Source: Asparagopsis taxiformis
Lineage: Eukaryota; Rhodophyta; Florideophyceae; Bonnemaisoniales; Bonnemaisoniaceae
Assembly (NCBI GenBank): GCA_030407315.1
Contig: JALQPE010002505.1
Span: 1-64,000, forward strand
Reading direction: 5' to 3'
Length of the DNA stretch: 64,000 nt
Under the pieces are notes generated by a model. The model had not been told where the DNA came from, searched no databases, and saw only the letters and a list, made by a program, of their open reading frames with translations. The position numbers and the translations under genes were made by a program. Positions within the stretch are counted from its first letter, which is position 1. The number at the start of each line of letters is the position of its first letter. Shown one piece after another: positions 1-64,000 of the stretch.

Positions 1-2
1 CA

Positions 3-1255
3 GGGACCGTTTGCGCATCTCGCAGTCAGCAGAACTATCGTTTTCCTTCCAATTTTCTGTGTGCAGTATTTGGAACTGTTATACCTTTGCTGGTCGACAA
101 GATTGATGCTGGGGCGACAATTTACACCAACCAAGGAATCTACGACCTCCGTGGTTGCAGGTTGCTCTCTGCAATGATGTTTGCGAAGCAGAGCAATGAC
201 AAGAGGGATGTGTTCCAATCCAACACCGGGAAGAACAACATCGAGCTTCGATTCCAAGTGGTGATGTCTCTCCTGCGGAACATTCAGAAGGAAAAGTCGG
301 GTACAGGCCGTACAGTGGAAGGCTCGAGCTCTGGACGCGATTCGAATGCGTTCAACGTCTGGAAGGAGAACAAGTACATTCCGGACAAAATAATCGAAGA
401 AGTTGTTTATGGTGCCACTGGCGATGGCCGAAACCAGCCTGCAGGAAGCATTGACGGAGGGGCTAGGAAGCGGAGGAAAACAGATGGAAATGGTGGACAG
501 TTGAGCAAGCGTGAAATATCTTTGGCTGTCACGAAAGTTGCGCTGACAAAGGTGCTCGTTTCCTGAACAAGTCTAGAGAGCAGGTGCGCCATCGATTCCT
601 TGTCGAACTGGGGTTCGCTCTAGTGTTTGAAACGGACGCATCTATCACTTTCGAGTTTCCAACTCACGATCTCATTCGAGATATGGATTTTATCCCCGAT
701 ACCCGTGTGACCAACGGAAATCTAAGGCCTGAAGAACGGAAAGTTGTGGATGACAAGAATTCCGAGATCTTGATACAATTCATCGCTGAGCGGAAAGAGA
801 TGGTTGTCATCATTCAGTACGAAGTCGAGATATCGGGATGTGTGGTCAAAAGGATGATTCGAAGGAGAATCAATATCCTGGAGGTAGCCCTGAACACTGC
901 AATTGCTTTCCTTCAATGCACGAGTAGAATGGTTTTCCTGCGACGTTCCTGCAATTCACTCAGATTTGTCTATGCAATCGCTTCCGGGATTCTAGGAATT
1001 TTCAAGGTACAATCAGGTCAGACCTTCGAAGAAAGTGTACAAGACGAGCTCAAACAATTAGGAAAGGCGATGTTGCTGAGTGACCGAATCTGTAACAGGC
1101 ATCTCTGCGAAGATGTACTGACAATTACTAACGAAAAATTCGATGAACAACACTTGGAACAGCGTAGTACCGCGTTTGAGGAGGATAGCGGACATGGAAA
1201 TGAAGAATATGGGAGTGAAAGCTACGTTGAAGTTTTCCTTGATGAGGAAGATTGA
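3..1255 (+). pseudogene. 5'-partial unknown gene broken by a frameshift
   Basis: The frame is open from the window edge (no start seen) to a stop at about 564-566, and a second frame runs to 1255. The second frame is already open upstream of its first possible start and reads ADKGARFLNKSREQ in the overlap, so one protein of about 410 residues interrupted by a single-base frame change near 540-560 fits best. A basic patch (ARKRRKTDG) in the first half may be nuclear localising, and the C-terminus is acidic (VEVFLDEED). I recognise no family. It could be a live gene with a sequencing indel or a very short intron instead of a pseudogene. Confidence 0.45.
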
Positions 1256-2300
1256 TAATGGAAGCGGATAAGTAAAGTTTCATAACCTTTGAAGTAAAAT
1301 AATTACGACGAGGCAGACTGAGGAGAAATAGAAACCTTTAGATATGAAACTGTCTAGGATATGATTGGAAAAGGTGCACCCTAGCATGCTACGTACTACA
1401 TGGTGTACTGGAAACAATAGCTATCGTTCTTTTTTTCAGCTCACTCTGCGACTAGAAAGCGTCATGTCTACTACGGTTAAGAGTTTACCCTGTCATTGAG
1501 CACTCCTCTAGTAGCTTCGGGGCCTGTGCAGTCCCATCCAATGCCATAGCTCCACCTGGCAGAGTAGTGCGGAAAATATACCGGTATTATTTTGAGGAAT
1601 TTTGCCAAGTGGAGGGCAATCATTCGTACCGACTACAGGCGATCCCTGACGAAACCTAAGAATAATACCCGGTATTATTTTCAGGGATATTTTGCCAAGT
1701 GGAGGGCAATCATTGTTACAGAATGCCGACAGTCCCTGGACGAAGGAATTGGCCAGAAAGATACGGAGCATGTATCGATGGATACCATCGACTTAATCGA
1801 GGTTGGCTAATTCTGAACAGTCTTGTAGACCTATCTAGAAAAGATAGAAAACGTTTTACTCGGAGGCGACATCGTGTACGGTAGGATGAGGTGCATCGAC
1901 AGGGGAACTATTCTGTCCAACAATAACGTCATGTCCAATTGTGTCTAGCTTGCTGCAGATGGTGTGTCCACTGAAAATGCATGCTGGGAGGTTCAAGTAT
2001 GCAGTTCCCAACACAACATTCTTGAGAACGCGCTCGAAAGTTCCATATGGACGAGGGCCTTGAACAGGTTTCCAGGTCAGTGAGAACGAGTTGGCCAGTT
2101 TGAAATTTTTGCTGTCCGGCAGCTCAAAGTTGTCCTGCATTTATCGACTTGAGAGGAAGCGAGCTTCCAAAGGATACGAATAGCTGCAATTGACATAGTC
2201 GTATTCATCAGAAACGTCCATGTACATGGGAGGGGCTTAAGTACTGCATAGGTCGTAGTATTTTCCAAAGTGGATTGATAGCTCTTTCCTCTCCCGATTG
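1256..2300. other. gene-poor spacer with two direct repeats and weak minus-strand frames
   Basis: No convincing gene. Around 1577-1745 a unit of roughly 88 bases occurs twice. Each copy holds a palindromic TACC-GGTATTATTTT core followed by GCCAAGTGGAGGGCAATCAT, and this is the same core as in the large satellite arrays further right. Minus-strand frames between 1856 and 2268 are short and broken, and nothing in them is recognisable. Confidence 0.4.
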
Positions 2301-2301
2301 A

Positions 2302-2718
2302 GAGTATATTAAGAGGATTTTAAGGTCATTAGAGGCACGCAATGTCCCATTACATATCTATCCATTCAGGATCAAAAGATATGTTGCGATTCGCGAAATC
2401 GACTACAGGCTCGTCAACGTCATTAACGGGAGTAGTCTCGCCTACAGCTATTCCGAAATCAACCCTAATACGGGTCGGATCATTGAGGGCGAGATAGAGA
2501 TAATGAATAGTGAACATACTCCCAGAACTGTAATCATACTCATAGTAAATGATGGGCTTCCGGAGGACTATACAGTTCCTATGATTGAGTTGGAGTTCGA
2601 CATGTCTCCAGCTACAAATACATCTTTCCTCCTGGATGCTGTAAAAGTTTCAATCCCAAATGAAATAGTATCCAACCAGGAAAACATGACTCTCACTTCG
2701 AACCCGCATCTTACCTGA
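2302..2718 (+). pseudogene. unknown coding remnant, about 138 codons
   Basis: The open frame begins just after a stop at 2299-2301 and ends at 2718. It has a coding-like composition, with many I/V/E residues and strand-forming stretches such as TVIILIVNDG. There is no early ATG and no recognised motif, so it is most likely an internal fragment of an older gene. It is followed within about 100 bases by palindromic satellite monomers. Confidence 0.25.
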
Positions 2719-2799
2719 AGATGAACAGGATACTACAACCAATGACCATCATGCAACCAAGCTGGATAGTTTCGACATTTCTTGAATACTAGACTGCAC

Positions 2800-3110
2800 T
2801 TAAAATAACCTCGAACACGGCCATTGGCCAGAGACGGCCAGCCGACCGGGAGTCAATGGCAGAGCTGCACCTGGCTTTTGGTATGGCAAAATAATACCCG
2901 GTATTATTTTGGGTCTGCAAAGTCCAGGTGCAGCAGTTCCATTGGCAGAAATCGGTCAGCCGACCAGGAGCCAATGGCAGTGCTGCACCTGGCTTTTGGT
3001 ATGGCAAAACTATACCCGGTATTATTTTGCGTCTACTTAGTCCAGGCCTGAAAACGATGGACTCGGAACTGTGATTATCCCCAGCACTGCACTTACTGGC
3101 CACGCCCTAG
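2800..3110. repeat. palindromic satellite, two monomers (subfamily I)
   Basis: There are two monomers about 118 bases apart, with cores at about 2888-2910 and 3006-3028. Each has the symmetric plan CCAATGGCA..GCACCTGG, about 20 bases, the AAAATAATACC-CGGTATTATTTT dyad, about 15 bases, CCAGGTGCAG..CCATTGG. A whole monomer can therefore fold on itself. Small frames on both strands here are by-products of the symmetry. Confidence 0.8.
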
Positions 3111-3194
3111 TAGGTAGCCAATATGTGCAGTGGGAGTCCCATCTCGTCTGGTTATTGATTGCATTTTACCAGTAGAAACCAAACCAAGTACAAA

Positions 3195-3520
3195 CTCGCC
3201 AAACCAGGCCTGGTTTGGCGAAGTGAAAATAATACCGGGTATAGATTCTAGGTTTCACTGGCCAGGTGCAGTGCACTCATAGGCTTGATGAGCTGGCTGG
3301 TGTGTGACCAATGAGAGTACTCCACCTGGTTTGGCGAAGTGAAAATAATACCGGGTATAGATTTCGGTTTCATCGGCCAGGTGCAGTACAATCATTGGTC
3401 GGCTGAGCTGGCTGGTGTGTGACCAATGAGTGCATTGCACCTGTTTTGGTGAAGTGAAAATAATACCGGGTATAGATTTTGGGTTTCACCGGCCAGGTGC
3501 AGTGCACTCATAGGCGGAAT
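3195..3520. repeat. palindromic satellite, three monomers (subfamily II)
   Basis: Three monomers with cores near 3227, 3342 and 3456 (AAAATAATACCGGGTATAG) share the arms CCAATGAGTGCA..CACCTGG and CCAGGTGCAGTG..TCATTGG. The architecture matches the 2.8-3.1 kb copies but the arm sequence differs, so it is a distinct subfamily. Confidence 0.8.
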
Positions 3521-3543
3521 CAGCTGGCTCCTGTTCGGCCAAG

Positions 3544-3818
3544 GAGTGTGGGATAAATCCCTAATCCTTGTACAACCAGTAAGTCACATCGGACATGTGG
3601 TACAATGGTTTTTACAGGTTATGGGCCTAGTCGCGCTACTCGCACTACATCACATCATTTCGGGTTCAATTCCCGACGTACACAACTCACATATCACAAT
3701 TTCCCTCCTGTTCGTGCCACAGTAGTCAGGTCTGAATACCGTGAGTGTGGGATAAATCCCTAATCCTCGTACAACCACTAAGTCACATCGGACAAGTGGT
3801 ACAATGGTTTTTGCAAGG
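3544..3818 (+). repeat. 76-bp direct repeats around a Pol III-box segment (SINE- or TRIM-like)
   Basis: Two 76-base direct repeats (3544-3619 and 3743-3818, starting GAGTGTGGGATAAATCCC) differ at only a few positions. At 3598-3608 TGGTACAATGG fits the tRNA A-box consensus, and at 3663-3673 GGTTCAATTCC fits the B box. The T-arm stem around the B box pairs over five base pairs, but the acceptor ends do not pair, so this is not an intact tRNA. It may be a tRNA-derived SINE, or a small terminal-repeat element. A related core with a TACCGGTTATTA dyad follows at about 3829-3850. Confidence 0.5.
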
Positions 3819-4029
3819 AGTGCAGCGAAAGTAATACCGGTTATTACTTCTGGTCTCTAACGAATTGGAATTTCTCACACTGAGTAGCGCTGATTGGTCG
3901 TGGAGACTATGTATGCTTTGTTCATCCGCATTCCATATCCGATGGGATCAGTACAGACGTGATAGGGGGATCACCATATCGATATGGTACGTGCATTGAA
4001 CGGCCAGGATGTGACAGATTTCCTGCGCA

Positions 4030-4077
4030 GGCTCCACTGGCTGCACAATTGGCGCCAATTGTGCAGCCAGTGGAGCC
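4030..4077. repeat. 48-bp perfect spacerless palindrome
   Basis: The 24-base arms meet at GGCGCC with no loop, and every base from 4030 to 4077 pairs. The next pair outward (4029/4078) does not. The left arm starts GGCTCCACTGG. Confidence 0.95.
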
Positions 4078-4180
4078 GAAGTTTGGCAATGCGAGTATAT
4101 GGAGTCGTATAAAGATGTGGTTCAAACTTTGACTACAACCGAGCACTGCGGATAAGCTTGGATTTGATTCATGCGACTGG

Positions 4181-5164
4181 TTGCATGACTGGCGTGCACG
4201 AAAGTCTATTGGCATGCGTTCCAATGTGACACTGGAGAACATTGAGCCGTTCTTCGCCGCGTGCAGGACGCAGAATTTTTCATTGACAAGCGGCATTGTT
4301 TCAACGATATACGAGGTGCTTGGCCAGCGACCGGAACTGACGTCAGCTAGTAAATCGCCATGTATGTACCGATGGATTGTCGAAGACGAGTGGAAAACGC
4401 CTCGATAATACCACGCGATCAAATCGGTACTTACAACGGTGCCTGTACAATATAGGTAAACAGTAACGAGGGACACGAACAATGGGCATCAAGAGCGCAA
4501 CGGAAACAAGGGAGCATTCACTGCACGCCGAACGAAACATTGATCATAAAAACATACTGCACGCGGGAATGGATGGTAAGATGGGCGCAAAGTTCTGCGA
4601 TAATTTTGTTAGCGGAAAGCAGTTTGGGCGATTTTCTTTGCTTGCATTGCCGAATATTGGACGCTGCACGATCGTGCATTCTCGAGAATTGAACGCGCGA
4701 ATGAGGAATATTTCTGCGAGGCGACAGATGGTTGCCAAGCGATGGATCCTGCGACTGTGCTCCGAGGTTCCGCATCGGTCTGTTGGTGCGTATTTGAATG
4801 TTGGCATGGCGACTGTAGGACGCAATATGACAATACGGATCGCGTCGTGTGAGCTGTTCTTTCCGAAGCATGGCTTTAACCAAATTGTAGATCTACAAAA
4901 TGGCATCGATGCCATCCTGACGTGTTTGTGTCACCCACCGAAGATGTATACATCTTCGATTGCTATAGCAACGCTGCTGCGATGAGTAATCCCGTTCTCG
5001 GAAGACCTGGATTCACAAATAGACTCGTGGCGGGATTGATGAAATCAAGGATTGTAATGCACGATATGATCAAGGACGGTCATTTTGGAGTGCGTTGCGT
5101 ACTGTCGACTAGAAGTGCTAGTCAAATTTTACGGCGACGACTCTCTCGCGTCGAACAAATGTGA
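4181..5164 (+). other. open-frame-rich stretch without an identified gene
   Basis: Consecutive plus-strand frames (4181-4408, 4482-4985, 4922-5164) and equally long minus-strand frames (4518-4915) overlap, so coding strand and even coding status are unclear. No motif is recognised. A 20-bp perfect palindrome (CGAAGATGTATACATCTTCG, 4939-4958) lies inside. It is probably the remnant of an older gene. Confidence 0.2.
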
Positions 5165-5224
5165 AGCAATGCGTGATCAGTTGTCAGCTGCTCAAAGTAC
5201 CACTACGCTTTGCTATGCAGAGAT

Positions 5225-5462
5225 CTAGCCAACCCAGTCAGCCAATGAGTACACTGCACCTGGTTTGGCGAAGAGAAAATAATACCGGGTATAGATTCTG
5301 GCTTCCAATGGCCAGGTGCAGTGCGATCATTGGTCGGCTGAGCTGGCTCCTGCCTGGCCAATGAGTGCACTGCACCTGGTTTGGTGAAGTGAAAATAATA
5401 CCGGGTATACATTTTGGCTTCGAATAGCCAGGTGCAGTGTGATCATTGGTCGGCTGAGCTGG
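5225..5462. repeat. palindromic satellite, two monomers (subfamily II)
   Basis: Cores AAAATAATACCGGGTATA occur near 5277 and 5392, about 115 bases apart, each between CACCTGGTTTGG on one side and GCCAGGTGCAGTG..ATCATTGG on the other. They match the array at 3.2-3.5 kb. Confidence 0.8.
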
Positions 5463-6390
5463 CTCTCGATTGATGACAATGGATTATCTGAGGCGTGATT
5501 CATGGCCACGCACATGCACGCACAATACCGCTGATTGTAGAATGCTTTCGCAACAGATCTATATAGAATCTTTGGTCATGAGCTACTAGGCCAACTTGGA
5601 AAACTCGTTACGAGCTGCGATGCTTTTATTGCCAGTGTGCGAAAGCGATGCCGAAACCCATCCCCTGTTCTTCACGACGGACAAAATATAATGAATCTGT
5701 GGAAGCCCAGGAAAAGTTCAGTGGGGTTCTTGACGAATTTCAGTAAACTTTGGAACTCTTTGTGATCACACGAATTCTATAAATTTATAGTCCTTCGCTC
5801 ACATCCGATATCGGATGTGGCATATGCCAATGAGCAAGCACCACTGGTGCCTCGAGAAAAGCGTGAATTGCTGTACGAATTGCTGATGACTGGGGTTCCA
5901 GGTCTTGGAGCCGAAGCGTAGACGGGTGTGAAAATGGCAATTGAGTTGAGTCTGTGCGATCTCATGTGTTCAATATGCTTACTAATCCTAAGGAAACAGC
6001 TACGTAAATTATGGTGAGCGATACTGCAACAGAAACTACTCTCTCTACACTGCAACGCCACCAGGTTGATGTGTTTGATTTCAAGAGATTCTGTTCTACA
6101 TTCCTGGTTCTCATGCAATTGCATGAGGTCCTTTAAAGAACATTTCTCTACAGCTGGAGCGCTGCAGGTTGTAACGGACGGATGAGCAATTCGATAAGTA
6201 TGGCAATGGCTTCACTGCGAAACAATCGAACAGTATTTTCATGTCTAGGTTAGGGTAGCAGTGTGGTGGGAAAACATTCCCTGAAGGGTTTAGGGATATC
6301 GAGCTGAACCGCTCAACGACACGATCGAGGTTGCAGTCAACCATGGTTGTGAATACAGACGATCGTCACCTCGAGGTGAAAAGCGATTGT
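5463..6390. other. no gene seen; two short perfect palindromes
   Basis: No frame here looks coding. Two perfect spacerless palindromes are present: 5800-5819 (CACATCCGATATCGGATGTG) and 6110-6127 (CTCATGCAATTGCATGAG). Confidence 0.5.
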
Positions 6391-6785
6391 GAGAAATCGG
6401 TCAGCCGACCACCAGCCAATAGCACTGCTGCACCTGGCTTCTGCTATGGCAAAATAATACCCGGTATTATTCCGGGTCTACCCAATCCAGGTGCACTACT
6501 GCCATTGGCCAGAGGCGGCCAGCCGACCACCAGCCAATGGCTGTGTTGCACCTGTCTTCTGCTATGGCAAAATAATACCCGGTATTATTTTGGGTCTACC
6601 TAGTCCAGGTGCAGCATTGGCACTGGCCAGAGGCGGCCAGCCTACCGGCGGCCAATGGCACTGCTGCACCTGGCTCTTGGTACGGCAAAACTATACCCGG
6701 TATTATTCTGGGTCTACCCAGTCCAGGTGCTGCAATGCCATTGGCTAGAAGCGGCCAGCCGACCAGCAGCCAATGGCAGAGCGGC
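6390..6785. repeat. palindromic satellite, three monomers (subfamily I)
   Basis: Three monomers have cores near 6451, 6569 and 6685, giving spacings of 118 and 116 bases. The arms are GGCCAGCCGACC..CCAATGGC..TGCACCTGG and the mirrored CCAGGTGC..GCCATTGGC. Overlapping frames on both strands are explained by the symmetry. Confidence 0.85.
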
Positions 6786-6789
6786 TGAG

Positions 6790-7612
6790 GATGGTAATTT
6801 ATTTGGAATAGAGTGACCGTTAGTGAAGGATGGTAGCAACCTGCCGAGGCCTGGCTAGACTTGACCGACTCAATGTCGAAATTGAACGCATCATGGAGAT
6901 AGATAAGAAGCACAAACCCGTGCAACCAGTACATGGCGGAGTTGGAGGGAAGAAGGTCTCTAGAATGCCAAATAATCGAGGTTTGTTGCCTTGCCTACAC
7001 CAAACTAACACCCGTCTGAGACTCTATGTCGATGACAGTTCCATTGATCTAGTTTTATCACGTCAGCCGTGCTGTGACTTGACTTGAATCGATTCAACGA
7101 TGGTAGTGTGATTAAAATATTGCAATGTCGGTAGGCGAGAAATCAGTGCCTGGATTTCAGTTCATCAGCCGGACAGCGGTTGTGGTATTCGATATGCGTC
7201 GGTAATACTCCGTGAAGCCAATACGTCGACTAGATTCACCCCGTAGCATCGGCACAGCTATCACCAATTATTACTCTTCGCCCATTGAGAAGGAAACCAA
7301 TATTGGTTATTAGGGATGGGGAATATATATTCCCCATCCCTAATACCGCGCTTCCACCTACCACCTCCAGATCTCCAATCTCATGAGATTGCTGCAGCAT
7401 TGGTATTCATCTCAATGGATGAGCATGACATACTTCAATATTGTTTTTGCTCCATTGAACTCCAATATGAATCACAGTCAACATGCCTATTGTACCTATT
7501 CGTCGATCAGCTGCACTTATATCCTTCCCATTGTAAAATGTCCATATCTATATTTCGCCAATGTCTGCAGCACATACAGATCCGTCTTCCCTTTCTGACC
7601 GCTCGTTGATGT
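6790..7612. other. no gene seen; contains a 38-bp palindrome
   Basis: The frames are short and lack motifs. A perfect 38-bp palindrome at 7308-7345 is centred on GAATATATATTC, and its outer arms continue imperfectly after a one-base indel (GGTTATT versus AATACC). Confidence 0.5.
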
Positions 7613-8449
7613 CTACAGACACTGATACCCGCTCACTTTCATCCTCATTATCAACACTGTGCCGGCTCTCATGAAGCTCTTCTCATCTATCGTATTTGTA
7701 TTAGATGGAATCTCAGCCAGTAATGCCTCCGATGCGAGTTCCTCAATGTCCTCTGTTAGTGATATATCCCCGAGTTGTTCCGATAAAACTGTACAAAGCT
7801 TCTTATTAGCTCGAAGATAAGAAAGAGAGCAACTTTTAGAAGATGATGCAAAAGCTGTCCGGAGTCGATCTTCATCACCATCTTCATATTCATTATCACA
7901 TGTCTCCATAGTGGAATAAATATCCGGTGCCTCGCGCACATCACTCGCAGCCTGCTCAATAGATGATAAAACAGGTGGCGCGCAATGCGGCGTGCTCTGC
8001 CTCGAACTCTTATCCAAGTCTCTATCGGCTTCACGCTCAGGAATGATCCGCTTCACTTCACCTCTGAGCAGATTCAGTCCTCGAACAAGCTGCTCCTCGA
8101 GCCCAGCAACCAATTCTTTTCTATACTTGGGATCCATTCTCTGCAGGAACGCATCAGAAATCACGAGTTGTACAACACGAACTGTGATCGCATACTCATG
8201 TTCTCAGAACAGTTCCGAGCTACTCGAAGGTCCGAGATGGAAGCCTACTCCGCGTCCGTACACGAATCTTGATGCAACATCGACTGCACTCGCTACATCA
8301 AAATTAAGAATAAGATCCACATCGTCGTTCGAAGACATTGCAACTGCCATCACGAATGATACGAGAGCTTTCCCAAATCCAACAAGACTTGCGTACCGTT
8401 TCCTACGTGCATTTCGTTCCAGTTCCGGTCCTATCTGTGTGACATCCAT
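7613..8449 (-). pseudogene. unknown gene remnant with one in-frame stop
   Basis: On the minus strand, 8449-8204 and 8164-7613 lie in the same frame and are separated by a stop just after the residues SSSSELF, with open codons beyond it. Together they make about 275 codons. The second half has a charged, helix-like segment (DPKYRKELVAGLEEQLVRG) and an acidic linker. No family is recognised. It may be the downstream part of the WD40-like remnant immediately upstream on the same strand. Confidence 0.35.
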
Positions 8450-8606
8450 CGGCAGACCAACAACGTGCTTCGCTAATGAATGTACTCATGTTTCCATCTT
8501 GCAATTCAGGCTGCGATGACCTGATATACCTGCACTTTGACAGTTGCCAAGTCTGGTAAAAAATCTCTCGCTAGGTCACTGAACAGACTGCCAGTTCGCA
8601 CAGTTT

Positions 8607-9440
8607 CTACATCCTCCTCTGAAAGAATACCTGGTTCCTCTGCGTCGCGGAGAATTCGCGATGCAACTTCCTGCGAGCAGTCACTGCGTTCTTACGGTAA
8701 GAACGAAGGAGCTTTGGCAGCTCACAATACAGTTTCTCATATAGAAACGATTCATCTGCAATGCCATTGTCAGCGTTAATCAGTGATCCTCTGTCCACCG
8801 AAAGTGTCCGCACACATAATTGACCAATGTACACATCAGCAGTTGTGCGTACTTTCTTAAGACTGAAGTCAGCTGCAATGGCCTGCGCAACTGTATTAGG
8901 CTCCAACGGTTGTCCACCGTTTGCAAACTGGAAAAACGCACGAGATATGTCGGAGACGTGATCAGTCTCCGACAGCCCGGAATGGGAGAAAAAAAGCGTC
9001 GGGATGGAGGCTGCAATTCTAGTAACATGGCTGTACAATCAGAAGCACCTGTGACAACGTAGCTGCCGCTAGCACTAATAGCAAAGCGATGTACGCGTGA
9101 AGTGTCAGAATGTGATTGCAACTGGGGAAACTTGTACCCACTATATGCATTACATGCCAAGACCAAGCCGTGGTCACCACACACAACCACTCTAGCACTA
9201 TCGGATGTGATACTACAACCGAAAAATTTTTCGCCAACCTCAAACTCCTGCAAAGCCTTGAGCGTTCTGGAATCCTACACGAAGAGTCGTTTACTCTCAT
9301 CACATGAAACAAACACGCATCCATTATCGGCTGCGTCGCAGTTGTTCACAAAAGATCGTTCAAGCTCGAGCTTGACGCCATAATCACGAGGGCCTGACGG
9401 GAAGATCTGACGTCTCACGCACGCAACACGCCGTCAAAGC
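8607..9440 (-). pseudogene. WD40-repeat-like gene remnant
   Basis: Reading leftwards from about 9440 on the minus strand gives successive WD40-like blades: VLSSGFDGVLRA, then VFVSCDESKRLFV, then GCSITSDSARVVVCGDHG, then GSYVVTGASDCTAMLLEL. The frame changes at least once and an in-frame TAG interrupts the blade near 9275. A following segment (9038-8607, with TVAQAIAADFSLKKVRTTAD) looks coding but is unidentified. Beta-propeller proteins of this kind are scaffolds. The specific protein cannot be named, and the reading frame is decayed. Confidence 0.45.
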
Positions 9441-9466
9441 CAGACGACAGAACCATATTGGCATAA

Positions 9467-9999
9467 TTATACATGACGGCAGCATATCTGCTGCCCAAGA
9501 AAATTATGCATAATTTTCTTCAAACAACACTGCAATTCGCTTCTTTTTACCCATTTTGAATGATAGATGTTCCTTGGACGCATCCATATCAAACTCAGTA
9601 TTCTCTTGTGAACAGGCGATAGACAGCTCAACCACTTTCTCTTTGCATACTGCTTTTTCAACTTCTTCCAAATACGGAATATGCTGCGGTGATTTGACCC
9701 CAAGCACGTGCATACCAACTATGCATTCCTGTTTTTGTTCCCTTCCTTTGAAGTGTCTTTAATAAGCTTATTGGGGCTAGCCCCTTCATGTACGTCCTGA
9801 ACGGTGCGAGGCCAGTGCCCAACGCAAACATAACGATAGGAGCATTTCGGTCGTCAGGTTGATAGAATTCCAGCTCCAGCTCTTCCCTTACCAATATTTC
9901 TTGTCCATGTTTGTGTAGCGAGAGATAATGAGACCAGACACCGTTCAGGACACGTTTGGGTTTTTCAATGTTACTCATGAGTAGTTTGCAACATTGCAA
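9467..9999 (-). pseudogene. remnant of an FAD/NADPH-binding flavoreductase domain
   Basis: On the minus strand the frame 9999-9658 contains PIVMFALGTGLAPFRTYM, matching the conserved GxGTGLAPFR pyridine-nucleotide-binding motif of the cytochrome P450 reductase / sulfite reductase flavoprotein family. The adjacent frame 9713-9504 continues the domain (LSIACSQENTEFD fits the SRE region seen further on in that fold), so one frameshift separates them. The FMN-binding half is not seen. Two perfect palindromes, 9497-9520 and 9982-10011, lie at the ends of this remnant. Confidence 0.55.
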
Positions 10000-10067
10000 T
10001 GTTGCAAACTATTTTCGAGCGGACAATAGCCTTGGCAGTAAGATTCTTCACATTATGAACTTACCCT

Positions 10068-10391
10068 TCAGAAAGTGATCACCTGTCTCGAGACACAAAT
10101 CTTTTCGATTGTACTTCTTACCGTTCTATTCATAGCTGATGTGTTTTCTCGCGTCCAGCTCCTTTCTTCTTTCTTCAGCGCTTGTGCCTCACATTGTTCT
10201 CGATCATAAATTTCTGTCCCAAATAGTAGACCGCCTTCTTTATATTCCTTTAGATCCAAATTTGCCTCGATACTCTTCAATATTGGTGCTCCAGCTTTCC
10301 GACTTTCTTTGATATCATAAAAGAATCCAATCCTTGTAGTTTCTCTGAAAGGAATCAGATTACTCACTGCAGACCTCCAGCCCACTCGCAA
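10068..10391 (-). pseudogene. unknown coding remnant, about 107 codons
   Basis: This open minus-strand frame lies upstream of the flavoreductase remnant on the same strand and has a coding-like composition (FYDIKESRKAGAPILKSIE). It might be part of the same decayed gene, but no motif shows this. Confidence 0.2.
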
Positions 10392-10819
10392 ATATCGACC
10401 GTTTGTCAGGAATGACTCCCGATATCGGGATATTCCTTCCTCTGCCAGATCGGTCTACCCAATTGGATTGCTCTTTCATCAACATCATCGCTCGGTGTTC
10501 AGCCTGTGTAGAAAAGGTGAGCTCCATATTCACAGCAGCCCACAAGTGAGCAAGGAATAGACCCAGAAATGCACATAATATAATTTCAATGAAACCCAGA
10601 AATGCACATAAGATAGTTTCAGTGAAAGATAAGTGAATCAATATAATCTTTGCAAAGAAGCATGTTTCTTCTGCATTTATAAACGTCATGAAAGAAAGCA
10701 ACAATGCAGTTGCCTCGATGAGGAATGCAAGCAAGCATATGCTAAACATATTAATATATATTAAACAACGCATGAAGAATACTCGTTTGAATTTAGGTCG
10801 GTATAGCTTCCATTCTGCA

Positions 10820-11052
10820 AAGATCATTGGTCGGCCGAGCTGGCTCTTGGTCGGCCAATGGGTGCACTGCACCTGGTTTAAAGAACTGAAAATAATACCG
10901 GGTATAGTTTCTGGGTCTCACCGGCCGGGTGCAGTGTACTCATTAGCCGCACCAAAACTAACTCTTCCGACCAATGAGTGCATTGCACATGGTTCGGTGA
11001 ATTGAAAATAATACCTGGTATTGTTTCTGGGTTCCAATGACCAGCTGCAGAT
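10820..11052. repeat. palindromic satellite, two monomers (subfamily II)
   Basis: Cores occur near 10890 (AAAATAATACCGGGTATAG) and 11005 (AAAATAATACCTGGTATTG) between GCACCTGG / GCACATGG and CCGGGTGCAGTG / CCAGCTGCAG arms. These are more divergent copies of the 3.2 kb subfamily. Confidence 0.75.
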
Positions 11053-11202
11053 AACCGATCCTTTTCTTGTCAAACAGCACTCAGCACAAACATCTTCTGC
11101 ATGTATTGCGCTTGCGAGGAGTTGCCTCTCCACAGTCACAGATAACAGAATACTATGACGGCAATGACTAAAAACACAATGGACACGGACAGATCCAATT
11201 TC

Positions 11203-11272
11203 ACTGCCTCAGGCAGTACATTTTACTGCCATACAGTACTGCTCCAGGCCCGAATTCTGACACAGTAGTGAT
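11203..11272. repeat. detached copy of the CAGTA/TACTG dyad repeat
   Basis: About 70 bases starting CACTGCCTCAGGCAGTACA and ending GACACAGTAG match the right-hand end of the 15-16.4 kb micro-repeat field (16338-16408) with few differences. It sits directly against the start of the 11.3-12.7 kb satellite. Confidence 0.7.
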
Positions 11273-12715
11273 TTCCCATGCCAAAATAATACCGCCTATA
11301 GGTTTTGGTCGGACTAGGTTAGCCTAGCTAGGTTCAGCCATGCAATAGGCTGCGGGTTTCTAGCCAGTTTGCAGCCAATAAAAATGGTGCACCTGGCAAT
11401 TGCCATGCCAAAATAATACCGGGTATAGTTTTTGACCGGACTAGGCCAAGTGCGAACACGACATTGGCCAGGAATTTCCTACCAATTTTCAGCCAATCAA
11501 AATTGTGCACCTGGCAATTGCCATGCCAAAATAATACCGGGTATAGTTTTTGGCCGGACTAGGCCAAGTGCGAACACGCCATTGGTCAGGAATTTCCTAC
11601 CAATTTTCAGGCAATAAAAATGGTGCACCTGTCTGATGCCAGGGATCATTGGAACTGTCGGACTAGGGTACCTCATGCAGCGCAGTAGGATGAACATCTC
11701 CAGAAAATTTGCAGCCAGTGGGAATAGTGCATCTGGCATTTGCCATGCCAAAATAATACCGCCTATGTTTTGGTCGGACTAGGTTAGCCTAGCTCGGTAC
11801 ACCCATGCAAGAGGCTGGGGATGTCTAGCCAGTTTGCAGCCAATAAAAATGGTGCACCTGGCAATTGCCATGCCAAAATAATACCGGGTATAGTTTTTGA
11901 CCGGACTAGGCCAAGTGCGAACACGACATTAGCCAGGAATTTCCTACCAATTTTCAGCCAATCAAAATTGTGCACCTGGCAATTGCCATGCCAAAATAAT
12001 ACCGGGTATAGTTTTTGGCCGGACTAGGCCAAGTGCGAACACGCCATTGGTCAGGAATTTCCTACCAATTTTCAGGCAATAAAAATGGTGCACCTGTCTG
12101 ATGCCAGGGATCATTGGAACTGTCGGACTAGGGTACCTCATGCAGCGCAGTAGGATGAACATCTCCAGAAAATTTGCAGCCAGTGGGAATAGTGCATCTG
12201 GCATTTGCCATGCCAAAATAATACCGCCTATGTTTTGGTCGGACTAGGTTAGCCTAGCTCGGTACACCCATGCAAGAGGCTGGGGATGTCTAGCCAGTTT
12301 GCAGCCAATAAAAATGGTGCACCTGGCAATTGCCATGCCAAAATAATACCGGGTATAGTTTTTGACCGGACTAGGCCAAGTGCGAACACGACATTAGCCA
12401 GGAATTTCCCACCAATTTTCAGCCAATCAAAATTGTGCACCTGGCAATTGCCATGCCAAAATAATACCGGGTATAGTTTTTGGCCGGACTAGGCCAAGTG
12501 CAGACACGCCATTGGCCAGGAATTTCCTACCAATTTTCAGCCAATCAAAATTGTGCACCTGGCAATTGCCATGCCAAAATAATACCGGGTATAGTTTTTG
12601 GCCGGACTAGGCCATGTGCGAACACGCCATTGGTCAGGAATTTCCTACCAATTTTCAGGCAATAAAAATGGTGCACCTGTCTGATGCCAGGGATCATTGG
12701 AACTGTCTTCTGTAG
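11273..12715. repeat. satellite array with a 465-bp higher-order repeat (subfamily III)
   Basis: About a dozen monomers of roughly 110-126 bases carry the core AAAATAATACCGGGTATAG or ACCGCCTATG, at about 11282, 11409, 11527, 11750, 11874, 11992, 12213, 12339, 12457 and 12575. Monomer types recur in the order GGGTATAG, GGGTATAG, a core-less monomer (ATGCCAGGGATCATTGGAAC), then CCGCCTATG. The whole block repeats every 465 bases almost identically (11497-11751 equals 11962-12216). The array ends abruptly at about 12704, within the core-less monomer. Confidence 0.9.
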
Positions 12716-13341
12716 AGGTATAAACAGGTTTAAACTTCTGGGCGTAGAAGCTCAACAGTTCATGGGCGGCACGGCACTCCCCACTGTCGAAGAACTGAAG
12801 ATACAAGAGAGTACATCGGCACCCAGGAGATTAACAGTGTGCCTATCTGTTGCGAAGAACTACTCTGCACTACAAGCTGGACCATCACACTGTGTACAGG
12901 GTATATCGACTGCAGCTGCACTCAAAATCTTCAGTCGGATTGTTTCGTACAGCTTGCTGTCGATATAGTACTTGACCCTAGCGTCTAACGATCATTCAGA
13001 ACAGCTGAACGGCATTTGACAATGAAAGAGTTTTCAATACTTTCTGAAGCAATTCTATATGCTTCATCTTACTTTTCATAACTTTTATCTCTTTTACTGG
13101 ACTTTATATCTGGAGTGACCCACTCCAGAATGGGTCAGGTCAATATACCCATTTTCGCCCATGTGATCTGTACCACGATTCGTACTGATTTAGTACAGTG
13201 AGCTCTAGGGCTACTAGACAGACCGGGAGACATCTTTCCAAGCCTAGAGCCGCTTCTCGTTACATCTATTTCACACGTTACATCCATAATTTGTGGGAAA
13301 CATGTTTTAAAAATGAATGGTGAAACGATTTTTCTCATGTA
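12716..13341. other. no gene seen
   Basis: A plus-strand frame from 12684 to 12968 starts inside the satellite and has no recognisable motif. The remainder is AT-rich and carries frequent stops. Confidence 0.4.
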
Positions 13342-13821
13342 CTAGTCGCTAGGTGCTTGATCTGAAATGTGCCGCTTGAATTTAGACATCACACACATAC
13401 TCTCACAGTCTTTTCGTTTCATCTGTAGCCTTCCTCGGAGCGATATTATTGTAGAGAATTCTGGCCATGTCAACGGTTCTTCCACAATTCCGGGGTCATC
13501 TTCCTCAGCCTCTTCTCCGTCGTGCTCACCACAGCTCTCTGCCAAGCTTTCCATCGTTTGTTCATCTCTGGTAACTTTTCCAGCCTCAAAAAACCCAATG
13601 TGCTCTTCTCCATTGCCACCAGAAATATTCTCGTCTTCAGCAGTGGCTTTTCCGACGTTTTCGTCCTGTATATCGGCGTGAACCTCGAATGTTTCGTTCG
13701 AAACTGGCGGGGTTTCCCCATTCTCGTGCCTTGTCCCACTTTCGTATGGGATTGACAATGATTCAAACCTTCTCCGGGTTCTTCGAGGTGTACGTTTCTT
13801 CCGAACAGCTGTTTGTTTCAT
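13342..13821 (-). CDS. small acidic hypothetical protein, 159 aa
   Basis: A single minus-strand frame with an ATG start. The first 20 residues are strongly basic (KKRTPRRTRRRF, a possible nuclear-localisation signal). The middle is rich in Glu, Asp and Gly, and the end is basic and Cys-containing (KRKDCESMCVMSKFKRH). There is no known domain. The opposite strand has competing frames of about 100 codons, so coding status is not certain. Confidence 0.35.
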   Translation of the reverse strand: MKQTAVRKKRTPRRTRRRFESLSIPYESGTRHENGETPPVSNETFEVHADIQDENVGKATAEDENISGGNGEEHIGFFEAGKVTRDEQTMESLAESCGEHDGEEAEEDDPGIVEEPLTWPEFSTIISLRGRLQMKRKDCESMCVMSKFKRHISDQAPSD

Positions 13822-13894
13822 CTCATCTCTTTGGATTTGAGAGAACCTTGCACAAGTTGTGGATTAGTGCCAAGTAGTAGGCAACTAATAAGAT

Positions 13895-15030
13895 GGTATC
13901 CGTCTCTTTTAACCATCCCACTGTAATAGTTTATGGTACCTATATTTTCTTACCGTTACATCTTATCGAAAACATCACACTGACTAGTGTCCTACCTAAC
14001 TCAAGGAACAGGCGACTTGTTTCCCATGTTGGGTTGTTCAGCGAGCTTTCATACCTCCAACGATTCCTGCTTCCCTTTCTGAGTGAAATACACGAATCAT
14101 TTACAGTTTAGCCTCAGTACATGGTATAATAGGCCTCATTAGTAATCTTGTTATGGTAATAAACTATATATAGATGAGAATACGGTTGCAATTCTCTTTC
14201 GGATTGTCTACTACTCTAATTTACAGCATTTATTCGATGTCTCTCCTTCAGTATGCAGCTAAACATCAATACCAAGACTTTTAGGTTGGTTTGACATTGC
14301 GTAGGGGCATGATTTCTAATTCTGCTAATTTATCACGTCCAGAAAATTTGACAGATCATCCGCTGCCAAATCATCATCTGCCACATCATCGTCTGCCAAA
14401 TCATCTGCCTTCCAGTTACGACGAGGTCATTATGAGTGGATGAGCTGTCTATTTAAGGCTGTTGATGCGCGACGTATAGGACCATTTCATCATCCGGTTA
14501 TCATGAAGATGACAGGTAAGGCTGGTACGTTGTCGAGTAGGTATCTTTCCCCTCTCTCATTTCTTTCCACATGCTTTCCATGAAAGATAGTGCACTAACC
14601 ATAAATATCGTTCTTCGCTGATCCTATTCTAGTCTATTGATTGTAAATGATTCTGGCATAGGTATTGGTTGTAGGTTGGAATGACGAAAGCTTGCAAGCT
14701 TTCGTCATTCCAACCTACAACCAATACCTTTGCACGCAAAAATAGTTCAATGATGGTAAGTTTGTTCATTCCATTCATACTCATGTTCTTCTCATCCTTT
14801 ACAATACTTTTCTATATATAGATATCGGATATATCCGATTGCTAACCTGTTGCAAATCATCTGTAATGGTGTTTATTTCCCTCCTGTCTGAACATCACAT
14901 GTAGTTTTGAAACAGCGAGGAACTCGATTTGCTTGCACAATAGTCCTGGTTGTAGAGATAGTAAGATTTTAGATACGATAGTTCGATTTTATGAGTAGTC
15001 TAGTCTAATGATAGAACTGAAACAATCCTT
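13895..15030. other. AT-rich spacer with short tandem repeats and a 70-bp palindrome
   Basis: No coding frame is convincing. At about 14362-14415 a 15-base unit (CTGCCAAATCATCAT) repeats about 3.5 times. The notable feature is the perfect palindrome at 14660-14729, listed separately. Confidence 0.5.
14660..14729. repeat. 70-bp perfect spacerless palindrome
   Basis: The 35-base arms, beginning AGGTATTGGTTGTAGG, meet at CTTG/CAAG with no loop and no mismatch. The pair just outside (14659/14730) fails. It could extrude as a cruciform or fold as a hairpin if transcribed. No coding frame or transposase is attached. Confidence 0.97.
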
Positions 15031-15149
15031 CAGGCATCGTTGTCCTTGCTACATAAAAATTCTGACATCCTTTTAGATCACACTTGGTTATCCCTATACA
15101 CTTCTATGAAGACCACCGAGAGAGATACTCCATTCTGCCCGACATTTCG

Positions 15150-16410
15150 TAGCCAGATGCCTGAACATGCGGCTGGAATGGCATTTCCACCTGATTGTAT
15201 CGTCCTGAACATCAATTATAGGCCTAGAAAGTATTACCCTAGGCATCATATTCTACTACTTTCCCGTTCTGTCCGAGTCAGTACCGTCAGGCACTACAAT
15301 TTACTGGTTCAGTATAGACTTCCCGGCAGTAAATTGTACTGTCTCAAGCACTAGTTCCAGGTAGTGAAATGTACTGCCACAGGTAGCACTTCCAGGTATT
15401 ACACTGCACTGCCACAGGCAGTAACTGGTACTGTCCTATGCCCCTGCCGAGTACAACACTATCAGACAGTACTTTACGCTGATCTGGACAGCTCTATAAT
15501 ACATCAAAATCTACTACTTTTTGTAGTGCTGTGGGGCAGCAATTCACATATCCTGGAGCAGTACAGCGTGGCAGTGATTTACACATACGCAAGTAGTAGA
15601 GCACGGCAGCACTTTCCACCACGGCAAGTAGCACGGTACGGTAGCACTTTTCGTATCATAAAGCAGAACTATCAGGCAGCTTTTCCCAGAGACTATCAGC
15701 AGCTCATTTCATTGCTTTCACACATTTCGTCAGACATCATAATTTACTGTCCCCACTCGCTTCCACAGGCAGTAGAATACACAGCCTCGAAGCATGTCTG
15801 CTGTCATCATATTCCACTGCATTACTCTACTGCCAGAACATAGACTTGTCACTACCTGTAAGTACAAAAAAAGCAGCACCACACAGCAGCAGAAATTACT
15901 GCTTTGTCCAATAATAGAATACAGTATATTTCTCTGCCGCTGCCATGACCTGCAGGCAGTATCATACAGTACATCGGGGCACTACCTAAATATAGCAAAA
16001 TGTGCTGCCGTCATTCGGGCCCGCAGCCAGCACAGCACGCTGCCGGAAACGCTACATTCTACTGCCACACGGTGCATCGCACCCCACCAAATAATTCTGC
16101 CCTTGACCACATTCCTGGACAGCATATTTTACTCCCTCCCCGTGCTGTCCAAGTCAGCACAATATACTACTCTATTTTACAGTCCAATGCAGCACAAATC
16201 ACTGCCTCCCACCACTACCTCATGTAATACATTCAGGCAGTACTTTCTACTGCCGTCGGCAGCACATGGTCACTGCCTCCGGGCAGTGCACTGTACTGCC
16301 GGCAGGTAGGGCATTAATTTATATTTTTACAGTACTAAACTTCACTGCCTCAGGCAGTAAATTTTACTGCCGCATAGTACTGCCCCAGGCCCGATTTCAG
16401 ACACAGTAGC
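15150..16410. repeat. divergent CAGTA/TACTG dyad micro-repeat field
   Basis: For about 1.25 kb, elements of the form (C)AGGCAGTA-N5 to N7-TACTGCC recur every 30-35 bases with much divergence. Clear examples are near 15291-15380 and 15420-15470, and the best preserved is CACTGCCTCAGGCAGTAAA at 16338 onward. Short plus-strand frames across the field (15040-16309) are rich in Tyr, Thr, Ser and His because of the repeat, and they change frame freely, so I do not call them genes. Confidence 0.6.
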
Positions 16411-16817
16411 TAGCTAATTTGGAACACCAATTTGAAATATTTGAGTCTCAGCCCAAACCGTTCTGTTCGAAAAATCTGTTTACGGGATGGCACATATAGA
16501 TCAATGTAAGGTTTTATATAAATGGTTAAGCTTACAGTTGTGGGTAGTAAATTGTGCGAGAGGTTTTGAATAAGAGAAAATTTTTCAAAACAGCCTATCT
16601 GTTGTTCATCTTACGGGCATCTGCCGAAACTGAGCCATTCCAACGAGCAGGAATGAGATAGGCATCCGATTCAGCGAACATCTACCGTACATCAACCGCG
16701 GTGGTAGAGTTAAATTGGCTTCATAGGACTATCTTCCGTCTATCGACGTTTCAATGCATACAAGCTGATGAAATTTTAATTCTCACATCTGTCGCACCAT
16801 TGTACATCAGGCAGTAA

Positions 16818-17243
16818 TCATTTCAAAATCGCTGTTCATCAGACTTGTATCATTCGGCTATCTTCATGTCTTACTGGGTTTTGGCGTGCGCTGAAGCTGA
16901 CGATCGCACATTCTGCGTACGCCAGGCTCTCCGGTACATACTGCACCGACCTACACTAGAGTCGCATATTAACGTCGACTCGCGGGGCCTGTTCGATACA
17001 ATATCAACGTTACATGAAGGGAGAGACTATCGTCTGAGACAGACTGTGCAACGCATCAGAGACAGTTTTGAAGCCAGAGATTTTGATGTCCTCCGCTGGA
17101 TAAAAGGGTCATTGAATATTGCTGATGCCCTAACTAAGCGTAACATTGTGCTCTACAAGCTTCTGAATGATATCTGTATTGACGGCCGGCTACATGTTGA
17201 CTTGAAACAAGGATGCAACGTCAAGAGCAGTGAATGGTGCTGA
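16818..17243 (+). pseudogene. Ty1/copia-like element, RNase H end of pol
   Basis: The frame is open from just after a stop at 16815-16817 to a stop at 17243. It carries the C-terminal signature of copia-type RNase H: a VDSRGLFDT segment, a DYRLRQTVQRIRDSFE helix, and WIKGSLNIADALTKRN, the usual WxxGxxNxADxLTK ending. Reverse transcriptase is not seen upstream, so this is a 5'-truncated copy. A purine-rich tract (ATGGGGGGTG) and a probable LTR follow within 40 bases. Confidence 0.7.
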
Positions 17244-17276
17244 AAGCGTTTTGTTTTGTTCCAAGTCAATGGGGGG

Positions 17277-17947
17277 TGTGTGATTGGTGCTAAACATGCA
17301 TCAATCTGATTGGCACATGAGGAGCCAATCAGTGGTTCTAACACACGGCAATGACGTGTAACTTGATGGAAGATTATCTTCCAGCATGCCCATACTGCAT
17401 TTAGGTTATGTAGTGGAATCTGTCATTCCGTACTTCCCTATGAGTGGATAGTTACATAACGCTTGGGTTTGTTTGGCAGAAGCATAGACCTATCACTTGA
17501 CTATGCCATGATGGCCAACAGTTACTTCTTCATTTGCTATGGCAGTGATTGATAGAGGAAATCAATCTGAGCGAGCAGCTCAGAAGCGATTCCTTTATGC
17601 GATTCTATCAGGATCACAGACAGCTTTTGCTGTATCTGCAATCTCAAAACCACCGGGCGGTTTCGGGATTTGATGACTTGCGGCTAATGTGTTATGCGTG
17701 GGCCAAAACGTGATTGCGCCTACAATAGCATATCTCAATGTAATCGCTATTGAGTAATGTCGATTAGCTAGCCACGAATTAGTCTATAAAAGAGCACAAT
17801 CTGCCGCGGTTGTGCACGGGAAGAGGCAGTGAGGCACAGAAGCAGCCATCCTCTTCCCCAGCTGTGCTGAATAGTTCTCCAACGCTAACCATCCGTGATT
17901 GGAGCTTGTGTGAGGATTGTCACTAAGAAATAACTACTTTTACCACA
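17277..17947 (+). mobile_element. probable 3' LTR of the copia-like element
   Basis: The LTR is proposed to start TGTGTGATTGG right after the purine tract at about 17268-17276 and to end ACCACA. It contains a TATA-like TCTATAAAAGAGC at about 17783-17795, followed by a GC-rich leader. The matching 5' LTR is not in the window, so the boundaries and TG..CA ends are inferred from position alone. Confidence 0.45.
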
Positions 17948-20900
17948 GGTTCAGCGCATTTATCTGAAATACCACGAGTCTGGTGTGTATTTGCATACAA
18001 CAGATCTTTTCGGATTGGCCGATTCGCAATTCAACAATCTCTGTCGCACTAATACTGAATTCGTCATCCAGCCCATTTGTGAGCAAAAACTATGCAGTGC
18101 TATGGAATGCCAAAGCTTCAAGTGAACGATGGTGAATGTTCTAGTTTCAACTTGCATTCTGTTCTGGAGACCATCATGGATTACCCATTTTCTCTACGCA
18201 CATCATTCCCCCTTTTTCCTGACAACACCATTGTTGTCCCTGCGCCTTGCATTTCGGGAGAATCGTCTGCATTTATGACTGCAAAACCTTGCACAGATCC
18301 ATTCACAACCTTGCCTTGATTTTTCGCCTTGCAACGTGCAACAGAACTATCCATAAAATGAGGACGCTGGATGCTAGCGCACGATGCCTGCGTGGATTAT
18401 GCAAACCAATGCATTTGCTGTTTGGCTTGCGTGAAACACTGAATAAGCTTGTTATCACGGACCGCTGCTGGAACAATGTGTACAACAGCAGAAAACACTC
18501 TGGAATAATTGTTGCCATGTCTGCGTTTTGCTGCTGCTGGTGCTACTTGCCGCTGCTGTTAGGAAACTGGGCTGCGACACGCATTCTGATTAGATTGGAT
18601 GTGTGCAGTTGCGCTGGGAATGTGAGATAACACGGCTTGGGTGCGGATTGCACCGAAATCGATGTCTATCCGCTATCTGCGTATTTCTCCCTTTACTATC
18701 GCTTTGAAGTTGAAATGACTTTTGCGCTCCTTGATGTTCTGCTAATCTAAATGCATGGCAGGGAACTGCAATGACCAGCATTGCTGACCTGTGCCGAACA
18801 CGGACAATGCTGCTTAAATATCCGCTATCGCGAGGGTGTAGTATTGCAGAGAAGGGTGTTTGAACTGCGGGGAAGAGCTGTACGGAATAATATATCGACG
18901 CCGATCGCGACGCTGTTGCTGCGCAGCACGTGGACGGTGAGTTTCTGTGCCCCGCAGCGGTGAATGTTTGCGGGACAACCAAGGTTCGCTCGGCAGCTCA
19001 GGTCGATTTCTTTGTTGGCGGAATGGGATTTGGAGGTGGACGCAAGAAGCTTCGTAGCAGCGTGACGTCTGTGCAATCGAGTTGCGGGACGCTCATTGCA
19101 AGTAACGCGAGTGCAGCACCCTGACGTGGTACTGCCGCGCCACCCGAGTCGTGCGACTGTTGAGATCAATTTTTTTGATTAAAATTGCCAAGCGGCAACT
19201 GCGGGGAACGATGGATCCTGTCGGGGCGATCCCGCGGCGCAGTACAATTGCTGATACAAATTTGCTACACAATATTCCGTTCCAATGAATTTCGCTGCTA
19301 TTCTGTGCGATTTGATAAGCACTTCAACCAAAGCTAATATTGTAAACCTCAATCGCGGCTTTCCCTTACCCAACACTACAAAAACTTGCCTCCGTGTCCT
19401 CACGCTTATCGCCCAGCAATAATATCCAATGCATTCGATCAAAGTATGGCGCAGTCCATCGTGACGGTGAATTCACTCTTCAACCACAGCGCAATATGAT
19501 AGGGGATGATTATCTCGAAGATGATGGACGCAGAGGGTTGGTAGGGGTGTGTGCTGTCACTGCACGAAAATGGCATAACATACGATTACAGTCGCCTCTG
19601 GTGTTTGGGAGCGAAACGTTGTCGTCTGTTACTCGGAGTAGACGGATTTTGTGAGTGACGAGAGGATAAAATAGCAGGGCGGTGTAGGTTGCTTCCGACT
19701 CGTTAGTTTTAGTTTGCATATAAACAACATAAGCTCAGTACATTGTCATGTCGATGGCTCTTGGAAGCATGGTGGTCTAATTCAAAATATGGGAGTGCTG
19801 ATGGACTTTAAGAATATGCTGGGATGACGTGATTGAACAGTGGCTAAGTGTGCGCTCGAAGAATATTTTGTGACTGCAGGTTTCGCTCAACACGTGGAGG
19901 AAAGAACGCCACATTATAAGCGCAGAGGTAATGTACAATCGCGAGGCGTCAAGTATAACGCAGGTTGAAGTGGCAGATACAGCGTATGGAATAGTACGAC
20001 GGTTCTGTCATGTGTTAGTTCGTGTTGGGATGTGCAGTCCACTGTCGTTCATGGGTTGATAGACATGGTAGATAGAAAAAGAACAGGCTGGTGGAAAGAT
20101 GGAGAAACAACTCAAGGATGAGTCGTGGGACAATACAATCAGCTAACGGAAGGATTCAACACAGAAGCTGCGTCTGTCGCGGTACAATGCGATTCACAGA
20201 GAAACTGGTCTTCTGCGAACAACCGCGATCTCAACTTGTTATGGGCGAGCGCGCAGGACGAGTCTTTCCGCAAAGCATGGACGCAGGAAATGGATTTTGC
20301 TGACTGGTGTGCGGCGATTAGTGTAATAGACAGCAGACTGGGATGAGAGAGTGGTTCGAGCTGCGCTTTTCCCAAGCACGTGCCGCCTGCACGATCACTC
20401 GACTGGAGTACACACGTACGATGATCGTGTGTGTGTGATCTATGTTTGCTTGGTTGAGAATTTTGCAATGTTTGGAAAGTACAGGAATCCGTACATGACT
20501 GCGGCGCCTTTCATGTTTTGGTTTGCAACCCTCCGCTGCACATTGTAGTCTGACATATCACCGCATGCACGCTCATACCCGCTCAACGCTTCCGCCTACT
20601 CTCACCACCACCTCTATTCCTCCGTCCCGCCTGCCTACCTGACTTGCGTCGTATGCTTTTTCGCCAACAAGATCGGTTCTGGGTACGCCTCTGTTGATTT
20701 GTATGAGTGCTGGACCAGGCGACAGTTGGCAGTATTTCATTGCATGCGACTAGTGCGGGACGCGTGACGTTCCGAAGACGACACATGTGCAAATCAATTA
20801 CGTACTCGGCCGCGGCGCCTTTTCCACTCGCGCATTGTTGGGATATCCATACAACCAGGTGACATGCCAACTCTAGAGTCTGCGCTGGCACCGCATTCTT

Positions 20901-21517
20901 TATAGTCTAACAGGCATCCTCCGGTTTATTTTGCGCTCGTTAGTAGCACGCGTGACACTGTAGATCCAAAACTGTTGTACACGTCGATAACTTGGGAAAA
21001 GTGTTCTGGACACGATTGCTGACAAACACTATGACAACATAACATTTCAGTCCCCTGAGTGTAAAACGAGGTACACCACACTGAGTGTACTAAGTGCCCA
21101 TTTGTAGTGCAATATTTCGGCTATGTACGCACTCATTCCAACGTGCCGTTCTGCCAACAATGTGCCATTCCAGCACTGTTGTATCACATTGCGCCAACGT
21201 CTCAGGTCAATGATTTCCAACAACACTCTACCTTCACACTCTGCAATCCCGATTCGCCAGCCCGTCTCTATCCACTCCACATCTTTGCAACAATTCCGTC
21301 TACCATCCGCCGCCCGACTGCGCCACTTCACCTACGCGCCCCGAACCATTCGTCTTCCAAGTTTCGACTCCTCGATTCTGCCATTCTCACCCCGCCCAGC
21401 CCCACTGCTTCCATTCTACTATTCCCGTCCGTCCTTTCCATCCGCTCCATCCATCCACTATCCGAATCCACAACTGACCATCTTCCTCACCTGTTCTTTC
21501 CACTCACTTTTCTAGCC
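17948..21517. other. 3.5 kb without a recognisable gene
   Basis: Many short frames occur on both strands (for example 18247-18630 plus, 18825-19169 minus, 20125-20346 plus) but none exceeds about 130 codons or shows a domain, and opposite-strand frames compete. Genes too degraded to recognise may be present. The last few hundred bases (21100-21517) are pyrimidine-rich leader sequence running in frame into the NB-ARC gene. Confidence 0.45.
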
Positions 21518-23023
21518 ATGGGAAATTTCTTCGCCATACCTAACCTCTACAACCCCAATCCTGTCTTTTTCTCCAGAACATCATCACCTCAGCAACCTCT
21601 TCAATCTCCTCCCGAATCTCCTGTCGCATCCCCCACATCACCTGCTTCGTCTGAACCGCCGAATACCTCGCTGCCCTCACATCCTTCTCCACTGCAACCA
21701 TCTCCTCCACCTACGAAATCTATTCCCAATGTCAGAGTCGTTACGAACCTTGCTTTAAATGTCCCCTCCACCGAATATGCCATACTTGACTTCCTGCCAG
21801 ACTCCAACTCGCCAGAGAACATGACATATCAACACCTTTTGTCCGATGATAGCACGAAAAACAGCATTGCCCTATATGGGATGAGTGGCGTAGGGAAGAC
21901 TACGATCCTGTGCGCCCTGGGACGAAAACAAGAGATTCGGTATAAATTCGAAGAATGTGTATTTTTCTTTCGACTTGGTCATGACATCACGATGCCCTCG
22001 TTCATTCGCCAGCTCCAAGGACTCGTCAAAAGTGTACTTCCGGAATTTTTGGAAGACTTCAAAGAGCGTGCTGCTGCTGAGGATTCCTACAACACAATGA
22101 TTATTGAACTCACAAACCTTCTGACGCAGAAGCGATTCCTGCTGCTCTTCGATGATGTTTGTGAAGCTGATGCATCTGTGTACAGGTTAGTCCGTGCCAT
22201 GTGCGAATCTGTACAACGAAGTGAGCGGAAATTTTTGAAGGTGTTGTCGTCCACCCGCAATAGAAAAGTTGCAAATGCTGTCGCTCCTAACAGTTGTATT
22301 CCAATCAATCCTGGAGACTCCGACGATTCTAAATTCCTTAACATTTTTTGTACCAAGGCAGGTATTAATGAATTGGATATCCCGTCTCTTTCTGCTGAGA
22401 ATGAAAATGCTTTAGGTCATATCATGAGAACATGTGGAGGACTGCCACTTGCACTGAGCCTTGCTGGATCCGCAGTGAAGCAGTTGATGGACCCGAGCTC
22501 AAATCACTGCAACCAAAATGCAATAAGTGAGTTCTGGGATCGTTTGGAACCAAATATCGGGCATCTTGCACGGGGAGAAATTGAGAATAGGCACAAAGGC
22601 TTGGATTGTGTACTGCTAAACAGTTCACGGTTTCTAGAGAAGTGGGAGTCAGAGAAGGAAACAGAAAAGCTCGGCGATGAGGTGAGAGCTAGAGAGATGT
22701 TCAAGTCATTTTGCATCATGCAGAAGCAGATTTGTATGCCGGTGAGTGCGATAGAGGAGCTTTGGGATGTGAAGAATGGAAAGAGATTGTTATCACGAAA
22801 CAGTCTCGTCTCTGAGGTTCGAGAGGGTAACGAGATTGCTACAGAATGTGACGAGATTGTTGGAGTGGGTGTACACGACTTAGTGCGGGACATGAGTATG
22901 GAGATGGCGAAGAGCAGGGGTGGAGAGACAAAGTGGCATGCAAGGGTGCTGGACGGATATCGGGGGTCATTGAACATAAGCGGAGGGACAGAGGACGGTG
23001 GTGAGGGTGAAGGGGTGGAATAG
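21518..23023 (+). CDS. NB-ARC (STAND) ATPase, 501 aa, lacking C-terminal repeats
   Basis: This is a signal-transducing nucleotide switch of the plant R-protein / Apaf-1 type. From the ATG at 21518 (context GCCATGGGA): residues 2-60 are Pro/Ser-rich; a P-loop GMSGVGKTT lies near residue 121; kinase-2 FLLLFDDV follows; then KVLSSTRN (RNBS-B-like), CGGLPLAL near 307, and VHDLVRDM near 450 in the position of the MHD motif. The protein starts MGNFFA, which fits an N-myristoylation signal and suggests membrane attachment (inference). No LRR, TPR or WD repeats follow, because the frame ends about 50 residues after the MHD-like motif, so the sensor part is absent or lost. The frame is open upstream to 21107, but that part reads as low-complexity leader. 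A role in immunity is only family inference. Confidence 0.85.
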   Translation: MGNFFAIPNLYNPNPVFFSRTSSPQQPLQSPPESPVASPTSPASSEPPNTSLPSHPSPLQPSPPPTKSIPNVRVVTNLALNVPSTEYAILDFLPDSNSPENMTYQHLLSDDSTKNSIALYGMSGVGKTTILCALGRKQEIRYKFEECVFFFRLGHDITMPSFIRQLQGLVKSVLPEFLEDFKERAAAEDSYNTMIIELTNLLTQKRFLLLFDDVCEADASVYRLVRAMCESVQRSERKFLKVLSSTRNRKVANAVAPNSCIPINPGDSDDSKFLNIFCTKAGINELDIPSLSAENENALGHIMRTCGGLPLALSLAGSAVKQLMDPSSNHCNQNAISEFWDRLEPNIGHLARGEIENRHKGLDCVLLNSSRFLEKWESEKETEKLGDEVRAREMFKSFCIMQKQICMPVSAIEELWDVKNGKRLLSRNSLVSEVREGNEIATECDEIVGVGVHDLVRDMSMEMAKSRGGETKWHARVLDGYRGSLNISGGTEDGGEGEGVE

Positions 23024-23600
23024 TAGAATCTAGACGGCGATAAGAAGCATATAGTTGATAATATAGTGTGGCACCCTCTCGGTGGGTGGAGAGGATACTG
23101 AAGCACTGAGACTGCTCATTGACTATCGGTGGGTGGAGCGGATAAATGGAGACAAGGGCCGTACTCCATTCCAGAAGGTGACAAGGGCGTTGAATAAAAT
23201 TGCTTTGTAGACCTAGACTCCGAAAGGAAAAGGCAGGTGAGTTAAGGATGGAATGACAGGGAGCCACAAAGGCCAGTTTATTGGAGATGCTTCTTGGGTT
23301 TGCTGCCCACATAACCTTCTCCTCTCCTTGTTAAGAAAGTCAGTGTGTCTATCTGTGGTAAAAGTAGTCATCTCGGTATGAATTGTTCAGTTGGATCGAC
23401 CAATGACTCAAAGACAATTATCAAGACTGTTACATTCACAGAGTGATCCAAATATCATTGTTATCCATACAGTTAATATGCCGTTGACCAGTTACCACCC
23501 ACGGCATTTGAATTCGAATACCTCTTATTGATCCATTAGATTAATCTTGGGTAACACTACCTATGATATCCCATGATACAGCATTTGCAATTGTGCATTT
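23024..23600. other. spacer between the NB-ARC gene and a retroelement
   Basis: No gene. The right part may belong to the LTR of the downstream retroelement, since a TATA-like CATATAAACCC occurs at about 23620, but no second LTR copy is present to fix the borders. Confidence 0.4.
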
Positions 23601-23812
23601 AGCTACCCACGCACAATAGCATATAAACCCCCTTCTAGTAAATCATGTGTGTGGCATGCAACAGAGCACAGACTGCCACAGCATCACTTGCCGATCAATC
23701 TTCTGTTACTACCGGTTGCACGCCACCCTGCCAACCTGAAAACTCTTGTTACTGCACGTTTAACGTAGCAAAAGGATTCAAGGACTGTTTCAGCATCTCA
23801 CTTTTCATAGTT

Positions 23813-24688
23813 ATGGGCCCAGATACTGCTGATCTGCCCTCGCGTCCGCGTTTTTCATGGGATGCTAGGTGTGTACCCTGGACTGATGGTAAAGGAAACC
23901 AAGAAGAATATGCGAGAGCCGTCAAGATGTGGAGGACGTTCCACAATAAGCTTCCTGACGGACATGCTGCAAAGATACTACCGTCGCTACAAGGAATCAT
24001 GCTCCAGTCTCAGCTTTTTGGCCGTGCTAGAGACCTTTGCATGAAAATAAGCTCCGACATCATAGAAAGTGACGACGGACCTGATGCTATCGTGAATGAA
24101 ATTGACAAACGGGATGCACTTGCTGTAGTCAGTGAAGTATATAGTGACTTCCTCGAGCTGCTCAATACCAAAAGAGGTACAAGCGAGTCATTTCTGAACT
24201 TTGAGCGCAGGTTTGAAGCCAAAACAAGCAAATTTAATTCAAATGCTACTACTACCAAGCTACCGGAATCGCTTGTAGCCTTCATGCTGCTTGCTAATTC
24301 TGCAGTAGACAGCAACCAGCGCATCTCAGTACTTGCCTCCTCCGCTCCGAGAGACGCAAAGCTCACGCCAGCAAGCACCACTGACGACTTCCTCCAAGCC
24401 CTTTCCTATGAGTCCATTGCGTCTGTGATCAGACAATGTGACAAGCCAAAAGGACAAGTGTCCGATATGTCGATGCATGCTCATGCTACCAGTATGCCGA
24501 GACAGAAGAAAAAGCTCAGTCCTCGTGAGCTTGCTGATTTAAAATCGAGAAGCAGATGCCGCAAATGCAAGAAAATGGGACACTGGGCGAGTGATCACTC
24601 GAAAGAGCATGAAATTACCACAGAGAAACAAACTGCAGGACAACAAGCAGTTCATCTCCCCAGCGCAACACTAAGCGCTCCTCCCTAA
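23813..24688 (+). CDS. retrotransposon Gag-like protein with zinc knuckle
   Basis: The likely start is the ATG at 23813 (frame open from 23645), giving about 291 residues. The helical gag-type body has a C-terminal knuckle, RCRKCKKMGHWASDH, i.e. C-x2-C-x4-H with His in place of the final Cys. Nucleic-acid packaging is the usual role. A TATA-like box lies about 190 bases upstream. The frame ends at 24688 and pol continues in another frame, as in many retroelements, although the later breaks show decay. Confidence 0.65.
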   Translation: MGPDTADLPSRPRFSWDARCVPWTDGKGNQEEYARAVKMWRTFHNKLPDGHAAKILPSLQGIMLQSQLFGRARDLCMKISSDIIESDDGPDAIVNEIDKRDALAVVSEVYSDFLELLNTKRGTSESFLNFERRFEAKTSKFNSNATTTKLPESLVAFMLLANSAVDSNQRISVLASSAPRDAKLTPASTTDDFLQALSYESIASVIRQCDKPKGQVSDMSMHAHATSMPRQKKKLSPRELADLKSRSRCRKCKKMGHWASDHSKEHEITTEKQTAGQQAVHLPSATLSAPP

Positions 24689-24696
24689 CATTCAAT

Positions 24697-26579
24697 ATGG
24701 CTAGGCTCGCCACAGAAGATAACCCATTTCCGTTAGGATACGTTGGCCCGCTTGTGGACAATGCCGCTCCTTACAGTGGTATTGGGATCGAAGAATTTAG
24801 GCTCATTCAGCCGTTGATAGCCCCAAATTGGAATGGGAGCTTTGAACCGCTCCCTGATTCGATTTCCGATCGTCCATATTGGCAATATGGATCTGGGCAG
24901 CACAGCAGCGATCCGCGGAAAATTATTGGTTCAGTATGCCTTACAGTACGATCTAATGCTGGCCGTTTCTGTTGTGATCAGACACCTTGTCATTGATGGC
25001 TCATCACAATGGGTGATTGGCCGTAACATCGTTCGCAAGTGCAACTTGTTATATGATCAGCAAAATATATTACAGTTACCGGCTTACACTGATTCTGGAG
25101 AACGTGAGTTCATACCACTCATTGATGACGACATGCACTCATACATTGCATATGAAATGTTTGCACCGAATGAAATCAAGCTATCGGAGCAAGTGCACAA
25201 GTCAATGTACTGTGCAACAGCACAGATACCATTTGATCAAAACTCCGAGCTAAGCTTCCCGAAGCTAAAGAAAATAGTCGACACAGTTCATCGACACGTG
25301 TGCGGTCACGCATCCTTCAGTGATATCAAGACATTACTGGATCGGAATGGAATCTAGAATGCTGACACGGAAAATACCTATCTCACAAGATTGAAACGTG
25401 TCACAGTTGTCGTCACACTAGCAATCCTACAAGAGCTAGGAAAGTTTCTATCAGTACTATGTGCCGACAGTTCAATCAACTTGTGTACATTGATCATTTG
25501 TTTTTAGATACGTGTGCGTATTCCACGCCATGGACTCTGCCTCGCGATACTCTGTGGGATGTGTTGTGCCGAACACGTCTATGGAACAAGCCGTCACAGC
25601 CTTCGACGCTCATTGGTATCCCAGTTTTGGCCGCCCGAGAAAGTATTGTGTGACCCTGGATTCAAAGGAGCACATTTTTCTGACTACCTGAATAATTTGA
25701 ACTCTGAAATTGTCATCCTTCCCGCACGTCGGCACAATAAGAACACTATCGAGTCGAAACACCGTGTTCTAAGAGACATATTCTTGCGCCTCAAGTCCGA
25801 CAACCCTGATTTCCACACCGCACTGCTCGTTCAACAAACATTTCGCATTTCAAACTCCTTATATGGCAATAATCTACTCAGTGCTCAAGAGCTAGCCAAA
25901 GGTTATACTGTACCTGTGACCCCAGGAGCGATGGCCATCTCGATCCCGAAAGAACTAGTCGAAGCGCAGCAAAAATTGCAGGCGAAACGAAAATTAACGT
26001 TAATATTGAAGTCTAAATCCATAATGGAAACACCTGTGCATGCTGGTGATATGGTTGAAGTGTTCGTCAAACACAGCAATGAGAAGAGGGGCAAATGGTC
26101 AAGTCCCAAAACAGTGCTTAGTTACGATCACAACACTCGTACTGTGGTACTACCAGGCAGAAATGGAAGAACAATCCAAGCTGCAATTGAGGATATAAGG
26201 CCATCCTTATCCGATAATACATTGGCTGTTGCCATACAAGATCTTATGGACGATCTCGACGATGAGATAGACAATGAGATTGAAACTGTGACAAATGATA
26301 CTGGAACATATCCATCCAAAAGAAAACATGATGCCAACTTTGATTTGAGCGAAGGACAAGCAAACACTCAAGTTGAACCAATAGAAAACACCAACTCAGA
26401 AATGCAAGGAAAATTAATTGCCGTTGGAGACAAGCTGTCAGTATATTGGCCCGATGACAAACAGTACTACTCTGGAACTGTTTCCCGATACTTCTCTCGC
26501 AGTGGAAAGCACAAAATACTTTATGACGATGGCCAATCTGAAAACACTGGATATGACAAAAGAAATATGGAAACACGAT
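24697..26579 (+). pseudogene. retrotransposon protease-integrase region, frame-broken, no RT
   Basis: In order: a protease-like start with LVDNAAPYSGIG (24697-24996); a frameshift near 24960; WVIGRNIVRKC; the integrase zinc-binding segment (HRHVCGHASFSDIKTLLDRNG, with a CHSC-like pair further on); and an integrase core with acidic residues in DHLFLDTC, CDPGFKGAHFSDYL and RRHNKNTIESKHR, consistent with the DDE triad. A C-terminal segment (SVYWPDDKQYYSGTVSRYF, ILYDDGQSE) resembles a Tudor-knot fold. At least two further frame breaks occur (24960 and 25357-25514). Sequence continues in another frame to about 26810, where the reverse transcriptase should begin, and then stops at a tandem repeat. 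It is a dead, 3'-truncated copy of copia-like type. Confidence 0.65.
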
Positions 26580-26813
26580 GATTCTATTGGAGAGACGAAT
26601 GGACTATCAGCCAATGAGATACAAGTTGTACCCGGAAAAGAGCTAACGAGCCATGAAAAGGATGCTACTGATCAATATCATGACCGATTCAAGAGCAAAG
26701 AGTTTTTACTCACCGAAGCCCAAGATCTGCCCTCATTCGTCACCCAAAATGCTTACGAAAGAGAGCAGTCCTCTTTCATGAAAACAATGCAAGAGGTACA
26801 CGTTTCCAAGATT

Positions 26814-27375
26814 CGTCTGTGTTTTCGGAAGTGGACGCGGACGTCCAGTCTCTCTAGTACGGGTCCTAGTCGGCCCCGAGATTTACTAGAACAAATGAAC
26901 GTCCGCGTCCAAAAAAAATAAAAATTTTTGGATGCGGACGTCCACTTTCTCTAGTACATATGGCGGAATACTAGGGCCCGACATCCACTTTCTCTAGTAC
27001 ATATGGCGGAATACTAGGACCCGACATCCACTTTCTCTAGTACGTTTGGCGGAATACTAGGACCCGACATCCACTTTCTCTAGTACATATGGCGGAATAC
27101 TAGGACCCGACATCCACTTTCTCTAGTACATATGGCGGAATACTAGGACCCGACATCCACTTTCTCTAGTACATATGGCGGAATACTAGGACCCGACATC
27201 CACTTTCTCTAGTACGTTTGGCGGAATACTAGGACCCGACATCCACTTTCTCTAGTACATATGGCGGAATACTAGGACCCGACATCCACTTTCTCTAGTA
27301 CATATGGGGAATACTAGGACCCGACATCCACTTTCTCTAGTACATATGGCGGAATACTAGGACCCGACATCCAGT
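26814..27375. repeat. 44-bp tandem repeat, ten copies, with GGACGTCC-bearing edge
   Basis: The unit CTTTCTCTAGTACATATGG plus CGGAATACTAGGACCCGACATCCA runs from about 26945 to 27375. Ten copies of CTTTCTCTAGTAC can be counted, with two variants (ACGTTTGG in place of ACATATGG) at about 27029 and 27203 and one copy with a short deletion near 27306. The left edge (26814-26940) holds inverted GGACGCGGACGTCC / GGACGTCCGCGTCC-type motifs and shares a 47-base stretch with 50008-50054 on the opposite strand. No spacers, so not a CRISPR array. Confidence 0.85.
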
Positions 27376-27498
27376 ATACAATATATCAGCGAAAACCGGG
27401 AGGGAAGAAATTACAGCGGATGGTAAATTCAGGGCCCATATCGGACCGTATTTTATTCTCTCATTTACGAAACTGCTCGTATACAAATACGTCTCTCT

Positions 27499-27612
27499 AG
27501 AATAGGGAATACATATCTGGTCAGAATAGGAAATAAATACCCGGTTAGAATATGAAATAAATACCCGGTTAGAATAGGAAATACGTATCCAGCCAGAATA
27601 CAAATACCTGTC
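27499..27612. repeat. 24-bp tandem repeat, about 4.5 copies
   Basis: The unit AGAATAGGAAATAAATACCC plus GGTT repeats with small changes. A minus-strand frame through it gives a repeated ISYSNRVF peptide, most likely a by-product. Confidence 0.75.
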
Positions 27613-27899
27613 AGCATATCGTCGATCACCCATCTCCCTCACTATCGCGTTCTCCCTACCATCCGAACGCCATGCACCACCATCCGCACATACTGCAAGA
27701 ACCCTCACGACCTAGATTACAAAAAATACGCTCCTTCCCAATACCATCCCCGCTTTCCTCGACACCCACCCCAGCCCATTAAATCATCAAGACATCAAAC
27801 ACGAACATGGTCAGCAAAATCTTACACCACTTGAAACGCACTCTCACTTCTATCGTATGCCCCAAAATATACACATACCAGAACACCTCACAGCTTCAT

Positions 27900-28995
27900 T
27901 CCCCATCTTCCTACATCCCTTCTTCACTCTCCTTCAGTCCTGCCGTTCCTGCTTCACCACTCCTGCATCACATACACAACATCAGAATCAACCACAACAG
28001 TCAGACTCAAAAGCAACGCTTACCACGACAGATATCCTAGAAACTCCCTTACTTACCTCTCCGAGAGGATGACTGAATCATCCATCCTACACAAATACAA
28101 ACCATGATCCAAAAACCTTGCAATGAATAATCAAAGTCAGCAGTCCATATCTTCGCAAAACAAGTCTTGGTGCTCAGTAAAACTTACCTTCTGTCATCAA
28201 CATTCCTGCATCATCTACACAACATCGGAATCAACCACAACAGTCAGACTCAAAACCAACCTTCCATCACAGCATACTTTCAAAACTCGCACACTTACCT
28301 TCGCTCCACACAATACACACCATGACTCAATAGGCTTCCAATGAAAAATATCGCATCAACGGAAATAGAGACTCAAAACCAACCTTCCCTCGCTGCTTAC
28401 TTTCAAAACTCGCACACTTACTTTACCTGTTCCATCCTGCACACAATAAAAACCATAAATCACGTAATCGTGTAGCCAAGAAAAGTAGTCAGCATTCCGC
28501 ATCTTCGCACAACCGGTCTGGGCGCCCAATGTGACTTACCTTCCGTCATCACTATTCCTCCATCACCTACGCAACATCGGATTCAATCGCAACAGTCAGA
28601 TTGAAAACCAACGTTTCCCTCGCTACATACCCTGAGAACTCGCAAATGTACCTCTCATCCATCCTACACACAATACAAACCATGATCCAAAAACCTTGCA
28701 ATTAACAATAATCATAGTCAGCAGTCCATATCTTCGCAAAGCACATCTTGGCACTCAATGAAACTTACCTTCCGTCATCAACATTCCTGCATCATCTACA
28801 CAACATCGGAATCAACCACAACAGTCAGACTCAAAATCAACCTTCCCTCACAGCATACTTTCAAAACTTCACGTACCTCTCTTCCATCCTCCGCTCAATA
28901 CACACCATCAGTCAACAGGCTTCCCATGAAAAATATCGCATCAACGGAAATAGTCAGACTCAAAACCCACGCTTCCCTCAACGCATACCCTCGAG
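27900..28995. repeat. irregular C/A-rich tandem duplication
   Basis: Segments built around CATTCCTGCATCATCTACAC and AACCACAACAGTCAGACTCA recur at about 27950, 28195, 28560 and 28775, with partial copies near 28360 and 28935. They are followed by CTTTCAAAACTCGCACACTT. Spacing varies from about 200 to 360 bases. Stop-free runs are short, so this is repeat, not gene. Confidence 0.65.
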
Positions 28996-29014
28996 GGTAG
29001 AGGATGGAACGAAG

Positions 29015-29052
29015 GTACGTGCGCGAATCTTGATCAAGATTCGCGCACGTAC
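29015..29052. repeat. 38-bp perfect spacerless palindrome
   Basis: The arms begin GTACGTGCGCGAATC and meet at TGATCA with no loop or mismatch. It lies at the right end of the C/A-rich repeat and about 600 bases before the transposase gene, so it could mark an element boundary. I found no matching copy on the other side. Confidence 0.95.
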
Positions 29053-29648
29053 AAAGCAAAGTCGGTCAAAGAAGATCAGTCGGTGATGAGGGCGGAGTGG
29101 AGCCTGCGGCGTCGACCGGACAGCTTTCTGCGTCCGCTTAAGTCTTGCTGTGCATACTCGAAATCATCGCCGGCAGTGAGATTGAGTATGGCCCAAGCCA
29201 TGGTCTCTGATTCCCCGAACAAAGAGATCCGGATCGAGAACAACGAATATAAACATATAATCATATATATGAGAATCCATTTGCTTTCCTTACATGATCT
29301 GTGGCATATCCGCTGTAAAGCACATTCAGATTCCACGAAGTTTGGAAATAAAAAAGTTTATTATTACAAATGAATTAATTGAAAATTCATCTCCCAGGGC
29401 AGTCGTTCGTCCTTCCATGCACACGTTGCCAGCACGCAATGTGATGTAACAGTTGGAAATGATTGAACTCTCGGTTAAATTCCACCGTTGGGATGTCAGC
29501 TGGAGTGAGCACAAAACTACTACCCAAAAACTACGAACACGTTACATTCCAAGTCTCGAAAGCACCACAAAAATAAAATTGGTCGCATCTGGACGGCACA
29601 GTCTCCCCTGTTCAGCTCGCAATCCTCCCTTTTGCGTCAAAACTCGAC
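29053..29648. other. upstream region of the transposase gene
   Basis: No gene is convincing here; short frames overlap on both strands. It probably holds the transposase promoter and possibly the element's left end. Comparison by eye with 35050-35280 gave no clear terminal inverted repeat. Confidence 0.4.
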
Positions 29649-32600
29649 ATGGAATGCAAGTATGAAGGGTGCTTCTACTACTGCGTAGATGCTTATGCGC
29701 TCGCGCTGCATGAGCGAACGTGTCGCTACCGTTTCAACCCCTCTCCCCAACATTTCAACAACGCTCGTGTCCCTGCCGTCACCCATGAGCCTGCTCGAAA
29801 CGGCGACCATGATTCCCCGCAACCCAGCTCCCCAGACCCAGAATCTGGTCGTGCTTCCTCCAGCGACTCACCCTGTGACGCTTCACTGCCACCAACCTCA
29901 ACCCCCTCCCGCGCAGACCTCCTCGTGCAATCCCTCGCCGCCAGTCTCACAACCCTCGAGTACAAGGCCGGCGCTGGCCGCGTGAGCGAAGTCATCACCA
30001 TCCTACAAGACCCCGCATTCTCCCTAGAAAAGTTCAACAGCGCCGTTCGCACCGTAGAAGAATGTCGCCACGTTACCGCTTCCATGGTCGAAACACATTT
30101 CCGCACCGAAGGTTACAAGAGCCACATCATTCCAGACAAAACTGGTAAGTACTCGGCACAGCTGTACCTCCGCGACCCAGTCGACATGCTCCGCAGGCAG
30201 TTAGCACTGGCTAACGACCAAAATACTCTCTTCCACCCCTCCCCACAGACCGCCCCAGACGGCACCGCAATATTTTCTCATCCCCTACACACAGAATTCG
30301 CGAAAACGCTGCACCAGGTTACTAGACAGCGCGTGCAGCTCTCGGAAGATCCACAGGTCGTATGGGCAGAGGAAAATGATCCCACCGCTTCCTCCTTTGC
30401 CGGCCTCCTCCAAGTGTACTCCGACAAGAGCAGCACAAGCCTCAAGAGCTCCGCAATCGTCGCATACCCCATACACGTCACACTGCTCAACTTCTCCGCC
30501 CCCCTCCGTCGCCACTGCATCCGTACCGGCCTCACCATCGTCGGGTATCTTCCGTACATTGTTAACCCTTCGTCCAACGCCTTGTTCGGTGATGAAATGC
30601 CGACAACCTCTAGTTCTGCTAGTCGCGCTCGCAAAATTGATATTCTTCATAAAGCACTCGAAAAAGTGTTTTCGTCCCTATCCACCGCGTTCTCTTCCGG
30701 GTTCCCCTGCACAGACTCCACTGCAACTGCCCGCCAATGCTTTCCCATCCTAGCCAATTATTGCTGCGACTTTCCAGAGGCCAAAGAGCTCTCATGCACT
30801 CGCAACAGCACTACCACCACACATCCCTGCCACCGCTGCTACATCCCCGCCACTCAACTTGAATCCAGCGCGCCACACCAGCCCCGCTCCCTCGATGATA
30901 CACGCTCTGCACGCCAAGAGAGCGCTCAGGAGCATACAACTGCTCCGCTCGAAGCTCTCTCCCTCCTCGAACAACACTCTGTCCTCGAATCGACCGCTCT
31001 TTTACCCACCAACAGTCCCCTAGACCCCTACAACATTTTCTCCTTCGAGCCTCTGCACAATCTCCACCTCGGCATCTCAAAGCTCATCAAACAGTGCATT
31101 GTCCACCGCCTCAGCTCCCCAGACCTCACCACCACTGCCTCCCATTCCGGGACACCTCGCACCTTCAAGAAGGTGAAAAAATCCATCCTCGCCGGCTCAA
31201 ACAGCATTCTGTCCGCTATCGAACGCGACTACTACATCACCGGTCTTCATGTCGACTTCTCCAAGGGTGAGAAGGGCACCAATTTGAACGGCCTCTTCAC
31301 GGAGGACGGCATACGCGGCATGCTCGCAGCCAAAGACTATCACCATGTCGACATGGTGTTCCCTTTCATCGCAGCATTCATTGACACATGCTGTGACGAA
31401 GTAGATACAGCCCCCCTCACTTCCATCTGCACGCAATACTCTGACCTCGTCGCATGGGTCATGAAACGCGGTCGCATCAAGCACTGGACTGCCGCCGAAC
31501 TAGAAAGCCTCCAGAACTCCATTTCCTATTTCAAACAATCAATGCTCTCCACCCTCGGCCCATTCCACACCACAGGTCTCAAAACTTTCAAGTTCCATCT
31601 TCTAGACCATCTTCCCGGTGACTTGCAGAGATATGGCGCCCTGGAACACATTGATGCAGGCCCCTACGAACACTCGCATCTTCTGTTCAAACAGAGTTAT
31701 AGGAAAACCTCTCGAAGGCGCTCCACAGCCATGGAAGAGACTATTCGCCACATGGAATTCTCCTTGGCCACTCCAACTGGTCATACCCCATCGAACACAT
31801 TGGGAAACGCACGCATGATATCGCCCACAGACGGTGCAGTACTCGTTCGCGACGGATTCACCGTTGCACTGCACGACTTTGCCTCCCTGCTGCCCGATGC
31901 AACCCTCCTCGTTGCAGATATCGACGGACAGCCCGATCCTGCCACTCTTTTGCCGCTGCACAACTCCTCGTTCCCGTCTGGCACCATAACGCTATTCCAG
32001 CAACTCGGTGACACAGCTGCACAAGCGTTCCTCACCCTCGCTAGACTGCGCGCCACGGCAGAAGGCCCTCCAATACATGACATGGACATTTCCGTCACCG
32101 TGGTAAAGTCCGCCTACGTCATGGGAGGGTACGTCCCAGATGCCGACGACTTTGACCCGCACAGTGGCATGCTTCGCCCCACAAACGTGTCGAGGCACAA
32201 GCAGCAGCGCGTCTTTGCAACTTCATCGTTCGGCCCCGCAAAGAGATCGCAGTACTCCTTTGTCGTCATCTCCGGAACTGCCGATGACTACAGAACCATA
32301 TGGGTAGGGCGCGTCCTGGCACTGGTACGCCTGCAGTCTCCAAACCTGTTTCAACCTGTAGAACTCGCTTTCGTTCAGTATATGACCTGCTTTGCCCCAA
32401 AAACCGCTGTGGAAAAATCACTTGGGTGCATTTGTTTAAAGTGGTCCACATGGGACCCGGACAACGGATCCGTTGACAGCAATGACACTGCATCCCACAG
32501 TGCAGGTGGTCCTTGGTTTGACCTCATTCCTGCATCTACTATATCTGGCACCGTGCACATCGTACGAAGTAACTTTCCAGTCAAGCCATTTACGAAACAA

Positions 32601-32687
32601 ATGCACTGGTCGGACCACCGTTTCTATCTCAACCGCTTCTACACCAACACTGATTACCAATTCACAGATGATAATGAAGAAGAATAA
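29649..32687 (+). CDS. Plavaka/CACTA-like transposase, 1,012 aa
   Basis: The ATG at 29649 (GACATGGAA) opens an uninterrupted frame. An N-terminal C2H2-like finger (CKYEGCFYYCVDAYALALHERTC is split as C-x4-C...H-x4-C) is typical of this group. The segment VYSDKSSTSLKSSAIVAYP followed by LLNFSAPLRRHC and VGYLPY fits the conserved DKT...YP...N...GYLP region. FEPLHNLHLGI near residue 464 matches the DxxHxxxLG motif, and EHIDAGPYEHSHLLFKQSYR near 662 matches the late E-H-K region. The transposase would cut and rejoin element ends. It is full length with no frame breaks, so the copy may be active or recently active. A convergent gene ends 77 bases downstream. Confidence 0.8.
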   Translation: MECKYEGCFYYCVDAYALALHERTCRYRFNPSPQHFNNARVPAVTHEPARNGDHDSPQPSSPDPESGRASSSDSPCDASLPPTSTPSRADLLVQSLAASLTTLEYKAGAGRVSEVITILQDPAFSLEKFNSAVRTVEECRHVTASMVETHFRTEGYKSHIIPDKTGKYSAQLYLRDPVDMLRRQLALANDQNTLFHPSPQTAPDGTAIFSHPLHTEFAKTLHQVTRQRVQLSEDPQVVWAEENDPTASSFAGLLQVYSDKSSTSLKSSAIVAYPIHVTLLNFSAPLRRHCIRTGLTIVGYLPYIVNPSSNALFGDEMPTTSSSASRARKIDILHKALEKVFSSLSTAFSSGFPCTDSTATARQCFPILANYCCDFPEAKELSCTRNSTTTTHPCHRCYIPATQLESSAPHQPRSLDDTRSARQESAQEHTTAPLEALSLLEQHSVLESTALLPTNSPLDPYNIFSFEPLHNLHLGISKLIKQCIVHRLSSPDLTTTASHSGTPRTFKKVKKSILAGSNSILSAIERDYYITGLHVDFSKGEKGTNLNGLFTEDGIRGMLAAKDYHHVDMVFPFIAAFIDTCCDEVDTAPLTSICTQYSDLVAWVMKRGRIKHWTAAELESLQNSISYFKQSMLSTLGPFHTTGLKTFKFHLLDHLPGDLQRYGALEHIDAGPYEHSHLLFKQSYRKTSRRRSTAMEETIRHMEFSLATPTGHTPSNTLGNARMISPTDGAVLVRDGFTVALHDFASLLPDATLLVADIDGQPDPATLLPLHNSSFPSGTITLFQQLGDTAAQAFLTLARLRATAEGPPIHDMDISVTVVKSAYVMGGYVPDADDFDPHSGMLRPTNVSRHKQQRVFATSSFGPAKRSQYSFVVISGTADDYRTIWVGRVLALVRLQSPNLFQPVELAFVQYMTCFAPKTAVEKSLGCICLKWSTWDPDNGSVDSNDTASHSAGGPWFDLIPASTISGTVHIVRSNFPVKPFTKQMHWSDHRFYLNRFYTNTDYQFTDDNEEE

Positions 32688-32764
32688 ATCTAAATCGCAG
32701 CACTCTATTGATAATGTACTACATGATAAACCTTCTAGTCAACGTCACATTTACTGCACTAATT

Positions 32765-35049
32765 TCAACCATCCTCCATTACGCCAAAACCGTTATCAGC
32801 AGTGGCTGCATGGCGCCGCTCCATGCCCCCATACTGTGGGGCATTGATTTCGACATTCAGGTTTGCAGTCAGGTGTCCAGCATATGGGTCAACGACGAAA
32901 AGTTCTGCGCCAATTAGTCCTTGCGCAATCACACAATCCATTACAGCACCGAGGTTTGACGTAATATGCGATTGAATCCAATCCTCGGACACTAGAACAA
33001 GTGATGAGCAGCGGTTTACATCATCAACGACATGAACAATTCCAGACCCCTCTCCGCTTTGCCACACTTCAACAGCCTCTCTCGTCACAGTACGGCTTGC
33101 AAACACATGCCGTGACTGTGCACTAGTCCGCTGTTCGCTCTCGACAACGTCCGTTTCTTCCCTTGCTTGCGAGCCTTGGAGACAAGACATGCAGTACACC
33201 ACCATACCAACTAATTGCTGAAAAGCTACCCCCACATATTGACTGTACCGCCTTGTAAACTCCTTCTGCCGTGCACCTCCTTTCCCCTTCGGTTCATCCA
33301 AACACTCCACAGTAGTCACTAGCCAAGCATCCAGGCGCGCCAGCGTTAGTATGCTCGTCTCTATGTCCATTACTTGTTCTGGTCGTATCGAATAACCCCT
33401 GAAGATGTCCAGCACATTCACAGCTACTCGGTTGTTAAACCATGCATCACCATTCACTTCCATTTCGAAGCTGTCAGGAACCAAGCCTTTGCTGTATCGC
33501 AGCTCTGAGAACGGTGCCGTTCGCCACCTCCCCATATCCAAATCACCGTTACTTTCCCGTTTCAAAAGCTTCTCAGACGCTTCGCGCTTTTGTTCCTCTC
33601 GCTCGTCCATCTCAGCTCGCGTCGTCAGCATCGTGCATCTAGACATTAATTTCGTGTACCCCAGCGAACCGAACAATCTGTCCCTCGCATTACGCTTCCG
33701 TGCACTCATCACGTCGGACAGTTTCTGCGTCACCTTCACTTTCAATTCCTTGCTCCCCGCCACAGCCTCTTGACAGCACACACGCTGCTCCTCATCGGAA
33801 AACACATCACACCACGGACTTTGACGCAGTACGTGTCGCACCAAGTCATTCAGCAGATCACTCTCGTCCCTGTACGAAGGTGTATACCACTGCAGATTCT
33901 TGATGATATAGCCCGGAGGGGTAGCAATATATCCTACACCGTTTTCGCTCCAAAGTGCCCCTTCTACCGGCTCTACCTCGATGGTACGTCCAGTCCAACG
34001 TCTCTGCGTTTGTTCCGCTATAGGGTCCAGCTCCATAGTCTCGTTCTTGCACCACTTTGTCAGGTTTTCCTCAACCGCCCTAAGAACTCCAAGGTATTTC
34101 ACAGGAATGGCTTTCTGTATTTTCGACTTACCGCCACCGTGATCACTGATTCTACCTGTTCTCGCAATTGCAGTAAGGCTGGCATTTTCCGCCTGCAGAG
34201 TCTTCACCTTAGCCTCCAACGCAACAATCTCCGTGGTGAGCGCCTTGTTTGCTATGTCCTGGCTAAACACTTTTTTTTCCAGCTCCGCGATCTTCTTCTT
34301 CTGCGCATTGATGCGACTCGCCATTAAATCGATGGATTCCGGCGGATGCAACCTCTCTGCCCTCACCGTCCCCCCATCTCCCACGCTATCGGGAATATGA
34401 TGTCCTCCATCGCCAATAGCCTGACGTCGCGGGGGCGTTACGCGCATATTTGGCACCAATGACACTCTGTTGTGACGAGGCCCGCACTCCGGCTGCTCTC
34501 TCCCCTCAGTACCACCTGACCGCCGATGATAGTTGGCATCCTGTGAACGTTGCTCAGAAACAACATCCCTTGCCGCTATCCTCGGGTCCCTGACTGCATT
34601 ACCTGCTGGGGCTGATGTACTCGGCATAGTTGGCGCAGTGGGGGTCACAGCCTCCAGTGTGTCGGAACCCCCGGCTGGGACTCCGTCTGCAGCACCTCCG
34701 CATCTGCCAACCCGGGAGGAACTACCTTTGCCATAGCACTCTGCCGCAATTCCAACATGTTTTGAGCCACTATCATGTCATCATCATGATGTTCACTGTC
34801 CCTGCGAGCACGCTTGCCTCGGTCAAGCCCCATCTCTCTCCGCGCCGTTCCTCCTTCCTCACTTTCTCGCTGCGGATCCCCAGTTCTGCGCCGGTCCGTC
34901 TTGCGACTACCGGACCGCGGTTCAATGCTGCCGGTAGGCCCAGACCGCTTCTTCGCACGGGATTGTCGGGCACTCGATACAGCAGCTGCTGACCGGGTTT
35001 TCTGGAGGCCCGGAGGCTTTGGAGCTTTCTTCGCAATACGCGGCGGCAT
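32765..35049 (-). CDS. coiled-coil accessory protein convergent with the transposase
   Basis: The minus-strand ATG at 35049 opens a basic N-terminus (KKAPKPPGLQKTRSA). That frame ends at 34645, while the main frame, open from about 34790, runs to 32765. The main frame's first possible start is only a GTG at 34648, so the two are probably one protein of about 740 residues joined by a one-base frame change near a run of five G, or by a small intron. A coiled coil (KKKIAELEKKVF ... LEAKVKTLQAEN) lies after a Pro/Arg-rich region. The rest is unknown. A convergent second gene of this kind is common in CACTA-type elements, where it can bind subterminal repeats; this role is inference. Confidence 0.6.
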
Positions 35050-35282
35050 AATGAAGCTTTCCCGGAAGCGATGGAACGATTGAGTTGCACGAGATACAAA
35101 AAAGATTGCTGTATAGTGTCGGTAACCACAACGGTCTGCGATGAACGTTCAGGTCAGGTCAAGTACCGGATAATACGCCAACAGCCCAGATTGTATACGG
35201 TAGGCAGTCATCAACAGTATTTAATGAGGTACAATTACAGCTGTCGAGCTAGGCCGCGAGCACCCCTATGTCCGGAAGACGT
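35050..35282. promoter_or_regulatory. upstream region of the coiled-coil gene
   Basis: A short interval between the minus-strand start at 35049 and the first hairpin repeat at 35283. It should contain the promoter by position, but no specific box is identified. Confidence 0.3.
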
Positions 35283-35840
35283 CCTGATTTGAATTAAAAT
35301 TTGGGCTATTCTCAAAAACATGCACATGTGAACATGTTTTTGAGATGGGGGTGTGCCGTACGGCACAATCGACCGCCCAAATCGATGTTTTTTTGCAATA
35401 TTTTTTTGTGCCCGAAATTTTAGAATTTCTGGGCTGGCCAGCAATGCAATCGAGCTGGACATCCACCGGACGTCCATTTCAGGTTGGTCGTGAGAGAGCG
35501 GGGCGGGACCATGATGGAACAAGGACCAAGACCTGTCCCTGGCGTATTGAGCCTGAAATTGACCCTTCGTCAGACGCCATTTAGCCTTACAGTTGGTGCT
35601 TACAGAAGCCAGTGATGACCCCGCTCGGGGCGGCGGTCGGTTCCTGGGGCCGTTGTGGCCAAATTAGACACCCTGATTTGAATTAAAATTTGGGCTATTC
35701 TCAAAAACATGCACATGTGAACATGTTTTTGAAATGGGGGTGTGCCGTACGGCACAATCGGCCGCCCAAATCAAGGTTTTTTACAATATTTTTGCTGCCC
35801 GAAATTCTACAATTTCTGGGCTGGCCAGTAATGCATTAGC
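35283..35840 (+). repeat. hairpin repeat R, two tandem copies (plus orientation)
   Basis: Copies start at 35283 and 35673 (period 390), each beginning CCTGATTTGAATTAAAATTT. Each has a 34-base hairpin (35311-35344 in copy 1; 12-base stems CTCAAAAACATG/CATGTTTTTGAG), then a perfect palindrome GTGCCGTACGGCAC (35353-35366). The sequence then runs through a GAAATTTTAGAATTTCTGGG stretch, GGCCAGC, a GGACATCCACCGGACGTCC segment and a conserved tail ending GGCCAAATTAGACA. The second copy is truncated at about 35840. Same family, opposite orientation, as the arrays at 40.9-41.9 and 46.5-48.4 kb. Confidence 0.9.
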
Positions 35841-36933
35841 TATGTGCTCTAAACCGATTCTAACAAGCAGAAAGAATCCTCTCCTTCATGACGATGCTCT
35901 CGAATTGAGTGCAATGCAACGGACTCCCTCCAGGAGAACGACAAAGCATCGTCTTTTGCAAGACATTTTCGTACGAAAAATAATCGAAACACATATTTGA
36001 CTTTAACCTAACAGCTATCGCGAGCACCGTACTCAGCTAAATTTCCTCTGTAATTTCCTTCCTCCAACCAATCAATAGCCGCTTGGTCACAGGCTTAAAA
36101 GCCTTCCACTATTTGTCCTATCCATCGAAGAGGGTTCGATCCAGGCCTTGATGGGTGTGGAACCCGAGAACTTGAAAATGGAACATATTGCGACAGAGAT
36201 GAGATGTCATTCTCTTTCGTTTACTTTTTTCTAACAAGATTCTAAACGTCTACGCAGCGGAACGAACCCAATGTCGTCCGTCCGTTTTCAGCCCGGTGAG
36301 ATGTTTTTGCCATTAACGGAGGTGGAGGCGGCTATGGAGGAAGCCTGCGGTTCGGGTATTCTTTCCATTAACGGAGGTGGAGGTGGCGGCTTTGGAGGAA
36401 GCCTGGAGAACATGTGAGATGTCAGTACCCATGGATCACAAGAAAAACATGTAGAGGTCCAGTTTGGATATTGTTGCCATTAACGGAGGCGGAGGAGGCG
36501 GCTACGGTGGAAGCCTGGAGAGCATGTGAGATGTCAGTACCCATGGATCACATGAAGAACATGTTGAGGTGCGGTTCGGATATTCTTTCCATTAACGGAG
36601 GCGGAGGAGGCGGCTACGGTGGAAGCCTGGAGAAGAATAGAATAGTCCTATACCCATGGATCACAAGTAGACGTAGTTGGGCTCCTTTTCGAAGCCCATT
36701 CGTCTCTTGAATAAATTTAGCACCCAAATCATATACGATTGCCGAGTTGACACCCCGTATGTCTCGTTGGTAGAAATAGCAGGGGTTCCACCACTCAGCT
36801 GGCGGGAAGTAGTTACTGATTATATGAGATATGGCTTAGCTCCCGCCAAAACCGATAGCTCTGGGCTCAGGTTCTCCAAATGTGGTTATACGAATGTGTT
36901 CTGACAATGGTAGAAGACGAATATCTGCATCCT
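35841..36933. other. spacer with a small glycine-rich peptide frame
   Basis: Apart from the minisatellite at 36305-36645 no gene is evident. A GGTTCGATCC motif at about 36133 resembles a Pol III B box, but no partner A box or tRNA fold is visible. Confidence 0.35.
36271..36645 (+). repeat. Gly-rich peptide-coding minisatellite
   Basis: A unit coding SINGGGGGGYGGSLE recurs at about 36328, 36369, 36481 and 36591; the last three are about 111 bases apart and include an AACATGTGAGATGTCAGTAC tail. The first frame (ATG 36271 to stop 36417) makes a 48-residue peptide ending in the Gly motif and SLENM. Each full unit brings its own stop (ATGTGA). Whether any peptide is made is unknown; it could equally be a purine-rich minisatellite. 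Confidence 0.55.
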
Positions 36934-37125
36934 GCTTTGAATTAAAATTTGGGCTATTCTCAAAAACATGCACATGTGAACATGTTTTTGAGATGGGGGT
37001 GTGCCGTACGGCACAATCGACCGCCGAAATCGATGTTTTTTGCAATATTTTTTCTGCCCGAAATTGTAGAATTTCTGGGCTGGCCAGCAATGCATCTGAG
37101 TCGGACATCCCCACGTCCAGTGGCC
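36934..37125 (+). repeat. hairpin repeat R, one copy (plus orientation)
   Basis: It starts TTTGAATTAAAATTTGGG, contains the same hairpin and GTGCCGTACGGCAC palindrome, and ends near GGACATCCCCACGTCC. It sits about 320 bases upstream of the methyltransferase-SET start, so it overlaps that gene's likely promoter region. Confidence 0.9.
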
Positions 37126-37445
37126 GTCCGGATGTCGCTCACCTGGTAAGCGTGAGGCACCTGTGTCAACCTATGTGACTGGCGGCCTTGCAGTACAACA
37201 CTCAAAGGCAGGGAATCACAATCTTTTTAAAATTTTTTCTCTACCACGTATCCGTCACAACTTATTACCTACACCGGTTACGGGTTTCAAGACCTTTCCA
37301 GTGCTGTGTACCCGTATACTCTGTTCCGTTCGATATCAACCAGTGTTCCTCACGAAAGAGTGCAAACGTCACGAGATACGTCGTCAAATTTGACTGTCTC
37401 GCCGAGCGGTCGCCATCCTGTACCGAATTTTCCACTCATTCCATT

Positions 37446-40400
37446 ATGACGAATAAGCGCAGGCGCAACAGCAATCCGATCGTTGACGACGCAACCGTGC
37501 CAATTCTGCGCGAACCCGCTAGCCCTTGGGAGGATTCTAGTGACATGGGTACACGTCGAAACGTAGGTCGCGCCGCCCGCGAAACTACTCTCGCTGGCAA
37601 AGACTTCCTCCGCCTCTTGCTGGATTTATTCGCCCACTCAAGTTTCGCAGACTTGACGGACAAGCCGGGAGGTTTCACATACGCGGACCTTGGCGCTTGG
37701 GTTGCGCAGGGCACGGAAGAACAATTTGTGGCGCTGCAAGGTCGACTCAGCATGTCCTTCAGCGGTCGTTCGAAGAATGCTGGAGTCGAGGCGGATGTTG
37801 CCGAAATCGTCATGGCAGAGATGAACGTTGAGCGAGCCAAGCAGATTGTTCGTCTGGCATTACCCATTGCCGAGTTTTCAAGACAGGATGAGCGTATCGG
37901 GCAATGGGTTGAGCACTGCATCCTTTCTGGGATCGTGCCGCAGACCTTCCTTATTGGATGTAACATGCTTCCTTCGCCACTACAGGCGCCGCAGCGCGGG
38001 GAACCAAGCGCCTTCGTTCTTGCTCCACCGGAAACGTTCGAGGTATTGATGTATTTCCAAGCGTTGTCTATCATCCGAAATCACAACAAGAACCTGCCGC
38101 GTCGCCGAATAGGAGATGCGGCCGAAGAGGGGAACGAAGCCGCACGCGTCCCAGCCCATCGGAAAAGCACTAATCGAGCTTGTTACGTGGTTCAAGTTTT
38201 ATACCATGCTTGGACCGATGTGGCCTACGCCGCAAAGTTTTCCAGCTTCGAAGAGTTGATGGCGCCGTACATCATTTTCGACAGCAGTGAGCATTGGTTT
38301 GACGTGCTCGATGAAGGTCTATTCGCACCGATGGAGCAGAAGCTAGATCTCTACCACAACAAAGCTCCCCTATCTCATCCTGATGGATATGGTGGAAAAG
38401 TAGAGACAAGAACCAGTGCGCAGCACAGTGCATTTAGGGACCTTGTGAGGAAGTTCTTCGACCGGTTGCAGTTTCTTATCGTCAACCCGGACCTGTACAC
38501 CTGGCCGGAGTCCGACCGCTGGGGGGCACTGGAAATATACTTCTCAAGCGGAAATCCGGACAAGCTGCCAGCGTATTTTGACACCCTCGACGAAGACGTT
38601 ATGGCTGTCCTCCGCCCGGCACCACAAGCCGCGGACGCAGAAAAGGTCCCCAAGCCGGTTGATGACACTCCCACTCGTCGCAACACAGGAGGGAGAGGTT
38701 TGGTTCCGTCGACAAGACACACAACCAGGCTTCAACTTGGACCTGGGAGGACCAGTCTTACTGCCCAAGGGCCGTCTCCCCCGTCACCGTCACCCCATGC
38801 GACAGAAGAGCAGGAAAGTGAAGGGCAGGCTCTCGCAAAGGACTTTCTTTCGAAAATGAGTCAGTATTGCCGGGTGTACGACGTCCCTTTCGAAGATTTG
38901 GTCAGTGCCGACGAGAGCCGAGAACACGTGCCCATCACGGGCAACGTTCAGCTCATTCTGACTGATCCGCCCTACAATGTTCGTCGTAAGAGGAACGATT
39001 CCAACTCTTCGTACGACAGGCTAACTGCAGAAGATATGCAGGCTAGCATCGAAGTGTTTGACGAGCTGTTGCGCCCCGGTGGCCACGGCATCGTGTTCTG
39101 CTCGGTTTTGCAGTTCTACGAATGGTTCCATTACTTGGAAACGTACAAAGGACCGCAGTCAGAAGGCCCAACCGATACTGCTGCCAGTGATGACGGGTCG
39201 GATGAAGAAGAGGTTACGTCCATGAATTCGGACTCCGAAGCATCGCAGCACAGTGGCGAAGAAAGTGCGGATGAGGAGGAGGACGAGGAGGAGGAGGACG
39301 TCGTTCGGAATTCAGTTTTCTTCGTTGACGAGGTACCTCTGTTGTTTGTCCGACTACCTGGGCACCTCTATCAAATGCCGGGGCGGAAGAGGTACCAACG
39401 CATGAACATGGCAGAGGTCGCTATCCACTTCTGGAAGCGAGGTGTTCCGTTCAAGACCGGAAGCGAGATGGTGGCCTATAGGAACCACGGATACATGGAC
39501 GGCACGTACCCGGCGTGGTGCAACGTCACCATCAATATGCCCGCCATCGATTCGAATGAGATGGTGTGGCGAACAAGGAGCACAACCGGTGCTACGGTCA
39601 GAGTTCGTGCAGAGCAGAAGAGCGTCGCTCTCATGATGGAGTTGATCAGCCAGCATTCACAGCCTGGTGATATTGTTGTCGATCCATTCTCTGGCACTTT
39701 CGCAACGGGAAAAGCAGCTATGAGCTTGCCTGAGCACCGTGTTTTCGTCGGCAGTGACATGGACAAATTGTGTGTGGTACGATCGCTTCCAAAGCTGTGT
39801 GCAGTCATGTCACGTGTAATTCTTTCAAACAACACTGACATGAGGGTCACGACAGAAGCGAAACAGAGTGCTGAGAAGTTCTTGGCGTCCCCCTCTGTCA
39901 CGATGCGTACGCAGAGGGAACGCAGGATCATCGAACCCCCACCTGGCCTTCCCCTGTACCAGAGGTTCCCGAAATATATTCGGCAGTACCTCTGGCAGCT
40001 GTGCCCAGAGTCGATTGCGTCGCGCGAGCACATGGAGAAACCGGTACATTATTGGCCACCTTCCCTGCGCCGCTGGTTGCAAACTGAAAACCCTCGCGTG
40101 ATGCGGGCACACGATTGTGTTGCGAAAAAATTGAGCGTTCGACCATCGCTGATTAAGCATCCAAATGCAGGAAGAGGGCTCTTCGCTGAACAGACATTTA
40201 ATGTTGGTGACGAAGTATGTGCATACTACGGAACTGTTGTGTACTCTGATATGAGCAAGGAGTCGATGAGGTTCGCGTACGGAGAGGGTCACATGGCGAT
40301 AACGAAGGAAACATTCTTGATGTATGCTATCAAGCTGTATGCAACAGCGGAGGACGACGAAAACATCGAGCATCCAATTTGGATTGTTCCGGCTCCGTTC

Positions 40401-40643
40401 TGTTCGGCGCAGTTCATCAACGACCCGCGGTATTTGCGAGGTGAGGACACTCCGGCGGAAGACACCAGGCGGATGGCCAACGTCGAGTTTGTCGAGAACT
40501 ACAGCAGCGGTTCGACGGGGAAGAAGCTCAAGGCGAAGGACCTAGAAAATCCGAAGATCATTGTAGTACGTGCAATCCGCGATATCCGTCCGGGGCAGGA
40601 GCTCTACGTTCATTATGGGACAGCGTTTAGAGCATGGAATTAG
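37446..40643 (+). CDS. DNA amino-methyltransferase fused to SET domain (module copy 1, gene A)
   Basis: The predicted start is the ATG at 37446 (MTNKRRRN), giving 1,065 aa. The frame is open to 37188, but that part is compositionally unlike protein. Residues 1-430: a region also present in the 54.6-53.4 kb copy (YVVQVLYHAW, EELMAPYIIFD) and otherwise unknown to me. Residues 500-790: an amino-methyltransferase with LTDPPYN (D507-P-P-Y510) before DPFSGTFATGKAA (D746) and VGSDMDK. This order of the catalytic motif before the AdoMet motif is the beta-class arrangement of N6-adenine/N4-cytosine methylases, and DPPY more often goes with adenine. An acidic insert (DEEEDEEEED) separates the two. Residues about 905-1060: a SET domain with GRGLFA, CAYYGT, QFINDPRY in the usual NHS region, and ELYVHYGTAF. 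The DPPY tetrad is intact. The SET active site is atypical, so histone methylation is uncertain. Hairpin repeats lie on both sides. Confidence 0.8.
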   Translation: MTNKRRRNSNPIVDDATVPILREPASPWEDSSDMGTRRNVGRAARETTLAGKDFLRLLLDLFAHSSFADLTDKPGGFTYADLGAWVAQGTEEQFVALQGRLSMSFSGRSKNAGVEADVAEIVMAEMNVERAKQIVRLALPIAEFSRQDERIGQWVEHCILSGIVPQTFLIGCNMLPSPLQAPQRGEPSAFVLAPPETFEVLMYFQALSIIRNHNKNLPRRRIGDAAEEGNEAARVPAHRKSTNRACYVVQVLYHAWTDVAYAAKFSSFEELMAPYIIFDSSEHWFDVLDEGLFAPMEQKLDLYHNKAPLSHPDGYGGKVETRTSAQHSAFRDLVRKFFDRLQFLIVNPDLYTWPESDRWGALEIYFSSGNPDKLPAYFDTLDEDVMAVLRPAPQAADAEKVPKPVDDTPTRRNTGGRGLVPSTRHTTRLQLGPGRTSLTAQGPSPPSPSPHATEEQESEGQALAKDFLSKMSQYCRVYDVPFEDLVSADESREHVPITGNVQLILTDPPYNVRRKRNDSNSSYDRLTAEDMQASIEVFDELLRPGGHGIVFCSVLQFYEWFHYLETYKGPQSEGPTDTAASDDGSDEEEVTSMNSDSEASQHSGEESADEEEDEEEEDVVRNSVFFVDEVPLLFVRLPGHLYQMPGRKRYQRMNMAEVAIHFWKRGVPFKTGSEMVAYRNHGYMDGTYPAWCNVTINMPAIDSNEMVWRTRSTTGATVRVRAEQKSVALMMELISQHSQPGDIVVDPFSGTFATGKAAMSLPEHRVFVGSDMDKLCVVRSLPKLCAVMSRVILSNNTDMRVTTEAKQSAEKFLASPSVTMRTQRERRIIEPPPGLPLYQRFPKYIRQYLWQLCPESIASREHMEKPVHYWPPSLRRWLQTENPRVMRAHDCVAKKLSVRPSLIKHPNAGRGLFAEQTFNVGDEVCAYYGTVVYSDMSKESMRFAYGEGHMAITKETFLMYAIKLYATAEDDENIEHPIWIVPAPFCSAQFINDPRYLRGEDTPAEDTRRMANVEFVENYSSGSTGKKLKAKDLENPKIIVVRAIRDIRPGQELYVHYGTAFRAWN

Positions 40644-40867
40644 GGTCACGAAAGATGTTTTCATTTCGACTACAAATAAAGCTACGTTCCAGAGTTGAAG
40701 TATATCATATAATGCAGAATGTCCAGCCACCATTAGTCCAGGGTGAAACCTATTCGGCAGTACTCGCCTGTCAAAAACCAATCGTTCACACTCTAGGTGC
40801 ACTTCGTCCGAGCAGTGAACCTGACTGCTTGGTTGCTGTTATGCGTGCAGATGCAAAATACAAGACC

Positions 40868-41945
40868 AAGTTGAAATGGACGCCCGGTGGATGTCCAGCT
40901 CAGTTGCATTGCTGTCCAGCCCAGAAATTCTACAATTCAGGGCAGAAAAAATATTGCAAAAAACATCGATTTCAGCGGGTCGATTGTGCCGTACGGCACA
41001 CCCCCATCTCAAAAACATGTTCACATGTGCATGTTTTTGAGAATAGCCCAAATTTTAATTCAAATCAGGGTGTCTAATTTGGCCACAACGGCCCCAGGAA
41101 CCGACCGCCGCCCCGAGTGGGGTTGTCACTGGCTTCTGTAAGCACTAACTGTAAGGCTAAATGGCGTCTGACAAAGGGTCAATTTCAGGCTCAATACGCC
41201 AGGGACAGGTCTTGGTCCTTGTTCCATCATGGTCCCACCCCACTCTCTCACGACCAACCTGAAATGCACGTCCGGTGGATGTCCAGCTCGATTGCACTGC
41301 TGGCCAGCCCGGAAATTCTAAAATTTCGGGCACAAAAAAATTGTAAAAAATCAACGATTTCAGCGGGTCGTTTGTGCCGTACGGCACACCCCCATTTCAA
41401 AAACATGTTCACATGTGCATGTTTTTGAGAATAGCCCAAATTTTAATTCAAATCAGGGTGTCTAATTTGGCCACAACGGCCCCAGGAACCGGCCGCCGCC
41501 CCGAGCGGGGTCATCACTGGCTTCTGTAAGCACTAACTGTGAGGCTAAATGGCGCCGGAAGATGGGTCGATTGCAGGCTTCAAGCCTAAGTTATGCTAGG
41601 GAGAAATCTTCTTCCGTGTTTTACTCCCTCAACAGAAACACTACTCACCCATCACGTTACTCATATTCCGTGCACTTTATATTAGTAGTGAACCCGCCTG
41701 CTTAGTTGCTGCAATGCGTGGATGTAGGCAGCACACGACCAACCTGAAATGGACGTCCGGTGGATGTCCATCTCAGATGCACTGCTGGCCAGCCCAGAAA
41801 TTCTAAAATTTCGGGCACAAAAAATCTTGCAAAAATCAACGATTTGGGCGGGTCGATTGTGCCGTACGGCACACCCCCATCTCAAAAACATGTTCACATG
41901 TGCATGTTTTTGAGAATAGCCCAAATTTTAACTCAAATCAGGGTG
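40868..41945 (-). repeat. hairpin repeat R, three copies (minus orientation)
   Basis: Copies begin at about 40868, 41259 and 41738. All are the reverse complement of the 35.3-37.1 kb copies, with the same hairpin, the GTGCCGTACGGCAC palindrome and CAAATCAGGGTGTCTAATTT. They fill the interval between genes A and B. Numerous 60-100 codon frames on either strand come from the repeat. Confidence 0.9.
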
Positions 41946-42290
41946 TTCCCCGGATAAAGGGGTGCTCGCAGCCGCCCCAAAAGCCGCCTAGCTTGACAGC
42001 TGTAATTTTAACACATTACACATCAAGGACACTGCCTGCTTCACGCCACCTCGTCAGGTTTCGAGAGCCCGACTCGGGCCCGTTCTGAACGGACACTCAC
42101 ATCTCGATTGCCTGTCTTGCATTCCAGCGGTCACGATAGGTGTGTACCTAACAAAATTTCGGTTGTATTGTGTTATTATTTCCAGCGATTGGCGTTCACG
42201 ACCATTCTTCAACTTAACGTGAAACATACCATCCACATCACTCGAATACGTCAACGTCAACCATCTCTTTTCCTTTCCAACTCAACAACC

Positions 42291-45200
42291 ATGGCGGATA
42301 CGCATTTCAGCAGTTTGTTTTCAACGGTTTGCGGCGATCAAGTGAGCGCGTCAGCGGAGTCGCGCGGACTCAAGCGCGGCGTCGATGTCGACTTGTTTGC
42401 GGACGTGGACGGTGCGGCTGTGCATATTGGGACGGCTTCGGTGAGCACTGCTGGTGGCGATGTTGGCCTTCCGCGCACGCTGCACAACCACAAGCTGCCG
42501 GAAACCGACGAGGCCGACTATATCGTCGTGCGCAACATTGCGACTAAGGACAAGTTCAAGGACCTCCCGTTCCCGTACATGTTTGATGGCGCCGAGGGAC
42601 CGCCGGAGACGATGGGTGGAGCATACGCCGCGGCGTTTTACCCTTGGGATACTCGGATGATGCGCCCCGCTGCGGAGGATGGCTCTAGCGACATTCGTAC
42701 CCCTGCTGCAGCGTCAAACTTCAAAGCAGCGACGAACCAGGCCAGCTCGGGACGGATGCCCAGTACCGGTCCAGCAGGCGAAATCACTGGTTCGGGGGGT
42801 ACGAAGCATCCAGCACGCTCCGTCCCGGTTTCGGGAGGCACGAAGCGCCCTGCTCGCTCTGCCAGAGCCTCCAGTGGAGGCACGAAGCACCCTGCTCGCT
42901 CCAACGTCACCGAAGCTACTACGCAGGACGTAACCGAGGTGGACGACGAACCGGAGGTGGCGGAAAGCATTCGTGAGCAGCAGGGGACGCAAATTATGGT
43001 GCCCAAGTTTGTGACGTCGGATTACGTCGGAGAAGGAGCGACTGTGTTGGTGAGGCAGCTAGTGGAACCGGCCGTGACCCTTCGCGATGTCAAAGAAGAC
43101 CACGTGGAGGACCTGCGCAACAATATGTTGGCGGTGGGGTATGTGAGCTCTTCGCGTATCACTGTGACGGTGCTGAGGTCGCAGAACACGCATTTGTCCG
43201 CCGACACGCGTCTGTTCCAGAATGGCAAATTCCATGCCAATGCGAACGTGACCGTGATCGACGGACTGCATCGTCTCAATGCTATGCATAGCATTGCGGA
43301 TGACTTCACGCGCCTCACCCGTATGCACAGAACCAAGCTGCCACAGGAGGCAAACCGCTTGCGCTGGGTTACTCAGCCTCTGGATGTGTACTACCTTCGC
43401 CGCAAGGACGACAGTGATCTCCAGCCTCATGAGATCATCCACAAGAGTGCAGAGTCGAACCATACGACTGGGACGCAACTGACGGAGCGCTCCCTGGTTC
43501 GAATCTTGTCGTCCATCCAGCAGTTCATCCGTACGATTGCTGTTGCAAACAACGTGGAAAACGCTGGCGACTTGCGTGAGTCTGATGTCATCCGAACATT
43601 GTTCGAGGCGCAGTTCATGGGGATGATGAATTCGACGAACACGGCTCGGCGGTGGACGCGTTTGGCTATAGCAACGCTGAAGCATCCTGTTCTCGACGAC
43701 GTGTTGCGTGAGCTGAACAATTCCGAGCGCCGCAACGAGATTGGGATAACGCACCTGGACCACAAGATAGTGCGCGAGTTGCTGGAAGAAAACTTTGTCT
43801 TCGTCTTGCGTGGTCTTTCGGAGTACTTGAACCCTGCTCATGGCGGACGTCCGGATGGACGCTTTGACGTGAACGACTTTTATACATACGTCCGTCGCGT
43901 GACTGCAATAGCAAATTCTCTGTACGCTGCGTTTGGGCGCCCAAAGAGTATTATGCGCAAGTCATTTCTGAGCACAGAGATGGCAATTGGGTCGGTTAAG
44001 CAGCCGAAGGAGTTGCAATGGCATCTCACCAATGCCATTGCAATGTATAGAGGGGACGACCGGAGCAGTGAGGTTCGAATGCGACGGAGAACCACGCGTT
44101 TACAGGATTTGGAAACGAACTTGAAAGAGTTTTTCAATCCGACATTGAAGAAGAAGACTAAGGCTCGACGCAAACGCCGCCCTTCTGCTGCCAATGTGAG
44201 ACTCACTCACAAGAAGCAGCGGAATGTCGAACATGAGCCTGCTTCGCATGGCATCCGCCGCCGTTCACAGCGACTTCGCTCGACGGGGAGCACACGCCTC
44301 GAGGAAGAAGAGCCGGTTGTGGTACAACAATCCGCCGGGGAAGAAGAGCAGGCCGTTGTTGATAAACCCACCGATCAACAACAAGCCACTGCTTCCGGTG
44401 ATGAGGTTGACGAAGACTCCGCCCGTTCCCCCGATTCTGCCGTTGAGATTGTCCCCCAAGATAACCAACGTGCTGGTGCGACTCCCTCCAACCAAGAATC
44501 TGTCCATACCGCTTCGGACGAGGAAGACAAACAGGGTGCAGACGAGGGCCAAGTCGAAAGCAAGGGGGTCCGCGAAGTGACAATTACATTCACTGTTCCG
44601 GAAGGAGTGGAAGTCGATGAAGACGGTTACATCGTTCGTGACTCTCCTTCTGAAGACGACCTCCTCTTCGACGACCGTATGCCGTCTCTTCCTGACGATT
44701 TCGAAGACCGAGCCGAAGGGCATCATCTGGCGCAGCGTCCCGCGGATGTCATCGCATCGGTGAGGGTTGGCTGTCTGCCCCCGATTGAGCTCAGGTTGTT
44801 ATTGGAGAGTGTGGAAATCGATGAGGAGGGCAGAGAGGTGAGGTATTTGAAGCAAGTGGCGATGGACCCTGTGTTTGAGGGGCTGCATATTCCGGAAGAA
44901 CATCGGGCTCGTGTGCTATTCGAAATCGATCACGTCTATCCGATGTTCTTCGCAGCGTGGAAGATGGCTGCCAAGGCGATGTGTGAGCCTACATCGACGT
45001 TTCTACCCTCGAGGCTGGACTTTGCCCAGGTTGCGCGAATGTCTACAAGCTGGAAGGATTCGTATGAGGCCGGCACTGGTATGGCGTACTTCCACAATTG
45101 CCGAACGGAAATCAACGAGCGAGGGTATACGGTGATGCACAATTTCGCGGATGTAAGCTACCTCGATGCGTCGGACAAGTTCCCCTTTGACTTGGGTCTC

Positions 45201-46223
45201 ATGGAAGAAATTCCTAACCAGGAATTGTTTCGGTACTTCTTGGGAACATGGGAGGGGGAGCAGGTGCACAAGGACCCTGGGAACCGGCAGCTGTGGAGTC
45301 CCATTGTCAATACAGGGGACGATGAAACAGATGAGAAGAACCGGAATGAGGGGAGGGCTCGCTTCACGTCTACACGCCAGTGCCTGGTTGACTATGCAGA
45401 GAACGACGAGACGCATATCGACCGGTTCAAGTTTGTGACGCGGCGAGCCCTACTGGATGTGTGGTTGGGAATCCTTGTCCGGCTGATAGGGCTGGAGGAG
45501 TGCGGTTTACCGGGAGAAAAACTTGTCATGCCGGCATCTGGGGGACGGTTTTTGATAACGGGAAAGGGGTGTCCTCGGCAGGTCCCACACAATGATTTCC
45601 CTGTTCCTCCTCGCGACCGCAAAGATCAACTTCCGGGTTACTTTGTTATTGCCAACGGAGATGACCCATTCCCTATCTGGGTGTGTCCAGGGTCCCACAA
45701 GTACGTCTTTTCCAAAGCGCTGGAATTAGATATGTACGCCAAGACGATGAAGCTGAAGAAGGTAATCGTTCCGCCACGTTCAGTCTTCATCGGTCACGGC
45801 CATGTACAACATGCCGGGGCAGGGCATGTCGACAGAGTTGTGTCACACACGACAACGAGGTATCACACGTATTTCAGGAATGCGTCGTATCCGATTCCCG
45901 ACAATGTTTCGTTTGGTTTCATCAGGCGGTTGGGATTCGAAGAAGAAGTCATCGCCAATGCTCCGCGCCGGTCTGCAAGGCAAAGTCAACCGGCACCTGT
46001 CAATGTTCGCCACAAGACAGTTGTTCCCATCCCGGTCAAGAAAGATGGTAGGCCGAAGACAGGGCAGCTCCGAATGATGCGGATGAAGACGACAGAACCT
46101 CGCAAGGATGTAATGCACACACCGAGTGTGGCCCCGGTAGTGCCTCTTCTGCCGGGACAACCTGGATATCTAGTTCACTATCATAGTGAGGACGAAGAGG
46201 AAGAACAGTTTTCCGACGGCTAG
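42291..46223 (+). CDS. ParB-like domain fused to 2OG-Fe(II) dioxygenase-type domain (module copy 1, gene B)
   Basis: The ATG at 42291 has a strong context (CAACCATGG) and gives 1,310 aa. Residues about 168-206: three tandem SGGTK(H/R)PARS repeats. Residues about 255-400: a ParB-N/sulfiredoxin-like fold with VTVIDGLHRLNAM (D324, H327, R328) and an upstream RDVKEDHVEDLRNNM helix. Residues 600-900: basic then acidic linkers (KKKTKARRKRRPS). Residues about 1000-1250: a double-stranded beta-helix with QVPHNDF (H1100, D1102), WVCPGSHKYVF, HVQHAGAGH (H1174) and TTRYHTYF (R1190), a complete HxD...H...R set for iron and 2-oxoglutarate. ParB folds bind DNA and/or nucleotides. The dioxygenase could oxidise a modified base, but its substrate is unknown. 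The zinc-finger segment found in copy 2 is not evident here. Confidence 0.75.
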   Translation: MADTHFSSLFSTVCGDQVSASAESRGLKRGVDVDLFADVDGAAVHIGTASVSTAGGDVGLPRTLHNHKLPETDEADYIVVRNIATKDKFKDLPFPYMFDGAEGPPETMGGAYAAAFYPWDTRMMRPAAEDGSSDIRTPAAASNFKAATNQASSGRMPSTGPAGEITGSGGTKHPARSVPVSGGTKRPARSARASSGGTKHPARSNVTEATTQDVTEVDDEPEVAESIREQQGTQIMVPKFVTSDYVGEGATVLVRQLVEPAVTLRDVKEDHVEDLRNNMLAVGYVSSSRITVTVLRSQNTHLSADTRLFQNGKFHANANVTVIDGLHRLNAMHSIADDFTRLTRMHRTKLPQEANRLRWVTQPLDVYYLRRKDDSDLQPHEIIHKSAESNHTTGTQLTERSLVRILSSIQQFIRTIAVANNVENAGDLRESDVIRTLFEAQFMGMMNSTNTARRWTRLAIATLKHPVLDDVLRELNNSERRNEIGITHLDHKIVRELLEENFVFVLRGLSEYLNPAHGGRPDGRFDVNDFYTYVRRVTAIANSLYAAFGRPKSIMRKSFLSTEMAIGSVKQPKELQWHLTNAIAMYRGDDRSSEVRMRRRTTRLQDLETNLKEFFNPTLKKKTKARRKRRPSAANVRLTHKKQRNVEHEPASHGIRRRSQRLRSTGSTRLEEEEPVVVQQSAGEEEQAVVDKPTDQQQATASGDEVDEDSARSPDSAVEIVPQDNQRAGATPSNQESVHTASDEEDKQGADEGQVESKGVREVTITFTVPEGVEVDEDGYIVRDSPSEDDLLFDDRMPSLPDDFEDRAEGHHLAQRPADVIASVRVGCLPPIELRLLLESVEIDEEGREVRYLKQVAMDPVFEGLHIPEEHRARVLFEIDHVYPMFFAAWKMAAKAMCEPTSTFLPSRLDFAQVARMSTSWKDSYEAGTGMAYFHNCRTEINERGYTVMHNFADVSYLDASDKFPFDLGLMEEIPNQELFRYFLGTWEGEQVHKDPGNRQLWSPIVNTGDDETDEKNRNEGRARFTSTRQCLVDYAENDETHIDRFKFVTRRALLDVWLGILVRLIGLEECGLPGEKLVMPASGGRFLITGKGCPRQVPHNDFPVPPRDRKDQLPGYFVIANGDDPFPIWVCPGSHKYVFSKALELDMYAKTMKLKKVIVPPRSVFIGHGHVQHAGAGHVDRVVSHTTTRYHTYFRNASYPIPDNVSFGFIRRLGFEEEVIANAPRRSARQSQPAPVNVRHKTVVPIPVKKDGRPKTGQLRMMRMKTTEPRKDVMHTPSVAPVVPLLPGQPGYLVHYHSEDEEEEQFSDG

Positions 46224-46496
46224 ATATCTTAACAACAACTACTTTAGCAAACAATTATCGAGAATATAATCATCTCCTTTATCACTTTCAATCTATGAAC
46301 CTACTATAATGCACTTCCGTTCCATGCTTTCAAACTAGATTGTCCATTCCCTAGTGGGTTGGAGCATGATTCCAGGACGATTCCCTCACATCTCTAGACT
46401 CGATGGTCTATGCTAGAAATAGCAGAACAATTGGGTTTATACGTGCTTCATCGCCAACTTGCTTCTGGTAATGGCTGGACGTGCACGATACACGAT

Positions 46497-48410
46497 CACC
46501 TGAAATGGACGTCCGGTGGATGTCCAACTCAGATGCATTCCTGGCCGGCCCAGAAATTCTACAATTTCGGGCACAAAAAAATATTGCAAAAAACATCGAT
46601 TTGGGCGGTCGATTGTGCCGTACGGCACACCCCCATCTCAAAAACATGTTCACATGTGCATGTTTTTGAGAATAGCCCAAATTTTAATTCAAATCAGGGT
46701 GTCTAATTTGGCCACAACGGCCCCAGGAACCGGCCGCCGCCCCGAGCGGGGCCATCACTGGCTTCTGTAAGCACTAACTGTAAGCCTAAATCGCGTCTTA
46801 CGAAGGTTCGATTCCAGGCTTGAAGCCTAAGTTATGCTTGGGTGACATCTTTTTCCCTGTTTCATCATGGTCCCGCCTTACTCCCTCCACACAAACACTA
46901 CTCACCTATCACGTTACTCATATTCCGTGTACTTTGTATTAGTAGTGAACCCGCTGGCTTAGTTTCTGCAATGCGTGGATGTAGGCAGCACACGACCAAC
47001 CTGAAATGGACGTCCGGTGGATGTCCAGCTCGATTGCACTGCTGGCCAGCCCAGAAATTCTAAAATTTCGGGCACAAAAAATCTTGCAAAAATCAACGAT
47101 TTGGGCGGTCGATTGTGCCGTACGGCACACCCCCATCTCAAAAACATGTTCACATGTGCATGTTTTTGAGAATAGCCCAAATTTTAATTCAAATCAGGGT
47201 GTCTAATTTGGCCACAACGGCCCCAGGAACCGGCCGCCGCCCCGAGCGGGGCCATCACTGGCTTCTGTAAGCACTAACTGTAAGCCAAAATCGCGTCTTA
47301 CGAAGGGTCAATTTCAGGCTCAATACGCCAGGGACAGGTCTTGGTCCTTGTTCCATCATGGTCCCGCCTCACTCTCTCACGACCAACCTGAAATGGACGT
47401 CCGGTGGATGTCCAGCTCGATTGCACTGCTGGCCAGCCCAGAAATTCTAAAATTTCGGGCACAGAAAAATATTGCAAAAAACATCGATTTGGGCGGTCGA
47501 TTGTGCCGTACGGCACACCCCCATCTCAAAAACATGTTCACATGTGCATGTTTTTGAGAATAGCCCAAATTTTAATTCAAATCAGGGTGTCTAATTTGGC
47601 CACAACGGCCCCAGGAACCGACCGCCGCCCCGAGCGGGGTCATCACTGGCTTCTGTAAGCACTAACTGTGAGGCTAAATGGCGCCGAAAGATGGGTCGAT
47701 TCCAGGCTTCAAGCCTAAGTTATGCTAGGTACGCATCTTCTTCCGTGTTTCATAATGGTCCCGCCTTACTCCCTCAACACAAACACTACTCACCTATCAC
47801 GTTACTCATATTCCGTGTACTTTGTATTAGTAGTGAACCCGCTGGCTTAGTTTCTGCAATGCGTGGATGTAGGCAGCACACGACCAACCTGAAATGGACG
47901 TCCGGTGGATGTCCAGCTCAGATGCACTGCTGGCCAGCCCAGAAATTCTAAAATTTCGGGCACAAAAAAATTGTAAAAAATCAACGATTTGGGCGGTCGA
48001 TTGTGCCGTACGGCACACCCCCATCTCAAAAACATGTTCACATGTGCATGTTTTTGAGAATAGCCCAAATTTTAATTCAAATCAGGGTGTCTAATTTGGC
48101 CACAACGGCCCCAGGAACCGACCGCCGGCCCCGATCGGGGGCTATCACTGGCGTCTGTAAGCACCAACTGTAAGCCGGAGCCGGCTGCCGCCCCGATCGG
48201 GGCTATCACTGGCTTCTATTAGCACCAACTGTAAGCCAAAATCGCGTCTCACGAAGGGTCGATTTCAGGCTCAACACGTCAGGGAAAGGTCTTGGTCCTT
48301 GTTTCATCATGGTCCCGCCCCACCCTCTCGCGACCAACCTGAAATGGACGTCCGGTGGATGTCCAGCTCGATTGCATTGCTGGCCAGCCCAGAAATTCTA
48401 AAATTTCCGA
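46497..48410 (-). repeat. hairpin repeat R array, five copies (minus orientation)
   Basis: Units start at about 46497, 46995, 47388, 47885 and 48338 (the last truncated at about 48405). Two spacer types alternate: one with CAGGGACAGGTCTTGGTCC and one with CACAAACACTACTCACCTAT. Each unit is about 400-490 bases and holds the hairpin, the GTGCCGTACGGCAC palindrome, and a tail with GGCCACAACGGCCCCAGGAA. It forms the right end of module copy 1. Confidence 0.9.
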
Positions 48411-49738
48411 AAAATCAATTTGGTGGCCCAGCATCTCCTGTGCCGAAAATTCCCGCACTCAGTTCTGATATACGTCTAGACGTGTTTCCCACTTGTACGC
48501 ATCAGGGAAGGCGTCACGGAAGGTTGACACTACGCTACTTGTGTACCGCGTCGTCTGAAATAGCGAGTAGTGTTTGTTGTATAGTTGTGGAGTATGCGTC
48601 TAGTGGTTTGTAAAGCTTGCAGAACGGGATAGGGATGTGGGTGGCCCTATTTTATGAATACATGAGTACCAATATTCAGGGTTGACAAAGCGGAAAGGCA
48701 TAGGCTCATACATGTTTGAGATTGCATAGTAGAGAAAATATTTTCATCGAAATTTACATGGAGCTGATGGAGGTTTTAAGGATGAGGTATGAGAGGAAGA
48801 AAATTCTTCTGTGGTATGAGGATGTGTTCTGTGGGGGGATGGAATCTTGGGATGGTACAGGGGGAGGTGGAAATGTACGGAGTGCGGGTTTAGAATGGAT
48901 TGTGATTCGGAGAGGAGTGCCGACAAGCATATTATGGGGATTGGGGAGACGCTGCGGGGTGTTGGGGTAGTGAGGGCGGAGGAGGTGTTTAGGTGGGACC
49001 GTAGGAGGGTGCGGTTGAAGGCGCCGAGAGGAGGGGTTTTTAGGAAAGTGAGGAGAAAGAAGGGGAGGGGGTGGCGTCTGTTCTGGCTGTGGTGAGTGGG
49101 GATGTGATGGAGAAGAAGGGGGTTATTGTATTTGGGGAGGGAGGGGAGTGGGAGGAAGGGTGCGAAGTGGGGGGTTGATATGTGTTTCAGAGCGGGGAGG
49201 TTTCTGGGGATACGGCGGGGGAGCCACCCCGCAGTGCGGGAGCGTGGGCCGGTGGTGGTGGTGTATACGGTATCGAAGATGCGGATGGCGTGGGGGCATG
49301 GAGCAGCTGAGGGAGGGAGGGGTGGAGCAGGTCGGGTACGGGATGGGGAGTGAGAGGTTTTGGAAGAGTAAGCTGCAGGGGAAGTTTGTGTAGAGGGCGA
49401 AGGAGAGGGGTTGAGGGTAGAGGAGAGAGGGTACTGAAGAACAATACGTTTCAAAGGTGATGGGGGAGAGCATGGTCGAGGAGATAGGGGGTGTTTTGCC
49501 CTATTCTGAGGTAGTATGAGGACTGGTTATACGAAATCTGTACGGTAGAGCAGAAAAGTAGGTATGGAATGGAGGTGTGCACCGTGGAAGCGGGGATAGG
49601 TATCTGAAAATGCGTGCTAGAGTGGTATTGGGGGTGTTTGAGGTACAGTACGGGGGAGGTGAGCACCAACAGGAAGGGGGTGTGAGCGAGAGGATGAAAA
49701 AATTAAAGACGAAATTGGAGTCGACCGACAAGGAAAAA
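48411..49738. other. purine-rich stretch with no confident gene
   Basis: The plus strand is G/A-rich from about 48750 to 49450. A minus-strand frame (49454-48744) is 236 codons long but almost only Pro, Ser, Thr, Leu and His, as expected from composition. A short plus-strand frame (48847-49095) has CTECGFRMDCDSERSADKH, loosely like a zinc finger. I support neither as a gene. Confidence 0.4.
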
Positions 49739-49739
49739 T

Positions 49740-50054
49740 AGAGTGGTCGCCGTGATGGATGCGGACATCCATGTCGAGCACGGCGGCAGAAATTTCTGGG
49801 GTCGAAATTTTTGAATTTCTGAACCGGCGCCCGTCCTAGGTGGACATAGACATGGCGGAAGTCCATCCCGAGGGGGACATCCGTGGTACTAGAAACAATG
49901 AATGTCGCCCTAGTAATACTAGACGTACTAGACCGCATGGACGTCCGGTTCTAGGCGGACATCCAAAAATACTGGAGAACATGGACGTCCGCCTAGTAAT
50001 ACTAGGTGTACTAGAGGTTGTGGACGTCCGCGTCCATTTCCGAGAACACAGACG
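49740..50054. repeat. GGACGTCC / TACTAG motif repeat
   Basis: Repeated GGACATCC, GGACGTCC, GTCCGCCTAG and CTAGTAATACTAG motifs occur at short intervals. The right edge (50008-50054, minus strand) matches 26814-26860 over about 47 bases with about six differences, and supplies the last codons and the stop of the neighbouring minus-strand gene. Confidence 0.65.
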
Positions 50055-51042
50055 TAGCTTGAGACTCATCCCCTGTGCCGTAAGCTTTCGAAGTTATCGG
50101 AATTTTTTCAGATGGACACATATCCAATGCAGAAATGTCATTGTCAGGCGAAAGAGAAACTTTAGCCTGCATATCTCGATGGATGAGGAAGAATGCATGT
50201 TTGACTAATTCCATTTCATCTGCTTCCGGGAAGTATTGAAAAAACTGTGTGAGCTGCCGCAGTGCCGAAGTAACGATCGGAATGGACTGTAAGTCCGAAG
50301 GAGAAAGATTAGATACACAAGAAGACGAAGATGAGGAAGAACCAGTACGGCGCTGTTCTCCTTTAGAACCCGAGAGTCGGCGACGTTTCGAATAATTGAT
50401 TGGTAGAGTTGTGGACTGTGCCGCAGGTCGATCTGTTTCCGTTGGCATCGAAATATCCATGGCATGGAAAAGAGCCCGCTGCGAAATCTGCAACCAAGCA
50501 GGCTTATTGGTTGGCACGATGGTTGCATTGCGAAGTGCGTAGTCACGAGAAATGGTATTGCTGTTCAGGTCATCCTCCTCCCCAGGGTCAAGGGTACCAG
50601 AATTCCTCGTCGCCGAATCCTTCCATCGTACAATTCTGTCATTTGCCATAGAAATAAACGCAGTTCCGACAATAGCACGTTTCAGGAACACATGCTTTTT
50701 CCCCACAGCTGTTCCAATTAGGGATTTCTTGGACTGCCTGACCTCAGAATTAGAACTGGATGTCTGAGAGAAGGAAAGGGAAGCCAGAAGCAAAGTAGTG
50801 CAGGAATCTTCATTTGAACACGGTACAGATGTTGCACAGAACGAGTTTGGGGTAACAGAGGTTTTGATGAACTCTGCAATGGTTCGAAACGCGACGAACA
50901 TGGATGTCACAAGTCTGTTGTTGAAAAGAGAGGACACCAGAGTGGTAACTTGTGCTGATTTTCTAGTAAAAAGAGATCTAGACCTGAACATTAGGTAGAT
51001 CAGGTCCTCGTCCTGTTCATGGAAAGAAATGCACCTAATCAT
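50011..51042 (-). CDS. hypothetical protein, 343 aa, beside module copy 2
   Basis: A single minus-strand frame downstream of and on the same strand as the copy-2 methyltransferase-SET gene, with about 120 bases between them. There is a Ser/Lys-rich centre (SKRRRLSGSKGEQRR, possible nuclear signal, then a run of eight serines) and a helical C-terminal part (EADEMELVKHAFFLIHRDMQ). No domain is recognised and no counterpart is seen at copy 1. The end (VFSEMDADVHNL) is encoded by the edge of a dispersed repeat, so the natural C-terminus may have been replaced. Confidence 0.45.
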   Translation of the reverse strand: MIRCISFHEQDEDLIYLMFRSRSLFTRKSAQVTTLVSSLFNNRLVTSMFVAFRTIAEFIKTSVTPNSFCATSVPCSNEDSCTTLLLASLSFSQTSSSNSEVRQSKKSLIGTAVGKKHVFLKRAIVGTAFISMANDRIVRWKDSATRNSGTLDPGEEDDLNSNTISRDYALRNATIVPTNKPAWLQISQRALFHAMDISMPTETDRPAAQSTTLPINYSKRRRLSGSKGEQRRTGSSSSSSSCVSNLSPSDLQSIPIVTSALRQLTQFFQYFPEADEMELVKHAFFLIHRDMQAKVSLSPDNDISALDMCPSEKIPITSKAYGTGDESQATSVFSEMDADVHNL

Positions 51043-51159
51043 CGCGGATGTTAGAGGGAATGAGGAGATAGAACATACTTTGCCTATTTTACTATTTGCG
51101 GGGTAATGGGAAGCAGGGAGAACATGATGTAGGTGTGAAAAACGCCAATGCGTTCCTGT

Positions 51160-54100
51160 TTAAACTGAGAAGTAGTCATTACCATATTCTATGAACAGCT
51201 CAGAGCCAGCAGAGATCGGCACGTTGGCAGTAACACAGACAACTTGATAGTTTGAGACAGTATTCTCGTCGAGGAGCTCTTGAACGGGAGACGAGAAACT
51301 AACGTTAGCTGCGCGTGAAGGACGTTCAGTTCCCTCAGCTGGATCCACAAAGTTGGGTCATTGATTTTCGAAGCGACACAGTACTCGAAAGGGACGACAA
51401 ATATGGGGCTTCCAGCAGTAGAAGGAAGCAAACAAGATATATTCGAATCCTTGATTTGAAGAGCGTAGCTTCTGAAGCGCTCCACGGTAAATGCGGTGGG
51501 ACCTGTTCCAAACGTCTTGCCTTTTGATTTATAGAGATCTCTGTAAACCAATGAACCGAAATAAAATCCAACAATGTCACCAGGGTCGATCTGGTCTCTG
51601 GCAAAAAGACCGTCACCAGCCCCCGAATAGTTGAGGGCGCGACGTACACGTTGTGTGCCATGGCATCAATGGAAAGCAGAAGATTGTTGTCAATGGTGTA
51701 CAGCATGCCGAGAAGTGATTGAGGCCATTTGTGAACTGGAAGGTCGCCCAGTTGTTTGTATTGGTCTGGGATACCCCACATGCTAGTGAGGAAACTGACG
51801 AGGTGGGGCGGAAGTCGCGTAGCAACTGGCAAACCTGAGGTAGGCTTTGAAACCGTACCCTCCTCGGAAACCGGTAGATGTGATGAGGCGAGTTGTTGTA
51901 GCGAAGGATTGGAGAGCTGAGCAAAATTACCAATTGCTACTTGACGCAGAAATGCGGTATGAACTCTCGGAAGAGATAATTCAAAGCAATCTTTGTACTT
52001 TTCACAACCGACAAACCGCCTATACTGACCGTGGCGCATGTTAAGGCAAGCGACTGCAGTGGAGAATGTTCCGGCGAACAAGTCGACAACCAAATCTCCC
52101 TGGTGTGAAAATCGCCCAATTAGTTCCTGCAACAAACCAACGAGCTTCTGCTCCGGGCGCAATACCTTGTTCTTCTGTTCCGTTTGGTCGAAATATTTGA
52201 CAGTCTCTGAAGGCGATATCCTTGGAATGTTGTCGATAATATTTGTCCATGCTCGGAATCTGGTTGGGATGTAACCGGCATTTTTATAGTTCACCATCGC
52301 CCATCCTTTTCTTCCCTTTCCGAGCTTTGTAGCATGTACAACCAGCTCAGACATATTCATTAAACTGGTCGTAAATCTATATGGCGGAGAAGTGAAATGC
52401 GTTGGGCTCCGAATACAGAAGATAGGCTGTGAATCAACTGAAAACATGGGAGTGTTCGTAGAAGTCTTGACCTTTCGGAGTTCGTAAACCCAGTTGTAGA
52501 AAAGGGCAGCAGATGTGAAGATGAGAACATGACCACCCTGTCGTGTTACCTTTGCGATAGTTGCCACTGTGTCCACGATTTCTTGTTGGCGGAGAATGTC
52601 ATACGCTGAATTCTCTCTCCCAGCTGTTCGTCTCGAATTATACGGTGGATCTGTGAGAACCAATTGGGCACCCTCTACAAGCTCCGGTTTTGCAGGAATA
52701 TCAATGCGTTCATAGGTCTCAAGAAGATCTCTGAAACTGCAATTGAGTGTGTGTAGGCAAGAAGCCTTCATGTTTTGTAGGTTTGCTGGAATTGAAACAG
52801 GGTCTCCGAGACGCATAGATTCGATGTCTAAGGACTCGGCAGTACTTGTGTCTGATGGCCTTCTATGAGCGCTCACCGGCTCAGAAGTGCGAGCTGACTT
52901 TGCAGGAACATCAGTTTCATTACTGTTGTCCAGTCGCTTCCGTTTGACACCTGTATCCGTGTTTTGTTCAATGGATGGTGACGCAGGAACGGGAGCGAAA
53001 GATGTATCAGCTTCTCCAAAAAGCTCCTCGTTTGGTTCAGGAGTCGATTGTGGTAGTTCAGAGTTTCTGAAGGCCGTGAGCTGCCTCTCGACGTTTTGAA
53101 GGCCAGGAATAGAAGTGAACCTCCCAGAATCAGTTTCTATAGAATCTTCCTGTGCTTCGAATGCGCAAAGAAACGCGTTTTGTTTCGGAGAAGAAACGGT
53201 CTGGTCAAATAGTTTTCGATCCTTAGTAATATCTGTAATGTGTGCCCAGAAGGAGGAGGCGCAGAGGCGCATCTGAGCGTCTTGGAGGACGGAGCGATGA
53301 ACTGCTCGATGGGATATACTTTTGACATGCTGCAACCTTCGCACGGCCCCTCTGCCATGCAATAACGTCTTTAGCTCTCGAAGAGGAGAGAACCCCTTTC
53401 CTCTGAGTCTAGCACATGGTACTTGAACATGCGCTGATCATAAAGAAGATAAGGTTGGAGAAGTTCCTCGGCCGTTGAAACATCCAGTGCACGAGCCAGT
53501 GTATCCCATGCCTTCACGACCACATGAATAGCGTAGCCGAGGCGCTGAACGGAAGCAGGAGATTCCTTTCTGATCAATACAGTTCGATTAGACGAGGACC
53601 TTGTTCTCGGCCTCACCGGGGTGGCTTTTAAATCTCTTTCCATTTGTAGCATAGCCATGAGAAATATAATCTTCTCGAAAGCGGAAGAAACTCTTGGAGT
53701 AGCCCAGTTTCCATGGTCCGTAGTTCGTAGCTGGGTATGCGCAACAAAGAATTGGCAAGCCAGAGTCTGCCGCACGAATGATTCACGACCAATTGAAGAC
53801 CGAGACGCCGTGTGCACTGAGTGGAAATACTGTGCAACGGGAAGAGGTTCCGAACCTTGGCTGTGGAGGCTTTGGCTGGATGGTAACTTTGTGGTTGTTC
53901 TGTGCTCTTCTACAACGAACACTGGCGTGAAGAGAGACATTGATAAGTCTTGTAAGGAACAACTGGTCAGGAACATATCCCAAACCCTCGTGTCTACGTC
54001 GTTAGACCCCTCATCGCATTCCGAAGACGAGAAAGTGCGGAGGGACTGGACGATATTGAAGGTATGACGATGGTAGGCCTTCCCAAACCAATCTTCCATG

Positions 54101-54654
54101 ACAGCGACTGCCGCAGGCGGAAGCTTTGATTGGAACATGGCCTTGACAGCAGCTCGAAATCCTGGGAGGGTGCGATGTGCAAGGGGAACGTTATCCTCAT
54201 TCCTCTCCCGATCATGCCAGTAGTCACGAAGGTATGCAAGTATGGCAACTGATTCAGTGAAGGGAACCCGTCTTTCTCTCCTGAGGATGTGATAAACAAT
54301 AGAGATCAGTGTGTGTGGCTCTGAAGAGATAGAATCGTAGCTCATGCGTACTAAAAACCGTGAAGTTTTCGTGCGGGGGCGCGACCAGATCTCCTCACAG
54401 ACGTCCATGCCTCCGACAAGGGTGACATCACCATTTTCAGTGATAGATCCGTAAAGATGGAGTGCATCAAAGTCCAGAGACACTCGGGAAGAAATGTCTG
54501 AAGCTGCAGTACCAAAACCTTCAATTGCTGGTATAGAAACAACACGAGCTGGATCTACCCATATGATAGTTCCGTCTCCATACAAGTCTCCTGGATTGGT
54601 GGGGCCACGCTCGCTTGCAGAGATAACAGCCCCATGTTTCATTGTATCAACCAT
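51160..54654 (-). pseudogene. DNA methyltransferase-SET gene, frame-broken (module copy 2, gene A)
   Basis: The minus-strand ATG at 54654 starts a 427-codon frame whose end (AWDTLARALDV, EELLQPYLLYD) parallels residues 240-320 of gene A in copy 1. After a one-base frame change near 53370 the main frame (53362-51335) carries LVLTDPPYNSRR and VVDLFAGTFSTAVA, the same beta-class motif order as copy 1. The SET domain is entered only by another frame change near 51625, at a run of five G: GDGLFARDQIDPGD, GSLVYRDLY, CVASKINDP. A third change near 51345 leads to ELFIEYGNDYFSV. With three breaks it is probably inactive, unless they are introns or sequence errors. It is divergent from copy 1 at most positions and is not a recent duplicate. 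Confidence 0.7.
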
Positions 54655-55953
54655 CGCGCCTTGAATATAGCAATAGAAGAGGAAAAGAAGGCAGAATCCG
54701 AAATGAGGTCGATGCGTCGGTGGCAGCGGAGGTGCTGGTAAGAAAAGGACCGCAAATTTGAAATCGTAATTTGTGCATTCCTCGGAACAATCTGTAAAGT
54801 GCTATGGAGAGGTCGCGAGGACATGCATGTCAGCACCTGACATTACAAGGGTTGTCCATGAAACTATGAGAATCCGAACTGAACGGTTGGAAGTATCGTA
54901 TTAGTGAAATCGGGGTCTACTGCGGAGGACTCTAAGCTGGCTAATACACTGCTTCCACCAGTTCACACCTCATTCACTGTCTATGCAAAATACAATTTTC
55001 GTGGAAGACATCCCACACCCCTTCTAGAACGGTTCTCATGATATTAATACCGGAGCGGATCGATGGAATTGAGCGTGAAGGGGCGCACGTCTCGAATTAT
55101 AGCGCTATAATTCGAGACGTGCCACTTGTGGTAAATTGCGCGCGCAATTTCCCACAAGTGGCAATGGGTGGGACAGCAGCGAACGAACGCGAACAGGCGA
55201 TTTCGGAGATGATAAAATTTGGTAATTTTTGGGCTCCAAAAATTACTCGATTAAAAACTGATCTAGTCTTTGTCGGGAGCTAGATCAGTTTTTACTCGAG
55301 TAATTTTTGGAGCCCGAAAAATTACCAAATTTTATCATCTACGGAAAAGGCGCTGTGGAGGTGTTCTGGTCGTTGGTAGCAGTGCGAAGGCACACCTGAG
55401 AACCGTTATATCTAACGAGAACAAAAAGATACTGACACTTCAGCACTGCGCGGGAAAGGTAGGTGGGAGAAATAAAAGGTTGTGAGGCTCAATAAACGGT
55501 TCGTGTAGCTGCATCCGGCACATGTCTGAAGAACATTGACTAACTGGAACAAGTCATGAATGGTTCAGGACTACTTCCGTTGTATTAATACTTGCTGAGA
55601 TAGAGTCAGTTTCCATTTCTTCTTTTCTTATTGATAATATACGAGTCATGAAAGGTGTATGTAGTTCGGTAACTTTTCGAGATTGCAAAATTACTGAAAT
55701 TAACATTTTTATTCGAGCTGGCGCTATGACCGTTTATTCGATTCAGGTTGGACCATGCGCCAATAGAAACCGCTCGCGCGGTCTGAATTTTTACGCACAG
55801 TTTTGGTGTCCTTCCAGTTGAAAAAATTTGTTGTTAATACATTGTCCCTCGCTGACTAGCTGATTAGTACTCCCCTGCTACTTGGAAGGCATACCGCGTT
55901 ACTCTGGTACCGTTTCAATCGTCAGCTATTCGACCCTCCTTGCGATCCCAACC
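54655..55953. promoter_or_regulatory. divergent intergenic region of module copy 2 with palindromes and fold-back element
   Basis: A 1.3 kb region between genes A (minus) and B (plus) of copy 2, so it should hold both promoters. It contains adjacent palindromes at 55085-55122 (perfect, 38 bp, centre AGCGCT) and 55121-55162 (42 bp, one mismatched pair, centre GCGCGC), then the fold-back element at 55206-55342. No clear TATA box is assigned. Confidence 0.4.
55206..55400 (-). mobile_element. fold-back MITE-like element with unique arm, left copy
   Basis: 55206-55342 is a long inverted repeat: GATGATAAAATTTGG...ACTGATCTAG on the left and its near-perfect complement on the right, around a short loop CTTTGTCGGGAG. 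It is followed by an arm (55343-55400; GGCGCTGTGGAGGTGTTCTG, GGCACACCTGAG) that reappears in reverse at 59876-59940 and 60200-60262. The left and right copies thus face each other across gene B. Confidence 0.85.
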
Positions 55954-58900
55954 ATGAGCCTACGTCCCCGCCGAGGGGAAGCTTCTTCCAGCGCACGTCA
56001 ACTAGCCATTCCTGCGATATCACGCTCCGTTGCTTCTTCGTTGTCGAATTACGTTTTCAAGATGATCAAGTTGCCTATTCTGGACATATACGTCCCCGAT
56101 GAAACATCCCGGGAAGTTGACGACTCTCATGTTGACTTGTTGTTCCGCAAGATGGTTATGGAAGGCTTCCAGACCTCTGCGGTGGGATGTATCACTGTTG
56201 TTTCCTTACCCTACCAATCCAGTGGAAGCCGCTATTACATCGTGGACGGACTCCATCGTCGCCGTGCTCTTTTACGATGCAAAGAAAAAGGGGTGGAACG
56301 TTTGGCGTCTGTGGTTGACAATGTCCCAGTACAAGAAGCTCAAAGACCTGACGGAGAAAAGATGACAATGGAGGACATGCTGTACCTCAGTCAGCGTTTG
56401 AATGAACTCGTCCACACGGTGTTACCGACCACAGTTCGAGATCGTATCCACGCGATCATTAGCATTTATAACTGCAATGTTAAATATGCCCGACCCGGTG
56501 AAAGAACTGTCGCTGATATGCCTGCATCACAGGTTGCGAACTGGTTCTTCCAGCGCCACTTCAGCGGTATTCTGAAGAAGAGCACGGTATCTTCTATAGT
56601 GAATGTGGCGTTGAACATGAGGCGTTCACCCCCGCACATACGCTGCGTACAAGGCTTCCTCAGGAAGAAAGGAAAACGAAGTTGGAATCAGTCTTTTAAT
56701 TCTCAAGGACACTGCTTTTACAAGGGCGGAGGATCGTGCCAGTGAGCTAATGGTCAAGTGCATTCACTACCGCAATGTCCAACTGCTTCCCACCTTCGGT
56801 CGTGTCCCGTCTTTCGACCTTCGGACGTACTTGACCTACATACAACAATATTACGAAGTCATTCGTGAGATGGCACGTGCCAGTAACCTGTCGACCGAAG
56901 ACATCGCTGACCTCGAAGACTTGGAATCAGACGGAACGGATATGATACCAACGTGGAAATCCGTCTACAAACGTATGATTCAATACGAGGAAGAGCCCGT
57001 GCCGAGGAAACCCGAAAACCAGGAGGCACGGCTGGAGAGTTTTCGATCCGTTCTTCGAGACCGCTTTGGAATTCAGTCCACTCGCCAGGTTTCATCCGAA
57101 TCACACGGCCCGGATGAAGAAGAAGACGGCAATGGAGAAAACAAGGGGTTCAAGACAAGCGCCAAGGTGGCGAGCCAGTCACTCAAGCTATTATGCAAGC
57201 TTCGCAGTCGACTGGTGCTGCTCAACCAGCGACGAAGACTACGGGTGCTTCGAGACATGAACGTCGTTTAACCCAATTCGAAGACGTTATCATGGAACCT
57301 CTCCCAATCCCCATCTCTTCTGATGACGTCGTTATCGACGAGACCGTCGAGGAACTACCGTCCACTCCCGCATCAAAACAGGTGATACCCGAAACCAGCG
57401 CTGGGTCGGATGACGACATGGAGATTTCCAAGGATGCACCTGAGGAGGATGCACCTGAAAAGGATGCAGATTCTCCACATCCCGAGCAACTGGGCTCCGA
57501 GGACGAGAACCGTTCTGAACCACCCGACGCGCATTCCACTCCCTCTTCACGGAATGAAATTGGTGCGGATGGTGCGGAAGATGGCACAGAAGTTCAGAAA
57601 GCTCCGGATTCAGCGTCGAAGGGAGCAAGTAAGACTGTATCTAACATCACAGTCAGCCGCATACCGCGTGACAGTACTACTCCACGCCCGTTTCCATGCT
57701 CTTTGGGAGATTACTGCGCTTTTCCTGGAAGTGCCGCTGTTCATAAATGCACCGCTTGCGGAATTAATCCGGTTCACAATCTATGTGACTATGCGCGAGT
57801 GCATCATCTCATCCCAAGGAAGTACCTCGCTGCAGGGGAGCGTGATATGGTCTTCGTTTGTTCCAGGAAATGTTACGATGGTGGGAAAGATGGTGACCCA
57901 CCATCTTGGAAGCCGCCAGCGGGAGTAACGGAACAGGAAGCCTGGGAAGGGGATGACTTCAACCCATATGCGAAGGCCAGTTCCAGTACTGATTCGGTGG
58001 AAAAACCTCAGCAGCCCTCTGAACCCGCTCCTCAACAGACGGGGGCGAAGAGGAAATTTCCTTCTTCTCCAGGAGCTCCACCCGCGAAGCGGCGAGCTAT
58101 ATCATCCCCCCAATCTCTCTCTTTCCCTTCCCGTCTTACTCGTTCAAAGGCTAGATCTGCTGCTATTGCTGAGCACATCGCGTCACTTGATTCCCCATCT
58201 ACTCCTTCGGTTACTCCTCGGTCTGCCTCTGGAACAAAGAAGACGAAGAAAGCAGCAATTGCTTTAAAGCAAGTCAAGCAAGGTAATGATGAGGGAGGAA
58301 GCATGGACGGCAATGAAGACTCCGGAGAAGAAAAAGAAGACGAGGATCAAATCACTCCTACGAGGTTGCAATCCAAAGGTTTCAAAGTACATCGGTACGA
58401 GGATCAGCAACCTGAGCCCCCATCATTTTTCACCAGTCATACTTCTGTAGAGGAGGCTGCTTCAATGGTGCGTTCCATTTCCAGTTTGCTGCATCCGGAA
58501 CACCGCTCGGGATTTCATGTAACGGAGGGTGAGGTGGAAGAGTTTCAGCAGGATATAGAGTCCGTGGCAGGGGATACAAGTTCTTCAAGATTGGTTTACT
58601 TCGAGCGTGCCAGGGCCCGATTGGACTCTCTTGGTTATGTCGTCCTTGACGGCATCCTACAACCATCCGAGCTCAGCTCTACTATCCACAAACTCCTCGA
58701 CTCGTTTTGTAACATGTTCGTAGATGGGCAGGATGGTGCTTGGGGGCCCATTCTGAATTCGGGTTCTTCCGACCAGGATGCGCGTGGTGGCCCGGATGAA
58801 CAAAGGTTCATGACCCCATGCAAGGCTGTAGTGGAAGATCTGGAAAAGGATTCTACTTCCACTCTCGCGAGAGACAAGGCGGCCTTGGATGTTTTCTTTG

Positions 58901-59550
58901 CTATCATAGCAGAAAAGTTGCATCTAGAGGATTCAACTCCGTCTCTGGACGGATTTGAAAAAGGCCCGAAGCTCCAGTTCGGGAAGACAGGGCTCAGGTT
59001 GCTTCTAACTGGATCTCGTTGCGAGCGCCAAGTCCCACATCTCGACTTCGTCTACCCTGGTCCTCCGTTAGAAGACGAAAACCGCTTCAACGGGACTCCT
59101 ATTCCATTTCCGGATTATTCATTCATCGCTACTGGTGCAATGGGCACTCCGCTTATTGTACGGCCGCGAAGCCATGCATTCCTTAACGCTCCCCATCGAT
59201 CTGCAGCGGCCATATTTCCCCTTCTCAAGCCAGAATTGGTATGGATCCCACCGTATTCTGTTATAGTATGTCGTGGGGACCTCGAGCACAGCGGCCCGGG
59301 ATGGAAAGATCACGAGCTGATGAAAACCAAGCTTGGGAAGAAATACAAGATGGTTTATCCTCATCATATTAGGGCCCACACCATGGCAATTCGGGAAACA
59401 TCGGTCTTAGTCAACGATCTAGTCTATGCACCGTTGAAGGACTCGCGTCCGGTCGCAAGGCCAGATATGTACGAGTTACCCCACGACGTCGAGAGTGATA
59501 CCAGCTCTTCTTCAGCTGGCAGTTCTGGGGAGGATTACATGGAAGTCTAG
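55954..59550 (+). pseudogene. ParB-like / zinc-finger / dioxygenase gene, frame-broken (module copy 2, gene B)
   Basis: The ATG at 55954 (CAACCATGAG) parallels copy 1. First frame to 56745: a ParB-like segment with YYIVDGLHRRRALL, then helices aligning with copy 1. A frame change near 56640-56690 leads to the second frame (ending 57271), whose KENEVGISLLILKD matches RRNEIGITHLDHK of copy 1. Another change near 57150-57200 enters the last frame (to 59550). That frame has Ser/Glu-rich linkers, a Cys/His cluster (HKCTACGINPVHNLCDYARV, then VCSRKCYDGG) resembling a zinc finger, and a dioxygenase core with QVPHLDF, VRPRSHAFL, LEHSGPGW and HHIRAHTM. All iron-binding residues (HxD...H) are kept. Two frame breaks make it probably inactive as one protein. 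Short introns are an alternative, and the intact last frame could still be expressed alone. Confidence 0.65.
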
Positions 59551-59825
59551 AATCTGTTAGTTACCGTAGACATTAGTTGATCTCTCGTATTTCAACGATT
59601 CTGTTGCTTGCTGCAACCAGTTGACTATTCCATAACTCTACGATATGTCTTCATAAACCGTCTCTTTTTTCATTCTATACATCAACTCTCCCAGCCAACC
59701 TGAGCTGAACAAACAGAGCGTGATATTGAAATATACCTGTCCTGTCCCTTCCTCCATGTACACCTCCCTTCTCGTAGATACTTGTCTAGCTTTTAGTTAC
59801 AGTTACAGTTCTATCATCTTTTAAA
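59551..59825. other. downstream region of copy-2 gene B
   Basis: AT-rich, no gene, presumed 3' untranslated region and terminator. No specific signal is identified. Confidence 0.4.
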
Positions 59826-60385
59826 GCTGGGCCGAAGTGAGCTAGAACAAAGATTTGGGACCTCCCATACTACTCCTCAGGTGTGCCTTGGCACTGCTAC
59901 CAACGACCAGAACACCTCCACAGCGCCTTTTCCGTGGATGATAAAATTTGGTAATTTTTCGGGCTCCAAAAATTACCAAATTTTATCATCTCCCAAATCG
60001 TCCGTTCTGACCACCACGGCAGCCTTTCTGCTTGCCACCAACCACTCCACCACTCTCTACGTCTTCATCTACCTATCTGAACCGACCTCAATACACCTCA
60101 CTCCGCGTCTTTGTGTGCCCGTCAGGCTATCATTTACTGTTGTACCATTCTGGAAGCTGGGCCGAAGTGAGCTAGAACAAAGATTTGGGACCTCCATACT
60201 ACTCCTCAGGTGTGCCTTGGCACTGCTACCAACGACCAGAACACCTCCACAGCGCCTTTTCGTGGATGATAAAATTTGTAATTTTTTGGGCTCCAAAAAT
60301 TACTCGAGTAAAAACTGATCTAGCTCCCGACAAAGACTAGATCAGTTTTACTCGAGTAATTTTTGGAGCCCGAAAAATTACGTTC
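59826..60385 (+). mobile_element. fold-back MITE-like element, two right-hand copies
   Basis: A unit starting CTGGGCCGAAGTGAGCTAG and holding GGTGTGCCTTGGCACTGCTA and CACCTCCACAGCGCC occurs at about 59826 and again at about 60157 (period about 331). Each is followed by the GATGATAAAATTT fold-back sequence: a short form at 59937-59992, and a long form at 60266-60381 containing the GATCTAG...CTAGATC loop arms. Both are inverted relative to 55206-55400. Confidence 0.85.
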
Positions 60386-60711
60386 AATTTTTTCCAGTAA
60401 TTTTCGCACCTCAAAAGTTACGAAATTTCAGCATCTCGCAACATGTCTTTCTCACTGTTCAGCGAATGTCGAATAGAGTACTATTAAAGGAATCCTATTC
60501 GACATTGAAATTTTACTGTTCGCTTCAGGTATTACGGAATCGTATTACGTAATATGAAAAACTCTTGTAACGGTATTATGTGAGTGACTACTCAGTACCA
60601 GACTGCCCTCAACTTATGGTTGACCAAACGATTTCGTCCTAATCGAAACCATCCACTGTCTCTGAATCCATTTCCATCTTAGAACACCTTCAGATTCCCA
60701 GTTGTCACTTC
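60386..60711. other. upstream region of the second transposase gene
   Basis: AT-rich with an inverted GTCGAATAG / CTATTCGAC pair (60467-60505). No gene is present. Presumed promoter region of the transposase starting at 60712. Confidence 0.35.
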
Positions 60712-63700
60712 ATGGGAAGACCAAGGAAGCCCAGTTCCGGTCTGCGCCTTCGTTACAACACTGTTCCGCATCCCCATAACCGATCTAGACGTTCGACGTC
60801 CAGAACCGTATCTGATCCTTTTGCACTTCGGCAAGATGACTCGAGACCCTTTCAAGTCGATCGAGTTTCCTCATCCCTTGACTCACTCGCTACTGCACCA
60901 GGATCCGAGCCTAGTCTGCGATTACCCCTGGAAAGCCCCTCCGAAGTAGTTCCTACTTCGATGTCTCCCGAAGGCCTACTTCCGCAGGAAGGTAGCATTG
61001 CCTTCGCAGACAGCGATGGTATCCAATATATCGTTCCCCCTGCTTTGGAAGGTCATCAAGTTTTAAGTACTGTTGAAGATGAAGTCGTTTCCGTGCCATG
61101 CAGCGAGAACGCGACCAGGGGGCCTACTCATGACATCGAAACTGATAGAAGAGGAGGTTCCGAACATTATCCTGGCCATATTGATGAAGATGATACACAT
61201 CCAGAATTTAATGATGTGTGTGCTGAAGATGAAGACCTTCTTCTACAAGAAATGACACAATCGAAGCTTCTCCTCTCGTCCCCTTTCATCGAGGATACCT
61301 CGAATCCGCTCAAGGCACGCCAATATATGACGCAATGGACAACTCTGTATGCAGTAGCGAAGTTGACCGGATCCACGAAATGCACTGCCGCAGATCTGAA
61401 TGAAGATCGCGTTTTGTTCGATTTCGCAAGGAAGGGTTCAACTGAAAAGCACGTTCAGAAAGGGCTACCTCATTATTCTACGATCACCCGAAAAGTTAGA
61501 CCATGGCTATTCTTCAACGCCTGGTTGCGTTCGGAAACGGTGTATTTCCCCGTGAATGTAGACCGCAGTGCAGCACGTATGGCATCTCAGGCCATTTTGC
61601 GAAGAAGCAAGATTGAACAGAACACCGCTGGCCAAACTGCACCAGTACTAATCGTTCCACCAAGTGAATACGCCCGAGAAGACATATCTACTCCAGAACT
61701 GTTCGATCTTGCCTGGCGCCATAACGTAGCCTCCAAGTCATTCGAATCTGATGGGGTACCAACTATACATGGAAACATATATACGTCGAATCTGGGGAAA
61801 TTCAGAGAGCGCTTCGTGAAAGGACAAAACCACTCTCTCAGTGCTGAGGAGATGGATGGTACACCCATCACTGCTTTCGGGGGTGGTACTGTCCAGGTCC
61901 GAGTTACCACTGGTCAACAAGCCAACCATCTGGACCCTAGAGCCGCCTCCTGCTTTCAGAAGAAATCAATTTCCTCCAACTCAGATTCTTTCGTGGCTTT
62001 CACATCCTCTTCATGGGTGAACAACAGTAAGGCCTCTGATCAGCAGCAATCCGTTTCTCCCCACTCCTTCGGGCCTGGTTTGGTACTCCGCAAAAAGTCC
62101 TTTGAGCAATTCGCTCGACCTGGAGATCATCTCAAACTTTTATCTCCTGCTTCAGGATGTAACTTTACGTATACTACTGGGCAGCCTTTCATCTTCGGTC
62201 TTATAGTCAGCTCTCCGGGTCCCCCGTCTCCATTTCGCAAACTCATGTTCTTCATCAATTCTGAAGGACTTTACACTAATATCGGTGGCAGTCGTGCGAT
62301 TAACAATGTCATTTTATTGAGTCAGGGCACGAATACCCTTCCCTGCCATCCGACAAGTATCCGTGGTGTTCTCGACTGTGGCACCACATACTATGTCTAC
62401 CCTTTTCTTTTGTACTGCGATGACTTCAATGAGGCCTCTGGTAAGAGTGGTAGTGCTGGAGGATGTTATATGATCCCCATGGGGCTGCCCCTGGACTGTC
62501 GCCGGAATAGTTCTGCAGTGCGTATTATCGGTGTCACTGGTCCCGGTGTAAGTACAAACCATATTCTTCGACATATCTCTCGCGACATAATCCAGGGATG
62601 TACGACTGGTTTCCATGACGTAGATCCAGAGGGTAACGATTGCATCATTTTCCTGGACTTTGTCGGTTTTGTATCAGACTATCCCGCATGTTCCCATGTT
62701 CTCGATGTCATGGGACACAATGCAGATTGTCCATGCCACTTGTGTTTCTTCGTCAGAGGAGGTAAACACGGGAAACATTCACAGTTCGGGTACGACACCA
62801 GTCTTCATTCTAGTTCGGATTCTCTATTCCGTACTTCAGAGAGACTCAGGCAGTTCAGTCATCACAAAGTACGGTGAGCATCATGAAATACCTGGGAATG
62901 AGGAAAGTGCAAAGCGCTACTGAAACTCCAATGCTTCTTATAGAGCAACTGCTTGATGAAACTAGGTCTAAAGGCCTTTTTCCATCTGGCACACCCCTTG
63001 GTATGGATTCTGTGAGCATCCCTGTTGTTCCCGCTATTATTGATTCATACCGTTCCACATTTATTGGGATCGACCACCTCCTCCAAGGGCTTGCTAAGGA
63101 TGCCCTGGACAATCCTTTTTCGTGCCTGCCTAGTGATGGTAGTAGAAGGATGGCAGAAAGTTTTATGGTAGATGCCCTTCACGTCCTAGGTCTCACTAAC
63201 CAGAAGAGGATATATAACTTCACCTCGGGGTGAAACAAATACAATGGGAATCTCGGACAGATTTGCTTTACTTCTAGTCGCAGATCACTGTTTTGGGTTG
63301 GCTCTGAGCTTCCAGTCCGGGGAGTCTTCAGAAGGCTCTGGAGCAAGGTCTATCCGAGCTTCCGAGAAGCAAAGAGAACTTTCCCTAGAACTTGTTCGAT
63401 TGCTATCCTCAATCGCCGCAGCTACTTATTTTCTACCTCGTGTCGATATTGACGGCATAGAGTCAGTACAGAGCGCGACCGGACTATCGGCAGCTAAGCG
63501 TTTTCGAAAACTGCAACAGCTTTCGAAAGATTATGCAAAACGTGTAGATGACCTGCTCGTAACCGTTCCTCCGAGAAAAAGGAGTACGGTACCATCAAAG
63601 AAAAGAAAACTGAAAGGAGACGGCTCTGTGGTAATTGACGCCGACCAAAATGAAGTTGAACAGAAGACTACGGGATTCAGGGCAAGGAAGCTTTTGGACA

Positions 63701-63975
63701 ATAAGCCAAACTTGCATAGACTCATTGAAGCTTTCGAACACACGGTTCCTCTACTCAACCATGCTCGTCAGGTGGCTGAACTTTCCTTCGAAGGAACCCA
63801 CCAACAGATGAAAAGAGGACTTGAAAGTTCGGGAGGTGCTGACAGGCAGTTGGATGCAATGCACAGGATAAGCAATTTTTTGAAAAACCAGCAAATTTCA
63901 TGGTCTGGACCATTAGAAATTAGTGGAATGACAAACCATCAAAAAATCCCAGAAATTACCGGCGCCGTGCCATAG
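60712..63975 (+). pseudogene. second CACTA/Plavaka-like transposase, frame-broken
   Basis: The ATG at 60712 (MGRPRKPSSG, an AT-hook-like GRPRKP) opens 721 codons to 62877. Features include YVYPFLLYCDDFNEASGKSG and a region FVSDYPACSHVLDVMGHNADCPCHLC, the D...G...C-x2-C pattern of CACTA-superfamily transposases. A frame change at about 62860 gives SIPVVPAIIDSYRSTFIGID, and another near 63225 gives SDRFALLLVADHCFGLALSF, continuing to a stop at 63975 near the window end. A KKRKLKGDG stretch lies in the last part. It is not closely similar to the 29.6 kb transposase, so it is a different family. Two frame breaks suggest inactivity. Confidence 0.6.
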
Positions 63976-64000
63976 ATAAGTAGTGGAAATACCGTAAAGA

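Follow-up and report, generated by a model that had tools for sequence, protein, structure and literature searches.

Plavaka, EnSpm and other lineages of fungal transposons carry a gene for a 2OG oxygenase of the TET/JBP type, which is thought to act against silencing, and such genes have been transferred between transposon lineages (Kojima 2025, PMC12730594). The same paper cites HarbingerS and MuDR transposons of the oomycete Phytophthora that bear a SET gene; its passage on them mentions neither a fused DNA methyltransferase nor a ParB-oxygenase partner. Target duplications of 2 bp are reported there for PlavakaA and are among those of PlavakaB, and the published Plavaka termini read TGT...ACA or CATCA...TGATG. 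In the giant repeats of Amoebidium, which are flanked by Plavaka, tyrosine recombinases make up many of the reported genes, and the relevant passages of that work do not mention genes for a methyltransferase-SET or a ParB-oxygenase protein (PMC11244446).

Here we analysed a 64,000-nucleotide stretch of DNA of the red alga Asparagopsis taxiformis (the window), in which two pairs of genes, A1-B1 and A2-B2, had been noticed. As in the fungal transposons, a predicted 2OG oxygenase is the cargo of more than one transposon lineage, and as in HarbingerS and MuDR, a gene for a SET lysine methyltransferase is borne by a DNA transposon. In contrast to the fungal systems, as far as they are presented in PMC12730594, the red-algal oxygenase has a predicted phytanoyl-type fold, is fused to a probable ParB-like domain and is accompanied by a methyltransferase-SET protein. 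The terms ParB and red alga are absent from the main text of that paper, no description of a methyltransferase-SET plus ParB-oxygenase composition was found among the papers listed in searches of the open-licence PMC literature, and the composition of this transposon gene pair appears to be new.

Results

The initial annotation had described the pairs as two related copies of one module. Neither pair is single-copy, as both reside in multi-copy mobile elements (Table 1), a fact not visible from one window; a single-copy host cassette is likewise contradicted by the copy number and the transposon ends.

Table 1. Positions of the elements, genes and repeats within the window
Feature	Position	Strand	Remarks
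Element 1, whole DNA transposon	26814..50055	+	23,242 bp; limits from comparison with 5 other contigs
Element 1, left terminal inverted repeat	26814..26847	+	CGTCTGTGTT...GACGTCCA; 32 of 34 nt as in right end
T1, Plavaka transposase	29649..32687	+	1012 aa; Pfam PF18759, 1.6e-24
Open frame of element 1	32765..34648	-	weak matches alone, all below cut-offs
Repeat cluster 1, upstream of A1	35252..37110	-	3 units with palindromes GTGCCGTACGGCAC and AAACATG(N10)CATGTTT
A1	37446..40643	+	predicted DNA methyltransferase ~38946-39767, SET ~40170-40619
Repeat cluster 2, between A1 and B1	40748..42041	+	3 units
B1	42291..46223	+	putative ParB-like domain ~43008-43475; predicted phytanoyl-type 2OG dioxygenase ~44940-45911
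Repeat cluster 3, downstream of B1	46490..48407	+	4 units
Element 1, right terminal inverted repeat	50022..50055	-	
Element 2, right-hand part in window	50056..63856	+	compared with C2057 copy
Left-arm gene of element 2	50056..51042	-	truncated at element 1 edge
A2	51160..54654	-	predicted methyltransferase ~51977-52666; SET in pieces
Palindromic repeats between divergent A2 and B2	55191..55400	.	GTAATTTTT...AAAAATTAC
B2	55882..59550	+	DGLHR in first frame; predicted dioxygenase 58591-59328
Palindromic repeats downstream of B2	59876..60437	.	same as between A2 and B2
T2, putative second transposase	60643..63856	+	motifs read by eye; split by element 3
Element 3, left end	63857..64000	+	CACAGGATAAGC...; extends past window; holds A gene

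The five contigs that served to delimit element 1 include some that lack one of its two ends; at additional loci identical termini (CGTCTG...CAGACG) stand beside unrelated flanks. A 2-bp target duplication was present in three of the four copies in which both ends could be read, the copy in the window being the exception. An apparent target preference was seen for TA, often as GTA, which occurred at 13 of 28 ends (8 initial ones, and 20 from the 34 further stretches examined, 14 + 20). T1 contains a Plavaka transposase domain (87.2 bits against a PF18759 cut-off of 26.3), and the early suspicion that these transposons belong to KDZ was dropped, since Plavaka is placed outside KDZ where PMC12730594 treats it. 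Judged by this profile, element 1 is Plavaka-related, sharing with the described elements the transposase and the 2-bp duplications; it is about 23 kb long, is assigned to neither PlavakaA nor PlavakaB, and differs from the published elements in its termini. All 40 scored genomic copies of T1 were 100% identical over 901 bp, and gene A of this element has at least 43 identical full-length copies. The copy 1 gene pair is cargo of a recently amplified DNA transposon.

The same holds for the copy 2 pair, the carrier of which is a second, different transposon. A copy of element 2 with both ends lies in contig C2057 (46102-67005, 20,904 bp, ends CACAGCATAAGC...GCTTATGCTGTG), its middle being covered by sequence matches. 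The termini in C2057 and C2132, CACAGC...GCTGTG, have the CA...TG form of CACTA-like (CMCT) elements, and one of these two copies shows a possible 2-bp target duplication. Element 2 differs from element 1 in its termini and in its putative transposase; T2 gave no match above cut-off in a Pfam scan. At least 40 copies, 99-100% identical, were found. T2 in the window is interrupted by the insertion of element 3, a relative of element 2. Both gene pairs are mobile. The element around each of them exists in many copies and has inverted ends as well as a gene for a transposase, putative in element 2; the pair is kept in two lineages whose transposases differ.

The proposed reading of A1 as a methyltransferase joined to a SET domain was borne out, as its single open frame of 1065 aa matches Pfam N6_N4_Mtase (3.4e-15) and SET (1e-6; 29.5 bits against a cut-off of 22.4), both beyond the curated cut-offs. 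TDPPY precedes the VVDxFxGT motif, which is the order of beta-class N6/N4 enzymes and is found also in DpnA, CcrM, RsrI and MboIIA, the best profile matches among solved structures, with DpnA closest. Unlike these enzymes, protein A has in addition a SET domain and a long N-terminal part, and is encoded on a eukaryotic transposon. From profiles and motif order, gene A is a predicted beta-class DNA methyltransferase fused to SET, nearest to adenine-specific enzymes. A2 retains the methylase (N6_N4_Mtase, 5.4e-13), while its SET region is seen in fragments across several frames, without a Pfam match; all 40 scored genomic copies of A2 were 100% identical (rounded) over 901 bp.

B1 is a single open frame of 1310 aa that gave no match in a Pfam scan. 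Of the two parts ascribed to it, the oxygenase is well supported by the predicted fold, a double-stranded beta-helix of the phytanoyl-dioxygenase type with an intact HxD...H...R site, although no Pfam dioxygenase family matched any of nine B members at E up to 5. The fungal precedent had led us to expect a TET/JBP enzyme. The fold matches listed are phytanoyl-type enzymes instead; no TET/JBP entry is among them, an absence that by itself excludes nothing, and Pfam returned none. The solved relatives among the matches listed bear names that refer to small molecules, not DNA. The other part is probably ParB-like, with moderate support from the fold and a DGxHR motif. The best two matches to viral models were ParB/Spo0J (E 4.6e-4; rmsd of 13 and 17, with a model that spans two domains and no aligned range given), and ParB is named on 12 of the best 50 such matches; the PDB fold matches listed include no ParB entry. 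No ParB profile of Pfam was matched, and DndB gave matches, all below its cut-off, in three of the nine members (best 0.016). Searches against PHROGs produced weak matches in single members, and PADLOC none. Protein B resembles DndB/ParB-like proteins in the DGxHR motif, these DndB matches and the phage ParB folds, but differs from them in its fusion to a dioxygenase; neither partition nor phosphorothioate genes were recognised in Pfam scans of the larger open frames of the elements. B2 has the same invariant oxygenase residues as B1, and its 40 scored genomic copies were all 99-100% identical over 901 bp.

That copy 2 has the same architectures as copy 1 holds in part: the methylase of A2, the DGLHR motif and the oxygenase residues agree, but A2 and B2 in the window are split over several reading frames, for which introns, indels or assembly errors may be responsible. 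Their divergent orientation was confirmed. Identity between the copies is low, as had been stated, amounting to 29% over 444 aa for A1 and A2 (E 5.6e-58) and 26% over 272 aa for B1 and B2 (E 8.3e-20), in both cases far beyond chance.

Among the matches listed, B lies downstream of A on the same strand, at constant spacing, in 7 of 7 contigs with both genes of element 1; the spacing and strand of A1 and T1 are kept as well. The genes of element 2 are divergent in 29 of 29 contigs, with a gap of 5.7-6.5 kb in 28. Adjacency of A and B is regular in these contigs. As copies within one element family are not mutually independent, the independent evidence consists of the two element lineages. Since spacing is kept in each element at an identity of only 26-29%, two lineages hold the same pair; the different ends and transposases also speak against one recent segmental duplication, the event that would have undone the earlier claim of a conserved module. 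Within the limits of this genome, the partnership which that claim put in place of chance neighbourhood withstands both conditions named for its refutation, rare adjacency of A and B and a recent duplication; what it had missed is that the pairs are transposon cargo.

Discussion

We propose, with a probability of about 0.55, that proteins A and B serve large DNA transposons of this red alga as an epigenetic toolkit, which replaces host silencing marks on the element. The domains found are consistent with the description in the initial annotation of a writer of DNA marks, a SET domain and an oxidase. Protein A would methylate DNA, probably at adenine N6, and its SET part might act on lysines of histones or other proteins. 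The ParB-like domain could direct protein B to element DNA, with the palindromic repeats on either side of the genes as possible binding sites; what the protein oxidises there might be a base, a methyl group or a protein of the chromatin. Acting jointly, they would convert host silencing marks into marks that keep the element transcribed or competent for transposition. Rewriting of the marks on transposon DNA, leading to escape from silencing or to tuned transposition, is the most likely function that we infer for the pair. We are doubtful of the complete form of such self-directed marking, in which the adenine methyltransferase-SET protein writes both DNA and histone marks and the oxygenase, guided by its ParB-like domain, uses palindromic arrays as nucleation sites from which it spreads, editing marks on element DNA only.

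An alternative of some weight, though we consider it unlikely, is that A and B belong to the transposition machinery, with methylation and ParB-like binding marking ends or repeats so that the right copies are used or action follows replication. The palindromes of element 1 are perfect, clustered and have a GTAC core, which resembles the insertion preference of this element, and thus they may serve the transposase; the constant spacing and strand of A1 relative to both B1 and T1 would also fit. However, the repeat clusters adjoin A and B rather than the element termini, and the palindrome of element 2 is quite different from that of element 1.

It is improbable that A and B are ordinary passenger genes, picked up at random and with no function in common. 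Transposons do capture genes, the SET genes of oomycete HarbingerS and MuDR being an example (PMC12730594), but here the same two architectures occur in elements with different transposases, with catalytic residues kept at 26-29% identity. Moreover, both methylase and SET are listed for 21 of 38 metagenomic relatives of A, and the eight relatives found with a narrower piece of B as query all keep both motifs.

Still less probable is that protein A targets other DNA, such as host genes or rival elements, while its target sequence is avoided in the element that encodes it. DpnA, the closest solved relative of the A methylase, methylates GATC. Of the 256 tetranucleotides, this one shows the strongest under-representation in element 1 (40 against 78.6 expected), and in the coding part (24 against 46.6) none of 1000 synonymous shuffles was as low. 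On the other hand, GATC was picked after inspection of all 16 palindromes, is mildly depleted in other host DNA too (164 against 192), and in element 2, where about 470 bases were counted twice, is depleted weakly (47 against 56.6, with 41 of 1000 shuffles as low); other words deviate as strongly in the same test (TGCA, +4.0 s.d.). Least probable of all is a role of the ParB-like domain in segregating or maintaining an excised, extrachromosomal element with centromere-like repeat clusters, which the ParB-type fold matches and perfect palindromes might suggest, but the copies observed are inserted ones, and Pfam scans of the larger open frames, which were not exhaustive, recognised no ParA-like or replication gene.

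The question of how large DNA transposons evade silencing in algae becomes directly testable in a genome where the same enzyme pair occurs in two young families of high copy number, each with its own transposase. This occurrence hints that transposon parasites edit epigenetic marks to stay active. If protein A writes 6mA, a eukaryotic genome would contain a source of adenine methylation that is itself mobile, with DNA and lysine methyltransferases in a single chain. If the ParB-like domain guides protein B, a bacterial-type DNA-binding fold would aim an oxygenase in a eukaryote. Self-directed marking, if true, would be analogous to a chromatin identity system, here encoded by transposons.

A separate problem is the distribution of these genes. 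A search of viral contigs with A1 gave no match, leaving a viral origin without support. With a broad piece of B as query no relatives were obtained among 7992 candidates scored; the B profile found none among PDB sequences, and 66 stretches that it matched yielded no confirmed case, nor did the 47 stretches matched by the A profile in genome contigs. With the profile of the A family, 600 or more stretches were matched, and 17 loci among the matches listed encode relatives, covering at most 274 query residues. Two metagenomic relatives, P0025 from the search with A and P0041 from that with B, have contigs of equal length, and perhaps one metagenome contig is a third independent case of the pairing. 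Finally, in contigs C426 and C444 element 1 has a terminus of the right-end type on its left side, indicating that some copies of this element are rearranged.

Transposons carrying the A/B pairs

It is close to certain that the pairs formed by gene A (DNA methyltransferase and SET) and gene B (ParB-like and dioxygenase) are mobile cargo, and that copy 1 (A1, B1) and copy 2 (A2, B2) are carried by different transposons, elements 1 and 2. Comparison with five other contigs of the assembly (C-numbers) delimited element 1 as a block common to the window and these contigs, outside which the sequences are unrelated; a Plavaka transposase, T1, is encoded within it. The ends of this element are inverted repeats, identical at 32 of 34 nt, and in the four copies with both ends read the flanking bases were TA/TA (C436 and C503), TT/TT (C294) and TT/TA (the window). 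TA precedes 13 of the 28 ends read, a count that omits the right end in C632, which is cut by the contig end. Some copies are rearranged, because a right-end-type terminus lies at their left side in C426 (near 27119) and C444 (near 14908). Such termini where a left end is expected may mark either rearranged or nested copies.

Positions of features in the window, and of two element copies on other contigs
Feature	Position	Remarks
Arrays of ~118-nt repeats	2817-12764	common AAAATAATACC(C/G)GGTAT
Open frame with NB-ARC domain	21107-23023	2.3e-22
Zinc-knuckle frame, then frame with Tudor and integrase-SH3-like matches	23645-26581	zinc knuckle just below cut-off, other matches weak; perhaps a retrotransposon remnant
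Left flank of element 1	26750-26813	no continuation of element 2, whereas right flank continues element 2
Element 1	26814-50055	start reached by 4 contigs, stop by 2
Palindromic repeat clusters of element 1	35252-48407	before A1, between A1 and B1, after B1
Element 2, right-hand part	50056-63856	border with element 1 within left-arm gene of element 2
Element 3	from 63857	left end inside T2
Shorter version of element 1	C294 14166-27429	~13.3 kb, same ends
Copy of element 2 with both ends	C2057 46102-67005	termini CACAGCATAAGC and GCTTATGCTGTG; two outer parts read

A search of the genome with the A1 protein gave at least 43 copies: all 43 places scored (of 4133 first-look candidates) were full length, 100% identical and free of internal stops. 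Exact right ends of element 1 numbered at least 40 (574 first-look candidates) and, since all of them lie on contigs C10-C294 of 3156, extrapolation makes a few hundred copies likely, provided that contig order is arbitrary.

Gene order was counted on contigs present in both match lists, with the best ~40 matches per list. Among the matches listed, T1 and A1 occur on 13 common contigs, in 12 of them on the same strand with a gap of 6.2-6.5 kb, the exception being C632, where the paired places lie 58 kb apart on opposite strands; A1 and B1 occur on seven, invariably in the same orientation, B1 lying downstream at a gap of 3.7-4.5 kb.

For element 2, all 40 scored copies of A2 were 100% identical (rounded), and those of B2 and of the transposase gene T2 (40/40 each) 99-100%, with 195, 60 and 200 first-look candidates, respectively. 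Among the matches listed, A2 and B2 were divergent on all 29 common contigs, 28 of them with a gap of 5.7-6.5 kb; in C2392 the gap is 22 kb instead of the usual ~6 kb, perhaps owing to another element inserted between the genes. B2 and T2 shared the strand on 32 of 32 common contigs among the matches listed, with a gap of 1.7-2.6 kb in 31 and of 8.4 kb in C2605. The copy of element 2 used for comparison showed no match to the sequence left of element 1, and for this reason the left junction of element 1 in the window is either recombinant, through recombination between copies, or misassembled. Element 3 shows ~77-88% DNA likeness to element 2 and carries its own A gene, which is oriented opposite to its arm and shares 49% identity with A2 across 227 aa.

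Relation of the two pairs and their possible function

Identity between the two copies is 29% for A (across 444 aa) and 26% for B (across 272 aa), and a search with T1 found nothing similar in the stretch of element 2 that the window contains; the pair is thus common to elements with different ends and transposases. Its history involves either transfer between transposon lineages or replacement of the transposase. The initial annotation had proposed a functional partnership, and on the basis of the two lineages a conserved functional pair is likely.

Methylase domains are listed in all 38 proteins that match A residues 460-1065 (one at 99%), and SET in 21. In an alignment of 22 sequences (20 of these relatives together with A1 and the main frame of A2), the TDPP segment and the FxGT motif that follows it were invariant or nearly so. 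Profile searches of solved structures led from the methylase part to DpnA, CcrM, RsrI and MboIIA, and from the SET part to histone methyltransferases of KMT2 (MLL) and EZH2 type. Judged by family, adenine N6 would be the likeliest methylase target. Among metagenomic relatives, P0025 (of A) and P0041 (of B) have the same longest contig value, 15726, and may share one metagenome contig; P0034, an A relative, is labelled as a Bacteroidota MAG and may represent eukaryotic contamination of that assembly.

No published description of this composition was found in the literature searched. Passages of Kojima 2025 (PMC12730594) report TET/JBP oxygenases across many fungal transposon lineages, argue for anti-silencing and cite SET genes in oomycete transposons; part of PMC11244446 describes giant repeats flanked by Plavaka in Amoebidium. 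We infer anti-silencing or self-marking as the best mechanism for A and B.

Palindromic repeats and GATC content

Element 1 contains ten repeat units in three clusters; every unit holds the perfect palindrome GTGCCGTACGGCAC and AAACATG(N10)CATGTTT within an almost invariant core, and its flanking parts are variable. Element 2 has five copies of another palindrome, located downstream of B2 as well as in the interval that separates B2 from A2. Both may be binding sites for B or for the transposase, or promoter parts.

GATC is the most under-represented of the 256 tetranucleotides in element 1, and none of 1000 synonymous shuffles of its genes was as low. Counts against expectation were 10 and 17.6 in element 3 (10/1000 shuffles as low), 47 and 56.6 in element 2 (41/1000), and 11 and 12.3 in the flank frames (391/1000). 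This depletion is a lead only, because other words deviate too.

Host genome

The assembly containing the window (contig C2378) comprises 141.5 Mb in 3156 contigs. The host plastid is of red type, and we assign the host to the red algae. The assembly has a single gene for the RuBisCO large subunit, and the solved structures nearest to its product are 8bdb and then 1bwv, both red-algal proteins. Matches to phycobilisome genes numbered 13; 11 lie on C469, which also bears the RuBisCO gene.
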